A stretch of 64,000 nt of DNA. Source: Physcia stellaris (Eukaryota > Ascomycota > Lecanoromycetes > Caliciales > Physciaceae). Under the pieces are notes generated by a model. The model saw only the letters and a list, made by a program, of their open reading frames with translations. It searched no databases and was not told where the DNA came from. The position numbers were made by a program, and so were the translations under genes. Of this stretch, positions 1-64,000 are shown one piece after another. Where the stretch lies: positions 1 to 64,000 of the forward strand of contig JABSSW010000062.1 of the NCBI GenBank assembly GCA_018902385.1, read 5' to 3'. Within the stretch, counting starts at the first letter, position 1; every line of letters starts with the position of its first letter.

Positions 1-3000
1 AATCGAATCGTCGAAAAAAATGAAATTTATCATTTTATTGAGCAGCAAAACGATCAAAAATAAACGTTCACGTACAATTTGAATTGACAAACATGATGTA
101 AAAAATGAATGTACAAGACGAGAAAAATATTTGAATATACGTTGCATCGAAAATTCTGATTTATCAAAACGAATAAAAATTACAATTCAATGAAAAAGAG
201 ATTGCAAATGAATTATAAAAAACGTTTCGAAAAATCAATAACGATGCAAAAAAATGTGATTACGAAAACGATTTAATATATATTGAATACAAATTGTGCA
301 TTTCGTGTTTGATAAAAACAATCAATCAGAATTTAATTGATAATCTAACACGAATCGATAAATTCAATGATAAAAACGACGTTAATGATCATTTTAAAAC
401 AAAAATTTCAAAACAGACGCGAAATGAGAAAAATAAAAAATATTTGATACGACAGAAGCGAAACAAACTGTCAATGATTTTGATATGTAAAAAACGATTT
501 GAATGTTCAAAACAAAAAAAAACGAAATAAATGAAAAAATCATCAAAAAACAAAATGATTTTTTGAAAACATGATACGCACGAATAACAATCAACAAAAC
601 AAAAAAAACATCAATCGAAAATTATGCGAAAAAAAGTGAACTTATCTGATGCGTTTTGAAACATTCTGAAACAATTCAATGTTTCAAGAGTGAATTTTGA
701 ATCAACAATGAACGACTTAAAACAAATTTCAATTGTTTGAAATTTGTTTTTGACGAAACGTTGTTGATCTGAAACAATGAAAAACAATGATTTTGACTAT
801 TTGATTAAACGACTCGAGACAAGTTTCAAGCGTCAAAATCAGTCGAACATTTTTCTCGACGTGATTGTTGAACAAATGATTCACAAAAATTACAAAAACG
901 TCGAAAAAATTTTTTATCATAATTTCGAGAATAAATGCATCAAATGATTTTTCAAAAAAAAATTAATGATGACAAATTTATGTCATCATTCAAATTTATC
1001 GCGATATCGTCGTTTTTCATGTCAATTCGTTGATAAAAAGTATTGAAACAACAAATGAACGATTTTTTACATGTTTTGATTGTTGAAAAAATACGAAATT
1101 TATATCAACGTTAAAATTTGCATCAATGCGAAATTCGTAAAATATTTGTACAAATATATTTTCAAAAAAAAAAACAATTATGTCGACGTATTTTTCAACA
1201 TTATTATTATTCGTCGAATCAACGAATTTCGTGCGAATCGACAAAACAACGAAAAATTCGTTAACGAAATCAAAATTTTTTATGACGCGCGTTGAATAAA
1301 ATTTTGCGAATTCGTTTAACGTATATTTGATTTTTTTTTTGATAAAATTAAATTCGCAATTATTCGATTTCAATTGCATTTGAAAAATCGCAATCGAATT
1401 TTCGTTAATTTCAACGATAAAAAAATTGCAAATCAAATGATTAAAAACGAAAATTTTCGCATAATTCAATTGATCGAATATTTCGAATTAAATTGCATAA
1501 CGCACGAAATCGAACGCAATAATAATTTTTTTTGTTATTCGCAAAAAAAATCGCAAAATCATTATGAATTCACGAAATCATTTTTATCAAAACATTTTCG
1601 ATTTTTTTGTTTGAAACAAAAAAAAAACGTGAACATCGCGACAAAAAAAAAATGCGTAAATCGAATGTATTTTTATGAATTTCAAATTCGACGACGTTTT
1701 TTATTTGCGTTTGTTGTTCGTCAACAAAAAAAATGCATTTTTTTAAAAATATAAAAATCGTGAATGTGCAAATCGAAAAAACGTTTAATAAAAAAATCGT
1801 TTTTCGATTTTTGAATTACAAACAAATTTGCGTTGAATTCGATTTAATTGACGACAATGACGAATAAAATGCAATTATGATCGAAATCATCGAATTCGAT
1901 ATTGCGACGATGTTAAAAAAATTATTCGTAACGATTTTGATCGAATGTAATTTTGCGAAATTCTTGAAATTGTGAACGAAACACAAAAAATGTAAATCAA
2001 TTTCGATTGTTTTTCGAATGTTGAAATGTTCGAAATAAATTTGAATATACTCAAACTTTGTATAATGATGTTGAATTTTCTAAATTTTTCATTGATTGAA
2101 AATGAAATGACACGTGTATATTTTTAAATGTTTTTTTATTTTTGTTTCGATTTTTATTTTTTGCGATCGCATTTTCGATTTTCGTGCATTTTCATTAATT
2201 TCATTGTAAATTTTTTTCGAATTGCAAAAATATAATAATTCGCGATCATTTTTTTTGCAAAAATTTATTTTGAAAAATTTCATTGAAATCGATTTGAATG
2301 CATTGCACGATCAAAAAAAACAATTGATATTGTTTTTGTTGTCAAATTTGCTGAATAAAATTGTTGACGACGAAATTTCAAATTTTTTTCATTATAATTT
2401 GTTCGAATCATTTATTGATTTTGATCAATACGTTCAAATCAAAAATCGTTTGATTCGCGAAAAAATAACATTGATTGATTTTTTAATTTTTGTCGTCGCG
2501 AATTAAAATCGATTTAATGCGAATCAATTGCATGCGATCAATACGATCGTTGACGCGATCAAAAAAAATAAAAATTCGTGAAATCAAAATCAATTTTTTT
2601 GACGATTTTGAAAACACGAATAAAATTTTCGTTTAAAACATCGTCATGATCAAATTACGTTCGAAAAATGTTATTGTTTTTGCGATAATTTTTTCAAATA
2701 TTGCGATCACGTTTTTGAACGACGATATTATTGTTCATTTTAAATTCAAAATTTTTTTGAATTCGAAAAACGAAAACATTTGTTTAATCAAAAAAAATAT
2801 TAATCGTGTCGAGTTTATTAAAACAATTAAATTGATTTTTTGAAACGAAATTTTTATGTAACGAAAATAAAATTTCATGATCGTCAATCGTATTTTTTTT
2901 TTGATTTTTGCGATGTTGACGAAATCGTTTTTTTGAAAAAAAAAAATGATATGTTTTTGCGAAAATTTCAAACAATGTTTTTTTGTTGTTTTTAGAAAAT

Positions 3001-3944
3001 TTCGAAATATTATCGTCGATATGTGTTTGCAAAAATCGTTTTTTTAAAATGACGTGAAATTTTTTTTTATTATCAATATGCGTTTTCAAAATTTTTCGTT
3101 TATCGAAAAAAATCGTTAAAAAATCGTTGTTTTCGTTAAAAACGTTTTGAATATTGACGATACGATAAATATCGACGAAATCATCAATTTCGCATTGTAA
3201 CATCATGAATATTTGTTTAAAACGAATTTTTTGCAAAGATTTTTTAATATCATTTATTTTGATTTGAGTTTTCGTTTTTTTAACAATCAATATTTTAACG
3301 AACGAATCATTTTCGTCGTGATTAATATCGACGTTCAGAAAATTAACGAAATTTGCGTCGATAAATTTCGTGAAAACGTGTATTTTAAACACAATTTCAA
3401 TATTTTCGTTGATTTTGAATTGAAAAATGAATTCGACGACGAATGTTTTTATCATTACAACGAAATTTCGTTTTTTTTTCATATTTTTCGTTTGAAAGTC
3501 GATATGTTTGTCATAATATTGCGAAATTTGAAATTTTTCGTCAAATGCAATGAAATCAAAATTCGAATTATTTGCATAAATAAACGAATTATTGAAATCG
3601 AAATCATTGACAATAAACGAAAAAATATCAAAATCGTCATATTTCGCATATCGTTGCAATTCAAAAATGACGAAAACAATAAAAATCGTCAAACGAATGT
3701 GTTTTGTCAATTTATTAAACGTCAATATTTTATTCGATCGATTTTCGCGATGATCATCAACAAATTTCAAAATCAATCGTTGCAATATGTGAATATCGAT
3801 ATCAAAATGCGAAATTGTTTTATTCATGATCAATTTTACGTAATCGTGTTTAAAATCACGAATAAACACAATTTTCACATCGTTATATTTGAATTGAATG
3901 TGTTGTCAAACGATTTTTCGCGAAAAATTATTAATCATCAATGA
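1..3944 (+). pseudogene. Helitron Rep/Pif1-like helicase remnant
   Basis: Decayed coding region of a rolling-circle Helitron; its 5' part lies before the window. Landmarks appear in the expected order on the plus strand but across several frames. Near 870-900 there is a match to the Helitron QMIHGPCG segment with the glycines lost. At 1,140-1,160 the translation reads KYLYKYI, the hallmark after the Rep domain, followed by an equivalent of the KxFLDAR segment near 1,270. At 1,662-1,720 RMYF plus a basic/aromatic run matches the G-R-M-Y-F...Y-L-R-L-L segment. At 2,512-2,570 NANQLHAINTIVDAI matches the start of the Pif1-like helicase. Walker A lies at about 2,594-2,630 with its glycines changed to Asp/Glu/Asn. 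From 3,450 to 3,944 the C-terminal helicase motifs follow (RNL..., EIEIID, FAMIINKFQNQSL for the usual FAMTINKSQGQSL, then HDQFYVIVFKIT for HGQLYVALSRVT). The HUH Rep motif itself was not located. It is non-functional. Identification rests on motif order and is strong for the helicase part. Confidence 0.8.
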
Positions 3945-5315
3945 AAAAAAATTTTATTAAAAAAAATTAAATTCGATTAAAATTCATGTTATGTTTCGAA
4001 ATTGATGTCAATCGATTGCGTTTTACGAAATTTAATCATTTATTTATTTATTTCGCAACATTTTATTCATTCAATTTTTCGTTTTTTTATCGTTTTTACG
4101 TTGCATTTTGTTTTTTTTGCATTCATTTTTTTCATTCAATCGATTTTTTTCATTTTTCAGATTTTTTGCAACATTTTCAAACTGTTTCGTCGTTGTTTTA
4201 TCGTTTTCAATGTTTGCTTTTCAATTCATTTCGCGAAAATTCGTATCAATTAATCAATATTACGATACGATCTGAATACGAATTTAATTCGTTTGAAATT
4301 TTCATGAATTGTTTCGTCGAATTTCTATAGCAAAATTCAAAAATTTTCGATTTGAAAAGTTTCGTTTTTCGAAATTTATGTTCAAAAATCAATGTTACGA
4401 AACTATTTTAATTTTTGAACGTATTACGTTTAATCAAATCAAATATACGAAACATGCGCAATCGAAATCAAAAAACAAACATTGAAAATGATTGAAAAAC
4501 GACGAAACAATTTGATGTTGTTGCGAAATTGCGAAAATTCGATTATTTGATCGACATGTTGTTGTGTGAATTATTTTTTCATATGAGAAATATATGTATA
4601 TGATCGCTAACTTCGACATGTTATAAATAATTTGTAATTGACGTGTGATGATCGTTGTCGTCGTCGATAAAATCGAATTTGTTTGAAATTTTGTCATTTT
4701 CGCAAAGAAATTTTTTCATGTCGAGTTGATTTTCGCGACATTATTGTTTAATTGAATCAAAATCAAAATTCAATTTTGCGTTTTTTCGTTTTTTTAAAAA
4801 AATGCAATTTGAATCAAATGTCACGATCATGCGCATTTTTCGAATTTGATTGCAATTAAAATTTACAATTGTTTCAATTCGTACGTTGTAAAATTTTCAA
4901 AAAATAATGACGTATTGTTCGAAAAGATGTGTGAATACGAAATATTGATTGTTCGATTGTTGAAATTTCGAATTTCAATGAAAAAAAAATTTCGACATTC
5001 GATTTCAAAAATTTCGAAAAACATTTGTTTCATGCATCACATATCTCGATGCGCAAACGATTTACGATCGCGAAATTTACGCACATGCATGTTTATAATC
5101 GTACAATCAAATCATTTTAAAAAATAATAATTGCGAACGTTGTAAAATTAATAATATATGTCGTCGAAATCGTTTCGTGAAAATTTTCGAATGTTGTTAA
5201 AATTTAAAATTACACAATTTTTTTTAAAAAAAAATCACGAACAAATTTGTAACGATAATAATTTAATATCATTTGTATATCGAAATAATCATGAATTATA
5301 TACAACATTATTTAC
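3945..5315. other. AT-rich stretch, nothing recognised
   Basis: Sequence downstream of the Helitron helicase. Frames at 3,986-4,330 (+), 4,434-4,697 (-) and 4,846-5,127 (+) are open but lack Gly, Pro and Trp and match nothing I can name. A Helitron 3' hairpin followed by CTRR could not be found, as expected if ApG and GpG have been destroyed. The stretch at 4,846-5,127 may be the upstream part of the transposase scrap described next. Confidence 0.5.
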
Positions 5316-5600
5316 ATGTTTTTGATATTGTCAAAAAAACATTGCGTTTTTTTTCAAAAAAAAAAACGATTTTTCAATATTTTTAAAATGCACAATTTGC
5401 TTCATTATTCACATTTCATTCGAAAATACGATATTTTGACAAATTTTAATATCGAAATTGAAAAAACGATTCATTTGAATCATTTGAAAATTTTGTGAAA
5501 TTTAATCAACAAACGAAAAAATTATGAAAAACAAATGTTACAAAACAATACGCGTCGAACAAATGTTTTGATTGTCGATGATTACGATTTGTAAAAACAA
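5316..5600 (+). pseudogene. Possible DDE transposase fragment (Plavaka/KDZ-like)
   Basis: The translation reads FKMHNLLHYSHFIRKYDILTNFN, then IEKTIHLNHLK, then after a stop NKRKNYEKQMLQNNTRR. The layout (Lys-Met-His-x-Leu-x-His-Tyr, an acidic 'E...H' step, then Asn-Lys-Arg-x-x-Tyr-Glu-x-Gln-Met-Leu-x-x-x-Thr-Arg) resembles the C-terminal part of Plavaka/KDZ-type transposases of fungal DNA transposons, which carry a similar 'FPKMH..HY...IR..G' block. The catalytic Asp residues were not located and no terminal inverted repeats were found. It is badly decayed. The assignment is from memory of the family pattern and could be wrong; a different gene carried by the neighbouring Helitron is an alternative. 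Confidence 0.3.
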
Positions 5601-6524
5601 AATCGTACAAACGATCATGTTGAAATTCAAAATATCGATTTAACGAATAATTCGAAAAATAAACAACAAACAAAAATCACGAAATGCAAAAACATGAAAC
5701 AATTAAAATGAATAATTGATAAAAACGAATAACAAATCATTCGACGATTGAAATGTAATTTACGAAATTGATATTATGCGTTCATAATAACGATTCAAAT
5801 TCAAATTTCATATCTATTAGAAAATTTAATTTTGTTTATTTTTAAAGAAAAAACAAAACAAAATTGTTTCGAATCGTGTCAAAAAATCAATTACAACAAA
5901 AAGTTTTTTTTTCGTGAATAAAATATTATTCAATTCAAATGTATGAAAATTTAACAACATAATTTAAATTAAATATTATCGATTATGATGTAAATCGTTT
6001 AACAATTTATATATGTCGAACGATTTTCAATTGACAAAAACACGAAAAACGTCGATGTGATTACGTGTGAATTCAAAAATAAAAATTCGAAACAATCGAC
6101 AAAAAAACAATCGACGTTTTTGAAAAAAAAATGAATCAATTACAATTCATATTAATCGTGAAAAATTTGATCGATATAATGCGAAACGATTCGTCAAAAA
6201 AATACATTAAAATGTTGATTAATTTATTACGTATACGAAACAAAAATATCATTGATGATATACATAATATAATGAAAAAAAACGTTTCGTGTTCAATACA
6301 TTCAAAAAATCGAATTTAAATTTTTATCGTTTTTACAATATTTCGAACATTGTGCGTATTATTCATATTGTATCAAACATTGAAAAAATATCAAACGTAA
6401 AATATATTAATTTTTTTTAAATGAAAAAATTATCAAAAATTTCACGATTCAAATTTTTTTCAAAACGATATTCGAACAATCAAACGAATACGATCGAAAA
6501 TCGTCAAATAATAATATCAATTAT

Positions 6525-6616
6525 TTTTGTTGTTGTTACGAACATGTTTTGAAAAAAATTTCGATAAAATTTTTGTTGTTGTTACGAACATGTTTTGAAA
6601 AAAATTTCGATAAAAT
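6525..6616. repeat. Tandem duplication, 46 bp x 2
   Basis: Two adjacent copies of a 46-bp unit containing GTTGTTGTTACGAACATG. The copies appear identical, so the duplication is younger than most of the point mutation around it. Confidence 0.9.
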
Positions 6617-7151
6617 TTTATTTTATCAACGAAAATCGTCATGAAAATTAACGCGATTTAAAATTTGACGTTTACAATTTATTTTTGACATTCGATTTTC
6701 ATGTACATATTTGTTTTTTAAATCAAATATTTTCGTTATGTTATTTGTAAATCACACGTTTTTTATTCATTTAAAAAATTCACGATAATTTTGTTTTACA
6801 TTTAAACATTTATGAATTCAAACAATAACGATTTTTGACAAAAAATATTTGCATTTTATTTTCGATAATTTAATTATATTTTGACGCAATAACATTTTTT
6901 TTTGAAAACAAAACGATACAAACAAAATTTTCAAAACACGAAAATGCAAAATGCGATCGATATTTTCAAACATTCGATGTTTTCAAACAAACGAAAATTT
7001 TTATTCACAAAACAAAATACAAAATCGTTAATATGATTATTCAAACAATTACGATCAAATAAATTACATTGAATACGTTATGTTTTATTTATGATTAACG
7101 AATTTTTGTTTTCAAAATGTCAAAAAATGATTGAAAAATTGCATACATTCG

Positions 7152-7255
7152 TTATTACAACAAATTGTTCGCACGAATTTTTTGATATACAAAACGATAA
7201 TAATTATTACAACAAATTGTTCGCACGAATTTTTTGATATACAAAACGATAATAA
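7152..7255. repeat. Tandem duplication, 52 bp x 2
   Basis: Two adjacent copies of a 52-bp unit containing CAAATTGTTCGCACGAA. They are essentially identical and again post-date the mutational decay. Confidence 0.9.
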
Positions 7256-8462
7256 CATTACGTTTGAATCGTAATTATCGTTTAATATTGTATTCATTGA
7301 ATATGCGTTTCGCACAATTCAATGATGCAATTAAATTTCGAAATTTGAATCGAAATTCGTTATTGTTGTTCGATGAAATCATTTTGAATTGTTGTTCGAT
7401 AACGATAATTTTCACGAAAAAAAACGAAAACAATATTTTTTTTATTGACAAAAATTTATCAAAATTTCATTGATTGATGCAATCGATTGAAAATTCAAAA
7501 AATGTTAAAAAAAATCGTATTAATTTTTTTAATTTTCAACATTTCATTAACGAAAATATAAAAAAATACGAAACAACGTGAATTTTTTGTTTTGCAAAAA
7601 CAAATTTTATTCGATTTTTTTTGTTCATTATCGCATGTGAAACAAAAAATTTTACGAATATCGAATTAATAACAATTTATTCGATGTTGATAATCGTAAA
7701 TGACAAAAACGAATTCGAAATTTCGAATTGTGTCAATGTTACAAAAATCGATATTTCACATGTTGTTTTTGATTTTTTGACATATTTTTGATTACAAAAC
7801 AATGATTATTTGTCGTTCGATTCAAAATTTATTTTTTTTACAAAAACGATGTCGAAAATGAAAAATTATTGTTCATATATTTGATTTGATTTTTGCAATT
7901 TTGATCGATCGAAATTAATATCATTTAATAAAATGCATTGTTTTTTTTTAATGTTTCATTTCGAAAAAAAATTATTGTTGATTTCATTAACGATATTGTT
8001 ATTTTCAATTTTTGAATGACGAAAATCGATCAAAAACGATGTTTTATTTAAAAAAAATGACACGATTCAAAAATAACGATTTTTTTTTGCGAAAAAAATT
8101 CGAAATTATTGTTAGAAAAATAAATTGTTCGTTACATTCATTGAATATTTCGAAAATTTTTGACTCAATCAAAAAAATTTTGTTAAAACGAATTATCGAT
8201 GTTCAATGATTTTTAAAAATTTAATTTTTCGACGATTTTATTTCGACAACATTTTCATTTTTACAAATGATTTTTCGACGTTTTTCGATTTGATCGTAAA
8301 AAAAACGAATTCGAAATTTCGAATTTTCAATGTTCAAAAATCGATTTTATTTTCGTTTTTGATTGACATCATTTTTTCAATTTTCGCATTTTTGATTTTG
8401 TCGACGATTTTTTATCGACATATATTTCATTTTTTGACAACTAATTTCGTTGAAAAAAATTA

Positions 8463-8600
8463 TTTGATTTTGTCGACGATTTTATTATCGACGTTATATT
8501 TTCATTTTCGCATTTGATTTTGTCGACGATTTTATTATCGACGTCACATTTTCATTTTCGCATTTGATTTTGTCGACGATTTTATTATCGACGTTACATT
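8463..8600. repeat. Tandem repeat, 50-bp period, about 2.7 copies
   Basis: Each unit contains GATTTTGTCGACGATTTTAT followed by TATCGACG, so each holds a TCGACGAT / ATCGACG near-palindrome. A degenerate further copy sits just upstream near 8,393-8,420. Copies differ at one or two positions. Confidence 0.9.
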
Positions 8601-11600
8601 CAAATTAATAAACAACGAATAAAATTTATTGTTTCACATATCATTGTCGACATAATGTCATCATTATTCAATCATTGATTTCAAAATATTGAACAAAAAA
8701 ATTTGTTTTAACACGTGATTTACATTCGCGACGACGTTTCGATCGCGCAATATATAAATATGTTCGTTTTCGAAATTGTTTTTTTTTTCAAAAATTTGTT
8801 TTATCAATTTTCGAAACATAATTTTAATTACAAAATAAACGTTCAAAATTTTATTATCGAAACAAATTTGATTTGATGCAAATGAATTTCATTGTAATTA
8901 TCGTTAAAAAACGTTATCACAATGAATTTTTTTCGCATAATCGCATCGAATAAAAATGTCGTAATTGTTTATTTATTTCAAATTTTTTGTTTTTTGTCGT
9001 TGATATTGACATTATCAAATTGCGTTCACAAAAAAATGTTGTAATTATTATTTTATTCAAATCAAATTCGCGATTCAATGATTTACAATTGTGTATAATT
9101 GATTCAAATATTTAATGTTTAACAACAAAAAAAATTACATTTTTTATCACATTTATTTTTTCATAACAATTGTATTTATGACAATAACATTCGAATCGAT
9201 CGAAATGTTGTCACGAATTGTAATTTCGAAAAAAATGTGATTCGAATTTGTTTGAACAACGATCGTTCGTTAACGTCATTTTCGAATTTGTTTACGTTTT
9301 TTTTTTCAATTTTTGTTTCAATTTGTTGATACGAATTTCAATCGTTCACAAATTGTCGCGACATTTGATTTTCATTTTTTTATAACATTGACGATTTGAA
9401 TTCGATAAAAAATATCGAAATACAAAATTTTTTTTTCGTCGTTATTGACATTTGATTCATGAATAATATTGAAAAAAAATAAAATCGTTTGATATTTGTA
9501 TCGATCAATCAAAATTTGCATTCGAATTCGCAATTCGATCGATTTCGACGAAACGTTTACACAAAAAAAAAAAAATGATTGAAACAAAAATTATTGACGA
9601 CGAATCAATCATTTCGAATTGACATTGAATATCGTTCAATAATCGACAAATTCGAAATATTGATATAAACGTTGATAATTGATATGTTTATAAATTTTAT
9701 ATCAAATTTCGAATAATTTTTGTTAAATGACATCAGAAAATTTCATTGTCAAAAATTTTAAAAAAATTGTGATAAATCAAAAATAATTTCACAATTCGAA
9801 AATTGAAAATAAAAAATGTTAATGAATATGTAAATTGAATTTGTGAATAAAATTTGTAATTTGATTGATATTTTTTAAAAATCAAAACATTTGAAACATG
9901 TAATCGTTTTTATAACAAAATAACGAATTTGCAAATTATCACGATACGTCAAAACACGTTAATAATACAAATATTTCAAAAAAAACAACAAATCGTTTTT
10001 AACGTTAAACGATACGAACGTTAAACGAAACAAATTTAATTGCATGAAACACGTTAACGATCAAAATAATTTTTTTTTTATTTTAACACGATTTAACGAT
10101 CGAATTAAAAATTGAAACAATTTGATTGAAATTAATTCAATCGAACGCGATTGATCGCGTTTAATCGATTTTATTTAATTTTTTTTGACAATTGCATGAA
10201 TATCGTTGCATTTTATTTTCATATTCGTCGATTTTTATTTAATCGTTATACGAATATATCAACATTTCGAATTCGAAAAAATTTTATTGCATTGTTACAT
10301 AACGTGCAATTCGACGATCAAATTCGACATTATTCGTAAATTTGTACATTAATTGTTTGTTTAACGCGTTCGTATAAATGCGAATTACATGTCGAAAATA
10401 TCGATTATAATGATTATTTTCAATATTTTTCGTGAAAAAAATTGAAAAAAATTGAACGTGAATTATTGAACAAATAATCGCATTCGTTTTGATTCAAAAA
10501 TAAATAAAAAAATGTACAAAATAATATACGTTTTTTTGAAAAAAAAAATTGATTAAAAATGAAATGTTAAATAACAAATTTAATTATGTTAATATTCAAA
10601 AAAAATTGCAATCGATTTTTATCATAATCAAAAAAAAATATTTTACAATATTCGAAAACGTCGATTTCGCATAAAAAAACATGTTTGTTTTATTGAATTC
10701 AAAAAATCAACAACAATTGCAAAAAAAAACGTACAAATTTAATATTATTAAAAAAATCATGCAATAATAATTTTATTATAAAATTTTATTTATTCAATGT
10801 CGTTTTCGATGCAATTATATTTTTTTTTTGAAAAAAAAAATTGTTATAACGAAATGTGTCGATCAAAAAACATGATTTTTTCAAATATTTTTTTAAAAAT
10901 TACAATAAAACATTTGAAATTTGATAAATTTGTACAAATATTAAAAAAAAATGTAAAAATAAATTTCGAATCGAAATTCATACATTGCGATTTATATGAA
11001 TTGAAAAATATCAAAAATCAACAATGCAATTTTTTTTCGTTTTTGAAAAATCGCGATTTTCGAAATGTATTTTTATGAATTTCATTATTTGCAATTTTTA
11101 ATTAAATCAAATCAAAATAAATCATTAATGCAAACTAAAAAAACATTTTAATTTAACGATTTGTATTAAAAATTAACATAACAAATTATAAAAACGATCG
11201 ACGTACAATTTTTCAAAAAATCAATATTTTGCGATCAATTCGATTCAAAATATCAATTATATCAACGTTAATATCGTTGTGCGAATCGTCGCAATAACGA
11301 CGATTTTTCATTTTTTCAATTTATTTATTTTTCGTATTCAAATTATTTTTCAAATTATTTTTTTGTTTTTTTATTGTTCATTTTTTTTTCACGATTTATT
11401 TCGAATTTTTCGATTCATAAAAATCGAAAACGAAAATTGTAACACGAAATATATTCAAATAAAATCAAAAAAATTGACGAAAATTGAAAATATAATTGAA
11501 AACAAATTGAATTTAATGCAAATTTGATTCGATATTAAACAATATATAATTTTTTGCAATTACGTCAATTGTGAAAATTTCGAAAATCGTATCGAAATGT

Positions 11601-11748
11601 TGAAAATTTTCGCGATCGCACGATTCATAAATCGTATTCAAATATTGTCAATATTTATTTTTGACATTATTCAATTGTTGTTGAAATCATTGAACACAAT
11701 CGAAAACAATTTACAAATGTTTAAATCATTTCAAATACGATCGAAATA

Positions 11749-11920
11749 TGTTATGAATTTTGCATGTTATGCATGCTTGACGTAAAATCAAAATTGAATT
11801 TTGTGAATAATTTGATCAAAAAAAATTAACGTTTGTTTCAAAATTTTCATATATGTTCGACAATTTTTTAAATAAAACAATGAAACATATTATTTATTTA
11901 TATTACGATTTATCGTAACA
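11749..11920 (+). repeat. 5' LTR of C1
   Basis: 172 bp, TGTTA...TAACA inverted termini, preceded by AAATA. Confidence 0.9.
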
Positions 11921-13902
11921 ATAATAATATCATCAATACGATCGACAATTTTTCAAATTGTTTAATTTTAACAACGATCAACGTCGTTGAATCGTATCAA
12001 AATCGTTGAATATTGTCAAAATCGAAAAATATCATCAATTTCGTTGAAAACATATTTGTTTTTGTTATTGTATTAAAAATCATTATATCAATATATCAAT
12101 CATTCGACATTTGTTTGTTTATTTATCGACGTATTTATCGACGTATTTATTTATTTATTTGTCGAATTGTTTTTTCGTATTATGTTTCATTTCGATTCAT
12201 TTTATTGCAAAAATTATCAACGATTGCTCGACATTTTTTATTTAAATTTTTTGTCATTTATCAAATATTTTGAAAAAAATGTCGTTTACAAAAAAAATAA
12301 CAATTTATCGCGACGTCAATAAATTTTTAACGAATTTTGAATCGACGACGAAACAATATTCAAAAATCGAATTACATTTTATTGTTCGATATTGTTTTTA
12401 AAATTTTGCGAAATAATGATTTTTTGAACAAACGTTATATTTACAAAATTATTTGACGCAAAAATTCGATATTTTATGCGAAACATCTTATTAGAAATTT
12501 GATCAACAACAACAAAAAAACAAGTTTTTTTATTTTATTTCGAAACGAAACAGTCGAATCTGTATCAAAAACGATGTTTAAAATGATCGCAATGATTACA
12601 TCAAACAAAATCGCAATATTTATATTTTCATTTATATCAAAATAATCATTTGTTGTATCAATCGAATCATCAAAAATAATGTTTGCAATATTTACATTTT
12701 TTGCAACATTTTTTTTATCAAATAAATTGACATTAATGTTCATTTCATTTGTTATTTCGTCGAAAACGATTTTCAATATTTTATTTTTTATAATTTTATC
12801 AATTGCATCAATTGCAATTTCAAATAAATCGATATTTTGAATCGAAATAATTTCACGTTCAATTGTTGCATCAAAATCGTCACGTTTTTCAATATTTGAA
12901 TCAAAATCAATATCAATATGCGCGAAAATTGTATCAATTATTTGTTCGTTTATTTCGTCGTTAACATTTTTTTCAAATTACGATTTCGAAACATCAAAAA
13001 CAAAATTTTTATTTGATTATCGATGATTTGTACGAAATGTTCATTAAAAAATAAAAAAAAATGAATTTGTTACATATCAAAAAAAATTCAATTTTTTCAT
13101 GCGTTTTTTATCAAATCAAAATTACGTTTTATTTCAAATTCGCAATCAATCAAAACGCATCGATTAATCAAAATTCGAAAACGTCAAATTCGAAAAATTT
13201 TTAACAATTTATTTTTACGAAATCGATTCGCGTCAAATTTTCATTTTTTTTCGAAATCATGTCAAAAAAATCGATCGTTTTGTTATACAAAATGTTTTTT
13301 ATTTTCAATAATATATCATTCACATTTGTTTTTTATTTAAATTATTCATGAAATTATAAAATTTGCAATCAATCGATCGAACATTAACAAATCAATCAAT
13401 TAAAAATTTCGTTTTAACAAAAATGCAATAATTCAACAAATGATTCGAAATCAAAACGTATATATGTTAAACAATACGTTGATCGTCATTTTTCGAATAT
13501 TTTATTAATGATTTTGATCAAAATCATAAATCTTTATACGTGTTATTGTTATTTTCGAATTTTTCGTTTCAAAAACGAATTTCACGAACATTTTCGTTGC
13601 ATTTATTTGAAACATCGTCGTCGTCGTCGTTTCATCGAACGAAATTTTTATATCGAAACAAATCGACGTTTAAATCAATTTTGAAAAAATTGTGATCGAA
13701 AATATTAAATCATTTGTCATACAAAATGCGCATTATTTTTGATCGAACGCAATTTTTCGAAATATTTGAATCAATGAACGAAAAATTCGATTGTTTTTTT
13801 ATTTTTTTATGTGTATTATTAATAGATTTTTTCATAATAAATTTCGCATTTTTTGCAAATAACATAATTGCGAAAACGCAATTTTTTTTTTTCGTGAACA
13901 TT

Positions 13903-14074
13903 TGTTATGAATTTTGCATGTTACGCATGCATAACGTAAAATCAAAATTGAATTTTGTAAATATTTTGATAAAAAAAAATTAACGTTCGTTTCAAACTTT
14001 TCAAATGTGTTTGACAATTTTCTAAATAAAACAATTAAACATATTATTTATTTATATCACGATTTATCGTAACA
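13903..14074 (+). repeat. 3' LTR of C1
   Basis: 172 bp, same termini, followed by AAATA. It is preceded by a T-rich stretch and CGTGAACATT, which also precedes the LTR at 20,579. Confidence 0.9.
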
Positions 14075-14576
14075 AAATACGACGTTAATTGATTCGATTT
14101 TATTTCGAATATTTTGTTATATTTCGAATTTCAATTTAACATCAAAAACAATCGTGTTGTGAAAATTTTGAATTGTTATGATTAAATATTTGTGACGATT
14201 TGTCAATTTTCGCAATTGTGTTTTTAATTTTGAATATTTCGAAAATCATCGTAGAATACAAATCATAAAAAATGATCATTACGATAAATATTATTGACAT
14301 CATTTCATTTATCGTTCATTGAAATTTTTGAATTCGAAATTTGAAAAAAAAAATATATTAAAAAATGAATATCAATATAACGAGAAACGATGTTTTATTT
14401 TTTTTGTCGATGTTAATCGTTATAATCGAATATTTCGATCGCAAAAAAATCATGTCGTCGAAAAAATGTTTCATTGTTTATCGACATAAAATTTACAAAC
14501 GAATTATGCAAGTTGTATAAGCGTTATAAATCGATTTTTTAATCATTAAACAGTGAATAACAATATGTAAATCGAC

Positions 14577-14954
14577 TTTAAATCAATTAAATCAATAATA
14601 TTAAATATTTAAGCAAACGTAAAACGTCAAAAGTCGATAATCAATAATAGAAATTCGACGTTGATTGTAAAAATTTCAATTAAATTTAACGTTTTCGCGT
14701 TTTTTGATGTTCGTTGTCAAGAAAAATCAAAAAAAATAACGAGAAACGCGTAACGACGCCGTTATCAACGCTATGAAAAAAATAATTTTATTTTTGAAAA
14801 ATTCACGTATTTTTCACATAAAGAGATGTTGTTTATGATATAATACGTGTATCATACATTATATAACAATTTTTGTTATCAAGTAAAAAAAAATCGACTT
14901 TTGATAATTAAATGATTTAAATACTTAATATTGTTGATTTAATTGATTTAAATT
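14577..14954. repeat. Inverted repeat (fold-back / MITE-like)
   Basis: The arm at about 14,577-14,638 (contains TTTAAATCAATTAAATCAA and ends AAAAGTCGA) is the imperfect reverse complement of about 14,894-14,954 (begins TCGACTTTTGAT and ends TTGATTTAATTGATTTAAA). Weaker complementarity extends outward on both sides to about 14,530 and 15,005. The 255-bp loop has no reading frame of note. It fits a miniature inverted-repeat transposon or the two ends of a decayed DNA transposon. No target duplication was identified. Confidence 0.7.
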
Positions 14955-16039
14955 TTGTTATTTATTGTTCAAAGTTGATTCAATTGATTCAAAATCGACT
15001 TAAATACAATCATTTTTGATTCAATGTTACGAAAAAACAATATTTTTGATTAATCGATTAATCGATTCGAAATCGAATTTAAACGCATAAATCAATAAAA
15101 AAAAATTCGACGATTTGATATGAATAATAATTTAATACATTTGAAATTGTTTTAACAATTTATTTGATTTCAATTATACAATTTTGCAAAATACAAACAA
15201 TCAAACGAGAAATAAACGACACGTTCGTATATTTGATAAAACACGTTAAAAATTAAATAAATTTAAATTTTCGCGAAACACGTTAAATAACAAAATAATT
15301 TAACGATTAAAACAAACAATCGTTGTTTTAATCGACGACAAAAATTTTGTTCAATCAATTTCGTTAATTATAATTAAAAACGTTTTTCGTTAAATTGTAT
15401 TGTTTATTTTTATTTTTTTATTTTTGATACATATTTGATGTCGCGTTGATTGTAACATATTTATTTTTCAATTTTTGTGTTTTTATATCAAAATTTAATA
15501 TAATGTTTTCGATTCACGATTAATTCGATTGATTAATTCAATAATTTCAAACAAATTAAATCGAATCAAAAACGCGAAAATCGACAATGCGAAATTTTAC
15601 GTATAACATTTACAATCGATATTCGAAATTGTTTTTTTTGCGATAATCAATGTTGTAATTAATTGTTCACGAATTATATTGTTCAATCAAATAATATTAT
15701 TAATTCAAAAATAAATTCATTATTTGCACGCATATAACAAAATACATTTAAATACAACAACAAAAAAACGTACAAAAATTATTCAAAAAACGCAAAATTA
15801 TTTCAATAATTTCAAAAAACATATCAAACGACGAAATCGATACAAAAAACGACAATAACAATAAAAAAAAAAAAAAACATGAATATCACATTAAAACGAC
15901 GTTTGATAATTGTTGTAAATCAAATTATTCGTAAATGATTTAACAACGTATTAAATTATTTACAATTTAAAATTTGAATATCAATCGATATTTTCAACAT
16001 TTTTACATCAATTGTAAAAAAACAATCGACATTAAATCG
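14955..16039. other. AT-rich stretch, nothing recognised
   Basis: CpY-depleted sequence without a recognisable element or meaningful open frame. Confidence 0.5.
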
Positions 16040-16520
16040 AAACAAATCAAACGATTTCATAAAACACTTTCTATAAAAAAATATTTATTAAAATCGCTTA
16101 ACGCGAATGATCGATCGGAAAAAATCATGATCAATTCTGCGTCTGTATTTCTTAAAGTCGATAAATTCAATCAATACTTAATTCAAATTCTCAATGCGAT
16201 AAATCATCAAATTTTTTTCGTTCAATCATCAAAACTCAATTTGAATGCGAGAGTTCGTACAGTTGTTTCGCAGCTTGCACATCAATCAACAACTACATAT
16301 CATTTTCATCTATTTAATTTCAATTGTAGAGCAGAGTGAGCGCATTTCAACGCTGTAAAAATTGCAAAAATCGATTCATTATCGCGATAACTATGAGATG
16401 TATAAGATATTTCGATTGTTGAAATGTTCTGTTCGGTTTGCGAAAACGATTCAACTTTAATTCTGAAAATCTTTGACAGAATTTTTTTTAAAAAAATTTC
16501 GAATCTGTTTGTTTTTTTAT
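16040..16520. repeat. Dispersed repeat X, copy 1 (mildly mutated)
   Basis: About 480 bp aligning with 19,575-20,475: shared landmarks are AATGATCGATCG, GTTTCGCAGCTTGCACATC, CGCATTTCAACGCTG and the end TTCGAATCTGTTTG. It keeps many CT and AG dinucleotides (TCTGCGTCTG, CTTAAAG), so it is less damaged than its surroundings. The part around 16,330 encodes a stretch like the duplicated short frame in copy 2. Family unknown. Confidence 0.75.
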
Positions 16521-17149
16521 TAAAAACAAACAATCGAAAATATCGACGTGATATAAATCAATATTTTTTTCGATAAAATTTTTTGTTACATGAACGTTCG
16601 AAAAAAACATCAATTACACGATGATATTAAAAAATCATTAAACGACGAAAAAACAATTTTTGCTTAATGATGAACATACATATTTGATAAAAATTTTTTT
16701 TTTTTTTTTTCAAACATTAATATTCAATAAATGTATTAAAATCAAATTAAACGTTTGAACAAAACATAATTTCGATGCAATCAACGATTTTATTTTGAAA
16801 ATGTAAAAAAAAATGCAAACGAATGTTTGAACGTATCATGAATCGTGTTTATATAATTGTATTGATTAATTAATTAAACGAAAACAATAAATTTGCAAAA
16901 ACAAATAAATACAAAATATTGAAATTGCAAACAATGTGCGACGTCAAATTTCAAATTACGTTAATTTCGACGTAAAATTAAAACATAATTCGTTGTTCGA
17001 TCATATATTATATTAATTATTTATTTGTCAAATTTATTTGTCAAATTTATTTGTCAAATTTATTTGTCAAATTTATTTGTCAAACATATTCGTAATATTA
17101 TTTTTTTTCACGAACGTTGTTTCGACGATTCGTCGTTAATTCGAAATGA
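16521..17149. other. AT-rich spacer with a 13-bp tandem repeat
   Basis: No element recognised. Around 17,020-17,084 a 13-bp unit, TTTATTTGTCAAA, is repeated five times head to tail. Confidence 0.7.
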
Positions 17150-19440
17150 AAACGTTGTCGATTGTTTTGAACGAATTCAAAATTCGAAATTTTCACGATT
17201 ATCATTTTTTGATTTTTTCAATATGTTGTATCAATTCACAATTCAATAAAATCGAACAACAATTTTTGAAAATATTTTTAACACGATTTAATTTTTTATG
17301 CGACGTAAATTTTGATTGTAAACAAAATCGAAACGATAATAATGAAATTTAAAATTGAAAAAAAAAATTGAAACGAACAAATGAAATCAAAATAAATTCA
17401 AATTTATTCGAAATTTTCAAATTTTAATCGAATGTAACATTAATAAATGTCAAAACGACAATTTTTTTTCGAAAACGACGACGATTCGCAAATAAACTTT
17501 GATTATCGATTTGAAAAATGAAAAATGTAATTTTAAATAATTTCGAATTTGCGACGATAAAATGATTTCGATAATAATTATTTATTACGTTACGAACGTT
17601 ATCAAATTTATCGTTATCGACGTAATATCAAATTCGATTATGCGATCAATTCGATCAATTAACGCGATATTAAAAACGATTGTAATAATATCGAAATTTC
17701 AAAATATTGTTTATTTTTTATTTGAAATTTTCGTTAATTATAACAAAATCGAATGATTCGTTAATTTGATTTTCGAAAAAATCGCAAAAAATTTTGCGAA
17801 AAAATCAACAATGAAATATATTATAAATTCGTATTGTTTCAAATAATTTAAATTAATAAAAATTGTTTCGACGTTGTAATATTTTGAACGAATTTAATTT
17901 TTTATTATCGAATTTGTCGAATAATTTAACGATTTTGATGTTTCGTCGATTCAAAAAAACGTATTTTTTTTCGACATATTTTACGATTTTGCGATGTTTA
18001 TTGATTTGTGTCGTTATGCGTTTTTGAATTATTTCGACGTGAATTTGTACATAATCGAAAATGTTTTGTATTGTGTTCGTGATATTTTTCGTTTTAACAA
18101 TCAAAAATCGCTTTTTTGTGATAACATACGAAATAAAATTCGATAAAAAATTTATACGAAAATGAATATTTTTGTTGACAAAAAACGATAACAATTCAAT
18201 GAATGTAAAAATCGCGTTATTGTTTACAAATTCGATTATAAATAATCAAACGTTTCAATCGTATTTTATATAATTACAATATTGTCGCAATTGTTTTTCG
18301 ATGTTTTGATTGATTTTTTCGATGTGATCATTAATTTTTGAATAAAAAATCGTAAAAAATTTACATTTGATGTCGAAAATTTTGCAAAAAATTTGTTATA
18401 CAAAAAACACGAATTAAAATTTCGATTAAAAATTATATAAAAAAAACAAATCACGAATACGAAACACGTATTGAATGAATATTTTATTGTGATTTCAACA
18501 TTCGTGTTTTCGTTTTCGTTGATACAAAACGCATAATGACGTTTTTTTATTAAATTTGTCGATTATCGTGTAAATGACATTATAATCGTGAACGTCAAAC
18601 AATTTCGTGATGAAATTAATTGATATATTTGTTCAACGTTGCAAAAATATAATCAAAAAAATAAATAAATCGTTTTTACGATTTTTGAAAATTTTAATTC
18701 GTTGACATTCATGACAATTACGTACGTATCGACGAATTGTTTTGCGCATATTGAATCAATAATAATTACAACGTAAAAATTTTTTCATGCGATTAAATTC
18801 AAAATGATTTGACGTTAAAAATTCATAATTTTTTTTGAAAAAATCAACAAATAAAAAAAACATCGACGAATATTTATAATCGATTTATGTAATATAAAAT
18901 ATCGTTTTTTTGAACAATTCGTAAATTAATTTCATTCACGAAAATGAAATTTTGATTGAATATTTCACGATATATTTTGCAATCGTCGTTTGTTTTGTTA
19001 ACGACAAAAATTCGTTCGTAAATTAATTTGTCAAATTCGACAACATGAATTTCGAATCGTTTCGAAATAAATAATATTTGTTTTTTATATTAATGTCGTT
19101 AATCGTTATCGTTTTTGAATCGTGAATTCGACATACGAATCAAAACGTTTGTTTTAACGTTTTGAATTTTCGATTGAAATTGAATGACGATATTAAATTT
19201 CGATAAAATTTTCGCTCAACGAATTTGACGAAAAATCAATTTTTTCGAAATTATAAAAATTTTCAAATTTTTGTGATCGATGAAAATTTTAATCGATTTT
19301 TAATGTTTTCGAATTTTGAACGTCAATGTTTCAAACAACGAATGATAATTAATAATTTTTTGTTATAAATTTCGTAATTATATTCGATTGAAATCATGTT
19401 TCGATTATAAAAAACAACGAAATGCAAAATTTTTTCGTCG
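17150..19440 (-). pseudogene. Gypsy (copy D) 3' half: integrase and C-terminus
   Basis: Minus-strand remnant of a Ty3/Gypsy pol. At 18,194-17,853 the translation contains FFVNKNIHFRI, then KHRKIVKYVEKKYVFLNRRN and NSFKILQRRNNFY. These match the Gypsy integrase tail pattern F.NKG.HPR...NKHR....VGD.V.L..RNI...KLGPF.I..R, with Gly and Pro replaced. Sequence from 17,150 to 19,440 aligns block by block with the second copy at 35,570-37,680 (for example ATGCGACGTAAATTTTGATTGTAAA at 17,300 and 35,610). The upstream half of pol continues at 22,816 because a foreign LTR array is inserted between. It is inactive. Confidence 0.75.
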
Positions 19441-19445
19441 TTGTA

Positions 19446-22400
19446 TATTATGAATTTTGTATGTTACGCATACAAAACGTAAAATCAAAATTAAATATTG
19501 TGAATAATTTGATCAAAAAAAATTAACGTTCGTTTCAAAATTTTCATATGTGTTTTGCAATAAAATACAATTTATAAAAAAAATTTCAATAAATTCGTTT
19601 GACGCAAATGATCGATCGAAAAAAATTCTGATCAATTTTACGTTTGTAATCGTTAAATTCGATAACTTTCATCAAATGAAAATTCAAATTTTCAAAAGAT
19701 AATATGTTATTTCTGATTCGATCAATCATCAAAAATTTTGCGTTTTGCAATTGTTCAAAACGTTGTATCAATCATAAAAATAATTTTTTTCTATTTAATT
19801 CTAATTGTAAAGCAAAATGAACGCATTTCAACGTTGCAAAAATGACAAAAATTCGTTCATTATCGCAATAGTTTTGACGTTTCGAAAATTTCGTCTTTGT
19901 CAAACATGTGTCAAATCGTCAGTTGAAATGTTTGCGAAAATGTTTTCGTTCAATTTTTCGATATCTGTACAATTGTTTCGCAGTTTGCACATCAATCAAC
20001 AATCATTTATAATTTTCATTTATTTAATCATGATTGTAAAGCAGATTGAACGCATTTCAACGCTGTAAAAATAACAAAAATCGATTCATTATCGCAATAG
20101 TTTTGAAATTTCGAAAATTACGTCGTTGTCAAATTTGTGCTCATTTCGTTTTTTTGAAGATTCAATTTTTCGCAAAATTTGCATCATTTCAATACGATTT
20201 CGATTATAACTCAATGCGTCAACGTCGAATTTTCGATATTATTGATTATTTGAATAGTGTTTATTTTGTGTTTTAAAATGAACGTTTGTTTGTATGTTTT
20301 GTTTATCGAATGCAAATGTTATCAAGATGCGAAATCGATGAAATCGCAAAACGAATGCGAAACATTAAAATTTTGATTTTGATGCAGAAATTTTGCAATC
20401 TTATCAGATTTGACTTTAATTTTCAAAAATTTCGACAAATTGATTTTTTTCGAAAAAACTTTCGAATTTATTTGTTTTTTAAATAAAACAATCAAACATA
20501 TTATTTATTTCACATCACGATTTATCGTAATAATGATAATATCATCAATACGATTAACGATTTTTTTTCGTGAACATTTGTTATGAATTTTGCATGTTAC
20601 GCATGCAAAACGTAAAATCAAAATTCAATTTTGTGAATAATTTGATCAAAAAAAATTAACGTTCGTTTCAAAAATTTTATATATGTTTTGCAATTTTTTA
20701 AATAAAACAATTAAACATATTATTCATTTATATTACGATTTATCGTAATAATAATAATATTATCGAATATACGATCGACAATTTTTCAAATTGTTTTTGA
20801 GAAATTTTATTAACAACAATCAACGTCGTTAAACAAACATTAAAATCGAAAAATATCATCAATTTCGTTGAAAAAAATTTGATTTTATTGTATTAAAAAT
20901 CATATCGATTTATTTATTAATTTATTTATTTATTTATTTGTTCACGAATTTTTTCGTCAAATTATGTCGTAATTCGAGCAATTTTATCAACGATTATTCG
21001 ACGTATTTTAGTTCAATTTTTACGTTTTCAACAATCATTTTGAAAATTTCGTTTTGATCAATGAAACATAATCATGTGCGATTTATCGTGACGTTAATAA
21101 TTTTTTGACGAATTTTGAAAAAAAAAAACGAAACAATATTTAAAAATTCAATTATATTTTATCGTTCGTTATTGTTTCAAAAATTTTGTTGAATAATGAT
21201 TTTTCGAACAAACGTTATATTTACAAAATTATTTGACGCAAAAACTTGATATTTTATGCAAAATTTTGTATTAAAAATTTAATCGTCACGAACAAAAAAA
21301 ATTGAAATTTTTGCGAATCAAAAAACACAAAACAATATTGCAACAATTTTAATTTGTTAAAAATATCGCATTTCATATTTCATTTCGAAACGATATCGCG
21401 AAATTTACATCAATCGCAATGATTGCAATATTTACAATTTTTTTTATATCAAAATAATCATTTGTTGTATCAATTGAAATTTCAAACGCAATAATCGCAA
21501 TGTCAACATTTTTTGTAACATTTTTTTCATGAAATAAATCGACATCAATGTTTACATTATTTGTTATTTTGTCAAAAACGATTTCGAATATTTTATTTTT
21601 TGACACATTATTTGTTATATCAAAACAATTATTTATTGCATCAATTGCAACATCAAAAAAACAATTATTTTGAATAAAAATCGTTTCATGTTCAATTGTT
21701 GCATCAAAATCGTTACGTTTTTCAATATTTATATTAAATTAAAATCAATATTCATACGCGCGAAACTTTTATTAATTATTTTTTCGTTTATTTCGTCGTC
21801 AACAATTTTTTCGAAATCATATTTTATTATCGAAAATTTGTACGAAATGTTCGTTGAAAAATTCAAAACATCAAATTTAATACATATCAAAAAAATCGAA
21901 TTTTTTTCAAAAATTTTCAATCAAATTCGAATTATTTTTTATTTCAAATTCGTAATCATTCAAAACGCATCGATTAATCAAAATTCGAAAATGTTAAAAT
22001 CGAAAAGTTTTCGTCAATTTATGTTTGCGAAATCGATTCGCGTCGAATTTTTATTTTTTATTACGAAACAAATTTCAAAAAATTCGATCGTTTCGTTATA
22101 CAAAATGTTCATTATTTTTGACGACATATTTTTTACATTTGTTTTCTATTCAAATTACGCAATTAATCAAAATCGCAAATGTTGCATTCAAAACATCGAA
22201 ACATTTCAACAAATCAATCAATCAAAAATTTGAAAATCGAAACGTTTATATATCGAACATTACGTTGATCGTCATTTTTCGAATATTTCATTAATGATTT
22301 TGATCAAAAAAATCAATTTTTATATATGTCGTCGTTGTTTTCGAATTTTTCGTTTTAACAACGATTTGCATGAATATTTTAATTGCATTTATTTGAAATA

Positions 22401-22815
22401 TCGTCGTCGTCGTCGTTTTATCGAACAATTTTTTTCAAATCATCATTTGTATCAATTTTGAAAAAAATTTAAACAAATTTTTCGCATCGAACGCAATTTA
22501 CAGAAATTTCGTTTTGAACGAAAATTCGATAAATTTTTTTTTGTTTTTTTACATGTTTAACGTTTTTTTCAATTGAAATTGAATGAAATTTTTTCGATTA
22601 AAATTTCGACAATGACAAAAAAAACGCAATTTTTTTTTTCGTGAACATTTTTATCGAAAAATTTTAATCAAAACGTAAATTCAAAACTGAATTTTAAACA
22701 AATAATTTGATCAAAAAAATTAACGTTCGTTTTAAAATTTTCATATGTGAAATTTTGCAATTTTTAAATAAAAAATCAAACATAAATTCATTCATTTTTA
22801 CGATTTATCGAAAAA
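19446..22815 (+). mobile_element. Tandem LTR-internal-LTR array (copy C2) inserted in Gypsy D
   Basis: Composite of the same family as 11,749-14,074. The order is: LTR (19,446 to about 20,530, itself split by repeat X), a very short interior (about 20,530-20,578), LTR (20,579-20,750), a long interior (20,751 to about 22,635), and a decayed LTR (to 22,815). The whole composite is flanked by the 5-bp duplication TTGTA (19,441-19,445 and 22,816-22,820). The long interior aligns with C1 and with the zinc-finger gag-like frame of the element at 44,467. A three-LTR array inside one duplication is expected from unequal recombination between copies or from recombination during replication. The array separates the two halves of Gypsy D. 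Confidence 0.8.
19570..20475. repeat. Dispersed repeat X, copy 2, inside an LTR and internally duplicated
   Basis: It interrupts the first LTR of the array: LTR sequence stops near 19,568 and resumes near 20,476 (AAATAAAACAATCAAACATA). Within it a segment of about 229 bp is repeated, giving two short plus-strand frames starting MNAFQRCKN at 19,817 and 20,046, each with CxxC-like spacing further on. Copy 1 at 16,040 has only one unit. Whether it encodes a protein is unclear. Confidence 0.7.
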
Positions 22816-24916
22816 TTGTATTGCAATAATATTTTCGCATTGACGTAATTTGAAAAATAAATTTTTAAAATAAATTGTTTGATTTTATCGTAATGACGAA
22901 ATATAAAAATTTCGATTATCGTTTTTTTGAATAAATTGAAAAAGTTTTTTTGTTTTCGTAATTCATTCGAATTTTACGAATTTTTTGATCATTTCAATGA
23001 AAATTCTGAATTTTTTTTTCGAAAAATCACGAATGAAACGTCGATAAAAATTAACGAAATTCACGAAAATATGTATTTTTTTGAAATTGATAAAATTTGT
23101 TCAATCAATTATGATTTGTATTTTTTTTTGAATTCATGCGAAAATCATTCATCGAAAATATAACGTTTAAAAAAATTTTTTTAAAAAAAAATTCGTATTT
23201 TTCAATATTCATTTGTAAATCGATTTTTTTGAATTTTTCAATATTGTTTCGAACATGCACGATGTATTTTTTTAAAATTTGTTATAAATGAATATATCAT
23301 TCAAATAAATTTGACAAAATTCGTTCAAAAAAATTGAACAAAAAATCATTTATATAAAATTGTCAATTCGCAAAATCGTTGATTAATTCAAAAAATAATA
23401 TTCGATATTTATACGATTTTATAAAAATGACAAACGTGATAAATTTTTTTTTTTTCATTTATTCGAAAAATTTATTGAAAATTGATATGATATTCAGTTT
23501 GATCAAATATTTGCAATTTTGAATTTTGATCAAAATTTTTTCGATCAAAAAAATAAAATATCGATTGCGTTTCGTGATATGATTGAATCGACGATAATTT
23601 ACACACAAACGTATATAATCATTAAATTTGATCGCAAATAAAACAGATAAAATAAATGTCGTTTAATTAAATACGATAAATTTTTTTTGCAAATTTTTTT
23701 TTTCAATTTTTTTTCGAATTTTTTAAATTTGAATTCGAATAAAAAATACATTCGATTGCGAAATAAAAAATTGTTATCGTTTAAAAATTCGATTTTATGA
23801 TCGTATGATTTATGAAAAAATAATTTGATAATTTTTTGAAAATCGAACATTTTTTATAAATGACGAAAATATTTTGATATTTTTTTCATTATGCGTTCAA
23901 ATATCGATTTGATTTATTAACATTTTCAAAATTTTTTGATTATGACGACAATTTTTAACGATTCAAAATTCGTTTGTAATGTTTTGAACGCGAAATCGAT
24001 TTGATTGATCGTAATGAAAAACATCAATTTTTTTTTCGATTTTTGACATCGATTAAAAAAAATTGCATCAATTATTGCGATATTTATCGAATCGTCAAAA
24101 TTCAATTTTAAAAATAAAAAAATTTTTGATTGTTATTTTTTCGTTTTTCATCGTTTATTACGTTGATTTTTCAATTTTTTTTTGACGAATATCGTTTTCG
24201 TAATCGTCGTGATATCAATTTTTGAATTATTTGATTCGATTGTTGACGATTTGTTGTCGTCATCGATTTTTGAATAAATTAAACATTCGAAACATTTCGA
24301 ATCGAATATATCGAATTCGTTTTCAACGACAAAAAATGATGATTTTATTTTGAAACGTAAAAAAATAATATATCGAAATTTTATTTTCGTTATGTATTTT
24401 GCATTGTTTTTTTTGCGATAATTTTGTATTGCGACGTTAATTCGATACATTTTATCGACGATTTGATTCGAAAATTTTCAAACGACGAATTTGAATCGTT
24501 TGATTGAATATGTTGTTATAATGATTACATTTGAACGATTTAAAAATCAATTTATCGTAAATCATATTTAATATGATTTCATGTTTGTTCATTCACGATT
24601 TTTTTAAAATTATCGAATGATTATCAAAATCGATGAGTAACAAAAAACGATTAATTCGAAATGTAATTTTATCGTCAATTTGAAATATATCGCGTGAATT
24701 ATAAAAAAAACATAACGATTGTCAAATTCAATCAATAATTTCGATTTCAATAAAAATACGAATTTTCTGTTGTTTACAAATTGCGTGATTTTTTTTGTCA
24801 ATGAACGCATAATCAATTGCATCAATGTTTATTAAAATTTTTAATTTATGTTTATTATCGTTGAATGATAACGTACAAATAATGATTAAAAATCGTTTGA
24901 TGAAAAAATCAAACAT
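22816..24916 (-). pseudogene. Gypsy (copy D) 5' half: protease and reverse transcriptase
   Basis: Minus-strand continuation of the Gypsy pol cut by the array at 19,446-22,815. At 24,916-24,728 the translation INIDAIDYAFIDKKNHAIC resembles the retropepsin start (I-D-S-G-A-x-x-Y-A-F-I-D), with the catalytic DSG triplet no longer intact. At 23,850-23,599 it reads LFFHKSYDHKIEF...FRNRMYFL, matching the N-terminal RT segment of the third Gypsy copy at 38,650-38,560. The remaining RT runs down to about 22,860 in broken frames. Together with 17,150-19,440 this is one element of about 4.4 kb of recognisable pol. No LTRs for it were identified. Confidence 0.7.
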
Positions 24917-27900
24917 ATTATTATCGTGAATAATTTTTTTTAAACATTTATCAATCGCGTTTTTGACGTAAATTGTTAATTTTTCGAATTAAATTCGTTC
25001 GAATCGATATCAAAATTCAATCGATATATTTTTAATTTATGTCATTGACGTTTTTGAAATTTTTTGATGTTGAAACAAGATTTTCAATTGAAATCGAATT
25101 TTTTACACGTGAAATGTTTGTTCGTGACAATTAATTAATCGATAATCAAATCATGTTTATTATCGTTTTTGAATTTGACAAAAAACGTCAAAATAATTGA
25201 TTTAACAAACGATGTCGTAATCGAAACAACGAAAATCGATTTGAAATGCATGAAATTTGATTTTTGAATTCGAATTCGAATTTTTTTTGAATGTTGATCA
25301 AATCGTTATATATTTGTTGAATGTCATTTTTTCACGCGAATAAAATAAAATGATAACGAAACGAATTGTTCAAAATTTGTTTCAACGATATGATGAATTT
25401 GTCAATCAAATTTTTTATCAACGTAATTTCGTCGAAATTGATTTTAATATTCAAACGATAAAAATTCGAATAAAAATTTGAAAATTTTGAATGTCAAACA
25501 TGATCAAATTTCGATGATTTTGACGTACGTTGCGTTGATAATTTGAATTTTTATAAATATTGTCGAAAAAATTGATTATTATTATTTCATTTTCGAAATA
25601 ATTTAAATTATTATATCGACAAAATTAAATATGTTTCGTTTTTTTTTTATTTAATCAATTATTGTCGTGATCATAAATCGAACAATTTCGTATCAATCGT
25701 TGTTGATCGTGAATTTATCGTAAACGTTAATTTTTTACGTAAATTAATAAAAATTCATATCGTTTGTAAATTTGTCGAAATTCGAATGTTTGTTCGTGCG
25801 TTTTTTTTCGAAAATTTAACAAAATTTGTAACGATCAAATCGTCATTAACAAATTTTTTTTCGTTATCGTCGATATTGTTTGAATTTTTATTTGAATCGA
25901 AATTGAAAACACGTTCGAAACGACGAATTTTATTTGAATTTTATCAAATCGTCATATTCGTTACGTTTGTCAATAAATTGAATTATAATTCGTTTTTTTT
26001 ATTTTTCGAACGTTTTAAATTTGTCGCGTTTTTTTGAAAATATTGTCGATTTCGAATAATTTTTTTTTGAATTTTGAAATTTTGACGAATTGATAAAAAA
26101 ATTTTAAAACGATCAAATATTTGTTTCGATCGAAACGTAAATCGTTGAACACGTTCAAAAATCGTCGAAATGATGTTGAATTCAATATTTCAATTGACGA
26201 ACGATTTTTATGTTCAAAAATACGTGATATCGTCGTTTTGATTCGACATAACGTTGAAAAAAAAAAATTGACGAAAATTTGTAACGAAATTTGAATTGCT
26301 AATTTTCGTGAAATTTCGTTCGAAATATTCAAATAAAATTATAATCGTCGATATTCAAATTTTTCAACGAAAAAAAATGAATTTAGTTTTCAAATTTTTT
26401 ATTTGTTGTCAATCGAAAAAAAAAAAAAAAAATAGATTTCAAAATCGTCGTTTTTAACAATCGTTTTTATCGTAAAAATTTCGTCGTTTGCGTGAAATTC
26501 GATTTGTAATTACACGATTTTCGTCTATTTGTGTTTGTTTTTTTGATCGATTTGAAATTTTATTTTTGAACGTTCGAAAATTCAAAATATTCGATCAAAA
26601 TTGAAAATTACGTAATAATCGACGAATCGTGATTTAAATCAACGAAATGAAAAAAAATTGATTAATTAAACGAAAACAATTGATTTTCAAAAAAACAAAA
26701 TGTTGAATTTAAAAATTAACGAAAATTTTAAATCATGATTAATTTACGTGAAATAACGATCGCAAATCGTCGAAAAAAATTGATTGAAAACGTCGAAATT
26801 TAAAAAAATAATTGTGAAAAATTTTTTAGTCAATGAAAATTGCGAAAAACTTTTTAAAATCGAAAAATTTGAACGAAATGATTATTTTGATTCGATAAAA
26901 TTGCAAAAATTTTTGAAAAACGTTTTTAACAAATCGAATTTCAACGCAAAATTTTTTTCGTAATTTTGTATAAAATTTAAAAATTCGTTTTTTCGATTTT
27001 TTGTAATCGTAAATTTTAAATCATTATTTATTGCATCGATTTTTAATTTTTTCATTTGACAAATTTTTTAAAATTTCGAACGTTTGTAATTTGACGTTTG
27101 TTAATAAATTTTTGATTTTTAAAATTTGATTCGATTCGTATTTTTTCAACGAAAACAAAATTTGATGATTTGAGCGCGAACGTTTTTAAAAAAATTCATT
27201 CGATAGAAAAACAAATTTCAATTGAACAATAATAAAACAAAATAAATACGTCAAATTTCGAAAATTTCAATCGATATATCAAATTATCATTCGTTTTTTT
27301 TCAAAAAAATGAAAAAATCGATATATTGTTAATTAAATTTTTATCGAAAATTTCAATTCGTCGATATTTCGAATTCGATTTGCAATTTAATGAAAATTTT
27401 TTCAATTTTCATAAAAAAAATTCAAATGTTTTCGATCATAATAATATTTTTTTTATTTGAACAAAAATAAATTCAATCATTTTAAAACGAAACGAATAAT
27501 CATTTTTATAAAAAAATTTTTTGTCGAAAAATTTTCGATTTCAACGAAAAACTTTTTCAAATCGACGACGACGATATCAAATGTAACGAATTTTAACATG
27601 TTCAAAATATAAAAAAATAAAAATTCGATAAAAAGTTTTTTGAATTTTTTTGATTAAAAAATGAAAATTGTTAAAATGACGTTGCAATTTGAACAATATT
27701 TTAAATTATTCGAATGATTTTTCAAAATAATCAAATAAAATCGAAAAACAATTTCGAATCATTTGATTAAATTCGATTGATCGTAAAAATTTGAAAATGA
27801 TAAATTGAATAAAAACAATTTGAATTTAATTTTTGAAAATTCGTTTGAAAACATATTCGAATAAAAAATTTTTTTCGAATTCGAAATAATAATTTTCGAA

Positions 27901-28869
27901 ATAATTTCAATCAACAATATTTAATTTTCAAAATTAATCAAAATGTTTTTTTTCATTCAACAACAAAAAAATTTTTTGTTAAACGAATTACGAATCGTTT
28001 GATAAATTTGCAAAATGAAAACATCGCGATATTCAAATTTTTTCAAAACAAATAAAATCAAAATAAAATCAAATCGTAAATTGTATTCGAAATGAAATCG
28101 ACGTAAAAATAAATTGTAACGAATCAAAACGACGTGATTTTTTTGATTTGATACATTTGAAAACATTTCGAACAATGTTTTAAATAATCAAAAAATAACG
28201 AAACAAATCGCGAATATAAATTTGAATTTGTTAATTTTCGAAACATTTTGCGTAATTCAAAAAATTATCGTTATGAATTAATCGTAAAATTTTTACAAAC
28301 GAAACGAAAAATGCAAAATCGACGAAATTTGTAAACATGATTATCAAATAAAATCATTATGAACGAAAAATCAAATTATTTTTTTTATAAAAAGATAATT
28401 TTTCGACGTTTTCGTCGTTATTTTTTCAAATTTGATTGATTTTTTTGTCAATTCAAATCAATTTTGACAAAAAATCATCGAATAAATTTCGAAAAATTTT
28501 TTTCATTTCGATTAATGAAATTATCAAAAATTCGTTTAATTTTTTCAAAGTTTTTTTTATTTTTAAATCGAATATATAAATCAAATAAACAAAACGTCAA
28601 AAAAATTGTTTTTGTTTGATTTATCGAATATCGAAATTAAAACGCTAAATATAATCAAATTTTTGAAAAAAAAACGTAAATTGAATTTGTCGATAAAATT
28701 TTTGTTAAATGTTATTTAATTAACAAACGAAAAAATTCAAAAAATATAAACGATTGTTTTTTCGACGAAATTTCAAAACAATATGTTTCGTTTTTTAAAC
28801 ATTAACAATTTGTCGCAAATTTTTAAAATGCAAAATATTTTGTTTCGAATCGATGTTTTTAATAATCGA
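24917..28869. other. AT-rich stretch, mostly unassigned retroelement sequence
   Basis: Contains minus-strand frames at 26,332-26,015 and 28,175-27,957 and a plus-strand frame at 25,786-26,037, all without Gly, Pro or Trp. By position, 26,000-28,870 should hold the integrase and C-terminus of the Gypsy element whose RT/RNase H lies at 28,870-30,190. The stretch at 28,175-27,957 (NQKNHVVLIRY...) faintly resembles an integrase His-x-x-x-His start but is not convincing. Confidence 0.4.
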
Positions 28870-30190
28870 TAAAAAAATTTTATCGATTTATTGTTCGAAA
28901 AAAGTATTTGTTTGATTTCGAAAAAAATTTTTTTTGACATCGAAAATATAACATGACAAATTTTTTCGAAATCGAATTTTTTTTAACATTTAAATCGATA
29001 AAAAAATAATTGACGTTTTTTCGAACGAAAATTAAATAAAAAATTTTGTCAAAAAAAATTTGCAAAACATCGAATTGAAATCGATTTTTTTTTCGTTTTT
29101 GTTTTCGAAAAATAAACGCGTTTAATATTTTTTGCAAAAAATTCGTTACGCAAAAATTTTTTTTTTGTTTTGTAACGATTTGAAAATCGTCAATAATGAA
29201 CGATATAATCACGTAATCAATCATTTTAAATTCAAAATACGTTTCGAATTGTCGAAAAATAAAAAATCGAAATTTGACAATTGTTTTGAATTTTTTCGAA
29301 CGTGATTAAATCGAAAATCAATTTTTTGATCGAAAATGAAATTGATGAATAATTCAAAAAAATTTGATGAATTTGATCGAAATGTTGTTTTTGTTTAATA
29401 TTGAAAATATTTTATAAAAATGAATTTCGTGTTCGATTTTTGTAAAAAATATTATTATATCGTTCACATAAATTTTGACAAAATGACGATATTCGCGAAA
29501 CAATCGATCAATTTGACGTTACACGTACGTCGACGAATTTTTGTAATTTTGACGATCACGTTGAAATTTTTTGATTTTTATGATTGACGACAATAAATTT
29601 TGTCGATTGTTTGAATTAACGTCATTGAAAAAAAAAATTGAAACAATTTGATCGATTTAATCGCAATTTCGCATTGCGATTATGATATTTTTTGAAATGA
29701 TAACGAATATACGTCAGATTGTGTTATGATTTTGAAATTTTTAATGTTTATATTACACGATTTTTTTTCGTCGTCAACGCTTTTTCAAACGCGAAAACAA
29801 AAATAAAAAATGACGTTGAAAATTAATTCATTTTTGAACATTCGACAAAAATGTTTGCAAATTTCAAAAATTTTTTTATCAATTTTCGATTTTTTGCAAA
29901 AAATACATTTTTGTTTTTTTTTGTTACACGTTTTTTTCAATCATTTTTCAATGATATTTTTATGAAAATTTTTTTCGACATTTCGACAAAATCGATGTTT
30001 TTGTCAAAACGTCGAAAATTTTTCAACAATCTTGACGAATGAATTTAATTCGTCGAAATTGTAAACGATAACGTCGTTAAACAAAACGATTTCGATTAAC
30101 GAAATAAAAACGTTTGTAAAAAAATTTTCGAAATCGTTAACATCGATTTTGATTACGAAAATTTTTCGCAATTTAACAATTGACATCGAA
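28870..30190 (-). pseudogene. Gypsy family E: reverse transcriptase and RNase H remnant
   Basis: Minus strand. At about 29,530-29,450 the translation reads RQIDRLFREYRHFVKIYV followed by NDIIIF, matching the RT segment of a fungal Gypsy family (QRQIDRLLRPYRHF....YVDDIVIFS) with the second Asp kept and the first now Asn. Upstream (30,186-29,600) is the spacer and RT fingers (FFFQWRWF... for the usual FFYQWRVH if TGA is read as damaged TGG). Downstream, INKNNISIKFIK, LETYFEF-like and YFFIDLNVKKNS (29,224-28,880) match the thumb and the RNase H start (LYVDLDASKE). Most stops lie where Trp (TGG) is expected. One TAA lies where Gln is expected in the family pattern, so CpA is occasionally hit. This is a different family from copies A and D. 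Confidence 0.75.
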
Positions 30191-33100
30191 ATTTAAACAA
30201 GATTTTTTACAAACGATGTAACGATTGATATTTCGATTAACGACGATAAAATGACAAACGTAATCGAAAAATTATTATCGATTGCAAAAAACGACGACGT
30301 GCGAAATCACGACGCAAACGAAAATGAATTTTTGAATCAATCATTTTTGAATGAATTTTGATTTTTTGACGACGAAATATTTGACATTTTTATCGTCGAT
30401 ATCGATATGAAAATTATTAAAAAATCAATTTCAAATATTTTGTTTAATCGAAAATTTTTAAAAATCATGATTGAAAATTTTTTATATTGCGTACAACAAT
30501 AAATTTTAAACGCGTCAACGAAATTTTACAAAACGAAATGAAATTGTTATTCGATTCAAACAAAAATTTTTTGTATTCGACAATTCAACGATTTGAACGA
30601 CGACGATCATTCGATATGTAACGAAAATAATTGTAATTTTTTTGAATTGAACAAATTAATTTGAATCGTCAATTTCAAAAAACGTAAATTTTAAAAATTC
30701 AAATTTTAAAAATGTCGATTTATTTATTATTTCGATTATTTCGAATTATTTCGAAAAAATTTTCAATTTGTCGATATTTAAAAACATTTGTCGATTTTCG
30801 AAATCGTCAATTAAATTAAATAAAAAACGTAAATAAAAAAATTGCAATTTGATTTTTTGATCATTTTTTTTAAAACATTTTTGACATAAATAAATTAAAT
30901 ATTTGTAAATTTTCAATTTTCATGTCGATTAATTTTAATTTACGAATTTTAATTTCACGAAATCAATTTCGACAATGTCAATTTACAAAATGATTTGTTT
31001 TTGAAAAATTGATCGAAATTTTTTTTTGAATTACAAAAAAAAATCGATTTTCAAAAAACGTCAAATTCAAATTGAATTGTCGACGTTACGTTCAACGAAA
31101 TTTTGATTTTGACGTATTTTTGTTTTCATTTTGAAATTTTATTTTGTTTGAAAATGCGATTACGAATCAAATTGAAAAAAAAACAAATAATGAAAAAAAA
31201 TTCAAACGAAATGAAAAATCGAATTCGTAAATTTTCAAATTTAACGATTTTTTGATAAAAATTTTGATTTTAAATCGTAACGATCGATTATTAAACAAAA
31301 ATATTTGAATTTTTTTTCAAAAAAAATTTCGACGTTTAAAAAATTTCAAAATTTTTTTGAAAAAATCAACAAACAGAATCAAACGAAAAACGATGTAATT
31401 CGTGTTAAAAATTGTTTTTGAAAAATTTTCAAATCACGAAAACAATGAAATAACGATTTTCGTATCAATTACGTTTGAAATTTCGTTGACGTTTTTTGAA
31501 AAAAAAATTATAAAAAAATTTTGTTTTCAATATAAAATTTTCATGTGAAAAAAAAAAAAATTTGAAAATTTTTTTCAAATTTTTTTCATATTGACAATTT
31601 TGAAATCGAAACAAAATTTCAAAATTTTGTCGTTAAAAATTTAAAATTCGTTATTTTTTTTTAATTCGAATAATTGTTAATCGACGAAAAATATTGATTT
31701 TTGATTTTGAAATTTGACAAAAAAAAAAATCAAAAAAATTGTATAAATTGAAATTAAAAACAAAAAACAAATTTTTTTTTTTTTTTTGAAAATAAATCGA
31801 AAATCAAATGCGAAAATTTATTTCGATTTTACGTCGTTTCAAACGTCAAAAATCGTAATTCAAAAAATTGAAAAAAAATTAAAAATTTAAAATTGTAATT
31901 TGATTCGAATAAAACAAACGAAAAATAAAAAAATTCAAAATAAAAATCAACGTCAAATTGAATAATAATTTTTTGTCGAAAAAATTTCGAAACAATTTTG
32001 TTTATTGATTAAAAATTAACGTTATTTTTCAATGATCGAATTAAAATTGAATGTTTTAAATTTTCGATCGAAAATCGTTTTTGATCAAAATTAATTTTTT
32101 CGAAACGAATTTTCGAAAAATGAAAAAAAATAATAATCGTGAAATTAATTCAAAAAAAATTTGCATTTTATAAAATGAAATTCAAATTAATTCACAAAAA
32201 ATTTAATAACGAAATCGATTATTAAATGTTAAATATTCGATATTTAACAAAATTTCGATCAAATAAATGAAAAATTTTTCAAACGTTTCAAATTAAAACG
32301 TTTTGACGAAAATTCGAAATTTTTGATATCAAAAATTTTTCGAAATTCACGAAACGTTTGAAAAATTCGATAACGAAAATAAAATTTCACGTTTTTTAAA
32401 TCGATCGTTTTGATAAAAAAAAATAAAAAACATTTCATTAATTATTTTTCACGAAACATATTTTTTCAATTTCATTTAATTTTCAAATTGAACGTCAAAT
32501 AAAAATCGATTTCGAACGAAATTTTCGACAAATTCACGATTTTCAAAAAAAAACGAATTTTTTTGAATTCAAAATTTTAAATTTTCAATAAAAAATAAAT
32601 TTTTTTTTAATAAATTTAAATAAATTTCAAAACGTCAAATATAACATTGATTTGATTTTGTTTATTATAAATTGCGATCAAAATAAAAAATCGATTTTTT
32701 CGAATTTTCAATATAACGATTTTTTCGTCATTAACGAAATTTTTCAAATTCAAAAAAATCAAAATTAAAATAAAAAAATCAATCACGTTCGTTGTTATTT
32801 TCGATTTGAAAATTTTTTAAAAATTCAAATTGTTTCGTAAAATCGACAAATTTTTGAATCGTTTTAAAAAAAATAAATTATAAAAAAATCGCAAAAATTC
32901 GTTGTCAACAATTGATTTTCTTGAATTTAAAATATTTCAAAAGTAACAAAATCAAAACAAAAAATTCAAAATTCAATTCAAAATAATTTTTATATTTAAA
33001 ATATTTCGAATCGTTAAACAAAATTGAAATCAAATGCAAAATCGATTTTTTGTTTGACATAAAAATGAATAAAAACGTTCAAAAAAAAAATCAAATTGAA

Positions 33101-34585
33101 AATTTTTTTCGATTTTTCAAAAAAATTTTTTGAATATTTTGTGAAAAAATTTTCAAAAAATTGATAAAATTGAAAACGATTTTAATTGATAAAATGTTTT
33201 TTAGTTTGAATAAACGAGAAAAATTTTCGAAATTTGATTCGAAAAATTCGATTTCGCGATTAAAATTGAAAATTTCGACAAAAAAAAAAATCAACGAAAC
33301 GTTTGTTTGATATCAAAACGTAAATTAAATCAAAATTTTTTTCGATGAAACAAATCGTTGCGATAAACAACGAACAATCATAAAATTTTTTTCGATTCGA
33401 AAATGATTTGAAAATTATTTTTGTTTTTAATTCGTTATCAAAATTTCGTTCATCGTTTTCGATCAATATCGTTCGAATAACGTTTGCAAAAAATTTTTCG
33501 AAAACGTTAAAAAAAAAAAACAAATTTGAATGATTTCGTTGAAAATTGACGTCAAAATTAATTGATTGATTTTGAATTTTGAAAAAAATTTTTGATTTAA
33601 ACGTTTGTAAATCGTTTGAACGACGAAAATTTTCGACGATTTCGAAATTTGACAAAAATAATCAAAACTAAATTGAAACAAAAAGTTTTGAAATGAAAAA
33701 ATTTGATTTTCAAAATATAAAAAAATTTCGTTTGAAAATATTTTTACGTAACGCGACGTTTTAAATAAAGCTGACGTAAAATTTTAACTAAAACAAAAAA
33801 AATCATTTCGATTTTTTGTTTTCGATATCGAAAAAATTGTTTGAAAAAAAAATAAAAATTCAAAAATTTCGACAAATTTAACGTAAATTTTCAAAAAATG
33901 TTTTTGAAAAATTTTCAACAATCGAACTAATGCAAACAACGTTATTCGATTTTGTATCGATGATGTTAAAATTTGTCAAAAATTTTACAATTTTTGACGA
34001 AAACAAATTTTTTTGCAAATTTTACAAAAAAATTCAACGAAATTTCAAAATTTTTGATTCAAAAATAATTTATTTAAATCGAAATTGACAAATTAAATTT
34101 AAAATAAAAAATTTTGTCAAAAACATTTCAGAAATTTTCGATTTCGATTTTCGACAAAAATGAATAACGTTTTAAAAAAAATGACGAAACATGTAACGAA
34201 TCGTTAATTTTTCGTTTCGATTTTTTTTGAAATTTATCAAATTTGTTCAACGTTTTGTTTGTATTTTCGAAATTGAAAATTTAAAATTTGAAAAATGATT
34301 TTTCGATTTCAAAATTTTTCAAAAAAAAATTTTTTTCGAAACGTATCGAAAATTTTTTGTCGAAAAATTCGTAAAAAAATAAAATTGATTTATTGATTTC
34401 AATCGTTTTTAAAAAAATGTCAAAAAAATTTTTCGTCGTTTGTTTTTCACAAAAATTTTCGAAATTTCAATTATAATTTTTTCAATGTTGTATCAACAAA
34501 ACAAAAAAATTGATTTGAAAATTTTCGTGAAATTTCGATCGTGAAATTTTGAAAAACGATTGTTAATTAAAATAAAATTAAAAAA
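30191..34585. other. AT-rich stretch, probably 5' part of Gypsy E, unassigned
   Basis: By position upstream of the E-family RT on the minus strand, this should be gag and protease. Minus-strand frames at 33,655-33,260 and 33,294-33,091 are open but not recognisable. Long runs of A/T and TTTTTCGA-like strings dominate. No LTR edge was found. Confidence 0.35.
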
Positions 34586-34803
34586 TGTGAAATGTTATGC
34601 AATGATATAATATTATTACATAATTACACGAAAATATCGAAATGAAAAAACAAATAATGAAAATTTGTAAAAACATATGTAAAAAATTTGATTTTTGAAT
34701 GCGTCAAATCGAATTTCGATTTTAACATTCGATGTGATAAAATAACGATGTTAATTCGATGTTAATTTTGTCAAATGTTGAATTCGAAAATACGTTCGTC
34801 ACA
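34586..34803 (-). repeat. LTR, family of the 44,467 element
   Basis: 218 bp, TGTGAAATG...CGTCACA on the plus strand. It is the inverse of the LTRs at 44,467 and 48,747, so the sense strand is minus. It pairs with 41,872-42,085 in the same orientation. No matching 5-bp duplication flanks the pair (AAAAA before, TTTCA after). Confidence 0.8.
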
Positions 34804-35549
34804 TTATTTTTCGTTTTTTTTCAATTTCGTTTCGAAACGATCAACAAACGATCAAACGTTTTTTTTTTTTAACGACAAACGTTTTGCGCGATTTAGATGC
34901 GTTGTTGAATGACGTTGAATTGAATGATTGATAAAATGAAAAAATAAATTCGAAATGTTGTGAAATCGATTTCGTTCGCGAAATCGATTCGTCAAAAATC
35001 GTGAAAACATCAAATCGATTTACGATGAAAATAAACAATTTGATCATGTTAATAAAATCGTCGTAACAATGTTTAACGTTTTGATATTTTCGCGTATGTT
35101 ACGAAAATTTCGTTTACATTGCATGCGATAAAACGTGAATGTAATAAATGTTTTGAAAAATAATTAATTCATACGTTTCGTCAAAAATAATTTCGACGAA
35201 CATTAATAAAAAAAATTGTAAATTCGATTTAACGCGTCAACAATTTTGAAAATTTTTGCAACATCAAATTGATATCACGAAACAAACAATTTGACAAATC
35301 GATAAAATTTTATCATTCGATTAACGCGTCGATGTTATCGCATATACGACGTTTGATTCGTACAATGCATTCAACGAAATATGCATGTATTAAATTTTTG
35401 AAAAACAAATATTTTGAACGAATTTTACAAATAATTTCGCGTGTCATTAGTAAACAATTGAGAATTTTGTTGACGAATTTGTAAATGTTCGAAATTTTTT
35501 GACAATTTGTTGTTTATTCATATTCATTGCATCACATTTTACATTATTT
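34804..35549. repeat. LTR-adjacent repeat and an inverted LTR fragment
   Basis: 35,020-35,160 is similar to 42,330-42,510 (shared AAATAAAC.GTTTGATCATGTT-like and TTCGTT.ACATT strings), so each of the two minus-sense LTRs is followed by the same kind of sequence. Near 35,508-35,545, TTGTTTATTCATATTCATTGCATCACATTTTACA resembles the end of the plus-sense LTR at 44,467-44,650. This points to rearranged pieces of one family; the order of events is unresolved. Confidence 0.5.
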
Positions 35550-38500
35550 ATTGTTCAATAAAATTTGACGACAATTTTTGAAAATGTTTTTGACACGATT
35601 CAATTTTTCATGCGACGTAAATTTTGATTGTAAATAACGCCAAATAAATAAAAACAAAAAATCGAAACAAAAATTATTGAATCAATTTGACAATGAATTG
35701 TAACGAATTCGTTGACGTTTTTTGATCGATCATAAACAATAAATTTATAATTTAATCATTTCGTAAAACAAATTTCGTTGTTTTTGAATTAATTTCGTGA
35801 AAAACATTCACGATATTTTGAATATTTTGAAATTCGTCGTCGTCGACATAATATCAAATTCGATTATGAAAATTTCAATTCGATCATTTGCAACGATATT
35901 GAAAACGATAATAATAATATCGAAATTGCAATATATTATCGAATTTTCATTCAAACATTTCGTTTGCGATAATTGATTTTGAAAAATCGTTATGTTGTTT
36001 TTTCAACGAATTTTAAAATTTTTTTAACAATCAAAAATGAAAAATTGAATGAATGTGCATATCGTCGAGCAATTTCAATTCATAAACAAAATTTTTTTTT
36101 TGACAATTTTATATGAATTCAATTTTTGTCGTTCGAATTTGTTTGACGAACGAATCGTTTTTATATGACGACGATTTAATCAAAAATAATTTTTATTTCA
36201 AAATTTATAAACAAACGAAATTTGTTGATTCGAACAATCATTTTTTGTTTTGCATCGACAACATTGATTTTGACGTATTCGATAATACGATTCATTTTTT
36301 CGACAATGAATTCGTTTTGTTTAATCAACAAACGTTTTTTAATGATTTCGTAATCATTTAAATTTGATTCAAAAATCATTCGAAAATGATAATTTTTATT
36401 AATAAAAAATGAAATGAATTCGATGATCGTTGAAACATCGTTGTTGTCAACGAATTTCATGATATTTATTCAATCAATTCAATCGTTTTGACGATAATTG
36501 CAATACAAACGTAATCGAATTTCGATATTTTGATTCGTTCGTTCGATTTAATTATCGATTTCAAATTGAAAAACAATGAACAATTTACATTTGATTTTTA
36601 ATCGTTTACAAAAATTTTTCAAACGCGATTTACAAATTGATCATTTCGATTTGAAATAATGAAAAAAATAATTCATGAATACGAAATACGTAATGAAACA
36701 ATATTTTGACACAAATTTGAATTGTTAAATTATCGTCATCAATCACACAAAAAACGTAATGACGTTTTTTGATTAAACGATCGATAATAATACAAAATAT
36801 TGTTGTTTTTGAAATCAAATAATTCGATTATGAAATTTATCGATATATTCAATTTATCGTTGATTAAAAATTGACAATGAAATTAACAATTCGTGACGAT
36901 TATCGTGTGAAAATTTAAATCGTTGACATTTGTGACAATTACGAATATAACGTTTGATGAATAATCTCATATTAAATCAATAATAATAACGTTTAATGAA
37001 TTTTTCAATACGATTCATGTTCGAATGTGCACAAAAAAATTGATCGTGAACGTCACGAATTATTTCAATCATGAAATTTAATCGATTTGACATTCATAAA
37101 TTTTCGTTTTTGAAAAAAATTTCGTTTCGATCGAAACAATTTTGCAAATTTATTTTTTCGTTGATGATTTGTTCATCGATCAAAATTTGACGATAATTTG
37201 TACAATTTTTGTTTTTTCGATTGATTTGCATGACGCGTTCGTACAAATCGTTTTGAACGTCAATCGAACATAATTGCAATCGAAAAAATGACAACAAAAT
37301 TTGCTTTTTATAAAATTTTCGTTCGTCGTTTTCGACGAAACGAAATTCAAACATTTTAATCAAAACGTTCGTTTTAACGTTTTTGATTTCGAATTGATAT
37401 TGAATTTTGATATTGTAATCGATCAAAATTTCGATTCAACGTATTTGACGAAAAATGAATTTTTGTTTGTCATGAAAATTTTCAAATTTTTGTGATCGAT
37501 GTAAATTTCGATTAATTCGTCGATATTTTCGAATTCGAATTTTCAATGTTTCAAACATCGAATAATGATCAAAAAATTTTTGTTATATATTTCGTAATTG
37601 CATTCGACAAAAATCATTTTTTTGTTGAAAAAAATTATCGAATGAAAAATTTCGTCGTCGTCGTATTGAAATAAAATTTCATTTAAACATCAATTTGAAA
37701 AATCGATTTTCAAAATAGTTTTACGATTGCGATCGTAATGTCGAAAAATTGAAATTTCGATTATTTGTTTTTTCAAAATTTCGAATGTTTCGTTAACGAA
37801 ATCGATTCATTCGAAATCAATTTTTTTTGATCATTCGAATTAAAAATTTGACGAATTTCGAAAACGTTTTAATGAAACGTCGATAAAAATTGCAAAAATT
37901 TACAAACGTTTGCATTTTTTTGATGCATGTTGAACGAATTCAATTGACGATATTTTGTATTTTTTTAAAATTCATGCGTAATTTTTTGTCGATAATATGA
38001 TTTTTAAAAATAAAATTTTTGTTTGAAAAAATTCGCATTTTTTGATATCGATTTGAAAATCGATTTTTTTAATTTTTGAAATATTTGAATGAAATGTCGT
38101 TCATGTTGTTTTCGAATTTTATTGTAAATAAAAATATCATTCAAATACATTTGACAAAAATGATTAATATATTCAAACAACAAATCGTTTATGTAATGTT
38201 GTCAATTGATTGAATCATTGATTAATTCGAAAAACAATACATGATATTTGTAAATGTTTAACGAACATATAAAAATAATAAAATTTTCGTTTTGTGAATT
38301 CATTCGAAATTTATTGAAAATCGATATGATATTCAATTTGAACAAAAATTTACAATCGATAATTTTAACGAAAATTTTTTCAATCAAAAAAATAAAATAA
38401 TTATTACGTTTGATTATAACGTTTAGTTTTCGATAATCGATACACAAACATAATTGTTCGTTTGATTTGACGACAAATAAAATGAATAAAACATAAAATG

Positions 38501-40620
38501 TTTTGTTTGAATTGATAAGATTTTTTTGAAAATTTTCGTGAAAATATTTTTGAAAAATTTCGAATTTTTTAAACGATAAAAAATAAATTCGATTTCGAAA
38601 TAATTGAATCGATTTTTCAATCAATTCGATTTTGTGATCGTAAAATTTATGAAAAAATAATTTATCGATTTTTTTTTGAATTGAATACGTTTTCGAATCG
38701 TTTAAAAAATCAAAAATTTTACGTTTCAATTTTTTACGATTGTTTTCATGATTTTAAACGTTTTTTTTGAATTCATATCGAAATCAATTTTTATTTTGAT
38801 TAAATTTTTTTGACGTTGTCAATAATTTCATTTAATTTTTTCATAATCAACGAAAACGTTTTGATTTTTTTCTTTTTAAATTCGATCAGAAATTGAAAAA
38901 CGATCGCGTCAATAAAAAAACATTTAAAAAAAATATCGAAATTTAAATCGTTTTCGTATTTTTCATTGTCGAAAATCGTGATTTTAAATCGTCGACTAAA
39001 TCGTCGAATGAATTTTTTTGATTAAATTCGATTTTCGAATAGAAAATTTCATGAATGTAAATTGTTGAAATTTTTTATAATTTTAATACGTCGTTTCTTT
39101 TTAAAGAATTTGAAAAAAATATTCTTTATCGATTTTTTCAATGACATATCGAAAATTGAAATTTAACACGATTTTCGAAAAAAAAATTCATCGTTTTCGA
39201 CGTAATTTTCAATTGTAAATCGAAATAATCGAATTTTGATCGTTTTCGACGATGAACGTCTTTGAAAAATCGTATATTTTTGAAAATTTATCGATGCTGA
39301 AAATTTTTCGAACGACGTAAAAAAAAAAAAAAAATTTTTTGATTGAATGTCGTTGTTGAAAAAACGTTTTCAAATTTTAAACGTTTCGAAATGAATACAA
39401 CGATCAAATTTAAAAATGATTTTATCGATTTGCATGTTTAAATCACGTCGTGCGCGTTCATTCAAGATTTATTCAAAATCAAAAATGAACGTTTATTTTC
39501 GATAATGAACATAAAAATAAATAATTGAAATGATTTTGCATTGTGAATTTGAAATAAATAACATGAATAATAGATTTAATCAAACGATCGTCAAATTCGT
39601 TAACGTGTTTAAATCGAATGAAAAAATTACAAAATTTATTTGAAATTTTTCACAAATCAATTGCGCAATTTTTTCATCAATGAAAACAAATTCAAAACGT
39701 TTGTGTTCATTAATGTTTTGCACGTTGTGTTCGTATTTATCGAAAATTAATTTATTGAATGATTAATGAATTGTTTGTGAATTTATTGAACGTGTTGAAT
39801 GTTTTGAAATTGTTGAAATCGACAACATTTTTTCGCGATTTTGAAAAATTTAGATTTTTCGATTCATGTTCGAATGAGAATTTTTCGTTAATTTCGCTGA
39901 TTTTATCGTTCGTGAAAATTGATTTAATTGAATCGAATTTTTGAACAAAAAGTCGATTATTTTTAATTTTCAAAACGTTTTTTTTTACGTAATATTTTCT
40001 GAATGTAAAGAACAATCGATTCTGATTATGAACAATTTTTTGATCAATGATTCGACGTTTCGCACTTGTAACAATTTGACGACATTTTTTTTAATTTGAA
40101 AATTTTTAAGCGCGATCAGTTTCGAGACGAAAAATTTTTTAAAAATTGACGAGATGAAAACACGAATAAAAAATTTGACGTTGATTTTTTTATTAATTGA
40201 TTGATCAATTCGAATGAATGTTTCAAATTTAACGATTTGATAATTTTTCAAATTGTGACGATTTTTGATTCATCGTTTCGATTAATTTTTCCAGCGAATT
40301 GACATCGTTGAATTTTCAAATTGTTGACAATAATTCGTTGAAAAACAAACGTTAATTTTTCGCGAAATTCATCAATCAGAATTTGTGAAAGTAATTGAAT
40401 AATTGATTAGATAAAAGTACGAATTTCGAAAAAAATTTCGAAAAGCGTTGATTGATGTTTATTTTGAAATTTTTAAATTTATTTCGCACGATACGATCGA
40501 TGTTTTTTTCGACAAAAATTGTAATCAATAAAATAAACATTTCGTCGATCGTTTTGAAAAACAAAAAATTATGTTTGCGTCGAACAAAAACATGATCGCG
40601 AACGATTTTATTCAATCATA
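35550..40620 (-). pseudogene. Gypsy (copy A): gag, RT, RNase H region, integrase
   Basis: Minus strand. Gag: 40,615-40,376 resembles the retrotransposon gag core (FKTIDEMFILLITIF..., KFKNFKININQRFSKFFSKF, LSNQLFNYFHKF). RT: 38,729-38,202 is open for 175 codons with FFHKFYDHKIEL, ILFVVKSN, LCIDYRKLN, KLNIISIFNKFRM and YKYHVLFF, an ordered match to Gypsy RT (K..G..R.C.DYR.LN...KLD....F...R......Y...V.PF). RNase H end and integrase start: 37,426-37,094 opens DYNIKIQYQFEIKNVKTNVL, as in DYDI.Y.PG..N..AD.LSR, then LYERVMQINRKN. Integrase core: 36,818-36,630 has IIDRLIKKRHYVF and LFHYVFRIHEL. Tail: 36,460-36,176. It aligns with copy D. Every Gly and Pro of the family is replaced. It lies between the two minus-sense LTRs, which probably, but not certainly, belong to it. 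Confidence 0.8.
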
Positions 40621-41871
40621 ATAACACGATCAAAATTTTCATTTGATTCGTTGAATAATAATCATTGTTAATAATGAATTTGTTACGAATCAATTGTTTT
40701 CAAATTTCATATGATAATTTCGAAATGTTTTGTGAAAATTTGAAAAAATTCGAAATTTTAACATTACGTTTTTTATTTTTTGTAACGTTTGTATTTGAAA
40801 ATGAAACGAAAACGATAATATCGATTTTTTTCAAATTAATTTGAAAAATAACGTTTTCGATCGTGAATTGAAAATTTTCGATAAAAAAATCGTTGTTTTT
40901 AAATTTAAAATCGATTTGTTAATTTCGAATAATTTGAATCGTATTGACAAATTTATTGTAATTATCGACATGTTCGTTTCATTGAACAATGCAAATTACG
41001 TCGATATTTTTATCGACGCGTAATTTTTCGAAAATTTTAAAAATTGATGTCGAATCATGACGAACTCAATTGATCAATTGTGTTTCAATACAAATGTTGA
41101 AAAAATTTTCACAATCGTTTTTTTTTATCGAAAATTGATGAACGTTTTCGAAATGACAACAAAAAATGTTCGAATTCAAAAACAAAACAATGAAATCAAA
41201 TAATTTTTGTTTTGATTTAAAAACAACAATACGATCGATTTGAATAATACGTTTAAATCAAAATATTTCATGAATGCAAATATGTTGAATGACATAATTG
41301 TTTGTAAGAAAAAAATTTAATTTGCAAAAAAAAATCGAAATCGAAAAGCGTTTGCAATAAGAAATAAAAAAATCATTATTTGATCATTAATAGTTGCGAA
41401 AAGCAACGAATGATATGTAACGTGTTGTTTAAAAATGTGATAAACAAAATGAATAATTGATATTTGATTCGTGATGTTTCGTTATTGATGTTGATTTTGA
41501 TGAAATCGAACATCGTTTACACAATTTGTTGTTTTCGTTCAATGATCGAAAATAATGTCAATTCGTCGTTTCGATTTGTAACGTACGATTTCGTCGTCGT
41601 CTTGTTAAAATATCGAAATGATTTTTTCGTGAAAATTTACATTCGAAATCGTTGTTTTCTGAGAAATGATTTGCGTGAAATAGAATTTCGATGTTTTCAT
41701 TCGAATCGTTTGAGTTTTTGATTTCACGTGAACAAAACTTTTTCGTTTTCGTTGCACGTTTAAAATTTAATTGTTGACGTTTTAGATTTTCGCGTTTGAT
41801 TGAAATTTTGTTTATTGAATAAATTGTCGTATTTCGAACAACTTGAAAAAATTAAAATGATTTAAAAATAA
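40621..41871. other. AT-rich leader-like stretch, nothing recognised
   Basis: Between Gypsy A gag and the LTR at 41,872. Open plus-strand frame 41,464-41,721 has no family resemblance. If the LTR is the 5' LTR of Gypsy A this would be its untranslated leader and gag start. Confidence 0.4.
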
Positions 41872-42085
41872 TGTGAAATGTCATGCATTGATTGAACTAA
41901 TACATAATTACACGAGAATTTCTAAGTGAGAAGCAAATACATGAAAATTTGTAAAAACATATGTAAAAATTAGATCGTTTGAATGCGTCAAAACGAATTT
42001 CGATTCTAACATTCGATGTGATAAGATAACGATGTTAACACGATGTTAATTTGTCAGATGTTGAATTCGATGCACGCTCGTCACA
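41872..42085 (-). repeat. LTR, family of the 44,467 element
   Basis: 214 bp, TGTGAAATGTCATGC...GCTCGTCACA. It retains more CT/AG (AATTTCTAAGTGAGAAG, GATTCTAAC) than its partner at 34,586, so it has been mutated less. Confidence 0.8.
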
Positions 42086-43018
42086 TTTCATTGACATCAA
42101 TTTTGAAATAATATCGAAAGTTTCAATTATCACTTCAATTTTATTAAATTTTTCAAAACGTGACGTCAAGATTTGACACGATGAATTAATTACATCAATC
42201 ACACATGTTAATCACGTTAAAAATTATTTTCAATATCGAACAAAATTACACGATATCGTTCGAAAGATTACACGTCGTCGACGTGAAAATGAAACACGTC
42301 GTTACAACAAAAAAATTAAAAAAATAATTCATCAAATAAACAGTTTGATCATGTTATATCAAAAATTTTTTGACAAATTACAATCTCGTTGACGCGAATC
42401 ATTTCGAATTATCGATTATGAAAATATTCATGAATTTTCGTTCACATTACGTCAATCAATTACAAAGCGTGACATACGTGATACATTTCATGAAAATCAT
42501 TTAAAGACGTTTATATCGCGAATTGACTATTTATCGAACAGCATTTTTGATCAATATGAATCGAATCAAATTATACGTCGATCACGTAAACAGCGACGCA
42601 AGATTTAAAAAGAAAAAAATAAATGAATGATGTTAAAAGTTAATCGTAAAAGTCAACAGAAATAATTAGCATGAAATAATTAACATGCTAAACAAATTGT
42701 TTGATTTGATATATTATTCGAACAAAAATTATATCACAAATTAAATGTTTTGATCGTTGAAACTTTTGCTTGTTATATGAAAATAAAAAAAAAAAAACAT
42801 TAAATTAGTGTGAATTAATCATTCATCGTGTACTTAATCGATCGTTCGATTTCGTAAATTTTCTTATGCATTTTTTATTTACAAAATCATTTGTTTGTTT
42901 TGCATTTATTCTATTTTAGAATGTTGTACGAGTACTTTTTTTATTTTTCTTTGAAAACGATTTTGATACAAAACTGATTATTTCGACATTCATTTAATTT
43001 TTTTCTCTGTTCTTGCCG
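42086..43018. other. Moderately mutated stretch, 3' flank of the RTA1-like gene
   Basis: 42,330-42,510 repeats sequence found after the LTR at 34,586. On the plus strand 42,500-42,609 reads FISRIDYLSNSIFDQYESNQ and ends ...RRKI stop, a plausible but unidentified C-terminus. From about 42,840 CT, AG, CC and GG reappear, meaning the sequence is single-copy and was largely spared. Confidence 0.5.
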
Positions 43019-43186
43019 CTATGTCATCTTTGATTGTACGTATGCTTGGAATGCTTGATATAATTTCTCATCAATTGGCATCAAACCTCTCGTGCAACTT
43101 TTCGTCTTTTTTGTAACGATATTATGAATAACATCATTGTATTTATTAGTCGTTTCGTGATACATCGAACGTTTTTTTTTTTTTGA
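43019..43186 (-). pseudogene. RTA1-like gene, C-terminal tail (cut off by insertion)
   Basis: Minus-strand frame SKKKKRSMYHETTNKYND...RGLMPIDEKLYQAF ending at a stop at 43,019. It is the only frame left of 45,500 that contains Gly and Pro, so it is host single-copy sequence and not a mutated repeat. It is in phase with the RTA1-like fragment at 49,342-49,674 when the element 43,192-49,341 and one 5-bp duplication are disregarded. The lysine-rich, hydrophilic composition fits the cytoplasmic tail of an RTA1-family membrane protein. The tail sequence itself matches nothing I recognise. Confidence 0.6.
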
Positions 43187-43191
43187 AATCT

Positions 43192-43318
43192 TGTTAAAAT
43201 CGATATCTTCAGAATCTTGATATACGTGACTAGAACAATAGATCAAATAAGTCACGATCGCATGTAATTAGAATTTACACATTTACATCAATGAAATAAT
43301 ACGATTCAAACTTCAACA
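43192..43318 (+). repeat. Left LTR of the Copia-type element
   Basis: 127 bp. It differs from the right LTR mainly by T for C before C or T and A for G after A or G (for example GAATTTACAC against GAACCTACAC). Confidence 0.85.
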
Positions 43319-43675
43319 AATTATGATGTTCGCGCACGCAAAAATTGCACATTAATCAATCTTATTACATTATATTGTGTTCGTGATAGTCACGTCAACG
43401 TTGTACACGTCGTCGTCGTCGTCGCAATGACAAAAATCAAAACGATAAACATAAATGATCACAAAATTCGTTTATTCATCGAAAACAATTACAATGATTG
43501 ATTGATAAATATACGAGTCATATTACGTTCACGAAAGTTTTGAAAATACGCAATCGAATTTTATACGTTTATTTTCAATTCAATAAATTTCAAGAAATTC
43601 ATCGAGTTGAAAATAATCAACGTCAAAATCGAAAAAATTGAATGAAAAAACAAAATCGAAAAAACGATCGATTAC

Positions 43676-44176
43676 ATGACGTTTACAATAAACACAAAAA
43701 TGAAAAACAAATTCAAAAACGAACATTTCAACAACAATTATAAAATATTATTGAAAATAAAAAAAAAATTGAAATTCATCGACGATGCACAATTCATGAA
43801 ATTCACAAAAAAATATTATTCGTTGAATATCAAGAATTTCAAAAATATGTCAAAATTTTTGAACAAAATCAAAAAACTGAAAAAACAAATTGATGTTACA
43901 AAAATCAATTTCATTGTCGATAAACGAACAATTATTTGTTTCATGATGAAATTAACACATGATCGAAAATATCGTTCGTTGATACAAATTTGAATCGTCA
44001 TGTCGAATTTCACGAACGAAAAAACGAAAATCATGTTTATGAAAAAATATCGTCAACAAAAACACGTGAAAAAGAACATCGATGCGATCAAAACAACGAA
44101 ATCGAACAACAAAAAAAATTCAAAATTTGCATGTAAGAATTGCGATAAATCACATTCAAATTTATGTTGAAATATT
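43676..44176 (+). pseudogene. Copia-type gag with zinc knuckle (decayed)
   Basis: Plus-strand frame 43,676-43,993 contains FMKFTKKYYSLNIKNFKNMS, FLNKIKKLKKQID and MMKLTHDRKYRSLIQI. This is the layout of fungal Ty1/Copia gag (UBN2-like: ...W..L...Y........L...L..LK......V.......L...L P..Y..L). After a TGA where Trp is expected it continues to a knuckle at about 44,125-44,170, CKNCDKSHSNLC (C-x2-C-x3-H-x3-C). In the element this protein would form the particle and bind RNA. No protease or pol follows before the nested insertion. Confidence 0.7.
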
Positions 44177-44466
44177 CATTCAAAATCGATTTTCGAATGA
44201 TTAAAAAAAAAAAAAAAAAAACGCAACGTAATAAAATCAACACATTGAATGACAAAATCAAAAAAAATTAAATTTCACACATTGATTTACATTTTCGAAT
44301 TCGATATCGATAAAAATTATACAAATTCAGCAAATGAAAATATCGATTGTCGATTTCGTTAACGAAAACAACAAAAAATTTCCAAATTTAAAAAATTTGA
44401 TTGTTTCGAAACATTGATTTCAATTTTACATGTAACGAAAATCAAAATTTTCATCAACGTATCGAA

Positions 44467-44650
44467 TGTGACGAACGTATTATGTGTTAAAATTTTGATA
44501 AATATTTGAATTTTTATTTTATCACATCGAAATTCGAATTCGAATTTCGTTTATGATCAAATTATTTACATATAATTTGTCAAATTCTCATAGTTAATTT
44601 TGCAATTTAAAATTTTGTTGTTTACTCATATCATTGCATAACATCTTACA
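44467..44650 (+). repeat. 5' LTR of copy B
   Basis: 184 bp, preceded by TCGAA. It carries most of the mutations that distinguish the two LTRs. Confidence 0.9.
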
Positions 44651-45705
44651 TTATTTTAGATTTTTATCAAACTTATCAGAAGTATGTTTTCGTACATGTC
44701 TCAATCATAATTTGAAAACAGACAGTTGAAAAAAGCATTGCGTATTTCGCAACAAAATTTTGTCGATCAAATTTTAATTTCTAAATCATCAATCAACGAA
44801 TTTCGATTTTTTTTTTTCTACACGTTTATTCAAATCTATACAACTTATTTACATTCTCGTCGAGATACGCGAATTTTAAATAAAATTTCATTTCACTTCA
44901 TTACGTCATCGAAAAACGACTGTATCAGAAATTTTGTTACAGCATCAAATTTCTGTTCAATATCGAAATCATTCTGTCTGTTCGAAAATATTTCAAAATT
45001 CTACTCAATTATTTAGCGAATCGATTATTCTTTTTTGTTTTCACGATGCATTGTTCACATTGTGACGACGAACTTTCAAAAACGTTTACAATTCGCAAAC
45101 ATTATTAACAAGCCGACATTTGTTCTGAGACTATTCGACATCGAATTGCACATTACGATGCTATTCATCATTGCTTTTTAGAAATCAAATTGATCAGACG
45201 AGAAAAGCAAAAAAAGTCGCAATGATCAGACAAGAAAAACAAAAAAAGCGAAAACAAATCGAATTGATCGAGCAAAAAGTTGCAAAGCAAACAAAAATTA
45301 AAATCATTAAAATCGCAAAATCAACATCAAGTTTTTCAAATATCGATATATTCGATTCAACATTCATATGTGATATTTTGAAATTTGATTTATACAACAA
45401 AATGATAAACTTTTTGCAACATTTTCAGCAAATTCAATATCAATATCGAAAGTCAAAAGTGTTCGATTTATTGTTCAAATGTTTTCGAAATTTTGCATTC
45501 GCATGATTTAATAATCAATCAAATTTCATCATTATACAGAATTTCGACAAAGATTTAACATGTGCATTTCTTATTGATTCGTTCGAATTTATATCGATAT
45601 CATCTATTTCATCACACGTTTCACATTTTTCGACTCAGTATCATTCGTGCGTTGAATGTTTTGCTTCAATTCTCGTCAATGATTCGACTTCTAAAACATA
45701 TCAAA

Positions 45706-45898
45706 TGTCAGGGACCGTGCCTGGCTAAGAGGTAAACAGGTAGCAAAACGAGAATATTTGATCTAGGGAGCAAATATGTACAAGACGGCCGAAATGCCTG
45801 AAGTAAATTGTGCGCCAAGCCCAGATCACGCTAATCCCCATAAGGACTCCCGCTGATAAGATAAGGCTTCAACCGAGATCTCAGGCATGCTCGTAACA
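45706..45898 (-). repeat. LTR of the innermost element (3' LTR if sense is minus)
   Basis: 193 bp, about 90% identical to its partner. 15 of the 18 substitutions are CpY/TpY (RpG/RpA) transitions. Confidence 0.95.
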
Positions 45899-46539
45899 CT
45901 ATCCCCCGTCTCCTCCAAGCTTCGTCCCGAAACGAATAAACCACTTCTCCTACCGATCGGCATTGCGAAAAAATCCATTGGCGGTGACCCAGGTACCTGC
46001 CTGACCATGACTGACGCTGGAAATGCCAAAGCAGATGCGGTAGACGTGGAGAGATAAATCCGAAAGCAGAAAATGTGCGAGAAGGAGGAAGATAGATATA
46101 TGCGGCGAAAATGAGGACCTTGTTGAGAACCTTGTTGAAAACCTTGTTGAGGACCTTGACCTCGATCGATGCGGGAGATACCTGCAAATTAGTATGGTGA
46201 AACGGCCGATTTCTCGAGCAAAACAGAAGCAAAAGCAAAACGGTATTGATTCCGCGAACGTATGCTGTTTCAAACTCCTCGAATTTGGACTTTTCGAATC
46301 CTTATTAATCGGCGCGTCCTGATTGACTGCAAATCCTGAGACAGGGAATCATTGGCGGCATGAACGGCGAACAGACGGCTGCGAAAAAGGCGGGCTGAAT
46401 TGACTGCGTAACAAACCCACATTGACTGTTGTTCTCTACCTCTTCATGCCATGTCATTGCTCCCGTATCGCTGCTGTAATAGATCCACCTCCCATTGGTG
46501 TTGACTGCGGGAGGTGTAAAGAATCGAACGCATGCGCTT

Positions 46540-47270
46540 TTGGAGCCATTGTAGCGGACTCACTGAGGCCGATGTACGGGCTCGTTCATAAAACGTCATT
46601 GAAGCAGACTCACTAGCCGTTGTAGCGGACTCACTGAGTGCCGTTGAAGCAAGCAGATCGCTGAGGCAAGAGCGGAACGAAGCGGAGCGAGGATTTCTCG
46701 GCCATGCTGAAGATATAACAGGCCTAGAAACCGAAAATTTTGTTTGAGATTTTGGGTGGTTGTTTGTTGGTTTGGTGTGAGGTTGTTGTTGTGTGTGACT
46801 TCTATCCCCCTCTTTAACAAACGGTGTCCCAACGCTTCAAGGAGGTGAGTATTGTAGAGGCCGTTCTGATGTATGAACTGACTGGCTCGAGAACAAGGAG
46901 GTCGTCTATTGACTGGCTGACTGGCTCGAAAAGCAAGAAGGTCGGCTATTGACTTGTTTCGTTGACCTGGAGGTGCTCTATATAAACTCCATCCAACTCA
47001 CGGAGGTTCGTCCTGTGGCTCCGTGGCCCCCTCAGAAGACTTGGGTTGAACGCCAAGTGAACAGCATCCACCGCCCCCAAAGGAGAGACTTTCGTTTCGT
47101 GAAGATTCGTCCTGTTGCTCCACTCACGGAGATTCGACCTGTGACTCCGTGACCCCCGCAAGAGGACTTTCGTTTCGTTGACCTGAAGATGCTCTATGTA
47201 AACTCCATCCAACTCACGGAGGTTCGTCCTGTTGCTCCGTGGCCTCCCTCTAAGAGGACTTTCTGGCGGT
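46540..47270. repeat. Internal tandem repeats of the innermost element
   Basis: Three repeat sets. At 46,549-46,640 a unit around GTAGCGGACTCACTGAG occurs about three times. At 46,868-46,952 a unit around GACTGGCTCGA...AAGGTCG.CTATTGAC occurs twice. At 46,960-47,265 a unit around CTCCATCCAACTCACGGAGGTTCGTCCTGT...CTCCGTGGCC occurs two to three times. The minus-strand frame 47,491-46,946 is therefore repetitive (TNLRELDGVYIEHLQVNET twice) and is unlikely to be a real protein. Confidence 0.8.
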
Positions 47271-47575
47271 CTTATTTCGCTTACTCGCGTACCCCGACGA
47301 GCAACCTGTTTCGACAGAGCGTTTGGTCGGGTGTCAATTAGTCTCGCAGAACCCAGGACGAAAAATCGCTGTGCTGAAGACGTGAAGATGACCTCGTCAC
47401 CGTCACTGCGGTTGATAGGGAGGTTTCGTGCTGGAGGTGAAACCGTCACGAGTTGAACTGTGCTGGAGGCGAAACCGTCACAAATTGACAACGGCCTTGT
47501 TTCTTTCTACTCGTTGGCCGCCACGATAACGAGTGTGGAGTTTACATCGCCCGTCACGATGGAGATCAAATATAA

Positions 47576-47767
47576 TGTCAGAGGCCGTGCCTGGCTAGGA
47601 GGTAAACAGGTAGCATAACGAGGATATTTGATCTAGGAAGCAAATATGTACACAACGACCGAATGTCTGAAATAGGTTGTGTGTCAAGTCCAGATCACGC
47701 TAGTCCCCATAAGGACTCCCGCTGATAAGATAAGGCCTCAACCGAGATCTCAGGCATGCTCGTAACA
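47576..47767 (-). repeat. LTR of the innermost element (5' LTR if sense is minus)
   Basis: 192 bp, followed on the plus strand by the duplicated TCAAA. Confidence 0.95.
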
Positions 47768-48746
47768 TCAAACAAGTCAGTTGTTCGAAAATGACATGCA
47801 AGCATTGCGATGCAAATTTCAATTTCAAGAACAAGTTTCACGAACATATACGCGAACATCATGTTCAGAAATCGATCATTTCGTCTGTCACATCAAAGAA
47901 TTCGAATTTTCGATTTTTTACATCAAAATCTACGTACAAAATCGAGAAAAAATCAGCAATCATTTGCTCGTTTGCTTCGTTTATTTCGCTTGTTTCGTTT
48001 GTTTCGTCGATTTTCTTTGCAACATTTACATCGATATTTGAATCAATATCATCAAAATGTTCGCATTTCTTTATTGCGACATTCAATATCACATCGAAAT
48101 CGATGAAGAAATTATCAGTCAATTCATTTACATTTTCGATTTCATTTTCTCGAACATCTGTATCAAAACATCAGAAATTTTATCTCATTATCGATGATTT
48201 GATTCGCATGTTTCGTGAAAAATTTAAATCATTTGATTTACGTCAACATCAAAAGCGTCGTTTTTTTTCACGAAACTTTGACATTTTTTATCAATCACGA
48301 ATCATCGTTTACTTTTTGCTTGTTGTCAATTCGAAGACATCGATTAGTCAAAATCTGAAAAGCTCGAATTCGAAAAGTTTTTAGCAACACACGTTTGCGA
48401 AATCGATTCGTTTTGTTTCTGTTTTGTCAGAAAAATCGATTATTTCATCATACAAAAAGTCAAACATTTTTTACATTTCGTTGTCGTCAAAGTTTTCATC
48501 AAGATTCTCATTCGCATGATTTCGATTTACGTTTTCGTCTGCGTTTTCGTTTACATTTTCGTCATTTTTTCGATTTCGAATTTCAAATCACGTTTGTTGC
48601 ATTTGTTTCGATCATTTCAATTTTCGCAATGATTCGTTCAGTTATCGACGTCTTAGTCAATCATATTTCTCGAATCGTCGATCGATGAGAAAAATGAAAA
48701 AATGATTAATCGTTTCGAAACGAAGTTGAAAAAGAACGAAAAATAA

Positions 48747-48930
48747 TGTGACGAGCGTATTATGTGTTGAAATTCTGATAAATGTTTGAATTTTTATCTT
48801 ATCACATCGAAATTCGAAATCGAATTTCGCTTATAATCAAATCATTTACATATGATTTGTCAGATTTTCATAGTTAGTTTTGTAGTTTAAAATTCTGTTG
48901 TTTACTCATATCATTGCATGACATTTTACA
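48747..48930 (+). repeat. 3' LTR of copy B
   Basis: 184 bp, followed by TCGAA. The better preserved of the two LTRs. Confidence 0.9.
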
Positions 48931-49212
48931 TCGAAAATCAAAATTTTCATCAAATGAAACAGAAAATCGAAATCAAAATCTCGTAAAAATAATACAACAA
49001 GAAAAATTCAAAATTTCAACGAATTGAACAGAAAATCGAAATTCAAAATTTCGTACAACGTAACAAAAAATTGAAATCAAAATCTCAACGAAACGACACA
49101 AAATCGAAATCAAAAATTTCACATATAAATGAAAATTCAACATCATGACGTCACACGATATAAAAAACGAATAAATAAAATCAGATTTCAAAATCTCAAA
49201 TGCAAAAAAAAA

Positions 49213-49341
49213 TGTTAAAATCGATATGTCTCAGAGCCTTGACAACACGTGACTAGGGCAATAAGTCAAATAAGTCACGATCGCACGTAACTAGAACCTA
49301 CACATCTACATCAATGAAATAATACGATTCAGACTCCAACA
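49213..49341 (+). repeat. Right LTR of the Copia-type element; edge of the AT-rich block
   Basis: 129 bp, TGTTAAAATCGATATGTCTCAG...CTCCAACA. Directly after it the sequence becomes GC-balanced gene sequence. Confidence 0.85.
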
Positions 49342-49674
49342 GACCTGCTCCGTCACGCCTCCGTTTACTGGAACCATGTGTAGGAACCAAGCAGGGTGTA
49401 CAAGATTGAAGACCGCCGCAGCAAGCACCATCAACACTCCATCGAGTACATCAAAATATACCTCCTGTGTGATCAAATATCCTCTCCAACCCTGTGAAAG
49501 CTCGACAGCACGGTAGAAGTTCCTGATGATAATAATGATACATGCCGCCGAAAAGCTGGTGGTAGCAACAAATGCATCTTCCCAGTACGGGAAGCGGCGC
49601 AAGCTTTCCATATCATCCAAAGGATCAGGACAACAAAGACACACATCGAGACTAAGTGTATAATGATACCCCAT
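49342..49674 (-). pseudogene. RTA1-like membrane protein, last transmembrane part
   Basis: Minus-strand frame with YWEDAFVATTSFSAACIIIII, RNFYRAVELSQGWRGYLITQEVYF, DVLDGVLMVLAAAVFNLVHPAWFL. This is the characteristic end of RTA1-family seven-helix proteins (R..YR..E...G..GYL...E...Y..D..LM......N..HP), which are linked to lipid translocation and stress or drug resistance in fungi. Only the last two helices are present. Going upstream the RTA1 frame ends near 49,674, and the earlier five helices were not found, so the gene is 5'-truncated as well as split. The frame runs in phase through the insertion point at 49,342 into the tail at 43,186-43,019. The gene is inactive. Confidence 0.75.
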
Positions 49675-50489
49675 TATTGTAGAGGCCGTTGAAGAATTAG
49701 AGTGCTCAATACTTGACCATTTTGAAGCCTGACGCTTATCTAGTAGTGGGGTTGGTCCTGGGACTGACTATGCAACTCACCAGAACGCAACCGATGCTAA
49801 TTGTCCAATTTCCCATCGCTGCGACTGCGTATCTTGCATTTACGGCGAGGAAGAACATGCAATTGACCTCGGCACCTTCCCCTTTCTTCTATAGCTGCAC
49901 TCGCAAGTTGTTTTATAATGGACTGGCGATCAAGGGATACGCCTCATTCGAGTAGAATTAGCGCGGGGTCGAGCTATTGGTCGGAAGCGAGGCTCCCCGT
50001 TTGGCCACCCGAATAAGTATTTGTATATACGTATTCCTTTCCTTCAATGTTTTCTTACTTCATTGCCTCTTGCAAAGTTTGGTGACTCCTTCTTGGCCGA
50101 TTTTTTGCTTGAAGTAGGAAGTCTCGTCGTGGTCTATTTAGTATTGAAATTTCTCACCATTGGCATTCCTTTGACGAACTCAGGTCCAGTCATGGCGGCG
50201 CTGGAACGAAGAGGCGCCTTGCGACAGCATGCCTTGAATGTGCGCAGCTCTATCTATCTGAAGTTAACGGAGACCTGGCCACCGATCAACGACTCTCGTC
50301 ATGTCATCATTTGACTTGAATTGAGGGGAGCACCTGCTAGCCAGATAAAGCACATCTTGCCAGCGCCGAACGATGCATCCTGAACCTCAGCCGCCTCTAC
50401 CACAGATATTCCTGCCAAATCCAGATAGGCCATCTCAGCTCGGTCGAAGACAATCAATCTTATTTGAAGGACCTCCACTTGATATCATA
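49675..50489. other. GC-balanced stretch, no confident gene
   Basis: Plus-strand frames 49,713-49,955 and 50,021-50,314 are open and contain hydrophobic stretches, but match nothing I know. The 15-mer ATTGTAGAGGCCGTT at 49,677-49,691 also occurs at 46,853-46,867 inside the innermost LTR element, so an old fragment of that family may mark the point where the RTA1-like gene was truncated. Confidence 0.4.
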
Positions 50490-51877
50490 TAACTGATCGG
50501 CCAGTAAGTCTTCCAAGATCTCTTTGCCGGCGAGTTCTTACGAATCTATCTGCCAACCGCAAATAAACGCCCGCGAGTCCCTTTGGCCTGGCCACAACTC
50601 GTATACGACACACCGACCGAAGGCCCTGCTCTAGGGTTGTCAATGGCAGCTGTGTCTCTTTTAGTTGTTGGCTCTTCTACAAGCAACCCGGCTTTGTCTG
50701 TGGAAGGGTCTTGAAAATATGGACAGGCTCTTTGGGATGAACGTCTGATGTACAAAGACGAGACTCTGGCTGCATGCAACGCACTCTTGCTCTATGAGGT
50801 ATATCTAAACCTACCGGCAGACTCACTCTGATAGCTGATTGTCGGTACCAAGCTTTTCGAATGTACAGGCAACGACTTGCGAGGCTGGATTGCTCACTCA
50901 CAGGGACTGGCTCGTCTTATAGAAGCACGTGGTCCAGGATCGTATGACTCGCCTCTCGCTCAGATATTGTATACGTCTTTTCGCCATACTTCTGTAAGCC
51001 ATACTGTCAACCGTAAGGCTGTTGCAAGTAATGACAAATAGCAGTTGATCCAAGATATTCAACATCGACAGGCATCAGCTTTCACCCGACCAGAGTGGCG
51101 AGCCATTCCCTTCAGGAAATACATCAAAGGCCCCGATCAAAAGCTTTACGACATATGTGCAGAAGTGTCGACCGTCATGTCTCGTGTCGACAATTCCAAA
51201 TCGAAATTCATCTAGACGGACAGGCTTATGCTTCAGAGCGCGTGACGCTTCTCGAGAATTTCGAAAACTGCAGAGCAAGATGGCGACTTGGCTAGAATGT
51301 CTCAACGTAGAGATTCCTCCGCCCCACTACTGGCCAGAGTTTGCGACTTTGTGGAATCCCGTTGATGACCACGAGGAAAGGAAGATTTTTCCAGTGGCTT
51401 TTCGGTTTCCAGACCTTTCCATCGCCAAGATCATGCTAGATTACTGGGCCCTTTCAATGACCTTGAATAGCACCACTTTCTGACTGTATTCAACGTTGAA
51501 GGGCGAAGGCAAATTACGGCCAGGCCAGCCAGCGCATCCTGCAGACGACTGGAACGCGAAGGCAGCAGCCATCATTTTCTATGAGCACGTCATCTCTCCT
51601 CCTGAACTAGTACAGAGTCCTGGAATGATCAAGACGTTTGCAGACAACATTGCGCAGTCGATGGAATACTACTTATCGAAAGAAATAGGCGTCCTTGGCT
51701 CGGAATGACCTTTGTTCGCCCTTCGAGTGGCGCTTCGGACGTATTGTTATTTTTCTGATAGCAAAGAATTCCCCTGGCTACAGGCCCTACATGACAGAAT
51801 CTGCGATGTAAAAGGCGTCAAGTTTAGCCGGATTATCGCAGCCAGCAGCTGGACTGGGCAAAGCACAGGCCAGTGAA
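50490..51877 (+). pseudogene. Fungal-specific transcription factor, C-terminal domain (decayed)
   Basis: Plus-strand homology spread over several frames: FQDLFAGEFLRIYLP, GPALGLSMAAVSLLVVG, then a stop, then YGQALWDERLMYKDETLAAC. After a probable intron (GTATAT...CAAG, about 50,799-50,851) it continues ECTGNDLRGWIAHSQGLARL, EARGPGSYDSPLA, FTRPEWRAIPF, DLSIAKIMLDYWALSM (51,413-51,460) and FPWLQALHDRICDVKG (about 51,770). This is the middle-homology region of Zn2Cys6-type regulators (Fungal_trans_2-like), which bind DNA through an N-terminal zinc cluster that is not visible here. At least two in-frame stops and two or three frame changes break it. The damage is ordinary indels and stops, not CpY hypermutation. 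Such regulators often sit by transporter genes; a former link to the transporter at 53,353 is possible but unproven. Confidence 0.7.
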
Positions 51878-53352
51878 GACGTCAAACCTAAACGTCGTGA
51901 CAAGGTAAGCGATGCATCCTACGCGAAGCAACACAGGTCAGTTCCGCCCTAGCAAGGTTTGCTTGTCGCTAGTGGACTGACAGTCAGACATGAAAAGCTG
52001 CCCCAAGAGAAACGGGCAGTCGTATTCTCCTACGGACATCTGTGAGACTCTAGCTCTTCGTCGCTATAGGTCATGTATAGAAGCAGTGCTTTTTGAGATA
52101 CATCTCACTCCGTTATTCTGGGAAGACGTGTCATCGCTCTCATCCCTTTAAGCCTCCAAATATTCCGAGGCAGGAAGGTCTCACCCTACCGAGGTGTCGG
52201 TGAGAGATTTTCTCGCGGTTTCCGACTGCTGGGTCTGGTCGATGTGCTACCTACCTATTCTAGTGTGTTCTCCAGCTTTGTCGATTCTCTGGAGGAAGAA
52301 GTAAGGGTGTGCACGGAGCCTCGCACGGCTGATGATTACGTGAGGCCGTATATATTACCAGTTCCAGACCCTCGTGTCAGCTCGTACCATATCTCTCGTA
52401 TCCGCTTTATTCTCCGATCGTGTGCGCTATCAGTCAGGCGTTTGATGTAAGAATTTTGAATTTTGGGGCAAATTGTGGCGAGCAGATCAGTCTGGACAAT
52501 TATTGGAGCAGCGGCAAGGATACTTGCATATGTGGTACGAGATATGATTGGACGCCGACTACTTCAAACACCTTCTAGAAGCCTGGCTCACGCATGACCC
52601 TGGGAGTTGGATGCTGCTGGTTGGTGGGGTCATCGTTGGATGGTCAGAGGTTCTCGTTCGAAGAAGCTTATGATAAGCCCAAGCTAAGGCACCTCAGGCT
52701 TCCAGCGCTGCTCGATCAGGCTTAACTCCCGAAGTTCCTGCGCTAGAAAGCGGACAGAGTAACCGTCCAGGGGTAAGAGACCGAGATCAGAAGGTTGCAT
52801 TCGACGAACACATGCTGCACATCTCATCATCCCCTCTCCACCGTCAGATAAATCAGGAGCTCGAGTACTACCTCTCGTTACAACAATGGCCATTATTGCT
52901 ACCCACCATAAGGCTAAAGGTATGGACTTGCGATTAGTCCTCACGATAGATACGGAGGAGACCGGTCACCGGCACAATGATCAGCTCGTAGAAAGAGTCC
53001 TGGAGGGATCGTGCCACAAGGCCAGCATAGAGCAATTGGATTGCCTTCACAGCTGCCCCCAATCCTAGTGCTGACTTTCCCAACGATGTGTAACATATCG
53101 CTCCCTCTACCCCGGATTTGCTGACTGTGGAATAACTGGCCACCGAAGCTACCCACATCTGCAGGGGCCCCGCTGGTCATGCAGTGATTCTCTGCGCATG
53201 CCTGGGGTTTGAAATTACCATGTCGAACAGACATAAGTTCGGCGTCTCCCCGTTTCAGTGCTCGAAATCCCTTTGTCCATAGTTCTGGCACCCTCTAGGC
53301 TCTTTGTAGTCCTTGTACATTACCGTCGACCTAGCTAATTTGAGCCGCAAGT
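51878..53352. other. Intergenic or decayed gene sequence, nothing recognised
   Basis: Plus-strand frames at 52,244-52,450 and a stretch around 52,500-52,680 (HMWYEI...LEAWLTHDPGSWML in broken frames) look like protein-coding relics of unknown family. Minus-strand frames 52,944-52,684 and 53,158-52,934 are similarly unassigned. The last part must contain the promoter of the transporter gene; no clear TATA box was identified. Confidence 0.4.
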
Positions 53353-55176
53353 ATGCCTGGAGCAACGGTCATCACAGGTACGACCGATACCTCGCGTATC
53401 GAGGCCCCCGTTACAGTCCGCGCATATCTCATCTGCGCCTTCGCTGCCTTTGGAGGTATCTTCTTTGGGTATGATACAGGGTGGATGGGAGGTGTCTTGG
53501 GCATGAATTACTTCATACGGCAATATACCGGCCTGCCCTACCCAGCAGACCTTTACCCCTTCTCCGATGACAAGAACTCCGATTATCAGCAATACATAAA
53601 AAATACCTTCCACCTGACAGCTCGCGACCAGTCGTTGACAACATCGATTTTATCTGCCGGAACTTTCTTCGGTGCAATCATCGCCGGCGATGTGGCTGAT
53701 CATATCGGACGACGAAGCACAATTATCGTGGGCTGTCTCATCTTCTGCATTGGTGGCATCTTTGAGACCGCGTCTACTGGCCTTGCGGTCATGTGCGTGG
53801 GTCGTGTTATCTGTGGTGCAGGAGTGGGCTTTATCTCAGCCATCGTCATTCTATACATGTCTGAGATCGCACCCAAGAAGGTTCGTGGCGCACTCGTCGC
53901 GGGATACCAGCAGTGCATTACCATCGGCATTCTTCTCGCCAATTGCGTCGTCTACGCTACCCAAGACCGTGACGATACCGGATCCTACCGAATTCCGATC
54001 GCGGTACAATTTCTCTGGGCCATCATCTTAGCCGTTGGCTTGTTCATCCTGCCTGAGTCTCCTCGTTTCTACGTCAAGAAGAATAAGCTCGAACAGGCTG
54101 CGCGCGCTCTCGCCAGAGTCCGAGGTCAACCCATCGACTCAGGCTACATCCAGGATGAACTGGCCGAAATTATCGCCAACAACGAGTACGAGAAAAAAGT
54201 GGTACCGCAGACCAGTTATATCGAGGGTTGGACCAATTGCTTCTCGGGATCCATCTTTAAGGGCAACAGCAACATCCGCAGGACTACGGTCGGTATCCTG
54301 ATGCAGATGATGCAGCAGTTGACAGGAATCAACTTCATTTTCTATTTCGGCACTGTCTTCTTCAAGTCCTTGGGGACCATCAGCAATCCATTCTTGATCT
54401 CATTGATCACGACTCTGGTCAACGTGTGCTCTACGCCGTTGTCCTTCTGGATCGTCGAGCGATTCGGTCGACGCAAAATCCTACTTGTCGGAGCCGCTGG
54501 TATGATTACAATGCAGTTCATTGTTGGAATTATTGGCGTCACTGCAGGTCGAGAAAGCGAGAACAACCACGCGGCTGTCTCAGCCATGATTGCTTTCATC
54601 TGCTTCAACATTACCTTCTTTGCTGCGACCTGGGGTCCGGCGGCCTGGGTCGTTATCGGGGAGATCTTCCCTCTTCCCATCCGTGCCCGTGGTGTGGGTC
54701 TATCGACATCGTCTAATTGGTTTTGGAATTGCGTGCGTCGAGTATCCCGTTATGTCAGGAGCTTTGCTAATGGTTGATCAGATCATCAGTGTCATCACTC
54801 CTTACCTCGTTGGTACCGATAAAGGGGACGCCAACCTCGGTGCTAAGGTGTTCTTCCTGTGGGGCTCGCTGTGCATGATCTCCTTCAGCTTCGCCTACTT
54901 CTTCGTACCTGTCAGTCGCCCCTCAATATCCTCTATCTCTTCGACATAACTGCTAACCCTGCGTCGTAGGAAACGAAAGGCCTCTCACTCGAACAAGTCG
55001 ACCAAATGATGGACGAAGTCACGCCTCGCAAATCGGCTGGGTGGAAACCTCACACGACCTTCGCGGAGGCGACGGGACTGGCGGAGAAGGGAGTGGCGTT
55101 GGAAAACGATGCGCACGTGGAGATCGCAACGGTGGAGCAAGTGGAGGAGACCATTCGGCAAAAGTCGGTTGCTTGA
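53353..55176 (+). CDS. MFS hexose-type sugar transporter, three exons
   Basis: Predicted 571-residue, 12-helix plasma-membrane sugar transporter of the major facilitator superfamily. Exons 53,353-54,732, 54,782-54,910 and 54,970-55,176; introns of 49 bp (GTGCGT...GATCAG, branch TGCTAAT) and 59 bp (GTCAGT...CGTAG, branch GCTAACC) keep phase 0. Family signatures are all present: GGIFFGYDTGWMGG in helix 1, DHIGRRS in the loop after helix 2, PESPRFYVKK near residue 235, QQLTGINFIFYFG in helix 7, ERFGRRKIL in the second half, and PETKGLSLEQVD after helix 12, formed across intron 2. Length is typical (500-570). The start gives a short N-terminal tail before helix 1, as usual. No damage is seen. Substrate is not decidable by eye; a glucose/hexose transporter is most likely, a pentose or quinate transporter is possible. 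Neighbouring genes on both sides are relics or unrelated, so no cluster role is evident. Confidence 0.93.
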
Positions 55177-55949
55177 GGGTGGATGGTTAGGGGAGGTCGT
55201 CTTGGGCAGGGGCTTGTTTACATATTAGCATCGCGCGTCGTCTTGCCTCATGTCTGCTGTAAAGTTCGTTTATATGGCTAGGATTGACAAAACGCGCTTC
55301 ACATAAGCAACCTGACCATATGTGGCTGCAGCATAATGGTGAAGGTTGGGGTTTGAGTGTGATCACGTTGTTGTAGTGCTGGGGTAGCAACCTCGTAGAT
55401 GATCTCTTAAAGCAGCATGACATTGCGGGGTTGTATGATCCAGAGCATCCCAGAAGAAGCAAACCTCGTGTCTTCTCTTCAGCCCTCATGCATCAATTAT
55501 CGTCTTGTTTATTGACCCTGCATCACCTTTCCAAAGTCGGGAAGGTGCTGTCTCGTTTTCGGATGTAGGCTCAATAACAAAGTTCAGATGCCCATGTCAC
55601 CGTGGGAACCAACTCGGCTCTCGACGCGGGGAAGTCACCACCGTGGAGGATGGCAGCAGTACACCATGCCGAGTATGCCTGTTGTTCCTTCTGTTGTTCA
55701 GCTTCGTCGAATACGAGATTCGCCCGCCGCGTCGTCATGGGCTTTGGAACACGAGCCTGAGCGAAGCGGTGTTGCTTTCTCTGTCATGGATCCGTGAATC
55801 GGTGACTATTTGAACAGCTTCACCCCACAATCACAGGCCAAGTAACACTGCGAGACTGCCACCTCGACCATTCTTCCTATAACCTTGCCATTACCTCTCT
55901 TCTCAGCACTCTTGAACGCAAACTTCTTCTATCGTTAAGCACCAGCAAG
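55177..55949. other. Intergenic region
   Basis: 3' flank of the transporter and promoter of the secreted-protein gene. The 100 bases before 55,950 are C/T-rich (ACCTCTCTTCTCAGCACTC), typical of fungal promoters. Open frames here show no gene-like features. Confidence 0.6.
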
Positions 55950-56794
55950 ATGCATTGCCTACAGTTCCTCGTCCCTCTCACTGCCTTGGTCGCAACAGCA
56001 CTGGGCAACAGCTGCAATCACGACAATTGCTACCGAGCCGTCATTCGCTATGAGAGGGAGACAGCTCCATCCTTCTGCAGCAAGTATCTAGCTACAGCGT
56101 ACGTCAACTCCCTCCTCCCCACCTTGTGGGAGAATCCATCACTAACCATCAGCAGTACCCCCAAGCCTCAAGCCCTGGGATGTAGCCCAAAGGTAAATCC
56201 TCCCCGAACAAACTCCACAACAAAACCAACGAGCTAACATACCCCCAGCTCGTTTCCAGCGCCTGCTCCTGCCTCATCACCGCCACCAAATCCACGCCAA
56301 CGCCTACTTCCACCCTCTCCACCTCCACCTGCGAACGTAGCAGCGCCTCCGCTTGCCCGACCGCCTATACACCCTGCTGCGCCTACCTCTGCGCCGAGGC
56401 ACAAGTCCCCTTCCTGGTCTGCTCGCAGGAGAACCAGACCGTGCTCGCCCAGTGCCAGAAGTGTCCCTCGCCCACCAAGACTCCCACCACTACCCCTACC
56501 AAGACTCCATCTACCACCTGTACCAAGACTCCATCTACTTCCTCTACCAAAACTCCATCTACTTCCTCGACCAAAACTCCCACCACTACCCCGACCATCA
56601 CCTCGAGCAAGACAACGACTACCTCAACCAGCACCACGGCGTCGACGTGCCAGAGGTCCAGCGCCTCGGCGTGCCCGACCCCGAAGAATAAGTGCTGCAA
56701 TTATCTGTGCAGTGTGGCGCAGGTGCCGTTTGAGATTTGCTCCGAGACGGATACGAGTGGGGAGCTTGAGAAGTGCAGGAAGTGTGGGGCTTAG
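55950..56794 (+). CDS. Secreted cysteine-rich protein with two repeated modules
   Basis: Three exons, 55,950-56,098, 56,156-56,192 and 56,249-56,794; introns of 57 bp (GTACGT...CAG, branch ACTAACC) and 56 bp (GTAAAT...CAG, branch GCTAACA). Predicted 243 residues. Signal peptide MHCLQFLVPLTALVATALG. The N-terminal domain SCNHDNCYRAV...PSFCSKYL...GC...VSSACSCL is a pattern common in small fungal secreted proteins. Two copies of a roughly 45-residue module follow, each starting TC.RSSASACPT and continuing CC.YLC..AQVPF..CS...C.KC with eight matching cysteines. A linker of repeated KTPTTTPTKTPS units separates them and is likely O-glycosylated. It is probably secreted and wall-associated or extracellular. 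Function unknown; the enclosed-cysteine design is effector-like or adhesin-like, but that is only a resemblance. Confidence 0.8.
56463..56615 (+). repeat. Minisatellite encoding the Thr/Pro/Ser linker
   Basis: Imperfect tandem units of ACCAAGACTCCATCTAC-type sequence (24-27 bp) inside exon 3 of the secreted-protein gene, coding for KTPS/KTPT repeats. Copy number is probably variable between strains. Confidence 0.8.
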
Positions 56795-57825
56795 TGGGGA
56801 TGAAAACTAGGAGATTGTGGTCGTGGAGAAAAAGTTGGGGGGGAGGGACACGATGGGGTGGGATGGGGTGGTGATAGAAGGACACTCTCGTTGTCAGGGG
56901 AGAAGGGGTAAAAGCTTGCTAGATTGCTTTCGATAGAGATACCGTGCCGAGAGGGATGGGCTAGGTACAATTATTCTTATTAGAAGGGATCAACCCGGCT
57001 CTACTTCTCTTCTCTTCTTCAAACCCGAATGGTGATTTGAGGACGAGCAAGCGTAGCGAACATGCTGGGATGTTCGGCAGCCGCTCATCCCCTTCCTTCC
57101 TACATACCCATCTGGAGTACTTATAATTACCTGTGGACAAAGGACGCCATGAATGCTAAACATCCAGACTTCCAGGTTGACAATCCTCCAACAGAAGCCC
57201 CGAACATCGGTACGTGGAACCGAACCCCATGTTCCATTTTCGGGAAATCCTTTTTCCTTCAGTAGCCCGTTTTGATGCTGCTCCACCAGGAATGCAGACC
57301 ATCCTTACTTGCCCTACCCTGCAAACTCGGTGGCTTCTCGAGTTCTTCGAAGCTTCTTTAGTCTGGGTTCCAGCAGTTGCCAGAGAACATCGAGGACGTA
57401 GACACTCGGCGAAAAGACAAATTGGGAAACGAGAGACGTTGAAAGGGCGGTGAAAGGTGGTTGACTTTGTTTCAGTGCTGAGAATGGGAAGCTTGCAAGA
57501 TCGGAAAAGCTACCTTAACAATGCCGTGCGAAGCCCAGGATCAAAACCGATCAGCCGCAACCTCATCTCGGGTCCGATGTTCATCTTATCCGGCTCATTT
57601 TCACATGCTCTGTGCCTCGCGGCTAAACACTTGTCTTTTCTTTGCATAATCTCCAAGTCTCTGACTAGCACAGGCTGTTCTGCTTCACGGCCCGCTCTTG
57701 ACTGACTCGTTCATCTTCCCTCTTCTTCTTGTTTCTTTTTTGTCACTCTTTCCCCCGTCGTCACCATTACGCTTTTCTTCTCACGCTCTGGAGGTACTGC
57801 ACGAATCGCTGGACGCAGCCTGCAG
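56795..57825. other. Intergenic region, nothing convincing
   Basis: Short frames (57,062-57,265; 57,457-57,705) show no domain. 57,715-57,790 is a long pyrimidine-rich tract (TCTTCCCTCTTCTTCTTG), a typical fungal promoter feature in front of the candidate gene at 57,826. Confidence 0.5.
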
Positions 57826-58190
57826 ATGAAGCTGGCTCTCCTTGCAGCCTTTTACATTGTTGTAATAACTGTTGGATCAGGTGCGTTTGAATGGGTTTTC
57901 TTTGCGTCATTAATTGCAGGCCCTTAGTTCTCAGTCTAAGGAGGGACGACGCGAGGTTCTGCAGGGGAAATTGGCAGAGCAGATCGTGAGTCGGTTTTCA
58001 TCTGCATTGGGATACGTGCGACTTCACCTTGGTGCTTTGGCTGCTAGGCAGGTCTATTGCGAGGCTGACTAAGCTTTGCTTGGCGGGGTGTGTCTATTTC
58101 CGAAGGTTAGTCGAGTGCTTAAAGAATCAATCAAAATCCATCATCAACAGTTTTCGTGACATTCTAAAATGTGAATACGTGGAAAAATAA
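57826..58190 (+). CDS. Candidate small secreted peptide gene (by-eye splice model)
   Basis: ATG at 57,826 after a strong C/T-rich leader opens MKLALLAAFYIVVITVGS, a clear signal-peptide-like sequence, directly followed by a good donor, GTGCGT, at 57,881. One model that stays open uses exons 57,826-57,880, 57,928-57,985 and 58,052-58,190 (introns GTGCGT...TTAG and GTGAGT...GCAG), giving about 83 residues with a dibasic RR soon after the signal and a few cysteines. Use of the nearer acceptor at 57,919 would instead give a stop after 20 residues. No family recognised. It could equally be a pseudogene or a different splice form. Confidence 0.25.
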
Positions 58191-58372
58191 TAGTAACACA
58201 CTATGCACGACCAGTCTAGCTTTGCAGCCAATCGATTGGTAGATGACAAGCAAGTCATCTATCTATCATACAACATTCTGGAAACAGAACATATTTCTGC
58301 TTTGCCGTTCTTACTCACCCCTACTTCGACGTCTTTCAAGGGCGTTGAGTGATCAATTTGGAAGCGCAAGTA

Positions 58373-59425
58373 TGGCGAAGAATGCTGAGAATTCAAGCAA
58401 AGGTCTTTATGGGCTGTCTAACGAACTACTTTCCCAGATCATGGGCCTATGCGAACGCTCGGACTTGAAAACCCTACGTCTCATGAACCGTATGATCAGG
58501 GATCTGGCCCGGAGAGGATGTTCGAATCCATATGCGTGGGATTCGAGCTGTCGTCGTTGCGACAGCTCGAAAATGTATCAAAGGACCTCTTTTGGGCTGC
58601 ACAAGTACGGCACCTAACATGGATCAGGACCTCGCGGTGATGGCTATTTTTACTAGCAATCGAGACTTCGAAGTGGTGAGCAAGCACCTTCAACGGCTTC
58701 CTTCTGTCAAGAGTGTCTGCTTTTCGGAGGAAGGTCACATTTCCGACTGGTTTCTCGGTCGTCTCGCGGAAACTCTGTTTAAGTGCACAAGGCCTTTGAC
58801 CCTCGAGATCGACAACGTCACCACGATTTTGAAATACGACTCGGATGGTAACGTAAAGGAGGCAGGTGTTAGCTGCTCGAATCACGATTCTACCGCTATG
58901 AGTCTTCTGGATACCCCCCAACTATTTTGGTTCATGTTTCAAATCGGACGATGCGCTAGCACCAAACTATCCATCACTGGGATAACAGTGCACTCGTGCG
59001 AATGTTCATATTTCGAAATCCTCGACCTCGTGGATCTGACTCTGAGTAGCGTGGACTTGGCGAGTTCAGCAGCTGAAGATTCTCTCCGAAACTTCTTCTC
59101 CGCGCTCAGACATCGAGCGTTCCTCTCTACAGATACACCTATGCGCGTCACTCTGACCGATATCGGTAACTCCGGATATACAGGGACGATGAACGCCACC
59201 GACGACGAGATCACAGCTTGGATAAACGGCGATGCAGAATCTTGGCTGGCTGAGAAACAGACCTTGTTCACTCAGTGCGCGCAGGAACTAAGAGCGGAAG
59301 ACGAAGGATACGAGGACATGGACATGAGGTATTGGAACTCCAGCGCGTCCGAGGATGACTCTGTAGAGGACTGGAAAGTGCTTGAACAACGAAGGAGGAA
59401 GGGCCAGATGTCATACTTTCTGTGA
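58373..59425 (+). pseudogene. F-box protein gene with two frameshifts
   Basis: Start ATG 58,373 gives MAKNAENSSKGLYGL, then the F-box LSNELLSQIMGLCERSDLKTLRLMNRMIRDLARR (about residues 16-49), a domain that links substrates to SCF ubiquitin ligases through Skp1. The natural continuation MFESICVGFELSSLRQL...VRHLTWI is one frame over (58,520-58,630), and the rest, FTSNRDFEVVSKHLQRLPSVKSVCF... to the stop at 59,425, is one frame further. Two changes in the same direction (at about 58,510 and 58,630) split the gene; no intron signals explain them. The 3' part is an undamaged 250-codon frame with an acidic C-terminal region (EDEGYEDMDM). It is either a recent pseudogene or an assembly error. The ligand-binding half resembles other fungal F-box proteins of unknown target. 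Confidence 0.7.
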
Positions 59426-61698
59426 ACGGAGAGCTACGCATCCTCTTATATATACACTGCTGCAGGCCTCCTAGATGAAGCTATCAAGACTGTCGAAGCA
59501 GCACTTGTGTTATTGGCTAGTACGAGGTATTCACCTCTTCTAAGACCAAGAGGTAGTACGGAATGTTGACCATCTGGTCTAGAAGTTGAAATGGAAAATC
59601 TCTTACTTCTCATTCAAAAACAAGGACTCCATTTCCTCTTTACGCAATATAAATCGGAAAAAAATCGATAGCTCCGGGTCTCCTCTCTCGATTTTACTGG
59701 TCGATTTGGGGAGCTATTTGGGAGAGACAAGATGAGGAAGGCAAAAGAGAATTCAAGTTTGGGAAAATGGCAATGGGAAGAAGCTGAAGATTAGCGCAAG
59801 CTAATCTTAATATCCCTCAGAGAAACAATAGGTCTGGATAGTCTTCTGACATCTTCTGACACATAGATTAATCGAAAATAAGAGTGCACTGTTGGCTGAC
59901 TCGCTGTAGGCTCTCGCTGGAGGGAGGTAAGTCATGTCAACAAAGAACTCGTGACATTGACATACACGAAAGCCATTGGGCGACAGTTGGTGTCCATCAT
60001 ATGTGACCGGGACTAGGTTTTCGTGGATGGACTGTTCAGCGGTTCCCGAAGCATTTCAACAACAAAGATCGGCTGGCTGGACCAGGGTGCTGAAGCAAAT
60101 GAGACGAAATTCCAGTGACTGAAGCTTGGCACGCCTATATAGGCGACCTTCTTCTTCGAGTTTTTGGCTTCTGCATCTTTCGTCTCTTCTTTTCTGAGAC
60201 TGAGATCACATACTTTCTCTTTTCGGCGTTTCTTCGGACCTGTTCTATGCTTTTTGCGCGACGTTGGCGCCGATCGTGGACTCTTCCTCCGGCGGCTTGA
60301 GTCTTGGGGTTTGGGAGTTTGGTTTCGGCATAATGGCAGCTCCAGTTGGGTTCTTCTTGTGGGTTTCTCGGGGACATACTGCTTGCTGGAAATCGCCACT
60401 CACACACTCATAGTGTCTTGTTGTTCTGTTCTAACAATCAGGCGAATGAGGCTTTAGCAAAACTTCCAAATGGATATCTGCGCAACTGTTCTTCAACCCC
60501 TGACATGATCCTAACTTATTCCTAAGATAAGGAGTGGATTTCAGTGCTCTTGTTTAAATCATGTAGGAGCCTGCTAACGTCGACAGTCTCAGCTCTAGAT
60601 CTATAGCTGAGTTTATGGATGGTTTTGAGACGTTAATTGTCTCAGCTTTTCCAACGTCGGCTTTTATAAATCGGCGGAAACCCGAAAAAGTCATTCTCTG
60701 AGTGTTATGATAGTAGCTAATCTGAAAGGAAAAAAGCAAACGAAATGGAAGAAGCGGAAGCAGAGAAAGGATTTCCTCTATACCATCGCAAACGACCATA
60801 TGAATAAGGCAAAACTTTCACTTCGAGAATACATGGCATTTTAGACTTTCACGAGATATTTCATAGAGCGTGATCGTCTCACGCGCGAGGTCAGTCTGGG
60901 AGTGAGGAGCCAGACTGCCATCGAGAAGTCGGAAGACCTAGGGTATAATGTTCACGAAGAAGATGGGTGAAATCCTGAAAGATCAGCCCTTGTACATGAG
61001 TATTTAGACTTGCTCATATGAACAATTAGCGTGCAGTAAAGGAACTATTCAGCTAGATGCCACTTCTATCATGAAACTTTTTGCTCTTGATGAATTGTCG
61101 TCTGGACATCTATGCTCAAAGAGATCTTTGAACATGGGTGGAAGATTGGATCGTTATATGGTACCTTATTAGAATCTCCCATTGGATGCTTCCGCTAGTG
61201 CGACAAGATATCGAGCAATATAGTTCGGGACGCATTTTGCTACCAGTGAAGAACCTGAGTGCTTCAACTAATCCTTGACAGGAGCTTAGAGCGTTATGGC
61301 GAATCCATACTTTATCATGAATGTATTACAAAAATGAGGAGCTCGTACTCCACACTTCCGGTTGATGACTCGCCCACTAAGCTGCACAGCCTACGTACAC
61401 GGCCCTAGAAACACCTGGTGATCGGCTTGGACGAGTCTACTCTCATGTTTTAGACGCATTGATTGTTGGATGATACAACAAATAGTGACGCGCGGTGGCG
61501 AGTGCATTTTGCTGCAAACTCACTGGCCGTCCACTTGTTTTCTGTATAAGAGTTTCATTAAATCCATCAAAGCCTTCTTTTGTTGCCTTATTTTATTGCT
61601 TTCGGAAGTTGTCTGCGCAGATGGTGGTCTAGATGTCTGGTCCGGTTCCCGTCACGCCTTTTGTATTCTATTGCATCTGGTAAAGATCGATCTATCCG
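59426..61698. other. Intergenic region, no gene recognised
   Basis: Open frames at 60,013-60,399 (-) and 60,164-60,457 (+) overlap antisense and look like chance frames of a biased sequence. A run of short, stop-rich frames follows. Nothing else could be supported. Confidence 0.5.
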
Positions 61699-62701
61699 TC
61701 ATATATGTGACCCCGGCTCTCCGACACCTCTATTAGCCTCCACTTCATGCGTATTGTGTATAGTGTGCATCTCCTTGGGGCTGTGTTCGCCCGTTAATTC
61801 GGGTATCTCTGCCCCTTCGATTTTGTCTCCCCTCTCGTCTGAGTGCATAGGTAGTGGCGTAGCTTCTTCTGATCTTAAGTACTGTTGATGGTTCTGTGAA
61901 GAGTTTCTGTGCAAGCGAAAGGCGATAAAGGATAGGAGAGCAAGGGCAAGTGCACCGAAAGAGACACCGAATCCTATGCCGAGCTTGGCGGATCGATCTA
62001 GATGCGTGGCGGGGACTGAGGTAGCCGAAGCGGCAGACGTCGGAGCTGAGGCTGAAGAGGGTTTTGGGACGTTTGTTGGGACTGATGTGGAAGTAATCGA
62101 AGTGGAATTGATCGAAGAGGGAGAACTCGAGCTAGTCGTGGCTCGGATGCTGCTCACCACGCTCTCAGGAATGCGTGCATGCCCAAGTACTGCAAATTGT
62201 CCCAGATGGTTGTCACAACAGGTCGTATTCACATCTGCCTTGGTTCGTGCACAATAGGTTCCATCCGAGCATTGGCTAAGCTGCACAGACTCAACGCTTA
62301 CATCTAAAGATGTGCATTACTGTCAGTCATCACCTTTGGCAGCGCATAAAGATCTGACGAAAGGCGGCCTTACCATAAGCGATAGCAAGGCATGCCGGGT
62401 CCTGCCAAGTGATATCTGTGCACGAACGTCTCCAGAGGGACGAGTCGCTGTCATAAGGCCCAGCAGGCCCATTCGGGTCTGCTATACATAACGTGCTGGT
62501 CTCATTGCAGTTTTCACCGCTGTAGCAACACATACTGGCGCCCACATTGCCAAAGCAAGGCCCTCCGGCCTGGTCAAAATGACCATCTATAAAATAGCAT
62601 TTGTGATCCTTATCTGGAGGAAAGGGGGCAAAGGCAGCGGTGGAGAAAAGAGCAAGCAGGATACTGTGCAACAGTGGACTGGAATATAATCTAAATAGCA
62701 T
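61699..62701 (-). CDS. Single-pass membrane protein with Cys-rich ectodomain and Ser/Thr stalk
   Basis: Two exons on the minus strand, 62,701-62,374 and 62,303-61,699, joined over a 70-bp intron (GTAAGG...CTTTAG), predicted 310 residues. N-terminal signal LLHSILLALFSTAAFA. The ectodomain has CCYSGENC and further cysteines (C.....DITWQDPACLAIAYG, then LSQCSDGTYCAR, TTCCDN). A Ser/Thr/Pro-rich stalk (about residues 155-205) is likely O-mannosylated. One transmembrane helix, LGIGFGVSFGALALALLSFI, is followed by HR and a hydrophilic tail of about 75 residues. This is a common ascomycete architecture, reminiscent of cell-wall stress sensors (WSC/Mid2-like) by layout, but without a recognisable WSC domain. 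It probably sits in the plasma membrane. Function unknown. Confidence 0.82.
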
Positions 62702-64000
62702 TCTGAAGTGATGTTAGTAGTTAAATTTGATGGTCACGGAACGTAGCAGTAGAAATCGATGGGGCAGCCTCGATCACATTCAACCATCAAGGGGGGTGGG
62801 CGGAGACTAGGAGCGCTCGTTGCGACCTCGCTACGCCTCAGACCGGGTTTTACTGCAGTTTCTGTACCACCTGCCTTCTCTTATCAATCGATAACCTGAT
62901 TGATATGTTCTCAAGGGAAACATCCTGCTCAGCGACTTTGCTGTGCCTCTTGAGAATCCCGGCGCTGCATGACTGGTACCTAAGGAGATAATTGGGTGAG
63001 CTGACCAACGTTCCACACAGGTAATAATGCAACACGATGATGCGAGTTCGAAACGGGTCATGCATTGACGTACATACGTGCGCACCTCCGAAGCAAGAGT
63101 GGTTGGACCTGAAAGAAAGCAACCAAGTCGGCCTGCTGGACAGGGGTGCTGATGCAGGGAAGGCGTCTAGATACCCAACCGCCAGGGGAAATGCTCGAAC
63201 CTTCCACTCGATACATTGTTTGTTTCCCTTTTTCTTTTTCTTTTTCATTCTTCAAATTTTATTGTTTTTCGCTCACTCGCTTCTGAGAAATCGTTTCATG
63301 TATATATCAACTTCATAGCTCGGCCGCGTAGATAAGGAGATTGGTCGACGATGCTATTGCCCAGCAGAACTTTTTTTTGGGGGTTTTCTTGCATAGGCGA
63401 TGCTCGCTGGCCAGGCCAACCACCAAAGTCTCTAAAAGTCTCTATACAGAAGCCTTCAGAGGCATTAGCCAAACTTCTCGGAGAAGGTGTGGATGCGACC
63501 AAATCTCGAGTCATGACTCTGACAGGTCTCTGGGTACTAGCAAAAACGCTTATCTGTGGTCTGGTCGTGATCTTCTGCATTGCTGGAAGCGCAAGCGAGC
63601 TGTGAGTGAACGAGGCAAACGAGGCAAACGCGACCCCTCAATTTGTGAAGTCACTGAATGGCAGAGGAGACCTCTGTCAAGACACGATATCGGTTATTGA
63701 TGCCATTCAAATGCCCAACTTAAGATCGGGGACGTGCCTCTGGGAGGGATCAGCTTTCCTCTCCATGATCGTTCTGGTAATATTTGCGCTCAAAATTCAG
63801 GTAACCCCAGCCTTCGCGTTTCGTTGCTTCTCTACCAGTGGCTATGTGTTATTTGAGTGCCGGCTACGCCAATCCTCTGGTACCCAGCCGTCCCAAATAG
63901 AATGGTGGCGGTATGGGGTTCACCAAGGTGGTGTTCACGTCTCCGTCGATTGAACCACGAACTGGTTCCGCTACAATGCTCTGGCGCTACCAAGTCATTC
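62702..64000. other. Intergenic region, possible gene start not resolved
   Basis: A C/T-rich tract at 63,218-63,260 (TTTCTTTTTCTTTTTCATTC) looks like a promoter or leader. Plus-strand frame 63,351-63,605 ends in a hydrophobic stretch (LAKTLICGLVVIFCIAGSA), and 63,606-63,953 is open, but neither shows a domain or a splice model I trust. Confidence 0.4.

Follow-up and report, generated by a model that had tools for sequence, protein, structure and literature searches.

Positions 1 to 64,000 of contig JABSSW010000062.1 of Physcia stellaris, hereafter the window (64,000 nucleotides), comprise a long block of hypermutated repeats that runs into a nest of LTR-type retrotransposons, followed by a flank that carries a sugar transporter frame (Table 1).

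Table 1. Features of the window
Feature	Position	Strand	Remarks
Hypermutated repeat block	1..45703		CpC ~0 on both strands, CpT mostly lost, CpA and CpG kept
Outer LTR-type element	43192..49341		127-129-bp ends, TG...CA
Outer element, left end repeat	43192..43318		CpC and CpT mutated; aligned with 49,213-49,341
Middle LTR-type element, mutated, inside outer element	44467..48930		~185-bp ends, target duplication TCGAA
Island, 2.06-kb LTR element within middle element	45704..47767		Target duplication TCAAA
Island left LTR	45704..45898		LTR alignment
Island right LTR	47574..47767		LTR alignment
Mutated right arms of middle and outer elements	47768..49229		Open frame 47,791-48,384 intact here
Outer element, right end repeat	49213..49341		CpY sites kept from ~49,230 onward
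Ordinary flank	49342..64000		Normal dinucleotides
Sugar transporter frame	53,353-54,777	+	

Across 1-49,341, where A+T amounts to 76%, CC (136), GG (122), CT (344), and AG (390) stand at 0.15-0.19 of expectation, as against 1.20-1.21 for CA (2751) and TG (2722) and 3.79 for CG (2746), which bears out the near absence of the former and the plenty of the latter reported in the first-pass annotation. TpA is depleted as well (observed/expected 0.46), and TpC is enriched. Classical RIP mainly hits CpA and raises TpA. CpC is absent from both strands in 84 of the 91 tiles of 500 bp in 1-45,500, with a maximum of 4, and the 29 such tiles of 49,501-64,000 hold 38-93 CpC each. CpA and CpG remain close to normal in 1-45,500, while CpT is mostly lost, although unevenly so, with 28-33 of ~140 remaining per kilobase at 1-1,000, 16,001-17,000, and 42,001-45,000. 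Diverged repeats can be paired within the block (11,746-14,072 with 20,576-22,813, and 17,604-19,446 with 35,830-37,666).

Standard RIP indices were positive in none of 90 scoring windows of 1 kb from this genome alone, even with loose thresholds, as had been anticipated: TpA/ApT and (CpA+TpG)/(ApC+GpT) call the block non-RIP because CpC > CpT takes the place of CpA and TpA is depleted. The signature recurs in 4 of 20 genome tiles placed by hand, the other 16 being untouched.

Nested elements and the edge of mutation

The nest at the right end of the block has three layers, outer, middle, and island. Relatives of the outer element without the middle one (L040, L041, and L043) and of the middle element without the island (L011, L013, L014, and L015) were found. 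The pentamers beside the outer element, AATCT on the left and GACCT on the right, could be the two copies of a target duplication, the left one having been mutated at CpY. The island, with a GC content of ~0.48, is lightly mutated and not CpY-depleted like the block around it, and is a young nested element; its LTRs differ at 18 of 194 aligned positions, 16 of these mismatches being transitions. The alternative that the island is old and has been protected was rejected, since its copies differ largely by C/T at CpY.

On the right, mutation ends at ~49,230, ~110 bp inside the outer element's end at 49,341. The extent originally proposed for the signature, 1 to 49,341, hence holds for most of its length, failing at the island and at this edge. 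In the flank, CpN and NpG ratios are 0.88-1.15; DNA beyond the edge of mutation is spared, and we assume the flank to be single-copy. CpY depletion is absent from the gene-like DNA, both in this flank and in three methyltransferase regions with normal CpN shares; its presence in single-copy genes had been named as an outcome that would speak against a RIP-like process. The nested island, the exact edge, and the CpC-first order described below are additions to the first-pass annotation.

Context and order of the C-to-T changes

Changes were scored against L047, an unmutated retrotransposon copy from the same genome, in 12 aligned mutated copies (~3 kb each from 12 of 38 further copies, the remaining 26 lying outside the sample). 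C:G to T:A transitions are present in all 12 fetched copies, and transversions amount to 0.4-2.5% per copy. C has become T at 92% of CpC sites (4495/4864), 75% of CpT sites (3424/4537), 7.6% of CpA sites (345/4543), and 4.1% of CpG sites (195/4751), the lowest of the four, with a modest influence of the neighbors at -1 and +2. The context preference is best read as CpC > CpT >> CpA ~ CpG. The suggestion that C before a pyrimidine was converted, and CpA only in part, thus stands, and the dominance of CpA to TpA change that would have contradicted it is not seen in the alignments; classical CpA RIP was rejected on the same counts.

The order of these changes emerges from 554 tiles drawn from the window and 69 of 81 loci, most of them repeat hits, after 12 overlapping loci were dropped. 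CpC is zero in 319 tiles, among which CpT ranges from 0 to more than 30; 34 tiles combine fewer than 5 CpC with at least 30 CpT, and none combines fewer than 10 CpT with at least 15 CpC. CpC is mutated before CpT. At most 10 CpC remain in 25 of the 29 loci related to 42,900-49,600 (three overlapping pairs among them), the other four (L007, L008, L032, and L033) being unmutated or mixed. An early stage is represented by five island copies, in which 10-54% of CpC, 5-17% of CpT, 2-6% of CpA, and 6-9% of CpG differ from L035, an impure ancestor because reverse T to C change reaches 4-9% in this comparison. The CpC excess is small in two of these copies, at 10% versus 9% for CpG in L039 and 16% versus 7% in L038.

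Some copies carry one-strand tracts. Relative to L035, the island shows RpG to RpA change on the + strand at 99 of 311 sites versus CpY to TpY change on the same strand at 17 of 230 (p=9e-13), and the tracts of L050 are similarly one-sided (30/39 versus 2/43; 56/71 versus 1/48). Asymmetry is clear in 4 of 17 copies, being reached in 0 (L050), 3 (island), 4 (L053), and 9 (L038) of 500 shuffles, and weak in two more (L057, 23 shuffles; L059, 26). Strand asymmetry was absent from the other 11 of 17 copies; mutation is light in three of these (L036, L037, and L039) and partial in another (L051). Overlaid rounds of mutation may account for symmetry in the heavily mutated copies, but not obviously in light or partly mutated ones. 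In the part of the Neurospora literature available to us, RIP clusters are one-stranded in 91.9% of cases (PMC7296669).

The coding consequences follow a narrow pattern, with 139 of the 156 stops in the 12 mutated copies arising as TGG to TGA. These copies have lost nearly all of their Pro, Gly, and Trp codons. Of 34 Gln codons, 29-34 persist, as do 56-64 of the 68-69 Arg codons. Because Gln and most Arg codons are kept and stops derive almost only from Trp, open frames can persist in dead elements and mislead annotation.

Candidate mutators

Inspection of the RID/DIM-2-type genes, as suggested at the outset, revealed two RID-type proteins and one DIM-2-type. One RID-type protein has PCQ, EQT in motif VI, and 85 residues from motif VIII to IX; the other has PCQ and EET in motif VI. 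The RID/Masc1 family is described, in the portion of the source consulted, by PCQ in motif IV, EQT or EET in motif VI, and a short TRD of ~80 residues (PMC6709928). Judged by these motifs rather than by full gene models or a tree, both proteins appear to fit that description.

A repeat-directed mutator of RIP type with a CpC > CpT preference is, in our view, very probably responsible, and the repeat alignments support the RIP-type process with altered context put forward in the first-pass annotation. Nested LTR-type retrotransposons would have been struck in several rounds by this mutator, which would turn C into T before a 3' pyrimidine, CpC first and CpT next, almost sparing CpA and CpG. The process may involve a sexual phase and homology recognition, by analogy with Neurospora. 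Catalysis would fall to one or other RID-family protein whose reading of the 3' base has changed, a step that, taken alone, we regard as probable. Some observations count against this explanation: L047 and L048 are both unmutated at 95% identity over 3 kb, with differences that lack CpY bias, the CpC excess is small in L039 and L038, and strand asymmetry is absent from 11 copies and weak in two.

The same repeat-directed process could instead be catalyzed by the DIM-2-type methyltransferase, through the heterochromatin pathway. The genome has the gene, and a 2026 review, seen in part, describes a CpT preference of DIM-2 in Neurospora methylation (PMC13297926). However, the leading context here is CpC, and the Neurospora Dim2 pathway acts, according to the sections consulted, on single-copy DNA flanked by repeats (PMC12543289), whereas mutation here ends inside the last element and leaves a clean flank, albeit one whose visible repeats are one-sided; we consider this route unlikely. 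Another candidate is a non-DNMT mutator such as a cytidine deaminase, brought to repeats and reading the 3' pyrimidine. It would suit a CpC-led, CpA-sparing rule unlike RIP in the parts of the literature examined, and RID catalysis is itself only probable. Given RID-type genes able to account for repeat-directed C to T change, such a mutator seems distinctly improbable.

Less probable still is alkylation-type damage, in which O6-methylguanine yields C to T change at CpC and CpT, the context also given for the temozolomide signature SBS11 in the excerpt consulted (PMC12556801). Saturated repeats, a stop at the element edge, and a clean flank are not expected of damage, and the untouched genome tiles show that the change is not genome-wide as an SBS11-type process would be. 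UV-type dipyrimidine damage was rejected, as the 5' base of C matters little and TpC is enriched. An artefact or plain AT-rich composition has the high A+T of the block in its favor, but we give it a negligible chance: 200 mononucleotide shuffles at the same composition retain a mean of 13.3 CpC per 500 bp (minimum 5), the C to T change in aligned copies is directed, and stops come nearly all from TGG.

We also entertain, as a less likely case, a mutator of another kind than that of CpA RIP: a RID paralogue (for example of the EET type) may have turned dedicated CpC writer, or the primary lesion may be on guanine at RpG, in an SBS11-like context, and brought to paired repeats. If either were true, the context of repeat-induced mutation would be evolvable and switchable, and fungal defenses of this type would be undercounted by CpA-based indices.

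Comparison with known systems

RIP, broadly defined, acts before meiosis and needs RID, has a length and identity threshold for repeats, and leaves the changes of a single round clustered on one strand. With the CpA RIP of Neurospora crassa, the repeat-directed process preferred here shares C:G to T:A change in repeats, one-strand tracts in part of the copies, an edge at the repeat, and RID- and DIM-2-type genes; it differs in favoring CpC > CpT instead of CpA, in its depleted TpA, and in nonsense changes that are nearly all TGG to TGA. We take the code Mvio of PMC4352252 to be Microbotryum.

In the portions of the sources consulted, Magnaporthe, Botrytis, and Sclerotinia (PMC4352252) and Anisogramma, which has two RID/Masc1 genes (PMC10998396), share CpT as a main target and a RID/Masc1 gene, but there CpT is mutated alongside CpA, whereas the copies described here are mutated foremost at CpC and scarcely at CpA. 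The Tuber and Microbotryum signatures (PMC4352252, in part) likewise show a C to T bias outside the CpA context in transposons, yet are of CpG type, and here CpG changes least of the four contexts. SBS11/O6-methylguanine, as far as the source was available (PMC12556801), shares C to T change at CpC and CpT but is chemical damage without repeat targeting.

In the RIP literature searched, available in part, we found no precedent for a CpC-led order. Clutterbuck 2011, reportedly a survey of RIP across filamentous ascomycetes, and some RIP papers that mention CpC lay outside this scope, and a printed precedent is possible. The scope included parts of PMC2621366, PMC5148876, PMC3538342, PMC7882544, PMC8959702, PMC5602860, PMC4234444, and PMC5555474.

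Across 1,239 fungal genomes, a survey published in 2025 describes, in the part consulted, a CpA preference common to RIP-like defenses (PMC12543289). Here CpC and CpT in repeats are mutated almost to saturation and CpA hardly at all, which contradicts such a preference as a rule. This genome, which scores zero on the common indices, would be an example of a RID-type system whose specificity has switched in nature.

CpC and CpT depletion and its edge

From position 1 to ~49,230 the window, part of an assembly of 147 contigs and 43.97 Mb, is AT-rich, with CpC almost absent and CpT mostly absent on both strands, and with CpA and CpG counts near normal. CpC is missing altogether from 84 of the 91 tiles (500 bp each) over 1-45,500, and dinucleotides are ordinary from 49,342 onward. 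In this normal sequence, 4 kb away from the mutated block, lies a sugar transporter frame (PF00083; 53,353-54,777, + strand).

The edge falls within the outermost of three nested elements, the innermost of which, a small LTR element termed the island, is the exception inside the CpC-depleted stretch. The middle element is missing from the outer element's relatives L040, L041, and L043, and the island is missing from L011, L013, L014, and L015. In its right end repeat, the outer element retains CpY sites (CpC or CpT) from ~49,230 on, and the matching stretch of its left end repeat is mutated. The pentamers flanking this element, AATCT and GACCT, would fit a target duplication in which mutation at ApG and CpC altered the left copy. 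With 42,900-49,600 as query, at least 134 matching pieces, itself included, were found among the 40 of 467 candidates scored. A 197-residue open frame without a Pfam match persists in hypermutated DNA at 47,791-48,384 (+).

Nested elements of the window and unmutated reference copies
Feature	Location	Target duplication	Description
Outer element	43,192-49,341		contains middle element
Middle element	44,467-48,930	TCGAA	nested in outer, contains island
Island element	45,704-47,767	TCAAA	nested in middle element
L047	C5:1165200-1168200		unmutated gypsy-type copy, long open frame
L048	C12:59000-62000		unmutated gypsy-type copy, long open frame

Mutation spectrum and order of loss

The depletion is mutational, with CpC and then CpT as target. 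L047 and L048 (95% identity over 3 kb) represent an element that we take to be Ty3/gypsy-type, with reverse transcriptase, RNase H, and integrase zinc-binding domains; their differences carry no CpY bias. At least 38 further copies were found at 69-81% identity (40/246 candidates scored), and all 12 that were fetched, mostly better-matching ones, are mutated, in contrast to L047 and L048. Aligned to L047, these 12 show C-to-T change at 4495/4864 CpC, 3424/4537 CpT, 345/4543 CpA, and 195/4751 CpG sites, with transversions at 0.4-2.5% per copy; canonical CpA RIP is rejected on the CpA count against that at CpC. The bases at -1 and +2 influence the change modestly; the two least mutated copies show CpC change of 0.70-0.89 and CpT change of 0.37-0.57 for every outer base, and a CpT/CpC hazard ratio of 0.36-0.39.

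The order of loss is fixed, CpC before CpT. The count covered 554 tiles, drawn from the window and from the 69 loci left when 12 overlapping ones were removed from a set of 81; the sample is nonrandom, since the loci are mostly repeat hits. CpC is zero in 319, their CpT spanning 0 to over 30, and none of the 554 combines CpT below 10 with CpC of at least 15. After CpT exhaustion, CpA per tile drops slightly (~67 to 55), with no CpG decrease.

Coding damage follows the pattern that CpY targeting predicts, because CAA, CAG, and CGA are not hit. Reverse transcriptase matches (150 scored of 527 candidates) hold 250 TGA, 33 TAA, and 3 TAG stops, summed from hand transcription, and 10 are stop-free. 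Across the 12 aligned copies, 139/156 stops are TGG-to-TGA changes, Gln codons are kept at 29-34 of 34 and Pro at 0-2 sites per copy; 10 of the 12 keep 0/13 Trp and 0/44 Gly codons.

Standard RIP indices are positive in 0/90 mutated 1-kb windows, and likewise in 0/28 flank and 0/9 mixed windows. The signature occurs in 4 of 20 genome tiles (600 bp, hand-chosen round positions on larger contigs), which would put its extent at perhaps a fifth of the genome, an estimate with a wide error. Among these four, tile C19:200001-200600 (GC 0.197, CpC 0, low CpG at 24, high TpA at 54), may represent older decay or another AT-rich class.

Island copies and strand asymmetry

The island, innermost and therefore youngest, is the least mutated of the three nested elements. 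It contains internal direct repeats (46,956-47,031 and 47,172-47,247), and no convincing coding frame was found in it or its relatives L035-L039. All six copies are at most partly mutated; in the five fetched relatives CpC is still plentiful, least so in L037, and each borders mutated DNA on at least one side. Relative to L035, the other five are changed at 10-54% of CpC, 5-17% of CpT, 2-6% of CpA, and 6-9% of CpG sites, with reverse T-to-C at 4-9%; the CpC excess is small in L039 and L038. Mutations in L037 lie towards both element ends, on both strands, with positions ~500-1250 largely spared.

The window island is changed mainly on one strand (RpG to RpA 99/311 vs CpY to TpY 17/230), and L050, another of the repeat copies tested, has two one-strand tracts (30/39 vs 2/43 and 56/71 vs 1/48). 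Among 17 copies tested, asymmetry is clear in 4, weak in 2, and absent in 11, including the lightly mutated L036, L037, and L039.

Methyltransferase genes and comparison with known RIP

A PF00145 profile search recovered three genes. L003 and L001 would encode RID-type proteins with EQT and EET, respectively (40% identity over 174 residues), both with catalytic motifs; L002 encodes a putative DIM-2-type protein that carries DUF7893 and matches BAH below threshold. The RID family is reported to be marked by EQT and EET triads together with a short recognition domain (PMC6709928). Since Anisogramma (PMC10998396) and Phialocephala (PMC5148876) are each described with two RID genes and CpA among the dominant targets, two RID genes alone do not predict CpC targeting.

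Reported RIP contexts include CpA, CpT, and CpG (PMC4352252), CpT as a dominant form (van Wyk 2021, PMC7882544), and, in Monilinia, CpA plus some CpC-to-TpT double changes (PMC8959702); a 2025 kingdom survey concludes that CpA preference is shared (PMC12543289). In the portions of the RIP literature compared, a selection that does not include Clutterbuck 2011, no mutation led by CpC and nearly sparing CpA was found. Because Neurospora RIP clusters are reported as 91.9% one-stranded (PMC7296669), against 4 clear cases in 17 here, the Physcia stellaris repeats match that clustering only in part. Judged from these sequence traces, the process otherwise appears to work like RIP, and it likely belongs to RIP in the broad sense.
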